Shown here: piece after piece, positions 1 through 64,000 of the stretch
Position numbering within the stretch: position 1 is the stretch's first letter
Layout of the letters: the number at the start of each line of letters is the position of its first letter
Assembly (NCBI GenBank): GCA_017506865.1
Contig: JAFCMP010000257.1
Span: 806,001 to 870,000 of the forward strand
Reading direction: 5' to 3'
DNA from: Tribonema minus
Taxonomy: Eukaryota > Sar > Xanthophyceae > Tribonematales > Tribonemataceae
Length of the DNA stretch: 64,000 nt
Notes under the pieces: model-generated
Told to the model about the DNA's origin: nothing
Databases searched by the model: none
Seen by the model: the letters and a program-made list of their open reading frames with translations, nothing else
Position numbers and translations under genes: made by a program

Positions 1-1149
1 TTTTTTGAGGTCATCATCTACAAGTATGTGTTCATTGCTCACTGACAACCCACAATGCAGGCGTATGCTGGGACAGTAACACTCAACCCCAAACAATATG
101 CGTCGCTTTTGGGGGCGGGTTTAACGCAGGGGTGTATGATCTAAGCTGAATTGGCAACAAACCTACTCAACTCAAATCACCAGGGTAAAGTCCTGATGCG
201 TGAACCAATGTGGACAACAGACTCTCAGATGGTCGCGACAGATGGCCATGCCAGATGTCACACTAAGCCGAGGATCGTGAGTGCATGCGAGCCAATGACG
301 GATGCTCTGCATCTTTGGTCTTGTGTGATGCTTCAGGATGGCAGCCTCAGGTTGCATGAGACGAACAGCTACATTCGCCTTAGAAAGCAGATGACGGAAG
401 CCGCCACACAGTGCAGACAGGAGAAGGGCAGGGATGACCCAGCAATCCTGGACAAGCACATGCTGAAGTGTGTGACTGACATCATGGCTGCGCATGTCGC
501 ATCACTGGTGAGAGCCATTGCAACAAGTGGGTGCTGCTTGTGAGCTGGCGCATGTAAAAGAGCACATTGACGTGTTTGCACCCATCGCACACCACTTTAA
601 GGAAATTGACACGATGCCTTGTCGAATGCGCATGCACAGTAGATTGATCCGAGCCGCCACTGTTGAGCTCCTCTGTCGCTGCACTGCAGTCCATGTGCAT
701 AACGAATTGCTGGCAGCACTTAACGGGGGCGGCGGTGTACCTGACACATTAAAAACCTCAAGGTGTGTCAAGAAAGGCAGACTTGGCGAGGCATCTACAG
801 TTGCTGACTTTAAATCTATGCATGGAAACCTGCAACTTGAAGGGGCACCCTTAGTGCTCCATTTTGCCATGCATGAAGCACTCAGGTTGAATGTACAGCT
901 CGCAGCCAAAGTTATGAAGCCAGCAATGGAGTGGAAAGCTTGCGCTAGTGATCGCCTTCACATTTGAGCATCAGCTTGCACCTGTGTGCTAATCGCATGT
1001 GCGTGCTGGCAAGTGCCCCCATCACCAACGCGTGCAGCATCACCTGCACGCTTGCTGCATGTGCTGCATCGTCTGCAGTGCCGCTGGTTCAGCACACACT
1101 CCTGCCGCGTGTTCGACTCAATGCTCTTGATGTGCGTTGCTACTGTCAG
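1..1149. other. Left-edge region, no gene assigned
   Basis: Two overlapping open frames on the + strand (151-543 and 518-967) cover much of this stretch, but their predicted peptides match no family I recognise and their third codon positions are not clearly G/C-rich as in the confident exons further on. The stretch could hold upstream exons of the prolyl hydroxylase gene, or the end of another gene that starts outside the window. No RNA gene or mobile element was seen. Confidence 0.3.
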
Positions 1150-4100
1150 GATCGCGAGCTCTCGCGGCAGCGCAGGGCACTGGACCATGTGTCGGACCGC
1201 ATGACCAGCTATGCCTGTAGCGACCAGGTCAAAGACACCACCGATCCACCACTGAGCGTGGAGGAATGGGAGGGCAGAGAGGTATGTAGGTACCGTGCTT
1301 TCTGGGAAGCAGGTGCCACACATGAGCTGCACGGCCGGATAATATAATGCCTGTGCAAACATTAGCATGGTCAATACCGACCCGCCGCTGAGCGTGGAGG
1401 AATGGGATAGTCGAGAGAGGTAGGTACCATGCTTTTAAGCAGCATGTGTCATGTATAAGCTGCATGGCTGGCTAACAATGCCTTGTGCAAACATTAGCAT
1501 GGTCAATACCGACTCGCCGCTGAGCGTGGAGAGGGGTGGGCGGGCAGAGAGGTAGGTAGGTACCATGCTTTTGAGAAGCACGTGCCACATACAAGCTGCA
1601 TGGCTGGCTATTTGAATGCCTGTGTAAACCTAAGCATGGACACGCGTGGCCTGTTGCTGAGCGCTGACGACCGGGAGGGCAGAGCAGTGGTAGGTACCAA
1701 GCTTTTGAGAGTGGGAGAGCAGAGAGGTATGTACCATGCTTTTGTGAAGCAGGTATCACATGTGCGCTGCATGGCTGGCTATGCCTGCAGGTGCAAACCT
1801 TAGCATGGGCACCAGCGGCCTGTTGCCGGGCGCTGAGGAGCGAGAGGCCAGGAATATAGGCATCATATATTTGAAATTTACTTAAAATGGGAAGACGTAT
1901 TCTTTTCAACAAGCAGTTGAGTGCTCACGCACCGCGTGCGGTTGCTTGCATCGTGCATGCTGTGGCTTGAACATTTGTACACAGCTGCTGATGCACTCAC
2001 CGACAGCACTAGTCATCAGCAATTGTGCATCGCGTGTACATTTGTCCACACGATTGATGTGAACAGGGTATTATTCAGAGTATTTTCCACAAGGCTGTGA
2101 GTTTGTCCCAGACACCACTTTGTCGTGTTTGTACTGCTCGATGACGTGTGATCAGCTTCTGACATGACCTCACCTGTGCAGATCAAGGTGCTGTTTGACG
2201 AGCCCGAACTGCAGCTCATGCTGATTGAAGACATGGCGAGTGACGCCGAGTGCGATGCTCTCTTGAGCGCTGCCGCTGGCAAGTTGGAGGTGAGCATCGC
2301 CTGCAGTAGCGTCACTCAAGAGTTTTAAACTTGGCAAGCTAGCATTTAGGCACACATAGGTGGTCCATAACATTGTGGTGCGTTGCTTAGCAATCTGCAG
2401 AGTGCACTGATGCACATTTTTGTCATAGATCTTTTGTTCTTCATTTGACATGGGCGTGCTCTGCTCTGGCAAGTTGAACCGGCGCATTGGGGTGGTGCTC
2501 ATGCACTGCCGCACACATTTTACACACAAAACGCTTGTACGAGGACCTCGTACTGGGCAACCTCTGTTACCGCGGCTACGCCTCGCCGTAGCCCATGCCG
2601 AGCACTGCTCGCTGTCACTTGAGCTGTCTGCGCAAACGCACAGTTCCAGGAGCGTTGTGCCAGTGAAACTCTCCCTGCAGTAATTCAGCCAGTATTCTGA
2701 CTCTGCCGTGTGCGAGAGGCAGTATAGCCCGTGAGTGCACAGTCGCCACGGCTGTCTGAGCTACGCTGCCCACACCTGGCCTTTGACTGTCCTGAAATAG
2801 TTAGTGGTGTTCGGGCGTGATCAATATTACAATGGATTCAACGTCATCCATAGCACGAAAAATAATTTTGCTGAAGCCTGTCTAGCAATTGTTTTCGATA
2901 AAAAATAAAACGTTCATGAGCTGGTTCAAACTTGTGTCCGTTCTGCAGGACGCGAGCGTGGATGGTAGATCTGACAAACAGCTGGCAGCATTGCTCACGC
3001 GTACCAAGGCCGGTCGAGTGGTCCCCAGATTGGATGCCAGACCTGGCGAAGACCCCATCGCAGACGTGTACCGCCGCGCCTATAGACTCACCAATGACAT
3101 GACGGGGTAAGATTGATCGATGGGCAAACTTGGGCAAATGGTTTATGTCTTGGCTCTGGTAGGCACTGCATTAGTATGCTTACGCACCTTTAAGCGAGGG
3201 CCCAATTGCGGACCTGTACCGTCGCGCCTATAGACTCACCAATGACATGACGGGGTAAGATTGAGCGGTTGTGCACAATCAGCCAAGTGCTTTGTGTCTT
3301 GACATTGAAAGGCACTGCAACAGTATGTTCATGCACCTTGAGATGTGGAGTCCATCTCCGTCCTGCATTGGTTTGCCTACAGTGCTGGCGCAGGCTGCTA
3401 CCAGCCTAGCTGCACGCTAAGCGGATCACATTGTATCCACTCTCCGCCTACCTTTAGCGTCTGTGCGGGGGGGACTGAAGGCATGTACCGTGCGACAGCC
3501 AACTCTGCTCGGAAGAAGCAACAAGAAATGAGAGCGTTGCATGACGCCCCGATCATAGTCATTTGTGTGTTGTCTATTGACCCTTATGTACTTCCCAGTC
3601 TCTGTACATGCCAATGCTCCTGTACTTTGCTTTAGGTAGCACCATACGATCGCTGCAACTTGAAGTTGAGCGTGCGTCCTGCGTTGACAATCCTCAACTG
3701 CAATCAGGCACGGACTGACCATGGAGGGCCAGGAGGCCTTCACCGTGGTACGATACGATGCTGGCGGCGAGTACTTCCCTCACTGCGACACCAATTGCGA
3801 CGGGAGTGCGCATACCCCTGGTGGCAGGTGCGTGTCGTACTAGCCATTTTGTCTCCGCAGCATGAACAGATCTCAACGTCCGCATGATTTTGCTGAGCGT
3901 TGTACGCACACTCACTGTGCTGTGCTGATAGCAGTGGTACAAGGTGCGTGCCATACTAGCCACTTTCTTGCCACAGCATGAGTAGATATCAACCCCCGCA
4001 TGCATCCGCGTCCGCATGGTTTCGCTGAGCGTTGCAATGCAGTCACGCGTGTCGCCTGGTGCAGTGCTCATCCTGAAAGTGGAAGTCTACACAATTCTTT

Positions 4101-6060
4101 GATAATTCACACAATTTTTCGAGCAGCTGTGCCCTGTGCCAAAGTTGCTGCACCAATCACTGTTGTCTCACGTCTGTTCGCTTCTCATAGCACCATGTCG
4201 TGGCATGGATACCGGCCTGTTGCGTCTTGGTCGCAAGCCAGTAGCCAGACACTAGCAAAGCATTCGTGACATGCAGCAAAATCATGATTTTGGATTAGCT
4301 AATCCAAGTCAGAATAGGTAGGTAGTTCAGCGGATGATGCCTGCATTATTGTGAAATTGTGAATCATGAGCGACGTGAAATGATCTGCGAGGTACGTGCA
4401 AGTTCAATAACATCTGCTTTTCAAAGCAGTACTGACAAGAGCATTAAGCACCTCAATGCAAGGTATTGATTGAAACACCATCACGCACAGGCGTACATTA
4501 ATTTGAAGCTTACATGGGCAGTGCTGTCCATTTGTGTGGATGCTGTTCACAGGGTTGCCACAATGATCATCTACTGCGAGGAGGCTGCTATTGGCGGCGG
4601 CACAAGCTTCTCAAGCGTCGATGTCTTTGTCAAGGGCAAAAGGTGCGCAGCCAGACTTGCTTCAAATGTCATTTGGCAAGACGTTCTCAGTTCTAGCAGG
4701 ATCAAAACCGTGAGCTTGTACTTCAACAACGCAGCCAACCTCTGTTGGGTCCTGTTTTGTACACAAGCGCCTATGACATTGAGCGTGTCGGATTGCTGCC
4801 CCAACTAACCTTTTGTGCGGCCAATAGTATACGCGTTCATGAATGCTAACTGCTCCTTCGCCCCCCCCCTGCAGGGGGCAGGCGCTGTTGTCCTCGTACT
4901 ACAACCCAGCGACAGGCCGCTTGGACAATGGACTGAGCAGGCACTGCGGCTGCCGCGTCACCGAGGGCAACAAGGTCAGTTGACATGGTCACCTTGTGAC
5001 TTGTCTTGCAGGGTGCGGAGAAGTGGTGTGCGGCGTGAAGAAGCCAGTCAATTAATTCGCAAGATCCACAAGCACGTGCTCTTCGGCAAGCATCAACATG
5101 CGTCAGTGACCAATCCCGCTGCATTTTGCTGTGGCATTTGGTTTTATGGTGGAATGGCACATCACCTGCGCCTGATGTGTCCAATGCATGCTGGCGGGTT
5201 ACTGGCATGAGCGGAGTGAGGTAAGTCACAGATAGCGTTAGCAAGAGCAAAGTACAGGCGGGTAATCGGGGCAAGCAGGTTGATGTAAGAGACAGACGGC
5301 ATAAAGCAAGTGGCATAACGCAAGCCTAGCCGGCCTAGCCAATGAAGGCCATGGCGCACCTGGGGGCTTTTTTCAATGCAGGGGTCATGTAGACAACAGG
5401 CACCTTGTGGGGACCAGAATGTACTCCACTGCCAGATGTGCCGTCACCTTTACTTTGTTGAAGCTTAAGTTTACATTGCTCAAGCTGCTGGCGGTTGTGA
5501 TGGTCGCACAGTGACATATGACGCCATGGTGGGTCTGTTGTGCAACCCTGTTGGTAAATGCACAGCTGCCTGCAAGGCACAGTACGCTGATCCAATCACA
5601 AAATTTATGCAATGATTCATCATAGTGAAGATTTTTTGGATGACTCATGATATTGATTTGTTTCTTCGTCAAACGAGCCTGTACCCAGGTATCTGGGGGG
5701 CATGCAAACACAGCTAAAACGCGCATTGAGTACGTGATGGCAGCCAAAATGTGCCCTGTAAGTTGAATCATTCGTCAGGCCTAACAGCTTGGCACCGGCG
5801 TTGCTTTGCTGCGCACCCCAGCATTGCCGCCTGTGCGTGTATGCTGTACATGTAGTGGATGATGATGCATCTGCGTCTCTGCTCACACAGATCTAGTTAC
5901 CCGTTGCCCTCACAAGGTGGTGGCTTCGATTCATGATCATCTGTGTGCTGTCTGCACCGCGTCTCTGCTGCAGAGGATCGCGACGCTGACAATGCGCAAG
6001 GGTGTTAACGCGACCGTCACGCACGAGAGCTTTGATGCCGCAGGGAAGCTCATCAAATAA
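1150..6060 (+). CDS. Prolyl 4-hydroxylase (2OG-Fe(II) dioxygenase), N-terminus uncertain
   Basis: Exons: probable 1150-1281, then 2182 (or ATG at 2164)-2289, 2949-3106, 3708-3827, 4553-4642, 4875-4974 and 5974-6060, ending in TAA. All junction phases agree. The enzyme hydroxylates peptidyl proline with 2-oxoglutarate, O2 and Fe(II), normally in the ER or secretory pathway. The first clear homology is IEDMASDAECDALL, the usual entry to the catalytic domain. The exon starting at 3708 carries VVRYDAGGEYFPHCDTN, giving the His and Asp iron ligands. The next exon has the IYCEEAAIGGGTSF strand, and 4875-4974 has LSRHCGCRVTEGNK with the distal His ligand and 2OG-binding Lys. From 2164 the product would be 226 residues, about the catalytic domain alone. 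A signal peptide is not visible, so more 5' exons are expected; 1150-1281 is phase-compatible (ends ..VEEWEGRE) and is followed by a five-unit junction repeat. Family is secure; exact N-terminus is not. Confidence 0.87.
1245..1860 (+). repeat. Five-unit tandem array over an exon donor site
   Basis: The end of the putative exon at 1150-1281 (PPLSVEEW..GRE) plus its donor GTATGTAGGTACC and following intron recurs about every 132-138 bp. Donor-like GT positions are near 1282, 1420, 1552 and 1690, with a small extra copy near 1727 and a decayed last unit near 1815-1860. Each unit also keeps a CTGCATGGCTGGCTA..TGCCTGTGCAAAC core. The repeat spans coding and intron sequence alike, so it is a tandem DNA duplication and not a coding repeat. 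Confidence 0.85.
3050..3345 (+). repeat. Two-unit junction duplication, P4H exon ending 3106
   Basis: The last ~50 bases of the P4H exon (YRRAYRLTNDMTG) with the donor GGGGTAAGATTG and about 85 bases of intron are repeated 148 bp downstream (donors at 3107 and 3255). The second copy is decayed in its intron part but almost intact over the exon end. Only the first copy joins in phase with the next exon through a continuous upstream frame. Confidence 0.88.
3815..4060 (+). repeat. Two-unit junction duplication, P4H exon ending 3827
   Basis: The donor AGGTGCGTG and the following ~85 bases of intron (TACTAGCCA.., CAGCATGA.CAGAT.TCAAC, GCTGAGCGTTG) occur twice, with donors at 3828 and 3943, a spacing of about 115 bp. 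The exon part of the second copy is nearly gone. Confidence 0.8.
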
Positions 6061-9000
6061 TCAGACAGGTCAGGCCAAGGCACACACATTTTTTATTGCC
6101 GGATTATTTCTCAGTGAGGATAAGATCTATGGTTCTTGACAAAGAAAAGCTCTGCTTAATGCAAACGTATACATCAACAACGCATAACCAGCAAAGTTTG
6201 GCATTCCCCACAAGAACTGCATTACAGCTTGAGTGTTCACATGCTCGACACAGATTGCTCAACTTGCTGCAATGTGATTTTCCATACCACATGTCAGTGA
6301 CTTGCGACGATATTGTTTGCTTTTTTGTCGTACTTGTGTTGTATGCCCAGTAACCGTAGCCATTGTGTTGAAGTACGACACAAGCAAAGCGCGTGACGTC
6401 CACTCACAGTGCATTGCATGTGGTGGCCTGACTTCATGGCGAGCCATCGGTCATGGGCAGCGTCCAGTGCTCCTGATGCACGCATGATTGATGCTGGCTT
6501 GCGACTTGCAACAGCTAATAAGTAGTAAATGGCCACAACGGCATTGACAAAGTGCCGAGCCATACAGCATTTTTTTTTTTGAGATGACATGATGGGAAAA
6601 AAATCAACCAAACAACATGCGGCGAGCCAGCTGTTGCTTGCATGGTCAACCCTGACACAACACGGCAAACCAATGCAAGCATCTGCAGATGACCCGGCAG
6701 GTGACAGCTTCACCTACAGTAGGCAGCCCCCTGCGAATGCACAGTAGCAGAGCTCAGGCACGGCCCGTGTGCTTCTTGTGTTTCGCCGTGTCACGGTGCA
6801 TTGTTTCTCAAGGCATGTATTCAGTGACATGCCAAGCTTTAAGCAAGCATGCAAAGCCTATCTGACGTTGAAGCTGGTGGTGCTGCCGCTGCACAGGTTT
6901 CGGTTGCGGAATTGCTGAAAGACTTTGCCTGCAGCGGACTTCCAGAATAAGGGCTCGGCACATTGAACATCAGCCGGCAGCACTAGAGGCGACCCCCCTC
7001 ATGAGCAAAGCTATGCGGCGAGGATGCGTCAACAGTACTTGACATCGAGGCTTGACGCGGCAGAGGCAGCGTTCAGCGCAGTGCCAAGCATGCCAGGCGG
7101 GCCACGCATGCCGTTTGGCAAGACACATTCCACCTGTCGCAGCACACGCGGCGCGCCGCCGCCGACTCTGGAGACAAAACATTTCTGGTGCGCGGTGCAA
7201 GCGGGCCAGCGGCATGTCATAGGCAGGTCATAGTTTGACCTGACCCACTGCAGCAGCCTGGTGGAAGCAAGGACAATGGGTCAAACAGTCATGGGGCCGG
7301 CGCAAGGGCAGCGCAGGGGTGTGCTCGAACAGCTGCACAGATAGATTGGATCCGGTGGCACGTAGTAGCTGGCGCCGCAGCGCACGTTGATATCGTTTGC
7401 ACAGGCGCCGCATGTGCCACAGACGGCGGGCGTCGCAGCCGCGGCACGCATCTGATTCGGAAGTGTAGAGGCCACGCGTACTGAAGAAGCTGAGCGCTGT
7501 TGAGCCGAGCATCATCACTTCTGAAGGATACCGTCATCATTTGCAGCCCAATGGCAATCAAGTCGAGGCAAAGCGCCTGTACATATGTCTCACCAAATCT
7601 GACGCGCCCCCGCACAGAGCTACTGCAAGGGTGATGAACAGTTTGACACTGCACGCACAATACTTCTGGAATGCGTCACTGTCGTTACGACACATCAATT
7701 GCTTCAGCTGCAAGAACTCAGGGCAAGTGGTGTGGGAGCATTATGCATTGTCATTTGGCGGACAAACGATACGTGGCACGTGTCATTTTTTCCTGGGTGC
7801 CTTTTCTACTGAACAGACACATACATTTACAACTCAGCCGTAATCGGCTTTGTGGGCAGCATAATTAGCAATGATGTTCACAATCAATACCTCCAGCATA
7901 CATCCACGCTTGGCTGCTGCACGTGTTTTGCATTTGCATGCCCATAGGCATATGGAGTGGCAGAATGTGCCATCAGAGTTCATGTCAAACACACGTAAAC
8001 TTGGCTGCTGCATGCATGCTTATGGCTTAAGCAAGTATCTTTGTTGAGATTTTGTTTCAAGCTTTGTGTCGTACAATGATTTCATGACATTCAACCCTGC
8101 AGCAAATCTTGAGCGGTCTCCGACTGCCCATTCAAAAAGCAAGCTATGTGCTATCATCCCTTGGCACTTTTTCACCGCAGTGGCTGAGGTAGGAGGGTGA
8201 CAAGCGGTGTGGTTTTTGTGGACCACGGACTGAGTAGGTCACCTCAACACTGAAGCACTGAATGCAAAAGCCTCATCGAGCATCCCTGAGTGAAGTCAAA
8301 GCTTCAGACCCACGTCTGCATACAGGGGCAAAAGACTCTGTCCAAAAGAACGCCTTGCAGCATGCAGCCATGGCACGCAAACATGTGTGCGTTGGTGCCA
8401 CTGTGCATACCCTGTGCTTCGCAGAGCAAAAACGAAACACAGCAACAGAAACTCCACCTCGAGATGGCACGTGACAGAGCGTTTTATTAGGATTGCATGC
8501 AAGGGGGGTTCATGGGGGGGGTTGTGTGTTGGCAGACAGGGCCTGCGGATTTGTGTGTGTGTCCACTGTCACTGTAGGAGGATGTGATCGTGCCCCTACA
8601 TACACAGGCGCAGGAGTTGTTCTGTGTTGCTATGTCCCCCTCGCTCGCAGTATGTATAAGCGTCGGAGTGTTCATGCACGCCACCACCGGAACGCAGACT
8701 ACACCTGCCCCCCCCCAGTGCCTATATTGCCGTACTACCTGCTATGCGATGGTCGTGTGTTTGGCTTTACATAGCCTATGTGCGAAAGGCGGCATCAAGG
8801 GCAGCATGTACAGTGTGTGTGTGTGGAAAGGAAAATGTCGTCGAGTCCCATGTGGACCATGGCTGAGACCCGTGAAGATGCCACTATCTGAGCGCTGCTC
8901 ACTGACACCAACTAAAGTGTGCCCCCCTGCCATGTGAGCGTGCCCCTTGCCATGGCTGCATGCGCTCTGCCCGCCAGTGTACACCTATGCCACTGCCCCA

Positions 9001-9231
9001 GTTCCCAGCCCAGCTGCAGGCACCCATGCACTCCCAAATGTGTCCAAACCGTCAGAGCACGGTGCAGCCGTGTGGCCGCAAACACTCCCGGCGCAAACGC
9101 CAGGCGGCAAACGTGGCCGTGACAGCGCTCGCCTCAGCGCACACCGACTACCTACCCACCCCACCCCCGCATCGCTGCGCACACCGTTGACCTCAATCAT
9201 GCCGACGATGGCAGCATATGCGCACGCAGCA
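6061..9231. other. Intergenic region between P4H and the ferredoxin/MBL gene
   Basis: About 3.2 kb between two gene ends (+ strand end at 6060, - strand end at 9232). No confident gene was found. A 33-codon frame at 6849-6950 reads like a terminal exon (ends VAELLKDFACSGLPE). A Cys-rich - strand frame at 7281-7475 ends LRCPCAGPMTV. At 7024-7233 frames on both strands look equally plausible. 8480-8830 is rich in GTGTGTGT and G/C runs. None of these could be joined to a family or a consistent exon chain. Confidence 0.3.
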
Positions 9232-12200
9232 TCAGCGCCACATTCCCTCTGCGCGCGCGTCGGCGGCGAACGCGGCTGCGGCAGCGCTCACCTCGGCGCG
9301 CGCCTGCGCAGGGCCATCCGCGAAGCGCGCCACACGCGCGTGCCCCGGCAGAATGGCCGTGAAAGGCGGCGCAGCGTCAGAGCCGAGGGCTGCGATGGTG
9401 CGCGCTTGCCGGTCGACGCCATTGCGGTTGACACGCGCAAAGCCATCGAGGCGGTTACGCCATGCGGAAAAGGCGAGGTGGTCGCCTGGGTGCAGCGGGC
9501 AAGGGGGGGGGGTATCAATATGAGAGCTTGCAGGACTGGGGAAACGCGACAAATGGAGGTTGCTCTGCATGCAACAGGAAGCAATGAACGCCTATGTCTA
9601 CGCCCCCGTATACATATTTGATTCATCTGTATATGTTGAGGTCGACAGTGTTGTACATATATTTTGTTTACTTCCGCTTGAGGGGCGGAGGCCCTGCATG
9701 CCGAGATTGCGGGAAAAACTGCACCAGTCACGGATGCGCTGAGTGAACAACCAGTTACTGCTACAAGTATGCAAATTCATGCAAGGCATTGGCTTTGAGC
9801 CCCACCCGATGGTGTATATCAATGATCCAGCACACAGAACAAAGTATTGCTGTGATTGACAATAATCCGCCAGGACGCAGGCTCACCACGCCAATCCAAC
9901 GCAAGATACAGAGTTGAAATGCAGGCAGCACTGTCAAATTGCACCCAGTATGCGCGCCTCCGTGAAACCTCAAGCCCCACCCATGCACAGCACCCCAATG
10001 TCTCTCGCCGCCTCTTGCTGAAAGGTAATGATGCTCAATGTGTCCAACTTGGCCATAATTTTTGCGAACTCTGTATGCACATGGATGTCATGTAATCGAA
10101 CAGTGCCATGCGGCAGCATGGTGGCACGCGCGGCCGTCGACTTTGAGCACTTCTACACCCATACTTTTCCTTGTTTGAGCTGCAGAACTGTTTCCGTCAT
10201 CAACTCCAGTCTGAGGTGCGATGTCGGTGGTCCTGTGTACATTGCGGTATGTGATTAAGCTGGTGACACTTCAAAGTGTTGAAGCGTATATATTTTGCCA
10301 GCATACAGCCCCCCCCCCCCCCCCTGCGGTCTCTCCTCTAGCAGCACTGGCGACACCAAAAACAGCGTGGGGCCACTTTGCGCTTCAAAGTACTCCCATT
10401 TGCTAGTACTTATAAGCTGAGAGCACTCATAAGCTGAGAGCACTCTCGCCTGCACAAGCTGTCAATTCAAGTCCCACCTGTGAAAAGCACACCAGTCTGA
10501 GCGCTGCCTTCTGGCAAGGGTATGCTGGCCCACAGCGTCACGCAGCCCTCAGTGTGGCCCGGGGTATGTATCAGTATCAGGTCCGAAGCGAGGTCCCACA
10601 TTGCGATGCCATCTGCTGGGCACGCATGGCAGACAAGGCAGGAAAAAACGAATTGAACAAATGTTGTTAAGATGTTGTGGGGGGCATGTGGCACGAGCAC
10701 CACCGTTTGCAATGTACAAGTCATCAATTGGCATGATTGACGATCGAAGCAAGGTCCCACATGGCGAGGCCATCTGCCGGCGGGCATGGCAGAGGAGGCG
10801 GCAAGCAGAAATGCATATTCAATGTCGATTACATCTTATGGTGGTGGGGACAAGGCCTGAGCACCACCGTTTGCAAAATACAAGTTATCAATTGGCATGA
10901 TTGATAATGTGCTCATGTACATGTGCATCCGCCGTGGCGTGCTCTCAAATACTTCAATGAATGGAGAGTGCCGAGCTTTAGCAGAGATATGGCCCTTGCA
11001 GAGGCCTGAGTGGCTTTGACTATTTGCTGCCGCTAAACTCTCTACGGCAGCCGCATCCGCACCAACTCAAGCATGCGCCCATCCGCCACCACACCGTGCA
11101 CACAGCCCATCCCCACGTGCATGGTGCTCACTTGAATTTATGCAATGATCCCTGATCTGAAAGCAGTAGCTCTTGCGCGACTACTTCCAGAACCCCCTGG
11201 GACTTCAGCGACCCCCAGGTCTCCTGTTTTGAGTTTTGACTGAGTAAGTACGCCGCCAGACTTGCCTGGCTCGCCTGCGCACGGCATGCGGCGCGTCGCG
11301 GTGGCGTCTGACAGCTCCATCTCAATCACGCCAGCGCCGACGCTAGATCGGCCCCCTGTGTCAGCGGCGTGCATGATGCGCTGCATGTCGGGGAACGCCT
11401 GCGCCCACTTGGCATGGTCCGCCACGTCGTCCTGCACGTCAGTGCGCAGCACAAGATAAGCGCAGCAGCAATCAGCGCTCGCGGCGAGCCACGTCGTCCT
11501 GCACGTCAGTGCTCAGTGCACAAGCGCAGCAACGATCAGCGCTTGTGGTCCGCCACGTCGTCCTGCACGCCAGTGCTCAGCACAAGCGCAGCAGCGATCA
11601 GCGCAACAGTGCTCAGCGCACAAGCGCAGCAGCGATCGTGGTCCGCCACGTCATCCTGCATGTCAGATGCTCAGCGCACAAACGCAGCAGCGATCAGCAC
11701 TCGCGGCAAGCTACTTGAGGTAAAATTGCTTGTGCCGCAATGATCTTCTTTTTGAGAGCGTCTTGTCTTGTTCTTTCATACTCTTTTAGCCCAAGCTTGT
11801 GGATCTGAGTCCGTCGTCCTGCGTCAGTGCTCAGCACAGGCGCAGCAGCGATCAGCGCTCGCGGTGAGCCGTGCCGCCCACAGAGATGTCGGGATAGCAG
11901 CCTCTCATAAGGTTTGCAGTACATTAGCCCGGCAGGATCATGACTGGCCACAGTTATACAGTACGGGGGCACAGCAGATGACTCGTCAGTTCAGGGTGTA
12001 TCGCGCATTTTCCGGTCTGTCCAGAACTTTCCGTTGGCACCTTTTGCATGCTTATGTGCTCAAGATGCGGTAACGTCACTCGGAGTTCTCACATGACACG
12101 ACACACGGCCCATTCACCATGTCAGTACGTCAGTACACGTATGCCGCGGTCAGCACCAGCGCCAAGGGCACACGCATCAGTATAGATATATCCCTTTGGC

Positions 12201-13930
12201 ATATTTCCTGAGCATTGATGAGAAGTATGCGGACAAGCTGCTTGCCAATGAGCGCGTCACCGTGACACCTGTGGGTAGATGACATTTGTTGTCGCTGCAA
12301 TTGCCATAGAGTACTGCTACTACAATCTGTAATTGGTTTCTGTGCGCTCCATCCCATAGCACACTCATCACTCAAACCCAATGCCAACTTGAACTACGGA
12401 TTCATTAATCACTGACCTTGTGGGTGAGAAACATGTACTTAGGCTGCTCGCCGCCGAGCGTTGCCACAATCGCCTGTGCCAGGCTCTTGCTGTACCTAGG
12501 GGAGTCAACGATAACCGCCCCCCCCTCTCGAGCCAGCAGCCACGCCGTCCCCCCGTAGCTGTCCTTGCTGTGAAAGCCCAGGTGATACACTCCGGGCAGC
12601 CCTTCCACTGGGAAGGGGAAGTCGTTGCGCGCGTCCTTAACGAGCGCGTCTGGCTGCTCTAAGCGTATCGACCCTGGGCTCAGGGATCCAGGCAACGCCG
12701 GCGATAGCAGTTTGAAACAGCAAAGGCATGATGCACCTTCTCAAGGTGGCAGCAGCAGCAGCGGACGGTAATGCAGAGTGTGACACTGTGGGACGTTCAC
12801 CACGGAAACAATCTTCTCCTTTTCGCAAGCGCTTTCACAAGCCTGCCACGCTGCTGTGGTGACATCAAGGGACAGCTAAACTAACAGCTTCAACTATGTT
12901 TTTATTACTGAAAGCGGTACTCTTAGCCTGGTCACGCTCAGCGTGCTTGTTCTGAGCGCCGCAGCGAGAATGATATTGCAGAACGGTACCTTTGAAGTGT
13001 GAGACAAAGGAGGCGTAATCCCAGGCTGTCCGCATGGCGTGCTGAGACCTTGAAAAAAAAGTCTTCCACATTTAACGAGTGTGATCCTGGCTGAAATGGT
13101 ATGCTGACAGGTCCACAATCAGAGTGTCAGCTCATGTGTGAATGTGGTAGATCTCAACAGAGCCGCGCCGTGCTGGCGCCTAGCTTAGACTAGTACAATG
13201 CTGGAATGACGCTTCTGGCCGCCAGACCACAAAGCATGATGCAAACTCTTATAAATACACGCGTGTTCACACTTTGCTACTGAGACATAGTGTACCTACT
13301 TTACCTGAGGTAGAATTTGCTGTAGAGCCTGTAATGATGTACGTCACTTGCTCAAATACGTGGTCGTCTCTGCCTGTGTCTGGTGCGTTTCTTGCATTAA
13401 GTAACATGAGCAAACATACTAGGAATTCCAAAAAAAGGCTGACTAACCTGTGGGACAGCTAACCATAGCCCTGTATGCTTCCCTCCTCTCTTGCTCGCCC
13501 TCCGGCTGCTTGATCACATGTGTCTGGTGCGTTTCTTGCATTAAGTAACATGAGCAAACATACTAGAAATTCCAAAAAAGGCTGACTAACCTGTGGGACA
13601 GCTAACCATAGCCCTGTATGCTTCCCTCCTCTCTTGCTCGCCCTCCGGCTGCTTGATCACATTGCTCTGAGAGTTCTCCCTTCCATAGATACCAGGCGCC
13701 ATCCACCGACAGGTGTCGCAATCGATACAGCTCTCGTCCACAAACAGGTTGCCTTCAACGTTCTCCTTGCGTCTGGCCTTGTTGGCTGCAACCATCGTCA
13801 GCGCCGTTCTGCTCCTGGGCAGCATGCTATTCCGCAAGCTTGTGGCGTGCGACCAGGCAGCAGCCTGGCGCAGATGCGATGCGCATAAGGCTGCACAGCC
13901 TAGAATCACAGTGTTAATTGGCTTGACCAT
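9232..13930 (-). CDS. Plastid-targeted ferredoxin (4Fe-4S) / metallo-beta-lactamase-fold fusion protein
   Basis: Five exons on the - strand: 13930-13591, 12673-12417, 11431-11266, 10615-10478, 9485-9232 (TGA), 384 residues, all phases consistent. Residues 1-25 are a signal peptide (..VILGCAALC..) and the cleavage region QAAAW followed by a Ser/Thr/Arg-rich stretch fits a complex-plastid bipartite leader. Residues ~60-113 form a ferredoxin-like domain with CIDCDTC (C68, C71, C74) and C111 before Pro. The hydrolase domain follows: LTHKDDVADH near 196-205 (variant of HxHxDH typical of this plant/cyanobacterial subfamily), HTPGHTEG in exon 4, FTGDH across exons 4-5, and ILPGH near the end, which together supply the metal ligands. 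The reaction is unknown; redox-linked plastid hydrolase is inference. Intron 3 uses a GC donor (CCAG|GCAAGT), required to keep phase. Introns 1, 2 and 3 each hold copies of a neighbouring splice junction. Confidence 0.92.
9665..9700 (+). repeat. ~30-bp dispersed motif, copy 1
   Basis: The sequence CCGCTTGAGGGGCGGAGG followed by CCCTGCATGC has a near match at 22155-22190 (CCGCTCGAGGGGCGGAAA, CCCTGCGAATGC). Both have a TGTTT.CT lead-in. Two copies only; the nature is unknown. Confidence 0.4.
10590..10917 (-). repeat. Two-unit junction duplication, MBL exon 4 acceptor
   Basis: The start of exon 4 with its acceptor (on + strand CGA.GC.AGGTCCCACAT, GCCATCTGC) and ~120 bases of upstream intron (GAGCACCACCGTTTGCA, ATCAATTGGCATGATTGA) are repeated about 160-164 bp further into intron 3. 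The exon-proximal copy is the functional one by phase and homology. Confidence 0.83.
11405..11885 (-). repeat. Five-copy acceptor array at MBL exon 3
   Basis: The exon 3 start (encoding DDVADH) with its acceptor and adjacent intron appears as GCCACGTCGTCCTGCA (+ strand) near 11422, 11483, 11553, 11645 and, shortened, 11809. Most copies are followed by CAGTGCTCAGC.CAAGCGCAG and CAGCGATCAGCGCTCGCGG. Spacings are about 60 to 165 bp. Only the copy at 11431 opens into the rest of exon 3. Confidence 0.86.
13375..13661 (-). repeat. Near-perfect 144-bp tandem duplication at MBL exon 1 donor
   Basis: The last ~70 bases of exon 1 (VIKQPEGEQERREAYRAMVS), the donor and ~70 bases of intron are present twice, 144 bp apart. 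I could see only about one substitution and one length change in an A run between copies, so this is the youngest junction duplication in the window. The outer copy continues the ferredoxin frame; the inner one lies wholly in intron 1. Confidence 0.93.
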
Positions 13931-14990
13931 GGTAGGTGTATGAGTGTAGCCTTCGAGATCGAAACTTGAAGTTTCAATTAAAACTTGAAGTTTCAATCAA
14001 AAGATGAAGTTTTGTATTGAACTTGAAGTGAAGTTTGGAGGAAATCACGTTCGCCGAAATGGAAGCCTCAGATGGCAACGAATATGGCTGCGGCAACCTT
14101 TGCTGCTGCACTTGTGCATCGCGCACATGCCAGACAGAAACATTGTGACTTCAACTTCCGGCAACTGCTGCGTGCCTGTCATCGCCGCACAGTCCGTCAA
14201 GCCACGTGCCTTGATCTGTACTATAGCGCACGACCGCCACAGGCAAATGCGCGCAACAAGTGTGCAATGATGCCATCAACAGCTTTGCGGTCACCCTGTG
14301 GTGCAGATTTGCACACAGGATGTGCCAAGAACCTCCCAGTGTTTTTTTGAACGAGTCTCTCATGCCATCACTGATCAACGACAATGCTTGAAAGAACTGC
14401 AGTTGAAGCGCCAACGTAGCATCACGACACCAAAAATGCTGCCATTGACCCACCGTCACTCAGCACCAGCGCCACACCGAGTGAGCCATGCTGCATCATG
14501 ATCAGAGCACTGACATGATGTGTTGGCCTGGCGCAGCAGGCCAGCAGATTTGCATACTTCAGAAGTATATTAATAGGGGCATGTTCATCCAGCAGTCACT
14601 GAGTACATGGTCCAGCGGCAAATTGAACAGCAACGTCAGCAATGCAGCATTTATTGGCCAATGGCACCAGTTCAATGAAAACCTTTACATTCATAGTCAA
14701 ATCTACTTGCAAAAGACAGAAACGAACTACTGCGAAAACCAAATGGTAGAAGAGGTAATCACGAGGGAGCTGCTTGGCGCACTTCAAGTTGCACTGTAAC
14801 CTACGTCAGTTCAAGGGTGCTCCAGGCACGCATACCATGCAGCGATAGTTGATGAGCCCAGTCACCTTGCACCCACTTCAACCTAGGTGGTGCGGCTGTA
14901 AACTAGATCCTCACGGTTGCTTATTGCTAGAAACCAGGCTTCGCAAGTAGCCAACAGAGCAGCAGTCGCTGCTGAGTGCACTTTGTGCGC

Positions 14991-15056
14991 CAGCCTTGTT
15001 GAAAACGCTTAGGCACCGTAAGCCAGCCTTGTTGAAAACGCTCAGGCACCGTCATG
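14991..15056. repeat. 33-bp tandem pair
   Basis: CAGCCTTGTTGAAAACGCT.AGGCACCGT occurs twice in a row with one substitution in the aligned part. No coding meaning was found. Confidence 0.85.
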
Positions 15057-15553
15057 TCAGCCGTGTGCAGAGTGCATATGTTCCCATGGAGAAGCAGCTG
15101 ATGTTCCTGCACAGCGGACACGAGGGACAGGGAAAATGAATCTGATGGTGCAACATTTCGCGGTTAGTGCCTCAAAAGACGCCGCTTGTGCAGCTGAATT
15201 TTTTAGGAGGCAAATGTACAGGCCTATGAGATGGACTATGGTGAGTCATGTCCTGAATATTTTGAATAATCTGGTGCATCAGCAGAGCGCAGCATACTTG
15301 CGCAATTCTCCGCAGCGCAAGTGCAGCGCACAGCAGAGGTCATTTGGTAGCTACTGCAGACCTATACCAGTAGTAAGCATGCCAGCATCTTCTTGTCAAT
15401 GGGCGTGCTAGCTGTCAGGTTGGGGTGCCCGTTGTGCACCTGCCGTGTCTTGTACTTCACATACAGGCTCGCTGTGAACTACGTAGTGGTGCAGTTCGGC
15501 TGCGGCAGCAAGTGAGGGGACAACAAACACCGCAACACGGGGCGGTCAACATT

Positions 15554-15595
15554 CCTAACCCTAAACCCTAACCCTAACCCTAACCCTAACCCTAA
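15554..15595. repeat. Interstitial telomere-type array (CCCTAA)n
   Basis: Roughly seven units of CCCTAA, one of them CCCTAAA. It is the longest telomere-like run in the window, flanked by unique sequence, so it is interstitial and not a chromosome end. It suggests TTAGGG telomeres in this organism. Confidence 0.93.
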
Positions 15596-15912
15596 GCACA
15601 GACGCTGCCGAAGCGCGTCAGAACTTGCAGTCCTGAGTTTGCTCTGTGCAAACTCCGATCACGCCTCAGTGGCGTCTGCTCTCGGAACTGCCAGTTTTGT
15701 GTGTCTGTTGCTCCCTCGAGCTAGCAGTAGTAGTACAACGACAACTTCAAAGTACACAATGCTGCTACAGGTTACCAATCAGCAATACAACCACTTCTTC
15801 CAAGAACACGATGCTTAAGTGTAGTCTACCAGCCAGCGGTACTTGTGGGGGTTGACTAGTTGATGCCGCATGCAGGTACTTGATGATGCGGAATTTGTGC
15901 ACATATGTGCAG

Positions 15913-16251
15913 GCACTCATTCGAGGATCATTTGCGACGTTTGGGCTGGCCCGTATACAAGGCGGCCATCAGAGCCGCTCCGTGCTGCTGGGAGGCCGTA
16001 AACTGTGGCATGAAGTGCCAGTGAGCTCTCTAAAGTACTAGCATAGTACTTCTATGGTGACTTGTATTATACTTCAAAGTATTGCTGACCGTATGCAGAG
16101 CATGACACAGATGCTACAGTCACCAGCAGCAGTGGGCCAGGCCATATTTCAGGCAACTGAGGCGCATGCAACCGCAACGCTCATGATGCTGAGCCCAAGA
16201 CCACAGCCGGGCAATGATTACAGCAAATGGCATGCGACGAAGAAAGTATGA
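15913..16251 (+). CDS. Two 3' exons of an unrecognised gene (partial)
   Basis: Exon 15913-16020 (36 codons, preceded by GTGCAG, followed by donor CCA|GTGAGC) and exon 16099-16251 (51 codons, preceded by TATGCAG, ending TGA) are both phase 0 and separated by a 78-bp intron. The predicted peptide includes FATFGLARIQGG, SVLLGGRKLWHEV and AIFQATEAHATATLMML. I do not recognise a family. The end lies 94 bp from the convergent end of the PT-repeat gene, an arrangement expected of two real gene ends. Upstream exons were not found, and G/C bias at third positions is weaker than in the confident genes, so the call is tentative. Confidence 0.4.
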
Positions 16252-16345
16252 TGTTGCAAGCAGCCACTGACTCACCTGTCATTAAATCAAACCCGCGTGT
16301 CAGAAGCGCAAGCCAAGAAGGCATCAGTGCCAGCGCATGCGCGTC

Positions 16346-19300
16346 CTAGTTTGTCGGTGTCCTGGTGGGCCTTCTAGTGGGCTTTCTAGTAGTGGGCTTT
16401 CTAGTAGTGGGCTTTCTGGTGGTGGGCTTCCTCGTCGTCGGCTGCAGGCAAGCAGCGAGCACGCGGCGCAGCCGCAAGCGCAGTCCAGTGCGCGAAGAAA
16501 ATGAGTAGTGTTGCAACCAACGAGCATGCGGCGCAGCAGCAGGTGCGGACCACTGAGCGCAGGACATGAGCGACGGCACTGCCTGCAAATGCCAGCCTGC
16601 GTGTATAGTATAGGCCCATGCATCGGCTTGGCTGTAAGCCGGCCATCGCTGCCGTTGCCGATTTCGCATTGGCTGGCTGAGCAAGCTGAATGCAGCATGT
16701 TGCAGCAGTGGGCGTTTGTAATGTGCTTCAAAGTAGTTGTTAGTGGGTTTACGCGTCAAACGAGGGCTGCTGAACAGGGGAAACGCGAGCAGCGGACAGG
16801 GCGCATGGGGCCGAGGCTTGTACAAACTGCTTGCGCTGAGAAGGCACAAATTCATCAGGTGATGCCTCCTCTCCCTCATGCACTGTGATGCAATCAGGTG
16901 CTCGTCAATAGTCAGAAAGTGGACAAAAATGGGAGCGACAGTCCAAAGCACAAGATCTGCAAGAAAGCAGTACTGGTAGTGCCCTTGAGGATGTTGAGCG
17001 CACAGGCGACACGTACCTTTCAAGAGCACAATACACGACCCAGTTCACGGATACAGATGCAGAACCATATTGCTTTCTGACTCTGACTCTGTTTCTGCGC
17101 ATGCGGTGGCAGTCGCTGACAGAAAGTGCGCGCTGCTGGGTCAGACCGCATGTGTAGAGTAAGAGTCAAAAGCGTGGACGTGTTGGCGCACGCATTCAAC
17201 TTTGCTTGAAGTTTGTGCACCGCAGCTTAACAGGGGGACAAATGCAGGGGCCGTGATTCCTACCAGTCACAAGGGATGAGGACATTAGAACGCCTCGCGG
17301 TTCACCAGTTGACGCTGCCGCTGCTCGAATATTTGATATAGCACCGGTATAGAGTACTCCAAGTCAGTACACTCTGCGCTAGCAGCTGCCGGGGGTATTG
17401 CACGCCGGCCGGCAATGAAAACGGTGCATTCCACGCAAGCGCAGAGAGCAAAGGCAGTGAACTCGAGCTTGTATGGGAACTGATGCCTTTAAAGGTGTAC
17501 ATACACTACTTCATTGAGCAAGCACGCCCCAGGCTCGCGCGTCCGTGCGGCAATGCCTCAGATGCATCCTTGTCGGTATAACGCACGGCAGCCTGCTCCT
17601 TGGCGCACTGCTGATGCGCATTTCCAAATGACGCAGATTCTCCTTCTTTCCGTTCAGCCGCTTAACATGCTTCTAAATGTCGTTGCTAAAAGGGCTATGC
17701 TGCACATCGTGGGATCTCCGGTGCCATTAAGTGTCACCAGATGCTGGCGCTGACCGCATGCATTGTTGCTGGTGCAACTCAGACCGTAGTACTGCTTGCG
17801 TTGCACATTCCCGCCGCACCTTCCTGCTGGTGCTGCTTGAAGGTACACCTGAAGTTGCTAGAATGACTGCGTGCCCGCTCCACTATCCTCACTACTGCCC
17901 AAATTCGAAATTACGTATGCCCCGCGCATCAGACCAGGTGACATTGAACTCCAAAAGTAATGGAATCGCCTCTTGTGTGTTCGAGCCAAAGTGGCATACC
18001 ACGCTGGCCACACAGGACGCCACGGCTACAAATGCCGCGTTGTTTCCGCAGCAGTTATAGTAATTAATAATATTACTGCTCTACCTCTGGGTACCCAAGA
18101 TTTCCGGGAGGTCACCCACCTTCCTTGTCGTTGGGTTGGCGGTAGGCTTTCTCGTAGTAGGCTTACTGGTCGTGGGCTGACTGGTAGGATAGAGTGTCGG
18201 GTTGCTTGTAGGCTGCAAATAAGACCGGCGTGCAGTGCTAGCATCAGTGAGACACAGCTTTGATCACGCCCAGACATAAAGCCTATTATAAGGGCTTGCT
18301 CGTACAAGTGTATGATGAGTCGCACACAGGCTGCAACGATGGAGAAAAAGCAGTGCTGAAATCAGCTGGGCGCTTGGTCGCTCAAGCAGATGCTGACGAT
18401 GAGCATACTTGCTGAGCAGTTGAGCGCGTAAGGTTTCTACTCAGTGCTTTCGTTTATCATTGCCCTGTACTGTAAGCTCAAATCAAATGATGCCTAATGT
18501 TCTGTGCTTCTACTCAAACACATTGACAGGGCGTCTCTAGGAGCATACCTTCATGTACTGTCGAATTGCAGCTCAGATCATGATCCCTCATGCGAATCGC
18601 AGGTTTTACCATTTTGGCTACTGCTACACTTGTGAGCCTGTTTTTATGTTGAAGTAGACCTGTGCTACAGCGCAGAAAGCACCGACTGCAACTGCAAGTA
18701 GACGGCATTGTCAACATGCTGTTTTCATGACGATGAGGTAAAGTGCAATCTCGTGCACATTGTGGAACTCTTAGTTGTCCATTTATGTTGCCTCACAGAA
18801 ACCAACTCAAGCGCACTGACTGGGCAATGTGAGGACCATTACCAGGAGTCAAATTGCATCAAGGACCACCCTGATTCAAGAGCGAGAGCGCTCTCGCTAT
18901 CATTGATGATCTTCTGCGTTCCTACGCCACCCATTGAATCAGGTGCGTGTTTAGCAACTTGTCCACTGTACCATCATATTGGCCTGTCAAATGTAGAAGT
19001 CGCTGACCTCATCTGCCGAACACAACCAGTTGGAGCATTTGCTCATGCATGCTGACCCTGCTCTTCCGCGCTGCTGCGTGCATCATTGGCAGCTGTAGAG
19101 TTGCACATGCAAGAGATGTTACCTATTAAGCTACAAAACTCATCTTCTACCCTGCTTCCCTTGAGCGGGTGCACTCTCTTGAGCACCTTCCGATGACGAT
19201 AATCAACAACTCAGTGGGTATGGGAATGTGAGCACGACTGATCAAAGTTCAACCATGCATAGCTATTGAGTGCACACCACTCATCCTTCCACGCACTCTC

Positions 19301-20860
19301 AGCTTCTGTCTGGTGAAACACGCAAACAAGAAGCAAATTGCTGCAATATCTAGGCCTTGTTGACCACATCACAACGTCAATATCAGTCCAATGCATAATT
19401 TTGCTGCCTGCGTACGCACCTTAATTGTTGGTGTGCGTGTCGGTTTGATCGTGGGTGTCCTTGTTGGGGCGGCCGTGGGCTGTTGAGAAGAGCGCAGGCG
19501 AGGCGGCGGGAACCATATACATACATACGGTCATGTATGTAATGCCAGATATATAGTCTACACAGGCGAGATGGCGGGCACCATATTCAGACATACACAA
19601 CGTCAAGTATGTTTGTAATAATCATGCTGCCAGATATACATGCAACTACAGAATGCTGGCATACTTCAAGGTGCGGCAGAGGTTACTTACACACGCCAGA
19701 TTGGACAGGTGTAGGCACGACATGAGGCAAACGTACCGAAACCGCCAAGTCCACCATTCACATGTTGTCTACAGTATACTGATTATACCAAGCTTGATCG
19801 CCGACCATCGTGTTTTGGTTAAAGGGCAAAGTTGATGCATTGATCACTAATTTGGTGGAGGCAAATCGCTGAAGACAGCAAACTGTGACAGCAGCCTGAG
19901 GATGAAATGGCCACCGTTGCATGCAAACGCTGCCACTGCCACTTCAACCACTTGATAATAGCTGAAGAAATGAGATCTAATCCATGCAAGCAAGGACTGG
20001 CATGTCTGTGTTCGCAGACTGTCACAAGTACATGGCAGAGGATCGCAAGCGCATGTGTAGGCTGGGGCATGAACGCATGAGTCTTGCGCTGGGCCCAAGC
20101 ACTGCCGCCAACAGCTACACAAATGAAGATCAGGAACCAGTCTGACTTAGAAGAACAACGCTGTGAGCCCTTCACAGCTGCAGGGAGAGTAGCGGTCATG
20201 GCCCCATGCAGGCTTATGAAGGGAGAGTAGCGGAACTGGCCCTATTAGTAAGCCTGCCTATAGCAGCCACCACAGACTATTGCGCTGCGGACCAGAAGAG
20301 GTCATTGCGATCTCATAATAGCAGTGCCATCAACATTGCGCCCACTTTATCGGCCGTGGCCCCTGGACGCCCAGGGGCCGGGTGCACCAGGCCTAGCTGC
20401 CACTCAAACCAGCCAGTAGCAGCAATGAATGCGTCTGCTGGCAACATGGCAAACCCACCTGCGACGTAGGCTTGGAGGTTGGCTGCTGTGTGGGGTTGCC
20501 TGTAGGAAGGGCCGTCGGTTTGGCTGTAGGCGTGGAAGTAGGTACTGCAGTGGGAAGGGAGGTCGGTTTGGCTGTGGGAGCGGAAGTGGGTACTGCAGTG
20601 GGAAGGGAGGTCGGTTTGGCTGTAGGCGCGGAAGTAGGTACCGCAGTGGGAAGGGAGGTCGGCGTGGCGGTAGGCTCAGCAGTAGGTTGTGCAGTGGGCT
20701 GGGAGGTCGGCTGTGCAGTAGGCTCGGCTGTGGGCTGCGCAGTAGGCTGGGAGGTTGGCTGCGCAGTAGGCTCGGCTGTGGGCTGCGCAGTAGGCTGGGA
20801 GGTTGGCTGCGCGGTGGGCTCAGCGGTAGGCTCCGTGGTGGGCGTCGGGGTGGGGCAGGA
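16346..20860 (-). CDS. PT-repeat extracellular protein (C-terminal exons)
   Basis: Four phase-0 exons on the - strand: 20860-20459 (134 codons), 19479-19420 (20), 18176-18120 (19) and 16441-16346 (31 plus TAG). All encode proline-threonine dipeptides with one or two variable residues, e.g. PTAQPTSQPTAEPT, PTAAPTRTPTIK, PTTSKPTTRK and PTTRKPTTRK at the end. Such PT arrays occur in secreted or cell-surface proteins of stramenopiles and some other algae, where they act as O-glycosylated stalks or wall linkers; that role is family knowledge, not shown here. Charge rises toward the C-terminus (Lys/Arg-rich PT units). The frame upstream of 20860 is closed by a stop, so 5' exons must exist; a leader-like exon at 23340-23104 is a candidate. 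Introns of about 1-1.7 kb separate very small modular exons. The + strand frames across 20429-20897 are shadows of this repeat. Confidence 0.83.
18881..18898. repeat. Perfect 18-bp palindrome
   Basis: AGCGAGAGCGCTCTCGCT is self-complementary over 18 bp and lies in a PT-repeat gene intron. It may be chance or a small hairpin; no flanking element was seen. Confidence 0.6.
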
Positions 20861-22149
20861 CTGTCATGATGGTGATCAAGAGGCACATGCAGCATGAACC
20901 TTGCGTTGGTGAGTCTCAAGCTCGTGAGCAACCGGACACATACATCATACCGTACATACGCTCAGAGGCATGTCAATGACTTTGAGAGCACATCGAGCAA
21001 AAGACACGCTGGGTCCCATGGGAGAAGGATGACTCCATCAGGCTGTGGTAAGTAGCTCAGGTGTTGTTGGATTGGGCACTTGAAATTTGGCGGCGTGTGA
21101 AAGCTATAGCCAAGCTATGCCGCCTGGGTCAACTGGCAAACAGCAGCGGTGGGTTGGCCGCTGCCTTGACTGCAGCAGTTGTTTACCTCAATTCGTACAG
21201 CAGTCGCGTGTCAATGGCCCAGCTGATGGCGCACACAACAGTGCCTTATCACCACACTATTTGGGACATGATACCAAAGTGACTTCTGCAAGGGCAATCC
21301 TGTGCAGCAGTGCTTTCGCTGGTCTGGGGCTGAAGGGTCCAACACCGCACATGGAATTGTACGCAACTATCATGTCATTGCAATGACTGCAATGGGCAAC
21401 TGCGATTTGTGCTGCGTTGACCTGCGATGAAGCGCAGCTGAAGATGGGGGAATCCTCTGATACTACATGTAGGTTGTACTTCAGTGTTCCCCCAACTTGA
21501 AGGCATGCGTGCCAGGTACACCAGAGCGCGAGCCGAACAGGTGGTGGTAGGCAGCGATCTGAGCGCGAGCCAAACACGTGGTGGTAGGCAGCGATCTGAG
21601 CACGCTGCACATCAATGACATGTTGATAGCTGCTCTACAGCCTGTACAGCTGAGCTTGGCGGGCGTACTACATGAGTTGTTTGTAGAAGCCAACACTGCG
21701 CTGTTATGCTGATGCTGTTCAGGTGATGTATTTGCTGTAAGCTGTGGGCATATCCTACTTCAGAGGACTTTGGTACCTTTAGCTGCCAGCCTGAGTGCTA
21801 ACGATGCGTGTCCAGAAGCCTGTGACAAATTAGATATTCACGGAGTATCAAACTTACATACCCTACTTGCATGTGTATGCATACCTACACAGGTTCTCGC
21901 GACAGTGAGTTACTCATGTTATTCCACACCACCATGGACTGCGCCAGCACCGGTTCAGTACTGTTTCGACTCTGCGTCGGGACTGTTTCTCCACTTGCAC
22001 AAGCACCTGCACCATAATCACTTCTTTGAAGCAATCCAGCCTGCCCTGGTCTAATGCTGATCTGCACTTTGCATTGGGTCCACCTTGGGTGTCCTACTCT
22101 GCCACGGTCACGGTGTTTAGTTTCGTCAGACATGCTTCAAACTTTGAAA

Positions 22150-22190
22150 GTTGTTTGCTGCCGCTCGAGGGGCGGAAACCCTGCGAATGC
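22150..22190 (+). repeat. ~30-bp dispersed motif, copy 2
   Basis: Second copy of the element described at 9665-9700, here upstream of the large PT-repeat exon (within its intron if the 23104-23340 leader exon belongs to that gene). No coding potential or terminal repeats seen. Confidence 0.4.
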
Positions 22191-23103
22191 ATATGCAAGA
22201 TCTGCAGCAATATCATAATGCTCGTGCAACATGACGCGTGTGCTCAAAACTCATCTGCACTTCAGCTGACAACTTGAACAACTTGAAGAATTGCCTATGC
22301 GCGGCCAGGCGAGCCACAGTCTGGTTCAAACTTGAACCCATCAACTTGAAGCTGGCAGCCTGAATCTGAGAGCTCCAACGACAGCTTGCAAGCCTTAACC
22401 GTAGTAGCCTCTGAGACGGCAGTATGATACTACTACTGTAGTAACAACAGCAATTTAAACTCTTATTTCAATTTTTTTCTCGCGGTATATTCAATTTGTT
22501 ATTGCGTAGTCGGTGACTGCAGCCTGCGGCAGCAGCAGAACGGTTTACTAGTAAGTGTACTTAGTCTACCTAGTACTGTAGTCTAGTAGTACTTCAAGTT
22601 GGAGGAGCTCACTGGCACTGTCAGCCGTAGGGGCTGTGACAGTCGCCGTGTTGGCAAATACATGTTTAGGGTCCAGCGACTTGATCACCCTGGGATCCTA
22701 CAGCCTGAGGTATGAAAACTCAGGCTGCTCCCAGTGCTTGCAGAACCACGCTTGTCAATGACATAACTTATAAGCACCAGACTGAGTCTGAGACTGAGTC
22801 AGACTCAGACTCTTTGTAGGGCGCAGTCACGGTGCTGACTCAGTAGGCTAGTAAGTTCAATTTGCTTCATAGAAAGAAAAAATAATTAGAAACACACTGT
22901 GGCACAGCCCCCGGGGATACTTCAGAAGTGAGTGTTCAAGTTGTCGCTAGTGTCATTACTCACTGAGTATACTATAGTAAGTCTCTGCCCGAGGGAGTCA
23001 ACTTCTCAGTCAGCACTGTGTCGGAGGACAGTAGTCTTAGACTGCTTCAAGCCTTGAATCCATAAATCATAACTTGAAGTCCGAGGCTTGAGTCAGAGCT
23101 CAC

Positions 23104-23340
23104 CGCTATTCCGCGTCGTGCAATGTGCACAGAGGGTTGATTGCCCTCGTCTTCCATGAGCGCCCTGCGGCCGCTGCAAACTGGAACGGGCGTTGGAAGG
23201 GGCGTTGACGCAATTCCGACGCGTTGCACGTGCGCAGCAGCAGGAGCCCAGTTCTCCGAAACCTCCACCTCTTGGCTTCGCGTCAACAGAGGCAGCAGAA
23301 ACGCTGATGCCCCAAGTAGCATGTCAGTTAGTTGGCGCAT
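23104..23340 (-). CDS. Signal-peptide exon, possible 5' exon of the PT-repeat gene
   Basis: ATG at 23340 opens a 79-codon frame ending at a strong donor (GCG|GTGAGC) in phase 0, which matches the phase-0 acceptor at 20860. The first ~22 residues (MLLGASAFLLPLLTRSQ region) form a signal peptide. The rest contains STPLPTPVPV and a charged segment. It is the nearest upstream - strand exon candidate with a secretory leader, and joining it to the PT exons is inference. It could instead begin a separate short gene. The intron would be 2.2 kb with no other exon recognised. Confidence 0.45.
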
Positions 23341-23427
23341 TGCCGCTTAGACCCCCTTCACCGTGACGAAGGCCTGCACGTCAAAAGCCAAAAAAATTAA
23401 AACACGACAAACTTGTCAAAACTTTGA

Positions 23428-23773
23428 TGAAAAAGTAATTGTTGAGGTAGCCATCAATAACCTTGAAGTTCGAGTTGACAGGGCCTGTGGTACTGGCAAT
23501 CACAGGCTGCTACTGTAATAGTGGGGAGTCTCAGACAATTTTCAAGTAGCAAGATTGACCTTGGATGATCAGGCGACGCCGTGGTCGCGTAAGTCCAAGA
23601 AAAAAGTAAGTGTTGAGGTAGCCATTAACAGCCTTGAAGTTCGAGTTGACAGGGCCTGTGGTACTGGCAATCACAGGCTGCTACTGTAATAGTGGGAAGT
23701 CTCAGACAATTCTCAAGTAGCAAGATTGACCTTGGATGATCAGGCGACGCCGTGGTCGCGTAAGTCCAAGAAG
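23428..23773. repeat. 171-bp tandem duplication with conserved hairpin
   Basis: Two copies, about 171 bp apart, of a segment starting near GTTGAGGTAGCCAT and ending GTCGCGTAAGTCCAAGAA. They differ at only a few positions. Each contains GCCTGTG....CACAGGC, able to form a 7-bp stem with an ~11-nt loop. No open frame spans the unit. It sits upstream of the signal-peptide exon at 23340. Confidence 0.88.
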
Positions 23774-24176
23774 CCTTAGACTTCCTTAGACTTTCAAATA
23801 CCTTCTTTTGTCAAGCCGGCCAGTATCAGTAGAGGCTGAAGCGGCCTAGCAGCGCCATCTTTACGTACCAGCGAGTACTGTAATAGCTTTCAGCGCGAGA
23901 TCACAGGCTCACAGGGTGGCCATCGGGCCAAATCGGGCCAAATCACTCACTACAACATACAACGTCAGGGGCCCGGAGCGGCATGAAGTGCATGCCTAAT
24001 GCCTACTTGAGATCGATTCGCAAGCATGAAGACGCACCTCAATCAACGCTTCGACGCAATGACTGTGCCGCCGTCCACGCGCTCTCCAAGAAGCACCGGC
24101 CAGGAGGAATTTTTCGATTTGTATATTCGCAAGAAATGCATTCGAAATTAGACGGGGGGTCTTCGGCCAGCAACAA

Positions 24177-24195
24177 GGGTTAGGTTTGGGTTAGG
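24177..24195. repeat. Short telomere-type cluster
   Basis: GGGTTAGGTTTGGGTTAGG, about three degenerate TTAGGG units. Confidence 0.6.
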
Positions 24196-25655
24196 TAATT
24201 GGTGCATCAAAAGGGCGAGACACGAGCAGAAAACCGGATATCACACGAGCAAGTATATGCATAATGTGTGCATCACACAGCTGCTAGCTCGCGTCATGGC
24301 CAAGGCAGCATGTGCATCATGCGCAAAGGATGCATTGCCGCATGTCTGCAGTGTGTGCCACCAGTGGCAATTCAAGCAACAGCATCTTGTGCAGATTGCG
24401 GCGATGGTTCACATCACACGAGGCCATCAACTCATATAATTCAATGCGCTCTGTTCCCTACCACCGCGGCCTCATGAAGGTAGATCGACGCGCATCAGAC
24501 GGCGGCACATGTGGCAGCTGAAGCACACTGTGACAACAGCACAACTTGAACCCTAGCATGACCAGATATTTTCTAGCGTGTCATTGTTAGATCTGACCAT
24601 ACCCTTTGTGTCGGGATGAAGCGGCTTATTGTACATCTGCAGCACCCTAACCGCACTGCACGTCTTGCAAGGTGTTGCGCGTGGATGCTACGGTGCTGCA
24701 GCTGAGTCATGCATGCAGCATTGGTAAGGTGTAGTGTTGCTGATGACTTGTGTGGTGTTTACGGCATGTGCAAGTGCATGCGCTAGCGGACCCATGGTGC
24801 CGCAGCGGCAGCCCTCGATGACGGACGTACATGAAGTTGCAGTCAAGCGTCGTGTAAGACAGGCGGTGGCTCACTGCACGGTTCACAGCACATCCACTTG
24901 CACTGACTTGACGGCCAGGTGACCATGATGACGATAAGGCCCTCAGTCCATCCAAAACGAACACTGAGTCTCCAGCTCTGTTCACAATTGTGCGGCTCCA
25001 CCCGGCGCCACCTGCCTTGACTTGAGTTCGTACCCACTCTGCATACATCAAGTGACTGAAGAGCTGGTCCCACCTCCTGTGATTCTACAGCAACAGCCTG
25101 TTGGGGCAGGTTAATTACGTCTGGTCCTAACAGGCTGCTGCCCAGCTATGCTGATTCCAAAGCAGCAAAAGCAGAAGGCAGAGCTTGTCTTCAATTTCTA
25201 AACACTCCATTCATTCATCTGGTGCCCCAGCACCACCAGACTAACACCAAAACTCAACTGTAAAACCTACTTAAGGGCCTTCTGGAAGCAAGAAGAATCT
25301 TCTCACCAGTTCTTGCAGTCAACAGACACTAAGCAGATGCTGCTGACAACTGCGCAACTGCCAAGCACCCTGCAAGACAGCTACACTAACTCATAGAATG
25401 ATTAGGAGTATTACAAGCAACATGCACACTCCCCACATGACGGCCACCAGCGCACCTGACCTGAATGATAGTTCTAGTGCCAGGTATGCAGTACAGTGGC
25501 ATGTACGGCCACTTGTCCAGAGTTCAACTTTTGGAAGTACAATACGACGTCCCAGGCTGCATGCACAATATCATCGCAGGTCGCTGCGTGGCACCTACCC
25601 GACGCCGCGTCCTGCTGCTACGCGCTCCATTACTGCACGCAAATGCGCGCGGCAT

Positions 25656-26126
25656 TCATTCAGAGCCGTCTTCAAGCGATGCATCGTCTGCCTGTAATGC
25701 GCGCGGTCCGTTGCGCGCGCGCACGCGATCGTACTCCGCCTGCGCCCGTGCGAGGGCGTCGTGGGCCCGTTGTTCAGCGGCCAGTGCCTCCGCCTGCGCT
25801 GCCTCTGCCGCCGCGCGCGCCGCCACCGCCGCTGCGCACTGCGCCTCAGCATCTGCATGCCGCTGCATATCCTCAGCGAGCCGCGCCGCAAGCCATGCAA
25901 TGGTCACCTCCAACGCCTCCTTCCCTGCCCGCGAGCTCATGGCAATGGGGGGGTGGCTCAGTTCTGCTAGAGGTCTGAAGGCCCAGTGTGGAGATGCCCC
26001 TGTGAGGGTAAGGTGCGGCAGGTGTGGGACATCAAGGAAATGACTGCACGCCGCGGCAGCGTCAGAGCAGCCAGAGGGACTGCTTTCATATGCTGCATCA
26101 GCCAGATGATGCAATCTGAGAGCCAT
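25656..26126 (-). CDS. Small Ala-rich coiled-coil protein, function unknown
   Basis: A single 156-codon frame. Residues ~65-145 alternate Ala/Glu/Arg/Gln in heptads (e.g. MQRHADAEAQC, AAEAAQAEALAAEQ, RAQAEYDRVRAR), a long helix or coiled coil. The N-terminal third (MALRLHHLADAAYES..) is not helical-repeat in type and the C-terminus is acidic (DDASLEDGSE). Third positions are strongly G/C in this frame and not in the overlapping + strand frames. It lies divergently from the Tudor-like gene with 631 bp between starts. I recognise no family. An upstream exon cannot be excluded. Confidence 0.55.
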   Translation of the reverse strand: MALRLHHLADAAYESSPSGCSDAAAACSHFLDVPHLPHLTLTGASPHWAFRPLAELSHPPIAMSSRAGKEALEVTIAWLAARLAEDMQRHADAEAQCAAAVAARAAAEAAQAEALAAEQRAHDALARAQAEYDRVRARNGPRALQADDASLEDGSE

Positions 26127-26757
26127 TCTGTACGTCCCAATTTGGCGTGAAATATCATGAAAAACAGTGGCGTCATGAAGGGCCGCTGATCAGGTCATGA
26201 TTTTCACGACGACCTGTCAGGGTCGTTGAAGGGAACTGGCGTGATTAAAGCAGTGCGAGAACATTTCAGCCAATCAGACGGCGCGGCCGAACATAGTGCG
26301 TAGCCAGGCACTCGGTGGCGAGGCATAGTGGCTTGCGCTGCAGTCGTTGCGTGCCGTGGCCTGTGGGAATGCTGCTAGTGCCAACAGCACCGCTCTGGCG
26401 CCGTAGTATGCGCTGCGTCGTCAGCGACCTCTGACGCAGGTCACACTGATGAACCACACAAATTGCTTCTGTCGCGAATGTCGGTACGGAACGCGGCACG
26501 TGAATCACGCCAGAAACAAGCCGTACAGCATGGCTCTGAGCATCATGGCAGTAAGCCCTAATCTCTGATTTTGGAGTTGGAAGGTTGAAGACACTCGCGA
26601 GCGTGCCACAGAGTTTCGGTCATTACCTGTCAGGGATCGACACTCAAGGTGCTTGGAATGCAGACTGCAAATGTCGCAAGGCACAGGTGAGGTGAAGCAC
26701 CACGTGAAGTGAAAACTTCCGGCTTTTGCCGCCAAGGTTTGAACCAAGTTTGAGTTA
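26127..26757. promoter_or_regulatory. Divergent intergenic region (likely bidirectional promoter)
   Basis: 631 bp between the start of the - strand coiled-coil gene and the + strand Tudor-like gene. No TATA-like box stood out. No repeats or convincing open frames were seen. Confidence 0.4.
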
Positions 26758-29192
26758 TTGATGATCAAGACACTTCTCACTTTCTCGGCACCAAGGATGA
26801 CGGAAGCGGAAGGTAACGAGCAAGTGCCTCACAATGCTCAGCCGCAGCTTCAGCACCAGCAGCATGAGGCTGGTGTCAAGCGCCCTCGAGAGGTTGACCC
26901 ATCTGAGCAGCTCAGTTCCACGAAGCAGAAGACAGAGGAACCGCCTAGCGAAGCCTCGGGAGCAGCAGAGCCAGTAGAGCCTACAATCGCTGCCGTAGAC
27001 ACTCAGCAAGTACAGCCTACCACTCCTGCTGCTGCATTAGCTGCAGTTTCTCTGACCGGGGACCGGCTGGAGGTGATGTGGGAGCTGGAACTCGATGGCG
27101 AGAGCGTCCGGAAATGGTGGCCCTGCACCCTGGACCGGAGGGGGGACGGCACTCTCACCGAGGCAGGACAGCACGTGTTCGCCCTCACGTACGACGCCTT
27201 TGGAGAATTCGATGTGTGCACCAGGCGCGTCACATTTCAGGCCCCCCATTGCCTGCACGACATCGAGGAAGGCGTTGGCATGAGGTTCAGGAGGGAGGGC
27301 GAGCAGCTGCCGGGCGACGAGGAGGAGGAGGAGGAGGGGGAGGAGGACGAAGAGGGGGATGAGTTAGTGGCCCCCGGAGATCACATCGTTGATCTGGATG
27401 AGCTGGTGGGGCAGGTATGTATACGTGCAACCTGTCACACGTACCCAAAACGCGATCGCGCATCACGATTGCCGCCTGCGTGTGGCGCTTTTGGGTGCAG
27501 GCCAATTGAGTTTCCAGGGCCTGCTTGCTGGCAAAGTGCCTGTGCTGATGATGTGGTCATGCGGGTAATTGAAGTTCACTCAAAACTTCATTCGATGAGT
27601 GTGTGCTCCATAGTAGCCTGCGTGGCAGGCCTGTCACTCGCATCACTCCAGCCAGGTACTAGTGATCTCGCTGAGAGCAGCTGTCAAGGCAGCTATGCGG
27701 CTGTCACAAGTGACTTGCTGGCATTTTTTGCAGCGGCAAGGCTGAACATGCGCAATGCTGTGAAATGCTGCTGAGCACTTGCTGCTTCACCAGGCATGCC
27801 TCGTGCAATCACAGAGCTGCAGTGCATGCAGCATGATGTTTGTGTCTGTGCGCGCTATGTTACTTAGGTATGCAGGTTTCGATGAATCATGTCCATAATC
27901 TATCAAAAGGGGACAGATCAGCAGGTGTTGGTGGCATTTGTTTTTTGGCATCATCCTTGTGGCATTTGGTTGCCATCATCGTCGCACGATGGTGGTGGGA
28001 GGCCCGGCTCGCGCTTGAAGAGTTAAGCTACCTACATGTTTCCGTGCACATGTACAGGCGAGGACAAACCCAAAATCAATTCAGCTGCCAAAGGTGAAAG
28101 CCGTCACACTGCCGCCGCTGCTGCTGTCACACCGCAGCTTCAACTTGAGAGCGCTTGCTGCCTCCGCTTTCCTCACAATACTCATGCCTGTCTGCTCCTT
28201 CTCTCCGGCGCAGGACGGTGGCAGCGATCAGCCCCTGTTGGCGGGCATGCAGCACCTGCCCATGGTGCAGCAGCAGAACATCGCCCTTGCGATGCGCGGC
28301 ATGATGGATGCCTTCAAGGAGAAGCTCAGGTGAGGATAGGTGGTTACACCTGTATACCTGCGGTATAGGTGCACTGAAACATCGCCCTCGCCATACGCGG
28401 CACGATGGATGCCTTCAAGGAGAAGTTCAGGTGAAAAGGGGCACTGCTCATTGTGTACATTGGGTATGTATGTATGTATGTATGTAACATTGTTGTCACG
28501 ATGCGCGGCATGATTGATGCCTTCAAGGAGATGCTCAGGTGACAACAGGCGGCGACCCTTGTCATGCATACGGTACAGGTATGCTACGCTACAGGCAGCG
28601 CTCTTTGTATGTTTACAGTATACCACACTGCAACATTGCCCTCACAATGCACGCATGCATGGCATGATGGATGCCTTCAAGGAGCAGCTCAGGTGACGAA
28701 GAGGCATTGCTCGCCGTATACATACGGAATTTGTGCACTTCAACATTGTTGTCGCGATGCACGGCGTGATAGCTGCCTTCAAGGAGAAATCAGGTGAGAA
28801 ACAGCAGTGCTCCTAGTATACATATATACAGTATATGCAGATGCACTGCAACATCGTTGTTGCGGTGCATGGCGTTATATATTCCTTCATGTGCCTTCCA
28901 GAAACAGGTGTCGGAAAGGTAGTGCTCCTGGTATACATATGGTATAGGTACACTGCCACCGGCGGTTGGCACTCTGCATCCCTATCGCAGTTGTGCGTGC
29001 TGCAAAAAAGACTCCGTCAACAAAGTGCTCACAGAATACATGCATGCCTCCCATTCGCACCGCAGGGAGCACATGAGCGCCAAGCCGAGCGGCAGCGAAG
29101 ACGCAGACGTGGTCACGCGCGACGACGTGCGCACCATCCTGGAGGACCTCGGGCGCCAACGCCACACGCAGGAGATCGCAGACGGCGCGTGA
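26758..29192 (+). CDS. Tudor-like/acidic nuclear protein, function unknown
   Basis: Three exons: 26758-27414, 28214-28329, 29066-29192 (TGA), 299 residues; junctions are phase 0 then phase 2. Met14 at 26797 (AAGGATGACGG) is an equally likely start. Features in order: a Gln/Glu-rich head with a nuclear-localisation-like KRPRE near 41-45, a folded segment at ~101-180 with GDRLEVMWELEL, WWPCTL, FALTYDAFGEFD and MRFRREG resembling Tudor/Agenet-like barrel domains that read modified histones or RNA, a Glu/Asp run at ~187-202, then a helical tail (MRGMMDAFKEKLREHM). The Tudor assignment is by pattern only. The short middle exon is followed in intron 2 by about five more copies of its end and donor, each copy every ~100-150 bp. 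Confidence 0.72.
28230..28912 (+). repeat. Six-unit exon-donor array in intron 2 of the Tudor-like gene
   Basis: Units encode versions of MRGMMDAFKEKLR ending at a donor GTGA. Donor-like GT positions are near 28330, 28431, 28539, 28693, 28794 and 28908. Intron parts contain GTATAC..GGTATAGGTGCACTG. The first unit is the exon. The second keeps an open frame (IRGTMDAFKEKFR), the third is also open, and later units are progressively altered. A TGTA microsatellite lies at 28466-28486. Confidence 0.88.
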
Positions 29193-30356
29193 GCCGCTCA
29201 GCACAGCGGCCGAGTGCTGCTGCATTCAAGGAGAAACGACTCCCCCCGGGGGGGGGGGGGTATTGTGGAGTGGCGGTGTGCGCGGGACCTGCAGACAGGG
29301 GGGCAGGGGCGGGGGCGGGGGGGAGGGCCCTCTGCGGGCAGCTGTTTCACAGCGAGTGTAAACTGTGAACATGAAGAAAGCGCCAGTGCTCTGCGAGCCC
29401 ATGAGGTTGAGCACTGCGGACACTGTTGCGCGCGTATGAAGATGGCTGACGCCGTGTATGTACATTGAAAGCGTGCGCCCGGGCCATGTGTCATGAGGTT
29501 GCAGGCTGCGCTTCACAGTGACAGGTGATGCGGTGTTGCGACGCACAGAGCGGAGCGTTCCGCACAACGCTGCTACTGTGCGCACGGGGTCGCTGCTGTC
29601 TCATGTTACCCTTGCGCGATGTGCGCGCAATATAGCATGAGCAGCGTCAGATGGGGTGCATCTTGCACCACCTGAATGTACTTATGGGCCATGTCGTTGT
29701 TGAGTTATCTTTTGTTCCCTTACCAATGAGTCCTGAGTGCTGATGAACATTTCAAGAGACTGCTTTGTTTGCGTGCGCTGTATTGGTGGATGCTGGCAGA
29801 TCTGGCATGGCTGACTTTGTCCTGACCTGCATTCTGCACGATGTTATGGGGGCAAGTAAGAGGGTTACAGGTGCAGATGTTTGACAATACTGCACCCGAA
29901 ATATAGACATCTATCATGCCGCAAAACACGGCACTGACACTTGCTGGTCAGCAGATGCTCAGTGAGCTGTTCATGCACAGGCACGATGACAACGGATTCT
30001 GTCAATGGCCCATGCATTTGTTACAGCCATCCTGTCACCGCTCATTTGAGCATCCTTGCTCTTGCAAACCGTGTTGGAGCATGAACTGTGAGGTAATTAC
30101 GTGGTTCACCTGCACAGACAACCCAACAAGGGCACAGCTCGCATCTGCCCGCACATCCAGCACGTCGCAATGTAGAAAAATTGAAAAAACTGGCAACCTT
30201 GCGTCATATTGTGCGTGTTCTCTCAAGTACGCCTGTTGCCACTGGCGCAGGCACAAGCCGCCAAGGCAGTCAGCAAAGTGTCGCGATGACAAAACAAGCA
30301 CAGCATCACGATGACAACACACGTACACACCTCAGCGGAAGGTGAAGTAGCTTCTA
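29193..30356. other. Intergenic region between convergent genes
   Basis: Lies between two gene ends. Contains a G(12) tract near 29247 and G/C runs to 29325, then sequence with no family match. A + strand frame at 29916-30314 is Cys/His-rich by chance-like composition and is not assigned. Confidence 0.35.
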
Positions 30357-31278
30357 CTAGTCACTTCCAAATTCACATGTGCTGCCGCCGCCGCCTACAC
30401 TGCACGACATGGCCGGTGCAGCGCCGCCGCCAACTTTTAAGCCGCCACTACCGCCCTCAGCACCGCGCGCAGCGCCCGCAGCGCCTCCTCGTCTCCTGTC
30501 GAGCTGCTGCCGCACAGCGCGCCAGAGCGCCGCCACATCGCCGCCCGCCGTCGATTGCACCACGGAGAACACGTGGCCCGCGTCCGCAAACGCCGCGGCC
30601 GCGTCCCAGGGCAGGTCCTCCGGGAACCACGCGTCGTGCGCGCTGAGCCGCGGCAGCGCCGCTGCTGCTGCTGCCGCTGCCGCTGCTGCTGCCACTTCTG
30701 CTGCCGCCATGGATGTGTCCACGTGCAGCGCCTCAAACAGGCCAAAGTGGTCGAGCGCCAGGCGGTACAGCGTGTACTCGGACCACAGCCACTGCCGCCG
30801 CTGCTCCAGCGTCGCCGCCGCCGCCGCCGCCGCCGCAGCGTGATGATGCTCTGCAGGCGTTGCTGCCGCCGCCGCCGTGGACACACTCACTTGCAACGGT
30901 GGAGCTGGCGCTGTCTGCGCCACTGCTGCTGCTGCGGCTGCTGCTGCTGCTGCTGCTGTCGTCGCCGCTGCTGGCGCAGTTCCTGTTGTCCACGCATCAA
31001 GCAGCGCTGCCGCATAGGTCTGCTCGCCGTACTGTGCCTTCAGGCGGCCCAGCGTCAAAAGCGCGCCCGGGGTTGACAGCACTGCAGGCGTCACGCCAAA
31101 GCCGCCGCCGGTGCCACTGCCAGCATCGCCGCCGCCTTCGCCTCCCCTGTCAGAATCATTGTCATTGCTGCTGCTGCTGCTGGGTAGCTGCAGTACGCGT
31201 TGAGATGCGGCCCACCAGGCCGCATGCACCGCACGCGGCTCATTGGCGTACGCGCCGCGCCTGACGCTCGAACCGCCG

Positions 31279-31312
<34 letters not shown>

Positions 31313-32147
31313 GCAGTGGCAGCAGCGCGTCCAATGCGGCGCTCGCGCCGCCGCCGAACGTCAACACCACATCCGCATCTAGAGTGAGGTAGAAGTCAGT
31401 CGGGACGAGCTGTGCCGCGAGCAGCTTCATGAGCATCTGGACTGCGTAGCCGCTCCACTGGCCTCTTGGGCTGCCGGGGGGGAGCAGCGTCCCCTCTGGC
31501 ACCACCACGATGTTGCAGCCGCCGCAGTCTGGCGCGTCGGAATTGAGCCAGCGCTGGAGCTGGGCGGCAAGCGGTGAGGCGTGCGCGTCCGGCGTGATGA
31601 TGTACAGCGCCTCCAGCGCCTGCAGCAGGCCGCCGGCGTGCATCGATGACAGCAGTATCTCAGCGCGCTGAGCGTCGACCAGAGTGAGCGGCAGCACGGC
31701 CGTCAGCCGCGGCGCCATCGAGGTCGAGTTGTGATGAGGTTCAGGTAGCGAGGCATGACGCAAGACAGTGACGCCACTAGGGACACTGCTCGAGAGGAGC
31801 ATCTGAGTGCTGGAGAGCAGATGTGCGCTGATCCACGCCACCCCCTCTTTCACCACGGTTATGGTGATGAAGTCGAGGTCAGGCGTGCAAGGCAGGCATT
31901 CGTAAATGGTGCCATTGATACCAATGCATAACTGCGCCTTTTGATCGTCTCTCAGCAGCACTTCTTTTGAAAGCATTTCCTGCCAGATGATGCTGGCTCT
32001 GACGGTGGCTTGGCCTGTATCATTTGCGATCGCTGCGGAACTGGCCATGTGCAGGGCAAAAAACTCTGCTCCAGCAGCAGCATGAAGAAGCGCCAGCACT
32101 TGCGCCAGGTTTCGCAGCGGCCCGATGGCAACAACAGGCATCAGCAA
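30357..32147 (-). CDS. DUF6492-type glycosyltransferase-like protein, intronless
   Basis: One uninterrupted 596-codon frame. The N-terminus has a hydrophobic stretch (VLALLHAAAGAEFFAL, ~17-33) that may be a signal anchor, consistent with a Golgi type II protein. The catalytic part starts near 147 (RLTAVLPLTL), followed by YIITPD, IVVVPEG, the QMLMKLLAAQLVPTDFYLTL helix-strand and the DxD-like LDADV at 256-260, a nucleotide-sugar/metal site. Later come HAAWWAASQRVLQLP, GVTPAVLSTPGALLTLGRL and WSEYTLYRLALDHFGLFEALH. These blocks match the DUF6492 family of putative glycosyltransferases. Between the blocks are low-complexity inserts: Ser runs (~285-296, 320-324), Ala runs (~390-440, 480-500) and a Gly/Ala-rich tail. 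Substrate is unknown. Several overlapping + strand frames are shadows of GC-rich codons. Confidence 0.85.
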
Positions 32148-34527
32148 CCGCCCTGCACTGCACCACCACCCTCCACACCACCCCTTCCTTCTCTCATTAC
32201 TTGCTCAACTGGTGACATGCCATCGTCATAGGTTCGAGTGGTGCTGTACTTTTGTTATATTCCACTTGTGGCTGTGGAAATGCCATGTTGTGCTGTACTA
32301 CTCATGTGAGGAGGAGGAGGGTGTGAGGAGGGCGGATCTGCTTGATGAGCAGCAGCGCGGTGGTCAGGCGGCTCCATGGCATACGTTGTGCTGCGAAAAG
32401 GTGCGTTCCAGCTTGTTCAGCGCCACTGTGAGGGCACTATCACCAGCCATTGGTTTTGATCCGATTGGCTCTGCCCGTGCAGACAGACGCGAGGGATGAT
32501 GATTTGATATACTTGGTCCGTGTTATTCATCACGCCCCGCCATCGCGCAAGCGACAAGGGTCCACGTATGCAGCAACCGTATATGACCTCTGACCTCCAA
32601 TCAATCACGCAGCTCTTGTTTGAGATGATGACTGCAGATGCTCACGAGCCATGCGCCTCTCTTTGGCTGCTCCCCTCCCTTGCAGGTTTGGTTATCGTCA
32701 GCGCTATAGTACGTTCATCGAGCAGCTGCCTCGCTCCGCGCTGCTCCGTCCGGGAATCTGCACGTTTGTAGTGCTGTCAAGCCACACTGCCCAAACGAGC
32801 TGGAAGTGCTGCAGACAGTAGCTGGGGCTGTCATTAATGGCTGCGGTGTGCACCGAATCTTGGTTGGCACACATCCAGATGTGACACTTTTGACTTACTG
32901 TACTACCAGCTTTCCATCTGTAGATCATGAACCTGTACTCACAAAAGCCTCGGCCTTTCCAGTACACCGACCCCGCAATGTATCTCAAGCTTGTCACAGC
33001 TGCGTGGCTTGTTGCACCAAGTGGGCCAAAATCTTGTTGTGAAGCGATGCTCAAGTTCGCAAAGTGGTTTCTGTGACAAGCTGGTATTGAGTCAAGGTGT
33101 ACTCCGAAAAGGGCTCAGCCTTCCATCAGCGTACTGGTGTTGCAAGCCGTTTGAGGGATCGGCAGCTAAGCACTACAGGGCTGCGGCTGTGTTCAGTTGA
33201 AGTTTCGAAGAAGCTGTAATTCAATCGGCTCTTTTAATTCCTGGGGTAGGTAGGTGGACACAGTTCACTGGGACACCGCCTGTTTGGTCATGTATATTAT
33301 CGACCTTGCTATTGATGAAAACTTTCAAAGGTAACAGGTGACAGTTTAAAAAGCAATGCAGATGGTTGCTGCAGCAAATCATCCAAGTCATTCTGCACTC
33401 TGCACTGTGAAATGCTGATGATCAGCTCATAGGCGTTTGAGTATGCTTCACTGCGGTGCAGCAACAAAGACGAGTGCCAAATCATAAGGTCGTACAATCA
33501 GCATGGGGGGTGAATGCATTGATGCAGCTACTTTGTGCTCGTGCTCATATGAGGTGACCCGAGGCAACCACCCAGGAAAACAAAAAAAACTAGCGTGTTC
33601 ATAGCTCTTTGGGTTGTGACAGCACAGCAGTGCCACTGCGAGGAGGCAGATCAGGCAGGAGCATGCATATTTGTGCAGAACGCTTGACAGCGCCGCCAGC
33701 CTCTTTGGGCAGCAGCCGCCTGTCACGTGTTTGAAGCTCTTGCTTGAAACCAACAAGAGCGCGCGCTTGAGCCGGCACTGTTGCCTAACCTTCATAGACC
33801 TGTACACCTCCACTTCAACGGCAAGATGTTTTCACCTCGTATGCAGGGCTGGTAAATCAGGTGTGTGCGGGGGGCGGGGGGGGGGGGGGGGGGTGGATCT
33901 GCTGATGTCGCACGCGTCACGGGTCCACTGCCTGGCAGCACCACACACGAAAATGTGACTCATCAGCTCCCGTATGCGGCGAACACGGTGCCTGCGCGAC
34001 CAGCCACAGTGAACAATATGCGGTCATGTGGCGGTCGAAGTGTTGCTGGCGTCCTTCTGCGCCGGCGCCACTGACGCCGCAGTGGCAGCGCTCTGTTGCG
34101 CTCTCCGGGTGCCGCACGCTGCGCGCTGCAACGGGCGATCGCTGCTGCAACGCTGTGCCAGAGGCTGCGGTCGAAACCCGCGCCGCGGGTGCTGCTGGCA
34201 ATGCACGCTCGCTGCGCAGGCCTGCACAGCAGAGGTAATGGCCGCCGCACGCTTCACATGCCTGACTCTCCCAGGCGCTAGTCATACGCCAGTCTCGTCT
34301 GTGGCGTTGGGTGCCTTTGATGCGGCTGCGGTGATGCCGCCGCCCCCCCCCCACCCCTCGAACCCCCAAACAGCCGGACCGCCAAGGCGATGGGCTACGG
34401 TGCAGCGTCATACGCAGCCGCCATAGCACGGCGCCATAACCTGGCGCCATTTGCATGTACAACCGTCACTCCACCCTGCTCCCATCTCTTGAAGCTTACA
34501 CTCCGAAGTACGATGGTGGAAGCATGG
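32148..34527. other. Region with no confident gene
   Basis: About 2.4 kb. Contains a segment at 32684-32812 (+) with an acceptor-like CTTGCAG followed by an open frame beginning FGYRQRYSTFIEQL. A G(18) tract lies near 33875-33892. At 34028-34237 a + strand frame with very strong G/C third positions (..VEVLLASFCAGATDAAVAALC) ends at a donor-like GAG|GTAATG. The opposite strand is also open there. None could be tied to a family or a full exon chain. Confidence 0.35.
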
Positions 34528-35494
34528 TTACCCATATACAGCGGCCACCGCTATCGCCTGTGGCTTTGCGCGCTGGCTGCGCCCCTCGCCCGCGCCTGAC
34601 TCCACGTCCTCGTCGCTGGCGTACTCCGCAATCGCCATGGGAATGTGCACCGGCTCTGCGCGCGCGACCGCCACCACCTGGCGCAGAATTGAGTTTCAAC
34701 AAAATGTGTCAGTGCTCGATATCAATGGCGTGATAGCACGGCGGCGGCAGAAAGAAGATTGAGAACCTACAGGAAGGATGGCGCCTGCAGTGAACCCCTA
34801 CCTCTTACCCTAAGCCCTGACAGTTTAGACAGGCATAAAGGCGCATTGGAGTTACATGTGGGCCCTGATGCAGTTATGTTGCGTGAGCCAACGGGCAGAG
34901 TGCTTGCAACCTGACGCAACAGGTGCTTTGCTGGCTGGTTACACTGGACTCTGTTGACCGTATTCCGCGCTAATGTGCTGGCGCTAGCATGTATTGTGAT
35001 TGATACTTTCAGTGTTTTCTGCTAAGTATGCAGATGGTTTACCTTTAGCAGATAGCCGCGCAGCATCACAGCGCAGTTACGGAATTCGGCGCGTGACACA
35101 AAGTCTGCTGTGCTACATGGCTCACCTGACCAGCGCTGCTGTGCTGGTATGGGTTCAGCTCCGGCGGTATCGCCGCGCTGCGCCGGTGTGCGCTCTGCTG
35201 CGACCGATCGATGCCCCGCAGCCCCCTTGGCCGCTCGGGAGGCCTGTTCGTCCCCCTTGCAGTGCCCCGATTTGGCATCCGCATCACGGTGCCCTGAGGC
35301 AGGCCGTTGAGATAGGATCCAGGCCCAGTGCCCATTACCACAGCGGTGGCCATTGAGCTGTTGGCGGCGTGAGCTGTTGGCGAGGGCTGAAGTGCGGCTG
35401 CATGGCGTGACTGCTGCGTGTACTTGCAGTAGAACAGCACACAGCCCACTATCACGAAGAGGCCGAAGACGATGAAGACGCCATCAGGACCCAT
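34528..35494 (-). CDS. Small single-pass membrane protein, function unknown
   Basis: Two exons: 35494-35126 (123 codons, donor CAG|GTGAGC) and 34677-34528 (49 codons plus TAA, acceptor GCGCCAG), phase 0, 172 residues. Residues ~6-24 (VFIVFGLFVIVGCVLFYC) form one membrane helix at the extreme N-terminus, followed by KYTQQSR, so the rest is probably cytosolic. The tail has basic Pro/Arg-rich and then acidic segments (RGTARGTNRPPERPRG; AEYASDEDVESG) and ends in a hydrophobic AIAVAAVYG. Third positions favour G/C in the chosen frame. It is divergent from the GON4L-like gene. No family recognised. Confidence 0.62.
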
Positions 35495-36192
35495 GGATCA
35501 CCACCAGCGACGCTGCTGGCGTTGGCTGGCAGACAAAGAAGCGTCGCCTCGAGTGCTTAAAAGACGACTCCTCAGCCACCATGAAGTGAAGGCCAAAGCC
35601 TGCGGTGCCAGCAAACCAATTTACACCAGCCTAGATGAGCCGCAGCAGCGAATTCGTGGACATTTGCCAGAACTCGTCGAAAGCAGCCAGCGCCGACTTG
35701 AGCTGCAGATATATAGCCAGCTTCATCCTCATTCATTAAAGTGAGTCGGTCGCACTTTGTTCGCAAAAGTAGCAAGCAACATGACACACACAAAATCTTC
35801 AGTCCGACTGTCAAACTTCACATTGCGGACCCCTGAAGCGTGGGCTGCCGGCGCGCTTACCAGAATGCAACAACGAGATCAAAAGTACCTGTTACTGATG
35901 CTGCACCTCGAGCGCCGCGCCGCGCCCCGCGTCTCTCGCTTGAGTGTGTCTTCGAATTCGTCATTAACAGTACTACTACCTAAGAGCGCGCGAAGAAGTT
36001 CGGCAAACTTCAAATTCAAACCTGCTCTGCTTTGAGCTGCCGGCGCTGCTGCCTCGCAGTGGCCGGTGCAAAAACAGCATCGCTGACCTGTGCAGCAATT
36101 GGGCCTGTGTGCTTTGAAGCACCGGTGGCCACTTCCTAATCAAAGAAGCAGGAGTTGGGGGGGAAGTGGGTTGGAGTTGATGAAGCTGAAAC
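35495..36192. promoter_or_regulatory. Divergent intergenic region (likely bidirectional promoter)
   Basis: 698 bp between the membrane protein start and the GON4L-like start. A short + strand frame at 35757-36035 has no family. No repeats of note. Confidence 0.4.
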
Positions 36193-39100
36193 ATGGCCGG
36201 CATCAACGACTCTGCGCTTCCTCTGGATGGTTCAAATGACGTTGACGAGGTGAATTGTTTGTTCCGGCTGGCGCTTGTGCTACTGTGCTGTGCAAATGCA
36301 CGTCTAGACGTCATAGGCTGGAGCCAAAGTTGCGCTCTCGCTCTCGCGCAGCAGCGGCAGCGGCAGCGGCAGGCAGCAGCAGCAGCGGCACAAGAAGAAA
36401 AGTGTCACAGAAAAATCTGTGAAGTTGTTCATGCGGCTCGCATTCTCCGTAGTTTCATCGATTGGTGCAAGTGATGCATTTTGCACGCGAGGCAATGTCG
36501 CTCGCATCACACCAATCTTGTGCTGCCTGCACACGCTGCTGCTCATGCTGCGGCTGCCGCCGCTGCTGCTGCTGCCGCTGCCACCAGCCCTTCGATCTGC
36601 TGGGCGACGAGGACTACTCGGAGGAGCTCTGGAGAAACTTCCTCGAGCTCGACTTCCCGGAGGACGACAACCTGGACGAGGACTTCCAGCCCGACGAAAA
36701 CGACAACGACGACGACGCCATCGACGCCGCCAATGGCGACCCCAGCCACGACCCCAACGGCGGCGTGCCGCGGCCGCCGCGCCTGTCTCGCGTCGAGAAG
36801 ACAGAGATGCGGCGTGAGTGCGCGGAACTCATTCGCGAGGCAGACCAGCCGCTGGCCATCGCGCACCCGCTGCTGCCGGCAGGGGAGAGCGAGCGCCACA
36901 GCATCTGCGTGCCGCCGGCGATGCGCGTGACGCTCGAGCGCCAGCTGCGGCGCCACTATCAGCTGGGCGTGCAGATGCTCGCAGCCGGTGTTGCCGCCGG
37001 CGCCGGCGACACCAGTGGCAGCAGCGGCGGAAGCAATGGTGCGGGGGGAAGCCACAGCGGTGAAGGCGCCAGCAGTGGCAGCGCTGGCGGAGCAGGTGTT
37101 GCCAGTGCGAGCGGTGCCGGCAGCGGCGGCAGCGGCAGCACCGGCAGCAGCGCTGGCAGCGGAGCCAGCGACGCCGAGGCGCTGCGCGCCGCAGGCCGCG
37201 ACGCCATCGCGCTGCTGCTGCGCCACCGCCACCTCGCACGCAACGAGGCGCGGCTCATGGCGGAGGTACGCCACAACGCGCGCTGCGCGGCGGCGCCGCC
37301 GACCTCCGGCGCCGGCGCCGCTGCCGCGGCAGCGGGCCCCACGACGCGCCTCAGCGTTAAGCACACGCTTGAGCTCGATGAGTGGCGCACGGACTCGGTG
37401 TTCGAGCTGGCGGGGCTGCGCGCGCCGGAGTTGCTGGAGCAGCAGCTGCGCGCCGCGCTGGCAGCGGGCGGCGGCAGCGGCGGCGGCGGCGGCGGCGGCG
37501 GCGCGGACCCGTCTGTGCGCGCCGCCGTCGCCGTCATGACCGAGGCCGGCGCGCCCGTAGACCAGGACCTCCTGTACATCACGCTGCCGCCTGCTGGTTT
37601 TGAGGCGGCGGTTGGCGCCGCTGCTGCTGCTGCTTCTCATGGGCGAGTTGGGAGGGAGGCGGCGACTCGCGGTGCTGAAGAGCGGACGGACCGCAGCGGC
37701 GCGGGAGGCAGCGGCCGAAGCGCGGAAGGGGGGGGGGGGGGCGGCGCTGAAGCGGCGGGCGCGCGCGCTCCTCTGAACGCGGCGGAGGAGGCGCTCTGCA
37801 TGTTCGCGCTGCGGGAGTACGGCGCCGCGGCGTGGGCGCAGCACGCCGCGGCGAAGCTGCTGCCGCACCGCAGCGCTGCTGCGCTCGCGCGCTGGTGGGA
37901 GGGGGCGCGCGCAGGGGAGGGGGCGGCGAATGGCGCCACGGAGGCGTTTGCGCGGGAGTGGGCGGCGCGGCCGGCGTTTAGTGATGTTGAGGTAGGCATG
38001 TCATTTCTTGAAGTTTTGTGGCACCGGCTCAGCGAATGTCTGATTGACCTCAACCGCCCTGGTACACTGGTTGGCCTCCGACCGCCCTGATATGTACACT
38101 TGCAGTACCGCTTCCGGTGTGCGGTTCAACTGAAGCAGTCACACTGCTCGGATCAGTCTGGTCTGCGAGAGTGCCGCGCAAATGGAATGGGGATGGCGCA
38201 GCGAAGTGCACAGTACAGCAGCAGCCTGGCGGCCTTAACGGCAGCTCGTAAGTATAGGTTCTCACAGCGCACTGAGGTGCGGGCATCCTAGTCCTGCAGG
38301 GCGGCATGCATCAGCTGACACTGCAGCTCCTTGAAGTGTTCAGAGTGGAGTTAGGGTCAGGCTTAGGTAGCTGGCAGTAGCTCAGTACGCTCCATGTCTC
38401 ATGCACTGGATCACCAGCAGATCACTGACACTGGCGATGCATTACCGGTGCCACCCAACCCTAAAACTGACCTAGGGATAGGGTTAGGGTTGCCTGGCAG
38501 TAGCTCATTGCGCTCCGTCTCATGCCACCTAACCCTCACACTAGCCCTAACCCTAACCCATCAATACTTGTCATATAGCGGCAACCTTTGCTGGCCTGCT
38601 GTGCCGCAACGGCCGCCCCTGCATTGCAGCAGAGGCACGTGCTGACATGATGCACTGAGCACTGCCGCCGTGTTGACTTGCGCGCACAGGACAAGCTGGT
38701 AGAAGCAGCAGTCAATGTGCACGGACAGCGGTGGCTAGCAATTCTGAAAACGACTCTGCCCAGCAGGAGCAGAGGCGAGCTCAGGGACAGGCGAGAGCAT
38801 CTGGGCCTGGGGGCAACTGAGGTGTGTGACATCACTTGTACTTGAAGTTGTATGACGATGTGCAAGTAAATATTGGGTGAAGCATGCACACATGACTGAA
38901 CACCGCCATCAGCGCTTGTCACTCGAAGGTCAATGTTAGGGCGCCGCAGTGGGTTCCGCGCATGTCATGGCTCGTCATTCACCACCGATGCGACTTCCAA
39001 GCGGCTCGCAGAGGTTGTGTCCCCTGCTGCTGAGCCCTATATTGTAGCGCAGGCGACTCGCTCAGGGCCCATTATTACATGAGATACTTCTGTTGTTGGA

Positions 39101-42100
39101 AGTCTGACGCACACGTTGGCGCATGTATCTGTCAGACGCACCTGCGCGACACGTGGAGAGTATCAGTGAACCACATCGCTTGCACGTACTTGGCCTCAGT
39201 GTTCACCGCAGACTTGCATCTGAGGTACTTCACAGTAGACCGCAGTCAACATTCAAGTCAGGGCCGAGTTCAAGCAGCACCAGCGCACGTCATGCTTGAT
39301 GCTTGAGCACTGCAGCTGCAGCAGCGCTCCGCAGCCGCACGCGCATGCTGCGCCCACAAACCGCTCACGCATGCAGGCGCGCACATGAAGTCACCACCCC
39401 ACTGACGCACCGCGATCGTACCACGTGCTGCGCCGACAAACAGAGCCCTGCGGCGGCAGCGGCGGCCGCCTCCCTGGCGCAGCAGCAGCAGCCCGCAGCA
39501 GCTGCGCCGCAGGCGCTGCCGTACCACAAAGTTCTGGCGGCGGCGCCGGCGCTGCCGCCGCTGAACCCGCTGCTGGCGAACCCCGCCGCAGCGATGCTCG
39601 CCGCCGGCACCTTCCCCGCGCTCAACCCCATGCTCTTCGCCATGATGATGCCCATGCTGGGGCTCATGCCGAACCTGAACCTGGCAAACTTCAACCTGGC
39701 AAACTTCAACATGGCAGCGGCGGCTGCGCCGATGACCGTACCAACGGCGGCAGCGGTGCCAGCAGCGGCGGCGGCAGTGCCTGTGGTTGCGGCAGCGGCG
39801 GCTGGCGGCAGCGCAGCAGGTGCTGGGGCGGCGGCGCCAGCAGTAGTGGATCCGGTGCAGGCAGCTCAGCAGCAGCTGTTGGCGCAGCGGCGGCAGCAGG
39901 TGCGATGTGGCCCGAGATTAGCCGCGTATGCGGCAGTGACAGCGCATCAACGCTCAGCTGCATGAGCGCGTCAGCCTTTGAAGCTGTGCGTAGCAGGCTC
40001 GGCGAACGTTGCATTGTGAAATCCGTAGCATTGCTTGAGGTTCACTTGATCAGTGCGAGTCTATGATGTTGGGCGCTTCCCTTGGGCTGAGCGCGTTGAA
40101 TGCAGTCTTGTGATTGCGCACAGCTGCTAAGCGTCAAGAATGCAGCAGTGCACAAGGCTGTTGTGCTGCCAACGACGGCTGGGCATTGGCAGGAGCAGCA
40201 TTCACGCAAAACGCATCAGCACAAGCACATGATGATACAAGACTGGCACCCCGACGTGGCTCTGCAGTGGTCGTCTAGCCCTGATTGTCACAACCCCTCT
40301 TGCCTCCGTGCACTTTCTTCTTAATGTTCACAGTGCATCTTCATACCCGCTCTTTGCAGAGTGCGCGCTTGACACTCCCCGTATCGCGGCACCTCTCAAA
40401 ACGCCGCAGGTGGTGCTGACCAACGCTGCGGCGGCGGCGGCGGAAGCGGCGCGCGCGGCGACGGCAGCTGCAGCGGCGGCGGCGGAAACGGCCGCCAAGC
40501 GCGAGCAAGCGCAGCAGCAGCAGCGCGAGCAAGCGCAGCAGCAGCAACGCGAGCAAGCGCAGCAGCAGCAGCGCGAGCATGCGCAGCAGCAGCAGCAGCG
40601 CGCCGCGAAACCGCAGCATCGCTCAGCGGCGGCGGCGGCCCCGCCGCGGCGCGTCGCGCCCGCGCCGCTGCCGCCGGCGGAGCAGGCGCGCGTCGACGCG
40701 GCGCGGCGCGCGGTGGAGGCGGTGGCGGCGGTGGCGGCGCGGCGCGCGGAGGAGCGCGCGGCGCGGCAGGCCGCCGCGGCGGAGGAGGCGTCCGCGGCGG
40801 TGGCGGCGGCGGCGCAGCGCCTGGAGGCGCGCGTCGCGGAGCGCGAGGCGGCGGCGGCGCTGTCGGCGGAAAAGCGCGCCGCGGCGGAGCGCGCGGCGGC
40901 GGAGGCGCAGCGCGAGCTGGAGGCGGAGGTGCGGCGGCGCAGTGGGCTGGGGCGGCTGCTGCGCGCGGCGGTGGAGGCGGGCGAGGCGGCGGACGATTAC
41001 GACGATGATGATTATGGCGGGGAGTATGGTGGGGATTACAGCGATGGGGGCGGGGGCGGGCAGTGGGAGGGGGGCGAGGAGATGCGAAGCGCTGCTGTCG
41101 TGCGCGCCGCGCGCAGCGATTACGAGGCGGAGGAACTCGGGGTGAGTGTATTTATGTATGTGTGGGTGTTGGTGAGGTGTGGAAGGCGCTGGCTGCGCCC
41201 AAGTGTACGTTGGAGTATGTTGTGGTTGAAGTAGATGTGAGGTTGATTCATTGAGTGTGTGTGTATGTCGTCGTCTGTTGGTTATGTGGCTTTCTATGTC
41301 GCAGTCACCGAATAAAGTGCACAGCAGTTAACCATCACGCTACTTGAGGACACACAGCGATCCCAGCTTATTAGTTGTGTCGCTATGCATGTCCTGACTC
41401 TTAAAGTGATGCTCGATTGATATACGACCCATGCGGCATGAATTCATTATAATATAATCACCGACCCTGTTGTTGAATCACACCTTGGACACCTCGAGGT
41501 CCAGCGAGCGCGTGCACATGCTGTGGCTACTTTGAGCACTGCTGACCTCAGCGTGCGCATACGCTGTACACGACGGCATACAACATCATCATCAATAGTG
41601 TCACTGGTTGGATATCTTTTGCATGGGCTTCTCATAGCATTGTACTCTGCATGTGCTCATTCGCAGGGCTCCGACAGCGATGACAGCAGCGACAGCGAGA
41701 GCGATGGCGAGCAGATCATTCGGCGGCAGTGGAAAGACCCAGAAGCTGCTGCAGCAGGTGCGTATGGACTTGCATTTATAAAGGCCCAAGGGAGGCCGGG
41801 TTGCCTATGTAATCGAAAACCTTGCGTCAACGCAGCAGCCTAGTCTGCAGCAGGTACACTTTTAAAGGCCATGCGCATACATGTACACTAGCAATATATA
41901 GTGTGTAGTGATCTCACCAGTAATGGTGGTGTATGTAGTACCGGTGACGCCAGCTTGCTGTACTTAACAGTGAGCGCTTGCATGCATTTGTATCGCCACA
42001 CAAGCTGCTATGGGGGGGCGCTTACAGCCTCCTTAGTTGCTCAACACAGTTGCTCAAGCAGGGCCTAACCAGTAAAGCTGCTGCTGCAGGTACACTTTTC

Positions 42101-43890
42101 AAGCCCATGCGCATACATGCCCAGGCAGAACATATCGCATGTACACAGTCCATTCACGGCATTAATGATGTGGACCATGCAGGACCGTTGACGCCAGCAA
42201 GACCATCGCAGCACTCAGCAGTGACCACATGCGCGCATTTGTATATACACACGTACTACCACTGGGGTGCTTACATTGTGCTTGACTGCTCAACACAAGT
42301 CCGCATCAGGTGGCATCAAGTGCTGATTTGACCAGGTAGACTGCAGGGTTCAGCATCCCGATTCACAACATTCGGTGCAAGTGCTGAGAGGTTCTTCCAC
42401 AGTGTCGTATTACTCCCAGTATGGTCATGACAGCATGCCATGAGGTGTGGGCCACCGTGTGGCAGATCTACAACGCAACACCGCGCAGCATGTGCATCCT
42501 GTCTCAGCACTACTATGGCTCGAGCTGTCACAACGCTCCCGCTCTATGTAGCCATCACGACACGATGCCTTGACGTGTGCGCAATCTCCCTCACTCGAAC
42601 AACCATTCTCCCCCTGATGCGTCAGCAGTGACTGACTGACTTCATACATACATACGCATACCGCCGCCCCACTGCCGCTGCGGCCGCAGCAGAGGACGCG
42701 CGCCGCAAGCGCCAGCGCATCGCCGCCGAGCGCGGCTACGACTATGTGGACAGCCTGGGGTCCGACTCTGACTCTGACTCTGCATCGGATGACAGCGGCA
42801 GCGAGGGCGGCGGGGCGGGTGGCAGACGGAAAGCGCATGTGGCACAAGGGGGGGTGCGAGTGCCTGCGAGGGGGGGGAGGGGGGTAAATGGGGGGCTGGG
42901 GCAGGGAGAAGTCGGCGCGAAACGGCCAGGCACATGTGAGTAGTTGCAGGCGTGCTGCTGGCGCATTGTTCATTGGTTGTTGGGCAGAGTCCACTGCTAC
43001 TGCTATGCGTCATGCAGTGGGCAAGTCATGTCTATGATCGCACGCAGAGTAATCGTGTGATGTCAGTTTAGTCTGTGCGAGCGATGTACTAGTTGTGGTG
43101 CTGTCATTGCTTTGCGCATGCGAGATGGCTCACTTTGTGGCAAGGCCGCCTGCCGTTTGCTCGCATGGCCCGTTACTCATTGAAGCATGCATTTGCGGAA
43201 GTTGAAGCGAAGGACGCTTGTGTTGGCAGTGCTGTGAGCATACGCCCCGGACACATTTGCGGTACGTGAGAAACTGTGGTGTTCGCTTTAGTATATGCGA
43301 CCGTTCAATGCGTGTCAAGCAGCGCGGGATGCCGAAGCATACCGCACAGGTCGCTGTGGTTGTCGACTGCGGAAAGGAGATGTTTGCAGGGCAATGGGGG
43401 TATGTAGGTACGGACTATGCAGCAGCGCTCAACATCTAGCGGCATGCTTGATTGCATCTCGGCGATGGTGGCACAGCATGTTTGCGTCCTGGCACTTGCT
43501 TCAGTAGAAGCACGTGGTGTTTTACGTCCTTGGACGTGCACACAACATGTAACGACGTGCAAGGGATTCGAGGCATTGCAAAACCGAAGGCCCACCAGCG
43601 CTGGTACCAGGTGACGATAGCCCCACTGCGTTTGCGAAGTCACCAAGTTGAGCACTGCTATCAGTGTTGCTCGTGCGCCTATCTGTGGTCAACCAGCCGC
43701 CACTGTGCACACCATCGTGGAGAGCTTATCATCACGCGTGCACTCATGAACGCGTGATTGTTGCTCTGCCCTCTCCAGCGGCGTCGTCGCCGCTGCAACC
43801 GAAGCGCGCCAGGACGAGCACTGCCGTCGCTGCTCAGTCGCCGCTGCAGCGTAACGGTTCGGCGCGGGAGCAGCAGCAGCCACGCCATGA

Positions 43891-43934
<44 letters not shown>

Positions 43935-44146
43935 GCTCATCAGTGCATCTGAACATCCCCGAGGAGGCCATAGCGCTGACGGCCCTCAGCAGCAGCTTGA
44001 CCAATGGCGGCAGCGTGACCAATGGCAGCGTGCGGTCAGACCGCTCATCGCTCAGCGGTGCGTCAGTTGAAGTGCGGCAGGAGGCGAGCATAGGGGGGGG
44101 GGCGTGCGGGAAGTGGGTGACAGGAAGGCATTTTGCCAAATTTTGA
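36193..44146 (+). CDS. GON4L-like SANT/Myb-domain nuclear protein
   Basis: Eight exons with consistent phases: 36193-36249, 36588-37991, 38690-38821, 39444-39899, 40410-41141, 41667-41757, 42690-42935, 43779-44146 (TGA), 1161 residues. An acidic start (LLGDEDYSEELWRNFLELDF, DDNLDEDFQPDENDND) and a segment with RVTLERQLRRHYQL resemble the GON-4-like family of transcriptional co-regulators. Exon 2 ends with a SANT-like module (EEALCMFALREYGAAAWAQ, LLPHRSAAALARWW) and exon 3 is another (LVEAAVNVHGQRWLAILKT, LPSRSRGELRDRR). Exon 4 is Ala/Met/Asn-rich (LNPMLFAMMMPMLGLM, LNLANFN). Exon 5 has QAQQQQRE repeats and a long Ala/Glu/Arg coiled coil, then DDYDDDDYGG. Exons 6-7 are Ser/Asp-rich (GSDSDSDSASDDS) with KRQRIAAERGYDYVDSLG. 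Exon 8 has KRAR and a Gln run of 13. Role in chromatin or transcription is by family. A retroelement fragment abuts the exon 6 donor. Confidence 0.78.
38348..38560. repeat. ~123-bp tandem pair flanked by telomere-type repeats (intron 2)
   Basis: CTGGCAGTAGCTCA..CGCTCC.TGTCTCATGC occurs at 38371 and 38494. Each copy is preceded by GTTAGGG-type and followed by CCTAACCC-type units (e.g. GGGTTAGGGTTGCC at 38481; CCCTAACCCTAACCC at 38546). The telomere-like units occur in both orientations around the pair, inside the intron between the two SANT exons of the GON4L-like gene. Confidence 0.8.
41760..41844 (-). mobile_element. Retroelement 3'-end fragment (copy 1, intronic)
   Basis: About 85 bp matching the retroelement end found also at 53892-54003 and 58925-59040 (shared: GGCCCAAGGGAGGCCGGGTT, TTGCGTCAACGCAGCAGCCT). 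It is a severely 5'-truncated copy in antisense to the host gene. It is bounded by an 11-bp direct repeat, CTGCAGCAGGT (41749-41759 and 41845-41855), which looks like a target-site duplication. Confidence 0.75.
41854..42330 (+). repeat. Two-unit junction duplication, GON4L-like exon 6 donor
   Basis: CTGCAG.AGGTACACTTTT.AA followed by GCCCATGCGCATACATG, TTGACGCCAGC, GCATTTGTAT and TGCTCAACACA blocks occur twice, about 236 bp apart (donor-like GT at 41854 and 42090). This is an intron-heavy version of the junction duplications, older than the near-identical one at 13375-13661. Confidence 0.75.
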
Positions 44147-45099
44147 AACAGAGGGCGGGCGCGTTTGCTTTTTTGCAAGCCGTCGGAAGGGTTGGTTGCC
44201 TAAGTAGCACGGTCCCCTGGCATTTGGTAGTCACTGTTTGTAAATGCTGCTTCGGCAGCGCGCTTGTGCCTACATACCCGTGTGCTGAGCTCGAGAAGTG
44301 GGGAGGGGCGGCAAGAGCGCAGAGCCAGAGCGGACATTGTTGTCTTGTCACCATGTTTATAGGACACTCAGTCGCTGGTCGTGCGCACCATCACATGCTT
44401 CACATTGACACTTGGCGCCAATGTGCCATTCCACGCTTCTGCCATGCGGCCTGCAGCCCTGGTCTTGGCAGCAATGGCAGTGCACATAATCACAGGAACT
44501 GCCAACTTCAACGGTGCCGGCGACGGCTCTTCTGCGTATCCTGTTTTCATGCTATTGCTTGTGGACTTGACGCAATGCGGACCCTTGAAGGTCGAGCTAC
44601 AGCGACTGGCTGCTTGTACGCATTGCAGTGCAAAGGATGGCATTCGCCATTGCCCCATGCTCTTCGCTGCGGCCATTTTGTGACTTTGCAAATGCTATAA
44701 CACAGGCACGCGTACATGAGCAGTTTATGCAGCATTTGAGTTCGTGTGTGTGTACACTGCGCTGTGTAAATGACAGAGTGCTGGATGTTGTCATTGCGAC
44801 ATGATGCACTCAACTCTTCTCGAATGTTCATGATAATGCAACAACTTTAGTGCTCACGCCACTGCACTCGTGATGGGGGGGTCCTCATGTTGTACCCGAG
44901 CACAGTGTCATGGCAGCGACCCTACGATTATCGCTTGGGGACAGTGCTCAGTAATCGTCACGTGCGTACGTCGCGACTGTCATCAAGTGGCAGATGAAAG
45001 GCAACCAACTGTTGTGTGTGGCGCTGACTCGAATAGAGGAAGCACACACGTACAGCCCCCACCCGCAGTCACCGCTAGCAGCACACTCTCGCTGCAGCC
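44147..45099. other. Intergenic region upstream of TypA/BipA
   Basis: 953 bp between co-oriented genes. Frames at 44104-44700 (+) and 44368-44691 (-) have no recognised family. It should contain the GON4L-like polyadenylation region and the TypA/BipA promoter, but I could not point to specific sites. Confidence 0.4.
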
Positions 45100-48000
45100 A
45101 TGACCCGGGTAGCAGCTGTCGTCGCCATCCTGGGCCTGGGCGCCACGTGCCAGGCCTTCGCTCCCCAGCCCGCCTGCTCGTCAGTCAAGGCAGGCAGGAG
45201 ATTGAGCGTCTCAAAGCGGGTGCCCTCGTGGTTGCAACAGCGGCAACCAGCAGCCGCAAGACGGTAAGCATCTCCATCATGCATGACCGTCATGCAGCAG
45301 CGCTTCCCATGCACTCTGTGGATGCATCGCAGGCTTTGCTTGACGCGCGTGCGTACGCATGGTGCTGTTTTTGTGGGCTTTGCAGGGTGTCGGTGCTGAA
45401 GTCCTCAGTGGTAAATGACGAGGCCGTGGGCGAGGCGGCTGCGGAGCTCAGGGATGACCTCAGGAATATCGCCATCGTGGCACACGTCGACCACGGCAAG
45501 ACGACGCTGGTGGACGCCATGCTGCGGCAATCGGCTGTGTTCAGGGACAACGAGAAGGTGAAAGCGAACTTACACGTAACAATCTTGCCATCAGCTTCAG
45601 CTTCATGTGGATCTGATAGCGTGTGACTCCTTGAGTGCTTGCTGGGGCCGCTAGTCTGCGGCTTGTCTAGGTAAAAGCTTTGCTGCAGAGAGGTTCATCG
45701 CTCGCACTTTGCGTCTCGGCAAATGAACCTTACCTTCTAACACCACTAGGAGTTTTACTAGCCAGCTGGAGCTCACCATGTACACACTGCTTCAAGCATG
45801 TGTCTTGCGTAGTTACCAGGGGATGCAGGCTCTCAACTTACGTGGCTCAAAACCACGTCTTGTAATCGTCTCATGGCCACTCACATGTCAGTGCCGCTGA
45901 CCTTTGTCCTCAATATCACATCACCTAGCAAAATAACTGCAGTCAAGTTGTCTTGAATAACACAGAGCAAGTAGAGGGCATTGTTTCAGTGTCGAGCACC
46001 TGCCAGGTGCCATGCCACATCTCGTGCCCGGAAGGGTGTGTTGAAAAAGTAGGTTGCCAGCTGTCTCATATCGTTAGAGCTCCATTTACACAACAACAGC
46101 GCTTGCAGTCATTGTCACATAGTATTGTCGATGCTTTACTTTTGCATATTGTGCACTTCAGTAGGTCAAGGGCCTCGTGCTACACTGCAGGCTATACTTG
46201 ACAATAGCTGACCAGCCATAAGTGAACGCATTTCCTCCTAACTCAAGTGCTGAATGATACCCTTCATGCACACAACTGCTCAATTAAGCATGGGTCTGTC
46301 CGCATGAATTGAAGGCGAAAATGCACAGAGTTCTACATTTCAGAAACCATTTGGTAACCTCAGCAAGAATTGGTATCTGTTACGTTTCAATGTGTGCTGG
46401 TGCTTTGTCTCTATGCATGCACCTGTGCAGCGAGAAGTTTGTCATCAAAGCAGCTTGAAAGTGTGTTCTGGTCGCGGAAATCACAACAAGTTCCTTTTTG
46501 AAGCACTTTTAATGTGAAAAGAAAGTCAAATTCACCTCATCCCATGTACAGTCATTTCTACCTTTGTTCACCCTAAACTTGACAGTAATTGTGTTTACGA
46601 GACAGGCAGTCCTTACCTTGCGCTCTGGCAGCAGCCTCAAATACGATGTATAACTGCCTGCCATACCGGCTTCATGTGCTGTATCTGATCCCAAGAAATT
46701 TGGGCAATCCGTACATTTGCTGTCACGGCAATGTCAGCTAGTTTGCTGATGAGCGCTTCCGCCCTGTGTGTGAAACCGTCGTAACCGCCGTCAGATGGAG
46801 GAGCGCGTGATGGACTCTAACGACCAGGAGCGCAAGCGCGGCATCACCATCCTTGAATATTCAAAGAAAAGAACTAGTCGCTGATGAGCGCTGCTGCCCG
46901 CTTGTGTAACTGCCGCAGATGGAGGAGCGCGTGATGGACTCCAACGACCAGGAGCGCGAGCGCGGCATCACGATTCTCGCCAAGAACTGCGCGATCCGCT
47001 ACCAGGGCGTCAAGTTCAACCTCGTAGACACCCCGGGCCACGCGGATTTCGGCGGCGAAGTCGAGCGCATCCTCAACATGGTCGACGGCGTCCTCCTAGT
47101 GGTGGACTCTGTGGAGGGCCCCAAGCCGCAGACGCGCTTCGTGCTGAAGAAGGCGCTGGAGCTCGGGCTGCAGGCGGTGGTGGTGGTGAACAAAATTGAC
47201 CGGCCGAGTGCGCGCCCCGATTATGTGGTCGACAAGACATTCGACCTGTTCTGCGAGCTGCAGGCCAACGACGCGCAGTCCGACTTCCAGGTGCACGGGG
47301 CGCAAAAGTTGAAGTTGATGTTGATGTCACATTGACATGTGCATTTGACAGCGAGTTGAGATTGGTGTGCATGCGTACGCGACAGCGTCGTCGACAAGAC
47401 GTTGACCTCGTCTGCGAAGTGAATTCTCAGTGTGTGTTTACCTGGTAGTTGAACTGGAAGCCGTGGAGTGTGTACCGACTGATGTGAACGTCATTGCTCA
47501 ATGATGCCGTGTCATGACTTCCTGCACACATGTAACAACTGCACCAGCCCAATAAATTTTGTGTTTGCGTGTGCGCACCTGCAAATTGTGTACACGAGCG
47601 CCATCCAGGGCAATGCTTCCGTGTCACACCTGCACACATGTACCAACACTGTTAGTATACTCATCCAACACACGCGTTTGCGTATGTGCACCCCGCAGGT
47701 GTCTACACGAGTCACCCAGGGCAATGATGCCGTGTTACACCTGCACACATGTGATAACACTGCTAGTGTATTTCGCATACTTATCCAACACACGCGTTTG
47801 CGTATGCGCACCCCGCAGGTGGTCTACACGAGCGCCATCCAGGGCATCGCCGGCGACGAAGCCGACGCCCTCAAGGACAACATGCAGCCGCTCTTTGAGG
47901 CGATCCTCAACATGCCACGGCCGGTGGTGCGCCCGAACGCGCCGCTGCAGATGCTGACCGCCAACATTGACTACGATGACTTCAAGGGCAAGCTCGGGAT

Positions 48001-51000
48001 CGGCCGCGTGCACTCCGGCTCCATCAAGAGGGGCCAGGTGCGTGAATCCATTCATTCACTGGCGTGAATTCATGTAACTGCCTGCGTATGGTTGACATCG
48101 GCCGCGTGCACTCCGGCTCCATCAAGAGGGGCCAGGTGCGAGTTGATCTCATCGATTTGTCTTTTGGTGAATGAGAGGTTGCGATCATGTTAATTGATTG
48201 CCTGTGGAAGGTTGACATCCGCTGCAGGAGGGGCCAGGTGCTTGGGCTTGCGTATTCATTAATCCAAAATGATAGGGGGGGCATGAATTCATGCAACCGC
48301 GTGCACTGGGGTGTCTGGCTCATCACACTTACCAACCACACTTGGAGTTGTTCACACGTTCAGGTGGGCACCACCTCTGCGGTGCGCCTTGCATCGCGCA
48401 TGACACGGGATCGGTTCTCATCAGTGGGCTTACCCCATTTTTTTTTCTCACTTTTTGCTGCGCAGATGGTGGGCGTCACGCGCCCTGGCGAGGCCGTGAA
48501 GACGAGCCGCATCAGCGAGCTCTTTGTCTTTGACAACCTGGGCCGCATGGCGGTGGAGGAGGCCTCCGCAGGCGACATCGTCATGGTCGCCGGCATTGAC
48601 GAGATTGGCATTGGCGACACCGTGGTGGACCCTGCCAACCCCATACCCATGGTGCGTGCTTGCGTGTGCGCTTAGATTCCAGGCTCTTTTTTGGTGGGCA
48701 GTGGCTTTAGAAAGGGTATGAGGTGACCTTTCTTTTCATAAAATGGCGACATTGTCATGGTCGCCGGCATTGACGAGATTGGCATTGGCGACACCGTGGT
48801 GGACCCTGCTAACCCCATACCCATGGTGCGTGTGCGCTGAGGTTCCGTGCCGTTCTGGCGATTGTCAGCGGGGAGTGAAACCACTTAATAGTGAATGACG
48901 TGACCGGTCTTGTGCATGCGATGGAGACATTATCGTGGCGCTCGTCGGTGGGGAGTGGCTGCATTTGTGCAAGACATCTTTGCATGAAATGGAGACATCA
49001 CGAGTGCCGTCTTCGACGAGATTGGCATCGGCGACACCGTGCATTTGATCTGCACCGCGTTGACGGCACTAATTTTTTTTTGGGCACGCGCTTCAATGAC
49101 TCGTGACTCGTGACTCATGGAAGTGCGCGCAAGCATCGGCAGGTCACGCACACCGCGGCGATTGGCTTTGCCACTGCCACCACATGTGTGCGGCTGCATG
49201 AGATGACGTTGATGACCGTTTGAGTGAGGTCTCAAAACGGCGCCTGCGCTGGCGCGCTGCTGAGCCGTGATGACTTCATCACAGTGCTGACCCAGCCCCC
49301 TCGCAAACCCCCAGGTCCCCATTGCCGTGGAGTTCACGCTCATCTTGACAGGCGCTCCAGTGCCTCATGCACAATCAATCAGTCACAGTACTGACCCCCC
49401 CCCCCGTCCCCCTTACCTCCAGGTGCCCATTGCCGTGGAGGAGCCCACCGTGCGCATGACGTTTGGCGTCAACAAGTCCCCCCTCGCCGGCCGCGAGGGC
49501 AAGTTCCTCACCTCGCGCATGATCCGCGACCGCCTCATGAAGGAGCTCGACAGGTGCGTGTTGAAGTTATGCATGTTGTTGAAGTGGGGCTGAAGTTGTG
49601 CATGCTATTTGAAGTCAGGCAACTTCGTCGCGTCGCGCATGATCCACGACCGCCCCATGAAAGGAGCTGGACAGGTGCATGTCGAAGGTATTTGTGTTGT
49701 TGAAGTAGAACAGTCGCAGGTTCTGCTGCAAGTAACAGATGGGACGGTTGGATGTTTGGGCGTTGAGTTGAGGTTGCTCGCCTGGCGGTGTTGAAGTAGG
49801 GCGTGGGTGTCAGACTTCCTCTGCATTTACACCAGAGCACCTGAGTGCGTGCACACATTCAATATGGGCCATTCTCTTCAACAAGTGTCCCAGACACGCG
49901 ATGCTGCCTGTGGAACCGACGCAATTCACCCGTATCATTGGTGTGTGTTGTTGGCGTGCTGTGCTTGCCTGATTGAGGAGTGTGACGAGACTTGTTTGCG
50001 TCATTCTGCCTACTTTGCACCGTTCTTATACAACGCAGCTAATTAGTGTCGTTCTGTCTTCCACAACCCCCCCAGGAACGTGGCGCTGCGCGTGGAGGAG
50101 ACGGACTCTGCGGACGTGTACGAGGTTTCCGGCCGCGGTCAGCTGCACCTCACGGTGCTCATTGAGAACATGCGTCGCGAGGGCTTTGAGCTGCTGGTGG
50201 GCCCCCCCACTGTCATCACGCGCAAGGACAACGGCAAGGTGAGCGCTGCTGCACCATGCGCACTATTGTAGTTGAAGTTGGCATTGCCATCTGAGGGGGG
50301 GGAGGGGCACTCATAGTACGCACTTGAAGTTGTGATTGCCGCACCGTCATCACGCGCATGGACACGGCAATGTGAGCGCTGCTGCACCACGTGCACTTGT
50401 GGTTGAAGTTGGCGTCGCCATTCGGGGGGAGAGGGTGGCACATGTAGCACAGACTTGAGTTGTGAAGGGGAACGTGCGGCCCCTTGTTGCTAGTATTATT
50501 TTCGCGCCTCAACTCTATACATATCCTCGAATTACACATGGTTATGCCCGACCCTTACCCGCACGTATCCTCACTCTTCTGCTCCATCTGCCCCCAATCA
50601 CTGTTGATGAAGTCGTTCGGGAAGGGGAAGATGCAGCCCCTGCCCTTAGGAAGTATGATTTTCGCGCGAGTACATATACACCTGTTTGAAGTATACCGTT
50701 TCTGACCATAATAATTACTCTATCTGCCTGCAATCGCAGCTGATGGAGCCCTTTTGACCTTCAAGTATACACACTTTCTCACTATTGTACTCTGTCTGCC
50801 TTCAACATCGCAGCTGATGGAGCCCTTTGAGAAGGTTGAGGTCCAGGTGCCCGACGAATACGTGGGCTCTGTGGTGGACCTGCTGTCACGCCGCAAGGGG
50901 GAGATGATCAACATGGCGCCCGCAACTGAGGGCGAGACGGGGTTCACCAACGTGGAGTATGTCGTGCCAACGCGCGGAATGATTGGCCTGCGCAACCAGG

Positions 51001-53180
51001 TCAGTTTCCATTTACTTAAAGTACACTATAGTACATTTGATCGTATTGGATTGATGTCATCATATCGTATTCACAGAAGAGATGTTCAGCATGGCGCGTG
51101 CCAGCCGGCAGTCTTCATCATTGGGTTAGGGTTAGGGTTAGGGCTGCGTGTCATGCCCACGCTTTGCATGATACTTTAACTTCATGTGCTTCTGTGTAAA
51201 CAATCTAAAAATGCGCACCTGTTACCCCTTGTTGAAATTGACGTTGCCTTATTTGATGTTTTAGCCAATGGTGTCTGCTGGTGGTCGCCGCGATACTCTG
51301 AGGCGCAAGCTGTTCGATGATGCAATGCATCACACCGAGCGTACACTCACCTCAGCTCCTCCCTCTGACCTTCACCGCAACTTCAAACTTGCAGATGCTG
51401 ACGGTGACGCGCGGCACGGCGGTCATGGACACCATATTTGAGTCGTACAGGGAGTTTGCGGGGCACATTGAGGCACGCGACAGGGGCAGCCTCATTGCGC
51501 ACGAGGACGGGCCCGTGACGCCCAACGGCGTGCTGGGCGCACAGGACCGGGGATCGCTGTTCTGCTCGCCGAAGGTATGCTGGTATGCCGTAAATGCCCG
51601 AGTAAACGCCCCCCCCCATGTACAAGCCCATCTGCCCTGTAAACGCCCATGGGCGTGCTTGCCAGATGTCATTAGAATTCAACGTGCTCGGCGCGCAGGA
51701 CCGGGAATCGCTGTTCCGGTCCCCCAAGGTACATTCATATGCCTTCTTGTACTTGAACATATATGGTGGCATTGGTACGGCTGTTGTGTATTGCGTGGCA
51801 GCTGGTGTAGAAGCCACCAGCCCAGTTGTGCGTAGATCCCAATGGAGTCCTGGGCGCGCAGGACCGGGGATCGCTGTTCTGCTCGCCCAAGGTATGCTGG
51901 TATACGTAGAAAAGCATGCGTCAAAGTACATAGAAGTATATACTACAAGTTATCTCTGTGGTATGTTCTTGTGTAGAAGCTTCGCTTCGGAATTATTAGA
52001 TCTCCAATGGCGGGCTCGGCGGGCAGGATTGGGGGTTGCTGTTTTGCTCTCCCAAGGTACATACATGAGCTCTCCTTCACGTGTATACATGATACGACAG
52101 TATTGCTGTTGTATATTGTTGTGGCTGTTGGTGTATAAGCTTCGTCTTAAGAGGCATTAAAATCCCAACGGCGTGCTGGGCGCGCAGGACAGGGGATGGC
52201 TGTTCTGCTCGCCCAAGGTAGTCTGGTGTACCATGTAGCGGGGGTGTAGTCGGGTGCACGGTGCAATGTTCAATATGTTGACGTTTGTGTTGCATGTCTC
52301 CTACATATGATGGGAGGTGTCAAGTTGAAGGCTGTCTGACAGAGATGTGCGACGTGTTTGCGGCTCACGCGTCCACTTGATGGCTCAACTTCAACTGGTG
52401 GCCGCACACAGGGCCAGCGTCTGCTCGGTGTGATTGTGGGCATGCGGCACCTCAACATCACTCTCATCTCACCTCCATCAACTGTACGACTGACTCACCT
52501 AACAAATTTTAATGGTGACTCACCTTGCAACTTCCAATGGTGACGCACCGTGCAGGACGACGTCTACTCTGGCATGATTGTCGGCATCCACCAGCGCCCA
52601 GGGGACCTCGTCGTCAACGTCTGCAAGGTCAAGGCGCTCAACAACATCCGCTCCGCTAACAAGTCCATTGTGGAGGGCATTGTGCCGCCCGTCGAGATTG
52701 GCCTGGACCAGGCTGTGGAGTACATCAATGACGACGAGCTCGTTGAGGTGCGCAACTTTAAATTTGAAGTAGATAAGTGTTGCGGTTCGCGTGTGATGGA
52801 CATTCACAAAGACGCAATGTGGTGTTTTTGAGGTGTGTAAATTCGTCTTTGAAGTTGGGTGCAATTTTTCAAGAGTGCAAAGCCCGCAGGCGAGTGCTCT
52901 GTGCCTATATTTCATGCGCTTTACATGTGCTTGCTTGCCCCCGCTCACCGCATCATAGTGAGGCAAAAACGGCCATTCGATCTTGCAATGTTCTTTACGA
53001 CACAGCAGATGCCACCTATCTGCAGACATGTGACATCATCGCCTTGACTAACATGCCCCCTTTGCCCCCCCCCCCCCGTGCTGATCGCTGACACAGGTAA
53101 CCCCCAGCAAGGTCCGCATGCTCAAGAACCCCGACATGGGCAAGCGCGGCGGCAGCAAGGGCCTCTCTACCAAGCGGTAG
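45100..53180 (+). CDS. typA: TypA/BipA translational GTPase, plastid-targeted
   Basis: Eleven exons: 45100-45263, 45386-45557, 46919-47290, 47819-48037, 48466-48651, 49423-49553, 50076-50238, 50814-50999, 51395-51574, 52556-52747, 53097-53180 (TAG); 682 residues, all junctions in phase. It is a ribosome-binding GTPase of the EF-G/EF-Tu superfamily acting in ribosome assembly and stress growth. The leader [20 protein letters not shown] with FAP at the cleavage site plus a basic Ser-rich transit region indicates a complex plastid. G motifs: G1 AHVDHGKTT (~residue 86), G2 in ERERGITI, G3 DTPGH, G4 NKID, G5 TSAIQG. The C-terminal half shows [18 protein letters not shown] and the EF-G-like domain V ([29 protein letters not shown]), the BipA-specific [10 protein letters not shown] and [27 protein letters not shown], and a basic end. 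Length is normal for a plastid TypA. At least eight of its ten introns contain decayed copies of neighbouring splice junctions. Confidence 0.97.
46735..46985 (+). repeat. Junction duplication, TypA exon 3 acceptor
   Basis: The exon 3 start ([18 protein letters not shown], ~60 bases) with its acceptor and ~50 bases of intron (GCTGATGAGCGCT) is present at 46795 and 46919, 124 bp apart. The upstream copy is in frame for 20 residues, with one Glu-to-Lys change, before diverging. Confidence 0.93.
47380..47850 (+). repeat. Junction duplications in TypA intron 3
   Basis: Near 47389-47421 a decayed copy of the exon 3 end appears (GTCGACAAGACGTTGACCTC against GTCGACAAGACATTCGACCT). Near 47585 and 47698 are copies of the exon 4 start (TACACGAGCGCCATCCAGGG, TACACGAGTCACCCAGGG) with the CACACGCGTTTGCGTATG..CACCCCGCAG acceptor block, spaced ~110-121 bp before the true acceptor at 47818. 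Confidence 0.9.
48000..48245 (+). repeat. Three-unit donor array, TypA exon 4
   Basis: CGGCCGCGTGCACTCCGGCT, CCATCAAGAGGGGCCAG and donor GTGC repeat with donors at 48038, 48136 and (shortened unit) 48238, about 100 bp apart. The second unit repeats the last 13 residues of the exon without change. Confidence 0.92.
48575..49045 (+). repeat. Donor duplications, TypA exon 5
   Basis: The exon 5 end ([20 protein letters not shown], then PANPIPM) and donor at 48652 recur at 48738-48827 with the coding part almost unchanged, a spacing of 174 bp. A third, shorter copy (GACGAGATTGGCATCGGCGA) lies at 49014-49043. Confidence 0.93.
49275..49450 (+). repeat. Acceptor duplication, TypA exon 6
   Basis: CACAGT.CTGACCC, a C-rich tract, CCAGGT.CCCATTGCCGTGGAG occur at 49278-49332 and 49385-49440, about 109 bp apart. 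The downstream copy is the true exon start. Confidence 0.85.
49490..49690 (+). repeat. Donor duplication, TypA exon 6
   Basis: GGCAA.TTC.TC.CGTCGCGCATGATCC, CGACCGCC.CATGAA, GGAGCT.GACAG and donor GTGC repeat with donors at 49554 and 49674, 120 bp apart. TTGAAGT-type motifs follow both donors. Confidence 0.9.
50210..50460 (+). repeat. Donor duplication, TypA exon 7
   Basis: CACCGTCATCACGCGCA, GGACA.CGGCAA and donor GTGAGCGCTGCTGCACCA repeat with donors at 50239 and 50371. Both are followed by GTTGAAGTTGGC and a G-rich run. Spacing is about 132 bp. Confidence 0.9.
50570..50840 (+). repeat. Acceptor duplications, TypA exon 8
   Basis: CTCT.TCTGCCT.CAA.ATCGCAG followed by CTGATGGAGCCCTTT occurs at 50718-50754 and 50788-50828 (74 bp apart), and a more decayed version (TTGATGAAGTCGTTCGGGAA) lies near 50605. 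Only the last opens into exon 8. Confidence 0.82.
51122..51143. repeat. Telomere-type cluster in TypA intron 8
   Basis: Three to four units of GGGTTA in sense orientation to the gene. Confidence 0.85.
51520..52225 (+). repeat. Five-unit donor array, TypA exon 9
   Basis: The exon 9 end ([18 protein letters not shown]) with its donor and ~100 bases of intron is repeated five times. Donor-like GT positions are 51575, 51729, 51892, 52056 and 52217, spacing 154-165 bp. Unit 3 encodes exactly the same 18 residues as the exon; units 2 and 5 differ by a few residues and stay open; unit 4 has lost the frame. Intron parts share GT.GAAGC and a GTATGCTGGTAT block. Confidence 0.94.
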
Positions 53181-56100
53181 AGACGCGTTGCCACACACTA
53201 GTACCCCCCCCCCCCCCTTTCAACAACCCCGCCATCGCTAAGAGAGACTGGGGGGACCCCCTTGCGGACCCCCCCCCTTAGTGGCAGCGTCAACCTTGAA
53301 GTTCAAACCCTGGGACCCCCATGACTCAGAAGATCAGGGCACGGGTATTGATCTATCTCGTTAATGCGCTTCAACAGGGTCAGGCCAAAGGTTTCTGCCT
53401 GTGAACCCTCAAGCCCCCCCCCCCCCCCCCCCTCTACACCCCCCATTGTCGATAATAACTGCAGGGGGGAAAGGCCGGGGTGCCAGTTTGTGCGGGTTCG
53501 CTTGAAGCTCTGTGCCAATTTACATGAGCCAGTGGGCCAACTGGCCCTGCCAGAGTGGGAAGTTGAAGTTAGGCCCACACGCATGCACACGGCGCCCCGG
53601 TGCTTGGAGCTGTTATCCTCTTTATCGATGGAATAGACGCATTCTGCTCCTCTGAAACAGCGTTTTTCGCTCCAAGCGTGCTGTTCGTTGTATTGTGCTC
53701 ATTTTTTCCGCCACCACATGAAATCAGGACGCCGCCAGCGGCTCGCACCTTCCTGGCGCGACGTAGCTGACGTTTCCCCGCTGTTGGCACGTGTCAATGA
53801 GTGTTTGACTCCGCCGCTGAAGTATTGCGACAAGCCATGGCAACACTCAGAAAAGGACGGGTACTCCTGGAGTACAGACAGAATGCAGCGTCGGTATCCA
53901 AGCTCCTAGGGCACAGCGCAGACTAGGCTGCTGCGTTGACGCAAGCTCTTCGATTGCATAGGCAACCCGGCCTCCCTTGGGCCTTTACAAATACAAGTCC
54001 ACTCGTACAGACAGAAGGGCTGTCGTGTTACAGTAACTTATGTCTGCAGAAGTCAACTAATAACCCCCCCCCCCCTGCAGGTAGCAATGTTTCCAGCGTA
54101 CGACATAGAGAGTCAGACAATTGCCTGCTCAGGTGCTTTGTTGAAGGTTGAATCAGATGAGAGAAACCCGCAGGCAACGTCTTCAGCAGCCGCAGCTGCT
54201 GCATGGTCTAAGGCTGCGATATCGCGTCCTCTTGATGAGACAAATTATTTCTGTGAGGCTGTCAGTGTGAGAGAGAGGAAGATCGTGAATGGCAGCTGAT
54301 CGCTGTTGCAGACGGCAAGGCAGGTTCGCTAGCGCCCACTGTTGTACCTGGGGTGCATTGCATGCGCCGCGTCCACCGCTGATCCTGCTCCATGAAGCAT
54401 GCTGTGCATCTGCTCAAGGCAGCATTTGCAGGCTGCTGCCGCTGCCAGTTGCTACATAGTAGGTCCCGCGATGCCGAGCTGGCACTCGAGCGCGCACGCT
54501 CAGCACGCTGAGCGCTGAGATTGTCCTGTTTTTGCTGAATGGTTGGCTGCCTCCCCTCCTCTGGAGCGCTGCTGCCTGCAAGTAGATGTCGATGGTGATG
54601 TTGAAGTTGCACCCAGGGATTTGCAATTGTTCCCGCTCCGAAGATACGCCAATGTACTGTAGACACATGTCGGTGTTGAGGTCTATGTAGCTGCCCCCCA
54701 CCGAAAGTGCTTGAAGTTGAACTTTTTGATGCCGAGGATGTTGACGCCGGCTGAATGTTGGTCGTTGACCAGATGCGCTTGTTTGAATGACTGGCGCGGC
54801 ATGTGGAGGCTGGCAGCTGCTCCGCGCCAGGGGCACGGTGTGCAAGCCCTCCATGCGTGCATCTGTTGCGAGGGACATGAGGCACTTGTGAGCACGAGGT
54901 GGTACTGCAGTGCATGTCGCACCGCTGCTGCCGCTTGCCATGATTGCATTGGTGCTGCTGTTGGCATTGCCGTCTCGAGCCAGCTCCGCCTTGCAGCATA
55001 AACTTTGAAGTGTCTGTGCGCGAACGTGTGCGCACAGATCTGTGGATGCGCCTCCTCCCTCAGCGTGCGTCCCTGCCGCCGCAGCATCTGCCGCGCACGG
55101 TGTGCATGACGCCGCCGTGATGTCGAGCTCCGCGTGCAGCACTCTCAAGCGCTGCCGCCGTTGCTCAGCTGCCATGCACTGCTGCAGCATGCACAGCGCT
55201 CGCCGCCGCCGCTGCCGAAGCAGCAGCACTCGCCGTTGACGTGACACGCAGGCGCATGAAACGCGCCCACCGCCCAAGAAGAGCGCAGGCATGAGTGGCA
55301 CATATCCGCCGCCGCAGGTTGGGTGCGCACAACACACCCGCCGCCATGAAGATCGCAAGCGCGCCGTGCGCGCTGGTCGCCAGAGGCGCCAGATGGGCAC
55401 GGGCGTGCGACCGCGCCTGTCGCCAGCAAGGGTGTTGACACAACACAAGCGTCAAGTGCCAGGGCAGCGCTCAGGCGTCGCCGATGCCGCGGTAGCCTGT
55501 GCAGCGCCCAAAAGGGGCGCCGCCGCCGCCGCTGTCCACTGCTGCACACGCGGCGCTTTGCCTGCACCGCAGTGGCTGTCACAACAGCTTTGCCGCAGTC
55601 TGCTCTGCTGCGCGGCTGCTGTGCAGGGCGGCGCTCGCCGGCACCGCCGCAGAGGCCGCATGCACTGTAGTCAGCGCTGTGCTCAATGGTGCCGTCGCTG
55701 CCGCAGCGGCCTGTGCTGCTGCTACTGCAGCATGCACGGCGCTCATTGGCGCCGCCGAAGCAGCATCGCTCGCCGCAAGCTGCGCGCCACCGCCATGCGC
55801 TGTCGCCGTCGTACCGATTCGTTGCGCTTCTCTTGAGTGGGCATTGCTCATGCAAATGCCGCAATGCGCGTTGAATCTGGCTATGCCGCTGCTGGCGCAG
55901 CGCTCTCGGGCCATTGTGCCGCTGGTCCGTGCGCGGCGCGCGCCGGCGTCGCCGAGAGTCTGCGGCTGGTGCGCGTGCTGCTACTGGCGCGGCACGCGGC
56001 GCGGACGCCGCTGCCAGTGCAGCCTTCCGCGTCAGCGCAGCTGAGCGGCGCTCGCCAGCAAGCAATCACGATCGCACGCAGCTCCTCTGGCGATGCATTT

Positions 56101-57111
56101 CATGCCCGGCCCTAATTGGGCGTGTAATTATTTGGCATGCGTCGCCTCTGCTCTTCTGATAGCAATTGGCATGGCCGATTGCTCGCGGCTGGTCTATGCC
56201 TTACAATGTTGCAGTCCCTTTGCATTACGGACCCCCCCCCCGCCTCCCCCTGCGCAATACCCGCCCCAACTGTAGCTCTCGGAAGTCGAAGGCGGAGGTG
56301 GGGCATCTGCACAAGGCTTGTGTTGTTATCAAATGAGTCCCCACTCCCCACAAGGGTTGTTGATTTCTTGATGGAAACGAATCACACGATCGTAGAGCTC
56401 TAGGCGACAAGGTGTGGTGAATTGCAAATGCCTTCCACCAATAACCGTGCATCTTAAGATATTCAGCCCAATCAAGTTCGTGCTTTCCTCGTCCACAATC
56501 ACAGCCTGGGTCTGTGCTAGGATGCTGCAGCATCACGACGCCGCAGAGCATGGCAGCTTCCAGGTTAACGCAACAAACAGGTTCACGGGGGGGTTTTCTG
56601 AAAGAATCGCAACTGCCACCATGCCGCCTTCAGAGCCCTCATGCTGTAGGCGTACATGTACACAAATGCTGAAGGCCACCATGAGGTATGCGAACTGGGG
56701 CGTGTGAAAAAAAAATATCATGCAAGCGTAGGCTGTCAACAAGCAATTTGTCATTTCAAAAGCGTGGCAGAATCTGTTGTCGATTACTTGCAGAATTGGT
56801 GGAAGTCATATTGATCAGCACTTAGCGGCGGTCCGGCTGAAGCTGGTTGCTTCGCAATCAGCTTTAACCGCTGCACTATGGCACAAGGAGTAACTGCATT
56901 CAGCATTGGTGATGCTGAACATTGGCTTGCCTGCAGCAAAAGTCAAATCGAGTCTGCACGAGGCACCAGCTTTGTGGCGCCAGTAAATCGTGCATGCACC
57001 AGCTTACTCAAAACATAGCACTCGCTTTCCCAGCCTTCTCTGCTCGAGCCCCCTACAAAAGGTACACAATGCCTCTATGGCATCTTGCTGGCTTGCGCAG
57101 CACATATGCTG
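53181..57111. other. Intergenic region between convergent TypA and FANCJ-like genes
   Basis: 3.9 kb. The first 250 bp has C runs (53203-53217, 53405-53433). A retroelement tail lies at 53892-54003. From 54300 to 56060 the sequence is very GC-rich and open in several frames on both strands. Parts of the - strand at 54430-55000 look coding by third-position bias (e.g. IGVSSEREQLQ, VNILGIKKFNF), but the coding signal moves between frames and no family is recognised, so I call it a possible decayed gene and give no product. Confidence 0.4.
53892..54003 (+). mobile_element. Retroelement 3'-end fragment (copy 2)
   Basis: About 110 bp, near-identical to the end of the copy at 58925-59520 but on the + strand (GTATCCAAGCTCCTAGGGCA at the left, AATACAAGTCC at the right). 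Strongly 5'-truncated, with no coding remnant. Shared right ends of the three copies mark the element's 3' terminus. Confidence 0.8.
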
Positions 57112-57598
57112 CTATGGCGCCGAATGCGGCACCGCTGCATCCGCCGCCAGCCCCTTCGCGCCAGGCTCCCGACGCTCCATAAACAAATCGCAGCGTGTGC
57201 CGCTGCCTGCTGGCGCTGACATTGGCGCTGTTGCTTGAGTCGCTGCTGCCGCTGCTGGGGAACTGCCGCCCACGCGTTTCGTGTAGGGGTTTTCTCGCGA
57301 CGCCCCCTGCGACGCCGGCGCGGCGGCGCACGCGCACGGGGAGCGCACGTTTCGCCGAGCGCTGCCACCCATCGCCTGCATGCGTGCCTGCTCACCAGGA
57401 GCCTCTGCTGCTGCTGCAGCGGCCGCCGCCGCCGCCGCTGCTGCCAACACCGCTCCAGACTGCGGCGCTGCCGGCAGCGGCGGCGGCGCTGCAGCGGCGG
57501 CGGCGCGCGCCATTTGCAGCGGCGGGCCCAGCGTCTCCGCTGCAAACGCGCGCGCGCTCACGAAGCCGCGCAGCGGTGGCGGCCTCCCCGCCCCGCAG

Positions 57599-57651
<53 letters not shown>

Positions 57652-60600
57652 CTGCGGCAGCGGGTCGTGAATGGCGTGCGGGTGCGCCTCCAGGTGTGCG
57701 CGGATGGCAGGCTGGCGTGCGTAGAAGTCGCGCAGCTCCGGCAGCAGATCGCTCGCGCAGGCGCAGCGCTGCAGGTGCGCCTGCGCCCAGCCGCTGATGA
57801 GGCGCGAGTTGGCGGGGGAGTGGTATCTGCAGGCCGGGAAGGGACGGGGGGGGGGCAAGGCAGGGGGGCACGTCGGCTGTGGGAATTGAAGCATGCGGGA
57901 TGAGCGTGCAGAACGCACATGAGGGGGGTGCATAAGTTACGCAGCGATGCTGCAGGTGCGCCAGCTGGTGAGGCGCGGTTTGATTAGCGGACTCCGAGTG
58001 GCACTTGCATGGCTGCAGAGCGCAAACAGAGGGCCCCGGGTTGCGTGAACCAACGATTTCCGTTCCAATCAAGCAGTGCTGCCATGCCTTGGCTGAAGAC
58101 TGCGCTGGCAGCAGCTGTATTGCCTCAAGGATGCTGATGCTGCATTCAGGATGGCCTATGAGTTGATCATTGCTTGCATGCAAGCAGCCTTGGTGACATA
58201 CTGTGGCTCAGGGTATAAGGGTGTAAACACTTGCGCAGAGACACCGGTCAAGCTAGAGGCGCCACCGACTGAATTGCCAATGTCTGCACAGAGCATGCTA
58301 CCTTAAGTATCTGTGCCGTCATAAACATAGTTGCACGTAAAGCACTGGTCAAGTCGGCAGCACACGCATGTACACATCTCCATCCTTGTCTTTTGACCCT
58401 CGCCCATACCCTATGTATGCTATGCGTCATCGAGCAGCAGCACGACGCCGCGGAAGTCAATCTGGCGCACGTACAACGCCATATCTACATGCTTTGAAGT
58501 ACGTTACCCTACACACGGTGGTTTCACACTTGACTGAACCTGGAACCCAATCCTACTTGACGGTTTCACGTCACCTTGTCCTCACCCTGATCCCCTAATC
58601 CCATCGCTAACACTAACCTGTACCCTTGCCCCCCAAGTTGCTCACCTGTCATCGAGCAGTATCACAGCGCCGTGATCAAGTCGATGTCGCACGCACCGTC
58701 CCAGCGCCTGGTTGAGGGCTCTGAAGGCGGTCTGCCGGTACCACTGCTCGCCGCTGCGGCGCATTTCACAGCGGTGCAGCACGTCTCAGCACGGAGCAGC
58801 AAAACCTCAACGAGTGTGCGAGCGCAGCTTATGTGATGCTCATGTTCCAGAAGTATGTCATTTTACGAATTTTTGGGGGTAGAGGGCAGCGCATGAACGA
58901 ATGAGCATTGTGTAACTAAAGCACGTATGGACTTGTATTTATAAAGGCCCAAGGGAGGCCGGGTTGCCTATGCAATCGAAAAGCTTGCGTCAACGCAGCA
59001 GCCTAGTCTGCGCTGTGCCCTAGGAGCTTGGATACCGGCGCCGCAACACAGCCCAGCATTCGCGCTCCACGTGTGTACGCCATGACGCGCTCCGCCAACT
59101 CCCGCGCCAGCGATATGCTCAGCTCAATGAGGATCTGACGCTTAGCTAACCCGGCCTTGCGTAACACATCTGCCTTCCCCCCCCCTGAGCACAGTGCTGA
59201 GTGCATTGCCAACTCCTTAACAAAAAGGCTTGTCTGCTTGCCCAGCCGTCCGTACGACTCCTGCACGAATGGCACAAAAGCCCAAGATGACGTCAAGGTG
59301 CCGGTGTGGTGCTTGACCTTCGCGTCCTCCCCACCCCAGCAGCATAGCCGTCCGTGTTCGAGGCATTTGTTTTGCCTGTCAGGTACGAGCTCGCTGTGGG
59401 CGCGCGCACACTTGTGTCTAGCACTATTCCCTTGTTACGGTATGTACTGAAGCACTGATTGAGTCTTGCTGCTGTGGGGGAAAGGTCTTTCAAAGAAACG
59501 GCTAGAGGAGCGAAGCCGCCTCTGCGAGCAGAGCTCATGTTGTATGCCTACGTCGTAACGCTGTATACAGCAGCACCGACGCCAGCGATGATGAGAGCGC
59601 CACACTTGCACGCAGCGCTGCGGCGCAGTTCACAGCGGTGCAGCACATCTCAGCAGGGGCGGCGTGAGCGCATGCGCGTCGAGTGTGCGAGCGCTTCTGA
59701 TGGTGACCGCTATGCTAGCAGCACCGACGCTAGCGGTGATGTCCGGGAAACAGCTTTTTTTTGTGGCGGTTCCGACTCTGTGTGCCACTGGCTGCTGTGC
59801 TCATCACGTGTGCTCACTCATGATGGCCAGCGATGGAGCCAAACCGAATATGGTCGCTGCAATGCACTAGATCCTCACCTCTCGTCTAACAGCGCATCCT
59901 TCGGGATTAGAGGCGAGGAATAGGGTTACTCGCAACAGAGTCTGGTCATGGCGTACACGCAAGCGGCGTAGGTGTCGTGCAGCATTTATTCTGAAGAACA
60001 ATGGAGATAATGACAACTAATGCACTTGCGATGGAAGGCGGAAGCTGCAACAACCGCGCACAGTGCCACGCAACGCTCACGCTTGTGCACAATCAGGAAG
60101 TGCTGGAGAGGCATGTGCAAGGCTTGAATGCGTGCTCACGCAATAGAATAGCAATGGCAGGGGTATGATGTTCTCGTGTGCGTTTTGCCCTATGCAAAAC
60201 GAACTGTTCGATTGAATGACCAGAGGAAGTGTACTTGTGTTCAACAAGCCCTGTTGCATCGGTGAGAGTGACTACAGCTTTTGTTGGAGTATGCGCATGG
60301 CGTTGCATCTGATCACGCAAGAGCAGCTCACTGCAAGCACAAAGGGCTGATGGCGAAGTCGGCCGTGCATCACACAATAATCACAGCAACACATCCGGAC
60401 GCAATGCCTTCCACTGCATGGCGCAAGCACCGTGCATGAGCTCAAATTCAACAGCTCACTTCAAGTGCAGGTCGCGATTCGCCTTGTGCTGAGCGTCTTG
60501 ATACTCTTTCTTGCACCGCGTCTGGGTGTCCAGAGCACCAAAAGGTATGCCCACGCACACAACCATTCTACACAGCCCTGCAGCAGCCAACAATTTTTAC

Positions 60601-63600
60601 AGGATAGCAGGCGTTTCATCGTGTCAGTTTTGGAGGATTCAAGAGACATGAGAACGTGCAGACTTGGCCCTAGCCCTTTTCCCGGCCCTAACTTCACTGC
60701 AATCACAGTAAGAGGGTCACAGCAACCAACTTGCGGTGCCTCACAGCAAATGCATTCAAGGGACACCAGCAAAAATCGAGCATACGACCACTCTGCACAG
60801 CTCTGCAGTAGTCAATGACGCAAAGCGCAGGCGTGAAAGCATGGCAGTTTGGGAAGATGCAACAGATAACACAAAAAACCTGCAGCCAAGCCAGGTTTGC
60901 GCCTGACCCTACCGCTACTGTGCCTCTAGCCCTGACCGTACTTTATTGTAAGGCAGTGCCCTTGGATATCACCGCCACATTGTGCCTGCACAAGAAGAGC
61001 CCAGATGAATCTCATGAATTTTGAGCAGTTATTGCAGCAGCAGCGACGACAAAACGTCGTAACGGGAAGCGCCTGAGTCGATGCCCATTTGAGATAGGCA
61101 TCAACAGTCTGCATGCAGGTTAATTAGCTGACGTCGCTATCAAAAGCTGCCAGTTGCGTTCCTTGTCTGCATAGCGTCAGGGTTAGCGTTAGGGTTAGGC
61201 GCTGCCAGTACACTCCCAGTTTGCAGGGTCAATGCACTCATTGCATCTGCCTCCATTCGAAGCCAGCAGAACAGCATACAAAATTGCTCGGGCACGCAAA
61301 CGCTGTGCTTGCCAATGCTGATTCAGCCTCCATGGACTGCCGCAAAAAGCGGCCAAGCTCCACCATCTAGTCACTGCACACACTCACTGTCTGGGAAGTC
61401 AATGCCCTCGCTGATTTTACCCCTGAAAACCGCAAGCAGCAGCGCTCCGTGGCCACCCTCCATGCGCCGCTTGAAGTTCTGGAGTGCATGCGCCATCTCG
61501 TCGCCGGCGCTCCCCGTCGGTTCCCGGAATATCTGCATGCCGCAATGCACAACAGGGTCTCTCAAAAATTCTGAAACTGTTGAGCATTAGTAAGCTGGAT
61601 CCCTGATATTGGATGATGTACAGTTTCTAAAGGAGTGGCCGTCAATGCGAATTGAGGCATTTTTGTAGTGTCCACAAGACACATGCGGATTCCGGTAGCG
61701 AGCTGGACATCTCCAGTGCCATAAGCGAAGAGTAATAAAAGTACACGGCACACCCTGCGTGTGATGAGCTGCAGAGCTTCAGGCCGAGCAGTTGTAGTTC
61801 CTGAGCATTATCCATGGCGCGCATGGTCTTGTGAAACACTAAAACTTTTTTTCTTTGTAAATCTATTGTTTTGTGTGAATGTATTTTTTGTGAATGTAAT
61901 TTTTGTATTTACAAAAAATAGCGAATGTATCTTTCTGAAGCACTTTCTTGAAACATTCACAGAATACTTCAGATGTGCATCCAAGCAAACTGGGCGTGGC
62001 CCACCGTGGCCCATACTAACTGCAGCACTGATGGCAAAACTGGGCGTGGCCCACCGTGGCCCATACTAACTGCAGCACTGATGGCGCGTGGCCGTGCATG
62101 GCGTAGCGAGAACAAACATCTAAAAGTACGCGTGGAGTATTGTAACACTGGCAAGGGCGGCTACAGGTACAACTTCAACTTGTGCTCTCCACCGGGCACG
62201 CATATATATTTAGAGCGAATTACCGCTGATCGAACAGTTCTTCAACAAGGTTTCAGCTGCAGAACGCTTGAACTCAAGCCTTAGGACATGTTGCAGCTGT
62301 GCAGGAGCATATCCAGTGCAAGCGTTCTTGACACAATATCAAAGGCACAGGGTGCAGGAGAATGTACTGATTCTGTAGCTGGCATGCACGATATGGACGC
62401 AGCTCAGTGACATGCACATCTCTTTGGCAGCATGCTCGGGGCCAGCGGGCAGTGTGGCGCTGACGATGTTTTATGGTGAACCTGAAAACGAAAAGGAACG
62501 CTTGCTTCGTGACGCCAGTGCGTCCGAGCCGCTGCGGTCTCAGCTATTCAAGGCTAATAAATGGCCCGATTTCTTGTCAGTGCTAAATCGCAATCGCTCA
62601 ATTTCCGAGGCAGCCCGGCGTGGTGTCTGGGCATTTAGAAAAATGTCCCACCCACACCCTCCCTCGCAAAAGGAAAACATGAATTCTCAAGGAGCTTGCA
62701 TGCGGGCGCAGCAGCAATGCGGGGAGTTTACGCGTACCGCGAGTTGTCGGGTGTGGACCTGAACAGTTTCTCATTGGCGAGCATGCATCCGCAGCAGTCA
62801 TGCAGGGAGTCCACTAGTACCGCAAGTCATCTGGTGTCGACTTGAACAGCATTTGAACATTACCGCACACGGCAGGTTATGCGTATGAGGTACCCTGTGG
62901 TCACGGGTGACGAGTCTGAGCACAGGGAAAAAGGGCCCGACTTCACAAACGAAGAGCAATGATTCTTAAGGAGCTCGCATGCAGGTGCAGACCGTGGGCC
63001 AGAACAGTTTTAACCCTTGCCTCATACGGCAGAAAAAGTATCAGTTACACGGCGGCCATGGGTTACGACTCTCACTTACGAATAAAACACGTGTCAAAGG
63101 AATGTACTTGCACCCGTGCCACGGGTGTGCGCGCTTTCCCTGATACGGATATACTGCGGAGTATACAATGCGCTGTGCTGCGTGGTACTCCATATTGTAC
63201 ACATGAAGTGGAAGCGTGACGTGCCAATTCTTTCTGACAAGTAAGCTGCGTGCAGCGTTAATCTAGGGGCATCAAAAATGTCTATTTATTGATCTACGGC
63301 TCTGGGCTGAAAACCATGTACCTTATGCAATTGTGGCAGCGCGACCCATACCTGTTTCTTGCTGTCGAGCAGGTGATACATTCCTGTAGACCGCCACCGC
63401 GATAGCATGTCAGCCAGCAGCTTGTAGCTGGGCAGAAAACACAGCAGCCCGCCTGCGACGTGCAGGAGCATCGGCGAGTGAAGTTCAACAGCAATTGAAG
63501 TTGCAGCAACTCGTGAATATGACGTTTCAAACGTAGCTGCTCGTTCAACATGTCCAAAGCGTCACCATGTGAAGTTGACTATAGCTCCAAAACAAGCAAC

Positions 63601-64000
63601 ATGCAGGGGCCATCAGCCTCTACGCTGCATTGCAACCAGCAGGCGCACTCTCAGCACATCTGCGAGCGTCAGCATGTAAAGTTTTAGAGACAACTTCAAC
63701 GCGGCAACATGCAGGCCCACCAGCTCTACGCTGCATCACATCCAACACGATAAGCCCTAACCCTAACCTTAACCGCAACCCTAACCTAACCCTAACTCTC
63801 ACCGTCCACCACGTCCGCGCACGCCAGCAGCGTCGCGCCGACGCCGTCCTTAAACTCATCCGTCCTCTGATTTTCCGACTTGCCAATCAGCCGATAGCCC
63901 GCCACCATCGCCGCCGCCGCCGCCGCCGCAGGCCCCGGCCCCTCCCCGTTGGGCGCTGCCGCCGCGGCCCGCAGCAGCAGCGGCCGCCACTGCGCCGCCG
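57112..64000 (-). CDS. FANCJ/BRIP1-like 5'-3' DNA helicase (N-terminus outside window)
   Basis: Six exons seen on the - strand, all in phase: 64000-63803 (cut by the window edge), 63452-63352, 61532-61388, 60577-60460, 58753-58646, 57826-57112 (TAG). This is an XPD-family iron-sulphur helicase acting in interstrand crosslink and G-quadruplex repair. The match to FANCJ is specific: [57 protein letters not shown] (motif V), VVCVGIPFG, then [20 protein letters not shown] with [12 protein letters not shown] (motif VI) and [13 protein letters not shown]. The Walker A, Fe-S and DEAH parts must lie beyond 64000. The last exon adds a C-terminal tail of about 200 residues that is low-complexity: a Gln run of 16 (57603-57650), Ala runs, and no recognised BRCA1- or MLH1-binding motif. 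Introns hold junction copies, a retroelement, a 50-bp tandem repeat and TTAGGG units. Confidence 0.93.
57600..57651 (-). repeat. CAG/CTG trinucleotide run (polyGln in FANCJ-like tail)
   Basis: About 16-17 uninterrupted CTG units on the + strand, read as CAG (Gln) in the helicase's last exon. A likely length-variable site. Confidence 0.95.
58420..58760 (-). repeat. Junction duplication, FANCJ-like fifth visible exon, donor side
   Basis: The exon end (+ strand: GTCATCGAGCAGTATCACAG, CGCCGTGATCAAGTCGATGT, CGCACG) has a decayed copy at 58428-58475 (GTCATCGAGCAGCAGCACGA, CGCCGCGGAAGTCAATCTGG, CGCACG) about 216 bp into the following intron. Confidence 0.78.
58750..59710 (-). repeat. Junction duplication, acceptor side, split by a retroelement
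   Basis: GCTGCGGCGCA.TTCACAGCGG, TGCAGCAC.TCTCAGCA and AGTGTGCGAGCGC occur at 58753-58836 and again at 59627-59694. The ~870 bp spacing is far longer than other duplications; removing the ~600-bp retroelement between them gives about 250 bp, the usual range. Confidence 0.75.
58925..59520 (-). mobile_element. Retroelement remnant, probable LINE (longest copy)
   Basis: On the - strand, the conserved 3' end (59040-58925) is preceded by ~480 bp of coding remnant resembling the C-terminal tail that follows reverse transcriptase in algal non-LTR elements: [14 protein letters not shown], then [20 protein letters not shown] and [17 protein letters not shown]. It is 5'-truncated and broken, lies in an intron of the FANCJ-like gene in the same orientation, and was inserted after a junction duplication had formed. 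LINE is inferred from 5' truncation with shared 3' ends; a reverse transcriptase core is absent. Confidence 0.62.
60550..60880 (-). repeat. Junction duplication, FANCJ-like fourth visible exon, acceptor side
   Basis: The acceptor region of exon 60577-60460 (+ strand: ACGCACACAACCATTCTACA, CAGCCCTGCAGCAG, GCAGGCGT.., GTCAGTTTTGG) has a decayed copy near 60780-60865 (ACGACCACTCTGCACAGCTC, TGCAGTAG, GCAGGCGT.., GGCAGTTTGGG), about 230 bp upstream in transcript order. Confidence 0.65.
61178..61200. repeat. Telomere-type cluster in a FANCJ-like intron
   Basis: CAGGGTTAGCGTTAGGGTTAGG-type run of about three units, one altered. Confidence 0.75.
61987..62086. repeat. Perfect 50-bp tandem pair
   Basis: Two abutting copies of a 50-bp unit (AAACTGGGCGTGGCCCACCG..CAGCACTGATGGC) with no difference visible to me, directly next to an AT-rich block at 61845-61975 (TTTGTGAATGTA-type repeats). 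Inside the 1.8-kb FANCJ-like intron. Confidence 0.93.
63590..63745. repeat. ~108-bp intronic tandem pair
   Basis: GCAACATGCAGG.GCC followed by CAGC.TCTACGCTGCAT recurs about 108 bp apart, with AGCGTCA.CATGT.AAGTT lead-ins. Lies in the first visible intron of the FANCJ-like gene and contains no exon sequence. Confidence 0.75.
63754..63798. repeat. Telomere-type array directly after a splice donor
   Basis: On the gene's - strand the intron reads GTGAGAG then TTAGGGTTAGGTTAGGG and further degenerate units, so the array begins within a few bases of the 5' splice site of the exon ending at 63803. Confidence 0.9.

Follow-up and report, generated by a model that had tools for sequence, protein, structure and literature searches.

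Changes in intron length are usually ascribed to transposons and to small insertions and deletions, and duplicated exon sequence inside an intron is familiar from tandem exon duplication and mutually exclusive exons. The introns of Tribonema minus likewise hold duplicated exon sequence, but these copies (here called echoes) comprise one splice site and part of an exon, mostly without conservation of the reading frame, and are absent from the CNNM proteins seen. In the potato RdRp gene, according to the accessible part of the report, a single tandem duplication across an intron-exon boundary created a new intron through activation of a cryptic donor (PMC4974935); T. minus shares with that case a duplication spanning a splice junction in a nuclear gene, whereas its process is recurrent and seems to lengthen existing introns with no change to the mRNA. 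Intron gain by tandem genomic duplication of AGGT-bearing exon segments, as presented in the accessible parts of a review (PMC3443670) and of a Drosophila study (PMC2891723), resembles the T. minus process in that a local duplication is absorbed by the spliceosome, but it makes new introns from exon sequence, and its signature was seen in one T. minus event. Introners, characterized in the accessible part of PMC9860276 as dispersed copies, also shape introns genome-wide; unlike them, T. minus echoes are each confined to one intron. The literature searched, consisting of titles and abstract openings, with subscription papers mostly outside it, contained no account of introns lengthened through duplicated junctions.

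Decayed copies of their own flanking exon ends were present in about a third of the T. minus introns checked (54 or 60 of 157, by query and threshold), which suggests that these introns grow at both ends when DNA around a splice site is duplicated locally, and that splicing removes the surplus copies. In the T. minus lineage, many introns appear to be lengthened by a splice-site process that can be seen and dated, copies of every age being present, and intron growth becomes directly measurable in copy number, order and age.

Junction copies in the window and in TypA/BipA

Self-comparison of the window, i.e. the whole stretch of 64,000 nucleotides analyzed (score of at least 50, low complexity removed), yielded 42 direct-repeat pairs less than 1,500 bp apart, one pair farther apart, and one inverted pair within 1,500 bp. 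The observation made in an earlier note on this DNA was confirmed, and echoes were also found beyond the window. Grouping of pairs gave 21 local duplication events, with 12 crossing a predicted splice junction by at least 5 bp (nine in TypA/BipA, two in the MBL gene, one in the Tudor-like gene), one intron-internal, and eight in DNA without a gene model. Only the name TypA was confirmed by search; MBL, Tudor-like, GON4L-like, FANCJ-like and P4H are names given in the earlier note. From the about 18 cases counted there, the 12 at modelled junctions stand and one or two more are plausible. Among its six echo-bearing genes, TypA/BipA, MBL and Tudor-like carry echoes at modelled junctions, the P4H array and the FANCJ-like pair exist, with the exon end unconfirmed in the former and the junction unscored in the latter, and the GON4L-like pair is intron-internal only.

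In the ab initio model of the MBL gene (minus strand), an acceptor-side echo with a unit of 161 bp and 76.7% identity was located at 10584-10904, and a second duplication (11415-11865) touches both splice sites (acceptor 11431, donor 11621) of a single 190-bp intron (11432-11621). The Tudor-like gene harbors several donor echoes behind the predicted exon end at 28329 (28277-28940, plus strand; seven pairs in one event). In the GON4L-like gene, self-comparison identified an intron-internal duplication with a 236-bp offset (41845-42297, plus strand) and no junction echo. The FANCJ-like pair 58752-58833 / 59616-59702 (58752-59702, minus strand; self-comparison) lies beside the predicted exon end at 58764, at the edge of the gene model, and was left unscored as a junction event. 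The donor echoes assigned to P4H (1240-1851, plus strand) form about four 136-bp units (3.5 copies according to TRF, with self-blast and alignment), each composed of a putative exon end (TDPPLSVEEWEGRE), a GT-like site and some 90 bp of putative intron; neither the identity of the gene nor its exon end was confirmed, Pfam matched no P4H domain when 1-9002 was translated in its three forward frames (E ≤ 1), and the ab initio gene finder called no gene in this region, nor, after a second training, at 1-9234.

The TypA/BipA check region (45440-53177, plus strand) was composed of ten exon segments and nine introns, defined by matches to BipA 8ewh and P0001 (86% identity) and by GT/AG borders. The segments lie at 45440-45557 (start arbitrary), 46919-47290, 47819-48037, 48466-48651, 49423-49553, 50076-50238, 50814-50999, 51395-51574, 52556-52747 and 53097-53177. 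Self-comparison revealed acceptor echoes of the homology-checked exons starting at 46919 (46745-46977, unit of 135 bp) and 47819 (47563-47846, repeated arms, exon start VYTSAIQG), and of those starting at 49423 (49279-49440) and 50814 (50716-50828, unit of 72 bp), all on the plus strand. On the donor side of the same strand, 44 identical bp (39 bp of exon plus GTGCG) recur 98 bp downstream of their counterpart at exon end 48037 (47999-48140; also by alignment), and behind 48651 a copy of 81 bp of exon and 7 bp of intron is 97.7% identical, followed by a more diverged one at 48977-49041 (48571-49041; also by alignment). Further donor echoes stand behind 49553 (49498-49706, unit of 120 bp) and 50238 (50205-50465, unit of 134 bp, a nearly contiguous tandem pair on extension), and four decayed copies ending near 51731, 51891, 52056 and 52217 were aligned behind 51574 within a single 981-bp intron (51521-52231). 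The peptide at exon end 51574 occurs five times in the genome and once in homologues, BipA included. All nine TypA events cross a junction by at least 5 bp, against 3.5 ± 1.3 under uniform placement (0/4,000 placements as extreme), and seven of nine do so with a margin of at least 12 bp (P 0.003).

Frequency, orientation and order of the copies

The sample comprised 300 kb and, from other contigs, a further 37 kb, with some counts made on 260 kb. Junctions came mostly from a self-trained ab initio gene finder, which called some echoes as exons; these were merged by rule, and merging broke some reading frames. Echoes occurred on both sides of introns, as the earlier note had it: 43/149 donor exon ends were copied in their own intron (0/149 on the reverse strand, 0/828 in other introns), as were 27/146 acceptor exon ends (1/146 and 0/805, respectively). 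In five stretches of other contigs, echoes were detected in 17/50 introns (reverse strand 0/50, other-gene pairings 5/1238), or in 6/33 without the two stretches (C3, C522) that had been chosen after an echo-like match. Echoes are present on contigs C257, C3, C44, C522 and C457, and none were found in 5 introns of a C1 stretch, 8 of C50 and 11 of C501, so their frequency varies.

Within 600 bp, direct pairs numbered 286 and inverted pairs 5 (260 kb). The median unit length of 152 bp (5th-95th percentile 82-383 bp, 260 kb) agrees with the ~70-240 bp noted earlier. The exon part of a copy measures 20-150 bp (median 53) and comes with one splice site, and copy identity ranges from about 66 to 100%. 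Although many introns carry echoes, the phrase "built from" them overstates the case for most: local duplicates make up 23.5% of predicted intron bases. Local copies were found for 31.6% of donor exon ends, 19.1% of acceptors and 19.3% of intron interiors vs 6.5% of intergenic 90-mers, a class that includes missed genes, which should shrink the contrast with introns; echo frequency thus exceeds that of intergenic DNA, and local duplication is about three times as frequent in introns. Base by base, donors are copied above the intron-interior rate and acceptors are not. On whether exon ends are generally copied, stop codons had echoes in 3/27 cases and start codons in 0/28; stop-codon echoes were rarer than donor echoes (P 0.035), gene ends being the weakest part of the gene models.

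In the 11 introns with both types, the donor echo precedes the acceptor echo in 57 of 58 pairs. Echo-bearing introns are longer (median 852 vs 510 bp, P 2e-7) and intron length rises with echo copy number (rho 0.41), a longer intron also being a larger target. One 2.35-kb CNNM intron contains six donor-type copies followed by four acceptor-type copies, and its outer exons are joined without echoes both in the T. minus model P0121 and in the transcript-derived P0128 (EukProt), which are identical at 250/251 residues. RNA evidence on echo splicing consists of this one protein, P0128, from a genome that may or may not carry the same echoes. Beyond WPDQPLG, the tail of the protein no longer follows the gene model and is similar (47%) to DNA lying some 4.5 kb downstream; for this reason P0128 may be an aberrant isoform. 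A retained intron was ruled out as the source of the tail, which leaves the gene inside an exon.

What was observed is the copies, how they are oriented and ordered, their decay, how local they are and their enrichment at junctions. The mechanism proposed for them, which we consider highly probable, is that DNA spanning a splice site is duplicated locally and the duplication is tolerated because the outermost pair of sites is the one spliced, so that old introns grow from their ends. Stretches of about 80-380 bp in gene bodies would be repeatedly duplicated beside themselves, duplication being the presumed mutational step. Where such a stretch lies over a splice site, an exon end, donor and intron piece, or an intron piece, acceptor and exon start, would stand twice in a row. 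Splicing would stay with the outermost donor and acceptor, leaving the mRNA unchanged, and the inner copy, probably nearly neutral, would become intron and decay. Repeated rounds at either end would nest copies inward, donor-type in the 5' part and acceptor-type in the 3' part, and old introns would thereby lengthen from their ends. Homology and a single transcript-derived protein speak for use of the outermost sites, which would hold as a general rule. Echo-bearing introns offer a clean test of spliceosome choice among many similar donors and acceptors.

The earlier reading of intron growth by junction-spanning tandem duplication is thus supported, with qualifications: the acceptor rate, the variation among stretches, and the fact that splicing out of the extra copy accounts for its survival and not for a preference for junctions, because purely intronic copies should be equally harmless. 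It is conceivable, and offered tentatively, that splice junctions are preferred duplication sites, with breakpoints tied to exons, transcription or splicing, and introns ratcheting inward from both ends while the exon refreshes its echoes by conversion; the successive layers of an intron would then document how it grew, and its correct reading would depend entirely on the spliceosome choosing the outermost sites.

Alternative origins of the copies

Gene conversion from exon to echo, or new partial copying of exon ends, might keep echoes fresh on top of duplication, a somewhat unlikely addition. The exon/intron divergence ratio was 0.54 vs 0.86 in neutral simulation, i.e. exon-like parts are kept better than simulated, and near-identical exon parts stand beside unalignable intron parts at 48037 (39 bp, 100%), 48651 (81 bp, 98%) and a CNNM donor (50 bp, 100%); faster mutation in low-complexity, C-run-rich introns would, however, account for some of this asymmetry.

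Uniform tandem duplication with purifying selection against exonic copies, the junction copies being mere survivors, is unlikely. It is consistent with the equal frequencies at acceptors and in intron interiors, and with exon-interior 90-mers seldom being copied within the next 160 bp (4/128). In the event counts, from which pairs less than 20 or more than 1,000 bp apart and low-complexity pairs had been dropped beforehand, the duplicated stretch nevertheless crossed a predicted splice junction in 62 of the 83 gene-body events, as it did in all nine of TypA, vs 34 ± 4 under uniform placement, and 19 events were intron-only vs 34 expected. Echo frequency therefore lies above that of duplications placed uniformly at random. 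With a 30-bp margin on each side of the junction, the shortage of intron-only events disappeared (38 vs 38.8), in keeping with uniform duplication, whereas junction events remained in excess (43 vs 26.7). The junction excess held in every identity class and margin tried, simulated detection bias is too small for it (the junction:intron ratio moves only from 0.37 to 0.39), and the excess of introns over intergenic DNA likewise argues against uniformity. The excess is clearest with duplications counted as events, crossings being about twice the uniform expectation.

Selection might instead keep echoes as functional alternative exons or as decoy or nested splice sites, which we regard as improbable. 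Compared echo with echo, exon-like parts exceed spacers in conservation by 0.16 vs 0.06 simulated (23/28 families), beyond simulated bias; of the five echoes in the myosin intron L029, those at 99, 431 and 614 stay open in the frame of the exon, two of these three carrying 3-bp insertions; the SNF2 models published for T. minus take echoes in as exons; and the RNA evidence against echo use is thin. As a practical matter, gene finders, including the one behind those models, mistake echoes for exons. Against function, the frame is interrupted by a stop in the L029 echo at 257, 27 bp are missing from the one at 796, the CNNM echoes are absent from P0121 and P0128, and the TypA peptide occurs just once in BipA. 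General protein-level constraint was ruled out, since 8/10 gaps are not multiples of 3 and mismatches at codon positions 1-3 (9.7, 6.4 and 11.3%) give no strong signal; judged from their sequences, echoes seem free of strong coding constraint. Nor, apart from the L029 frames, are the copies complete exons, each having a partial exon and one splice site. Echoes found by the exon part alone retain GT/AG in 31/40 donors and 17/21 acceptors, near the 79% simulated for donors; a higher figure (52/58) was discarded as inflated by demanding alignment across the junction.

That the introns themselves arose when exonic AGGT segments were duplicated in tandem, with echoes as birth relics, is very improbable. 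The MBL intron at 11432-11621, whose duplication touches its own donor and acceptor, is the only case seen that resembles such a birth, and the both-ends signature was restricted to this event (2/70 echo-bearing junctions). Three CNNM paralogues that are 58-75% identical in protein have introns at common positions, near residues 141, 190 and 292 of P0127 (read from exon match ends, in one gene family), and each gene's echoes resemble its own exon. The intron at residue 190 measures 558, 515 and 2,349 bp in the three, with different echo sets. These shared positions therefore indicate growth and not intron birth, which was rejected as a general source. An assembly artefact or a transposon/introner spread, with no supporting point found, is of negligible probability, because the copies, at 66-97% identity, are more diverged than assembly error would make them and recur on several contigs and because exon-end queries match their own intron and not others (0/828 donor, 0/805 acceptor and 5/1238 in the second set), which excludes a mobile family.

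As to the contiguity of the copies, their direct orientation and order are clear, and many echoes are not contiguous tandems: of the 61 extended cases, 8 have copies no more than 15 bp from abutting, 11 form overlapping arrays and the others are decayed or separated, and in 16 the intron part held in common is at most 12 bp.

Copies of exon ends in adjoining introns

The main sample comprised 260 kb of contig C257 (C257:700001-960000, including the window at 806001-870000) plus 20 kb each from C1 and C50, and a second sample 37 kb from C3, C44, C522, C501 and C457; C257 measures 1,067,145 bp in an assembly of 158.18 Mb in 554 contigs. T. minus, a xanthophyte, belongs to the PX clade. Exon and intron models were obtained ab initio with our own self-trained hidden Markov gene finder, which in 300 kb returned 205 introns and 243 exons and converged on AG/GTGAGT-like donors and GCAG/G acceptors. 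Many echoes, i.e. decayed copies of an exon end or start within the adjoining intron, were called as tiny in-frame exons (in TypA, a 14-letter peptide occurs four times in the prediction and once in the solved homologue BipA). A merging rule reassigned these exons to the introns around them, which left 169 introns; it is imperfect and broke some reading frames. Among the models, RhoGEF/PH, CNNM, SNF2/RING and FANCJ-like were identified via Pfam or solved structures, while the names MBL, Tudor-like, GON4L-like and P4H are those of the earlier note. The FANCJ-like helicase gene, judged from predicted peptides, apparently occupies window coordinates 54417-74747 on the minus strand, past the window end; the gene finder split it in two, and the match to FANCJ is to the upstream part. 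After merging, introns pooled over all models were biased to phase 0 (89 versus 41 and 39; 8/9 in TypA), about half of the exons (79/157) ended in CAG, GAG or AAG, and approximately 14% of donors predicted in the 300 kb had GC instead of GT, the GC being retained in echoes of some of these donors.

When the last or first 90 exon bases were searched against the adjoining intron (score of at least 36), copies were found for 43/149 donors and 27/146 acceptors, and 60/157 introns had an echo at either side. Searches of these introns on the opposite strand gave 0/149 and 1/146, and length-matched introns from other genes 0/828 and 0/805, respectively, which bears out the earlier claim that introns hold copies of neighbouring exon ends. 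Comparison of 90-mers with up to 600 bp to one side yielded copies for 43/136 donors, 26/136 acceptors, 63/327 intron-interior and 30/460 intergenic positions, and for 4/128 exon interiors, which were compared with the next 160 bp only. Start codons gave 0/28 and stop codons 3/27, fewer than donors (P 0.035, with gene ends uncertain); the shortage at stop codons may mean that copying is tied to splicing and not to exon ends as such.

On the five other contig stretches 17/50 introns carried echoes (controls 0/50 and 5/1238), a set that was not blind, C522 having been picked after an echo-like second match and C3 taken as a paralogue whose echo-like match had been seen before sequence retrieval. 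These two gave 7/10 and 4/7 introns, and the remaining C44, C457 and C501 gave 1/6, 5/16 and 0/11, respectively; no echoes were found on C1 (0/5 introns) or C50 (0/8). Echoes are therefore common but not universal, recurring on several contigs and lacking in the introns sampled on C1, C50 and C501. Two myosin genes contrasted sharply, with echoes in 7/10 introns on C522 and 0/11 on C501, and on a further contig an echo-like second myosin-head match adjoins an exon match (G000:C79:614315-614419).

Local duplications at splice junctions

Within the 260 kb, direct repeat pairs at offsets of up to 600 bp outnumbered inverted ones by 286 to 5 (blastn score of at least 50, normal complexity). The window alone displayed the same excess, with copy identities from about 66% to 100%; young duplications lie in DNA without a gene model at 13375-13662 (98.6% identity), 23430-23772 (96.5%) and 61987-62085 (100%). 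Grouping of local pairs gave 111 events, namely 62 crossing a predicted junction by at least 12 bp, 19 intron-only, 2 exonic and 28 intergenic. Against uniform placement of the 83 gene-body events within gene bodies, the 62 junction events compare with 34.0 ± 4.0 expected (intron 33.8 ± 4.0, exon 15.2 ± 3.3). Junction counts exceeded expectation in every identity class and whichever margin between 8 and 30 bp was tried; with the 30-bp margin they were 43 versus 26.7 ± 3.5, and the intron-only shortage had gone (38 versus 38.8). In TypA, with exons checked by comparison to BipA and to a homologue of 86% identity, all nine events crossed a junction by at least 5 bp (expected 3.5 ± 1.3; 0/4,000 placements as extreme), and 7/9 by at least 12 bp (expected 3.1, P 0.003). 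Slower loss of exon parts could favour detection at junctions, but in a simulation with constrained exon copies and everything else drifting the detected junction:intron ratio barely rose (0.37 to 0.39).

Arrangement of echoes and probable growth of introns

Donor-type copies occupy the 5' part of introns and acceptor-type copies the 3' part, with donor before acceptor echoes in 57/58 pairs from the 11 introns carrying both, and up to six copies per junction. Echo-bearing introns were longer than the rest (median 852 versus 510 bp, P 2e-7) and length increased with copy number (rho 0.41), although longer introns also offer more target. The clearest array lies outside the window, in a 2.35-kb intron of a CNNM gene 22-32 kb upstream, whose protein is 99% identical to T. 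minus JKP88DRAFT_269955: six copies of LLVRAVMTPKEK on the donor side, some preceded by KYKD, are followed by four of VFMLSADARLDYRTVRAI on the acceptor side. Both the T. minus CNNM protein model P0121 and P0128, the translation of an assembled transcript (EukProt), join MTPKEK directly to the last VFMLSADARLDYRTVRAIFGTG, and they differ at 1 of 251 shared residues; P0128 is indirect support for outer-site splicing across these echoes, on the condition that its own genome carries them. P0128 departs from the gene model inside an exon, after WPDQPLG, possibly at a cryptic donor, with a tail 47% like DNA ~4.5 kb downstream.

In three CNNM paralogues (C257, C3, C44), introns interrupt the gene at the same places, close to residues 141, 190 and 292 (P0127 numbering). 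The intron at 190 measures 2,349, 558 and 515 bp and contains ten, one and one-plus-one echoes, respectively, each resembling its own exon, a pattern of growth of existing introns and not of birth; the birth signature, with one copy on the donor and the other on the acceptor, was found in one event only. The best-supported explanation is repeated local duplication across a splice site, in which inner copies would be harmless because the outermost sites stay in use; junctions may be favoured through exon-linked or transcription-linked breakpoints. Tandem duplication of exon segments is an established route of intron gain (PMC3443670, PMC2891723). The nearest known case is one potato gene in which a single duplication across an intron-exon boundary made a new intron (PMC4974935), whereas in T. 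minus a recurrent process appears to lengthen existing introns. Titles and abstract openings retrieved from the open-access literature yielded no account of genome-wide intron lengthening by junction duplication.

Decay of echoes

Exon-echo mismatches at codon positions 1 to 3 (120/1232, 79/1243 and 141/1243) and gaps that are mostly not multiples of three (8/10) form a pattern unlike strong coding constraint. One exception is an intron of the C522 myosin gene, where 3/5 echoes keep the exon frame, two with 3-bp insertions; the remaining two are broken by an in-frame stop and by the loss of 27 bp, respectively. Divergence of exon-like parts in general is also slower than neutral simulations can account for: the exon/intron-part divergence ratio was 0.54 versus 0.86 simulated, and between echoes of a family (C257 and three stretches outside it) identity was 0.79 in exon-like parts and 0.63 in spacers, a difference of 0.16 versus 0.06 simulated, with exon-like parts more alike in 23/28 families. 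Three near-identical exon pieces adjoining unalignable intron point in the same direction. This slow decay may reflect gene conversion by the exon, a higher mutation rate in intron sequence, or weak constraint. In the SNF2 gene (C257, about window coordinate 104000-128500), the published protein models P0241/P0242 contain TSMRHSKGQ five times and FNAADEAQ three times, so that the public annotation is inflated by echoes.
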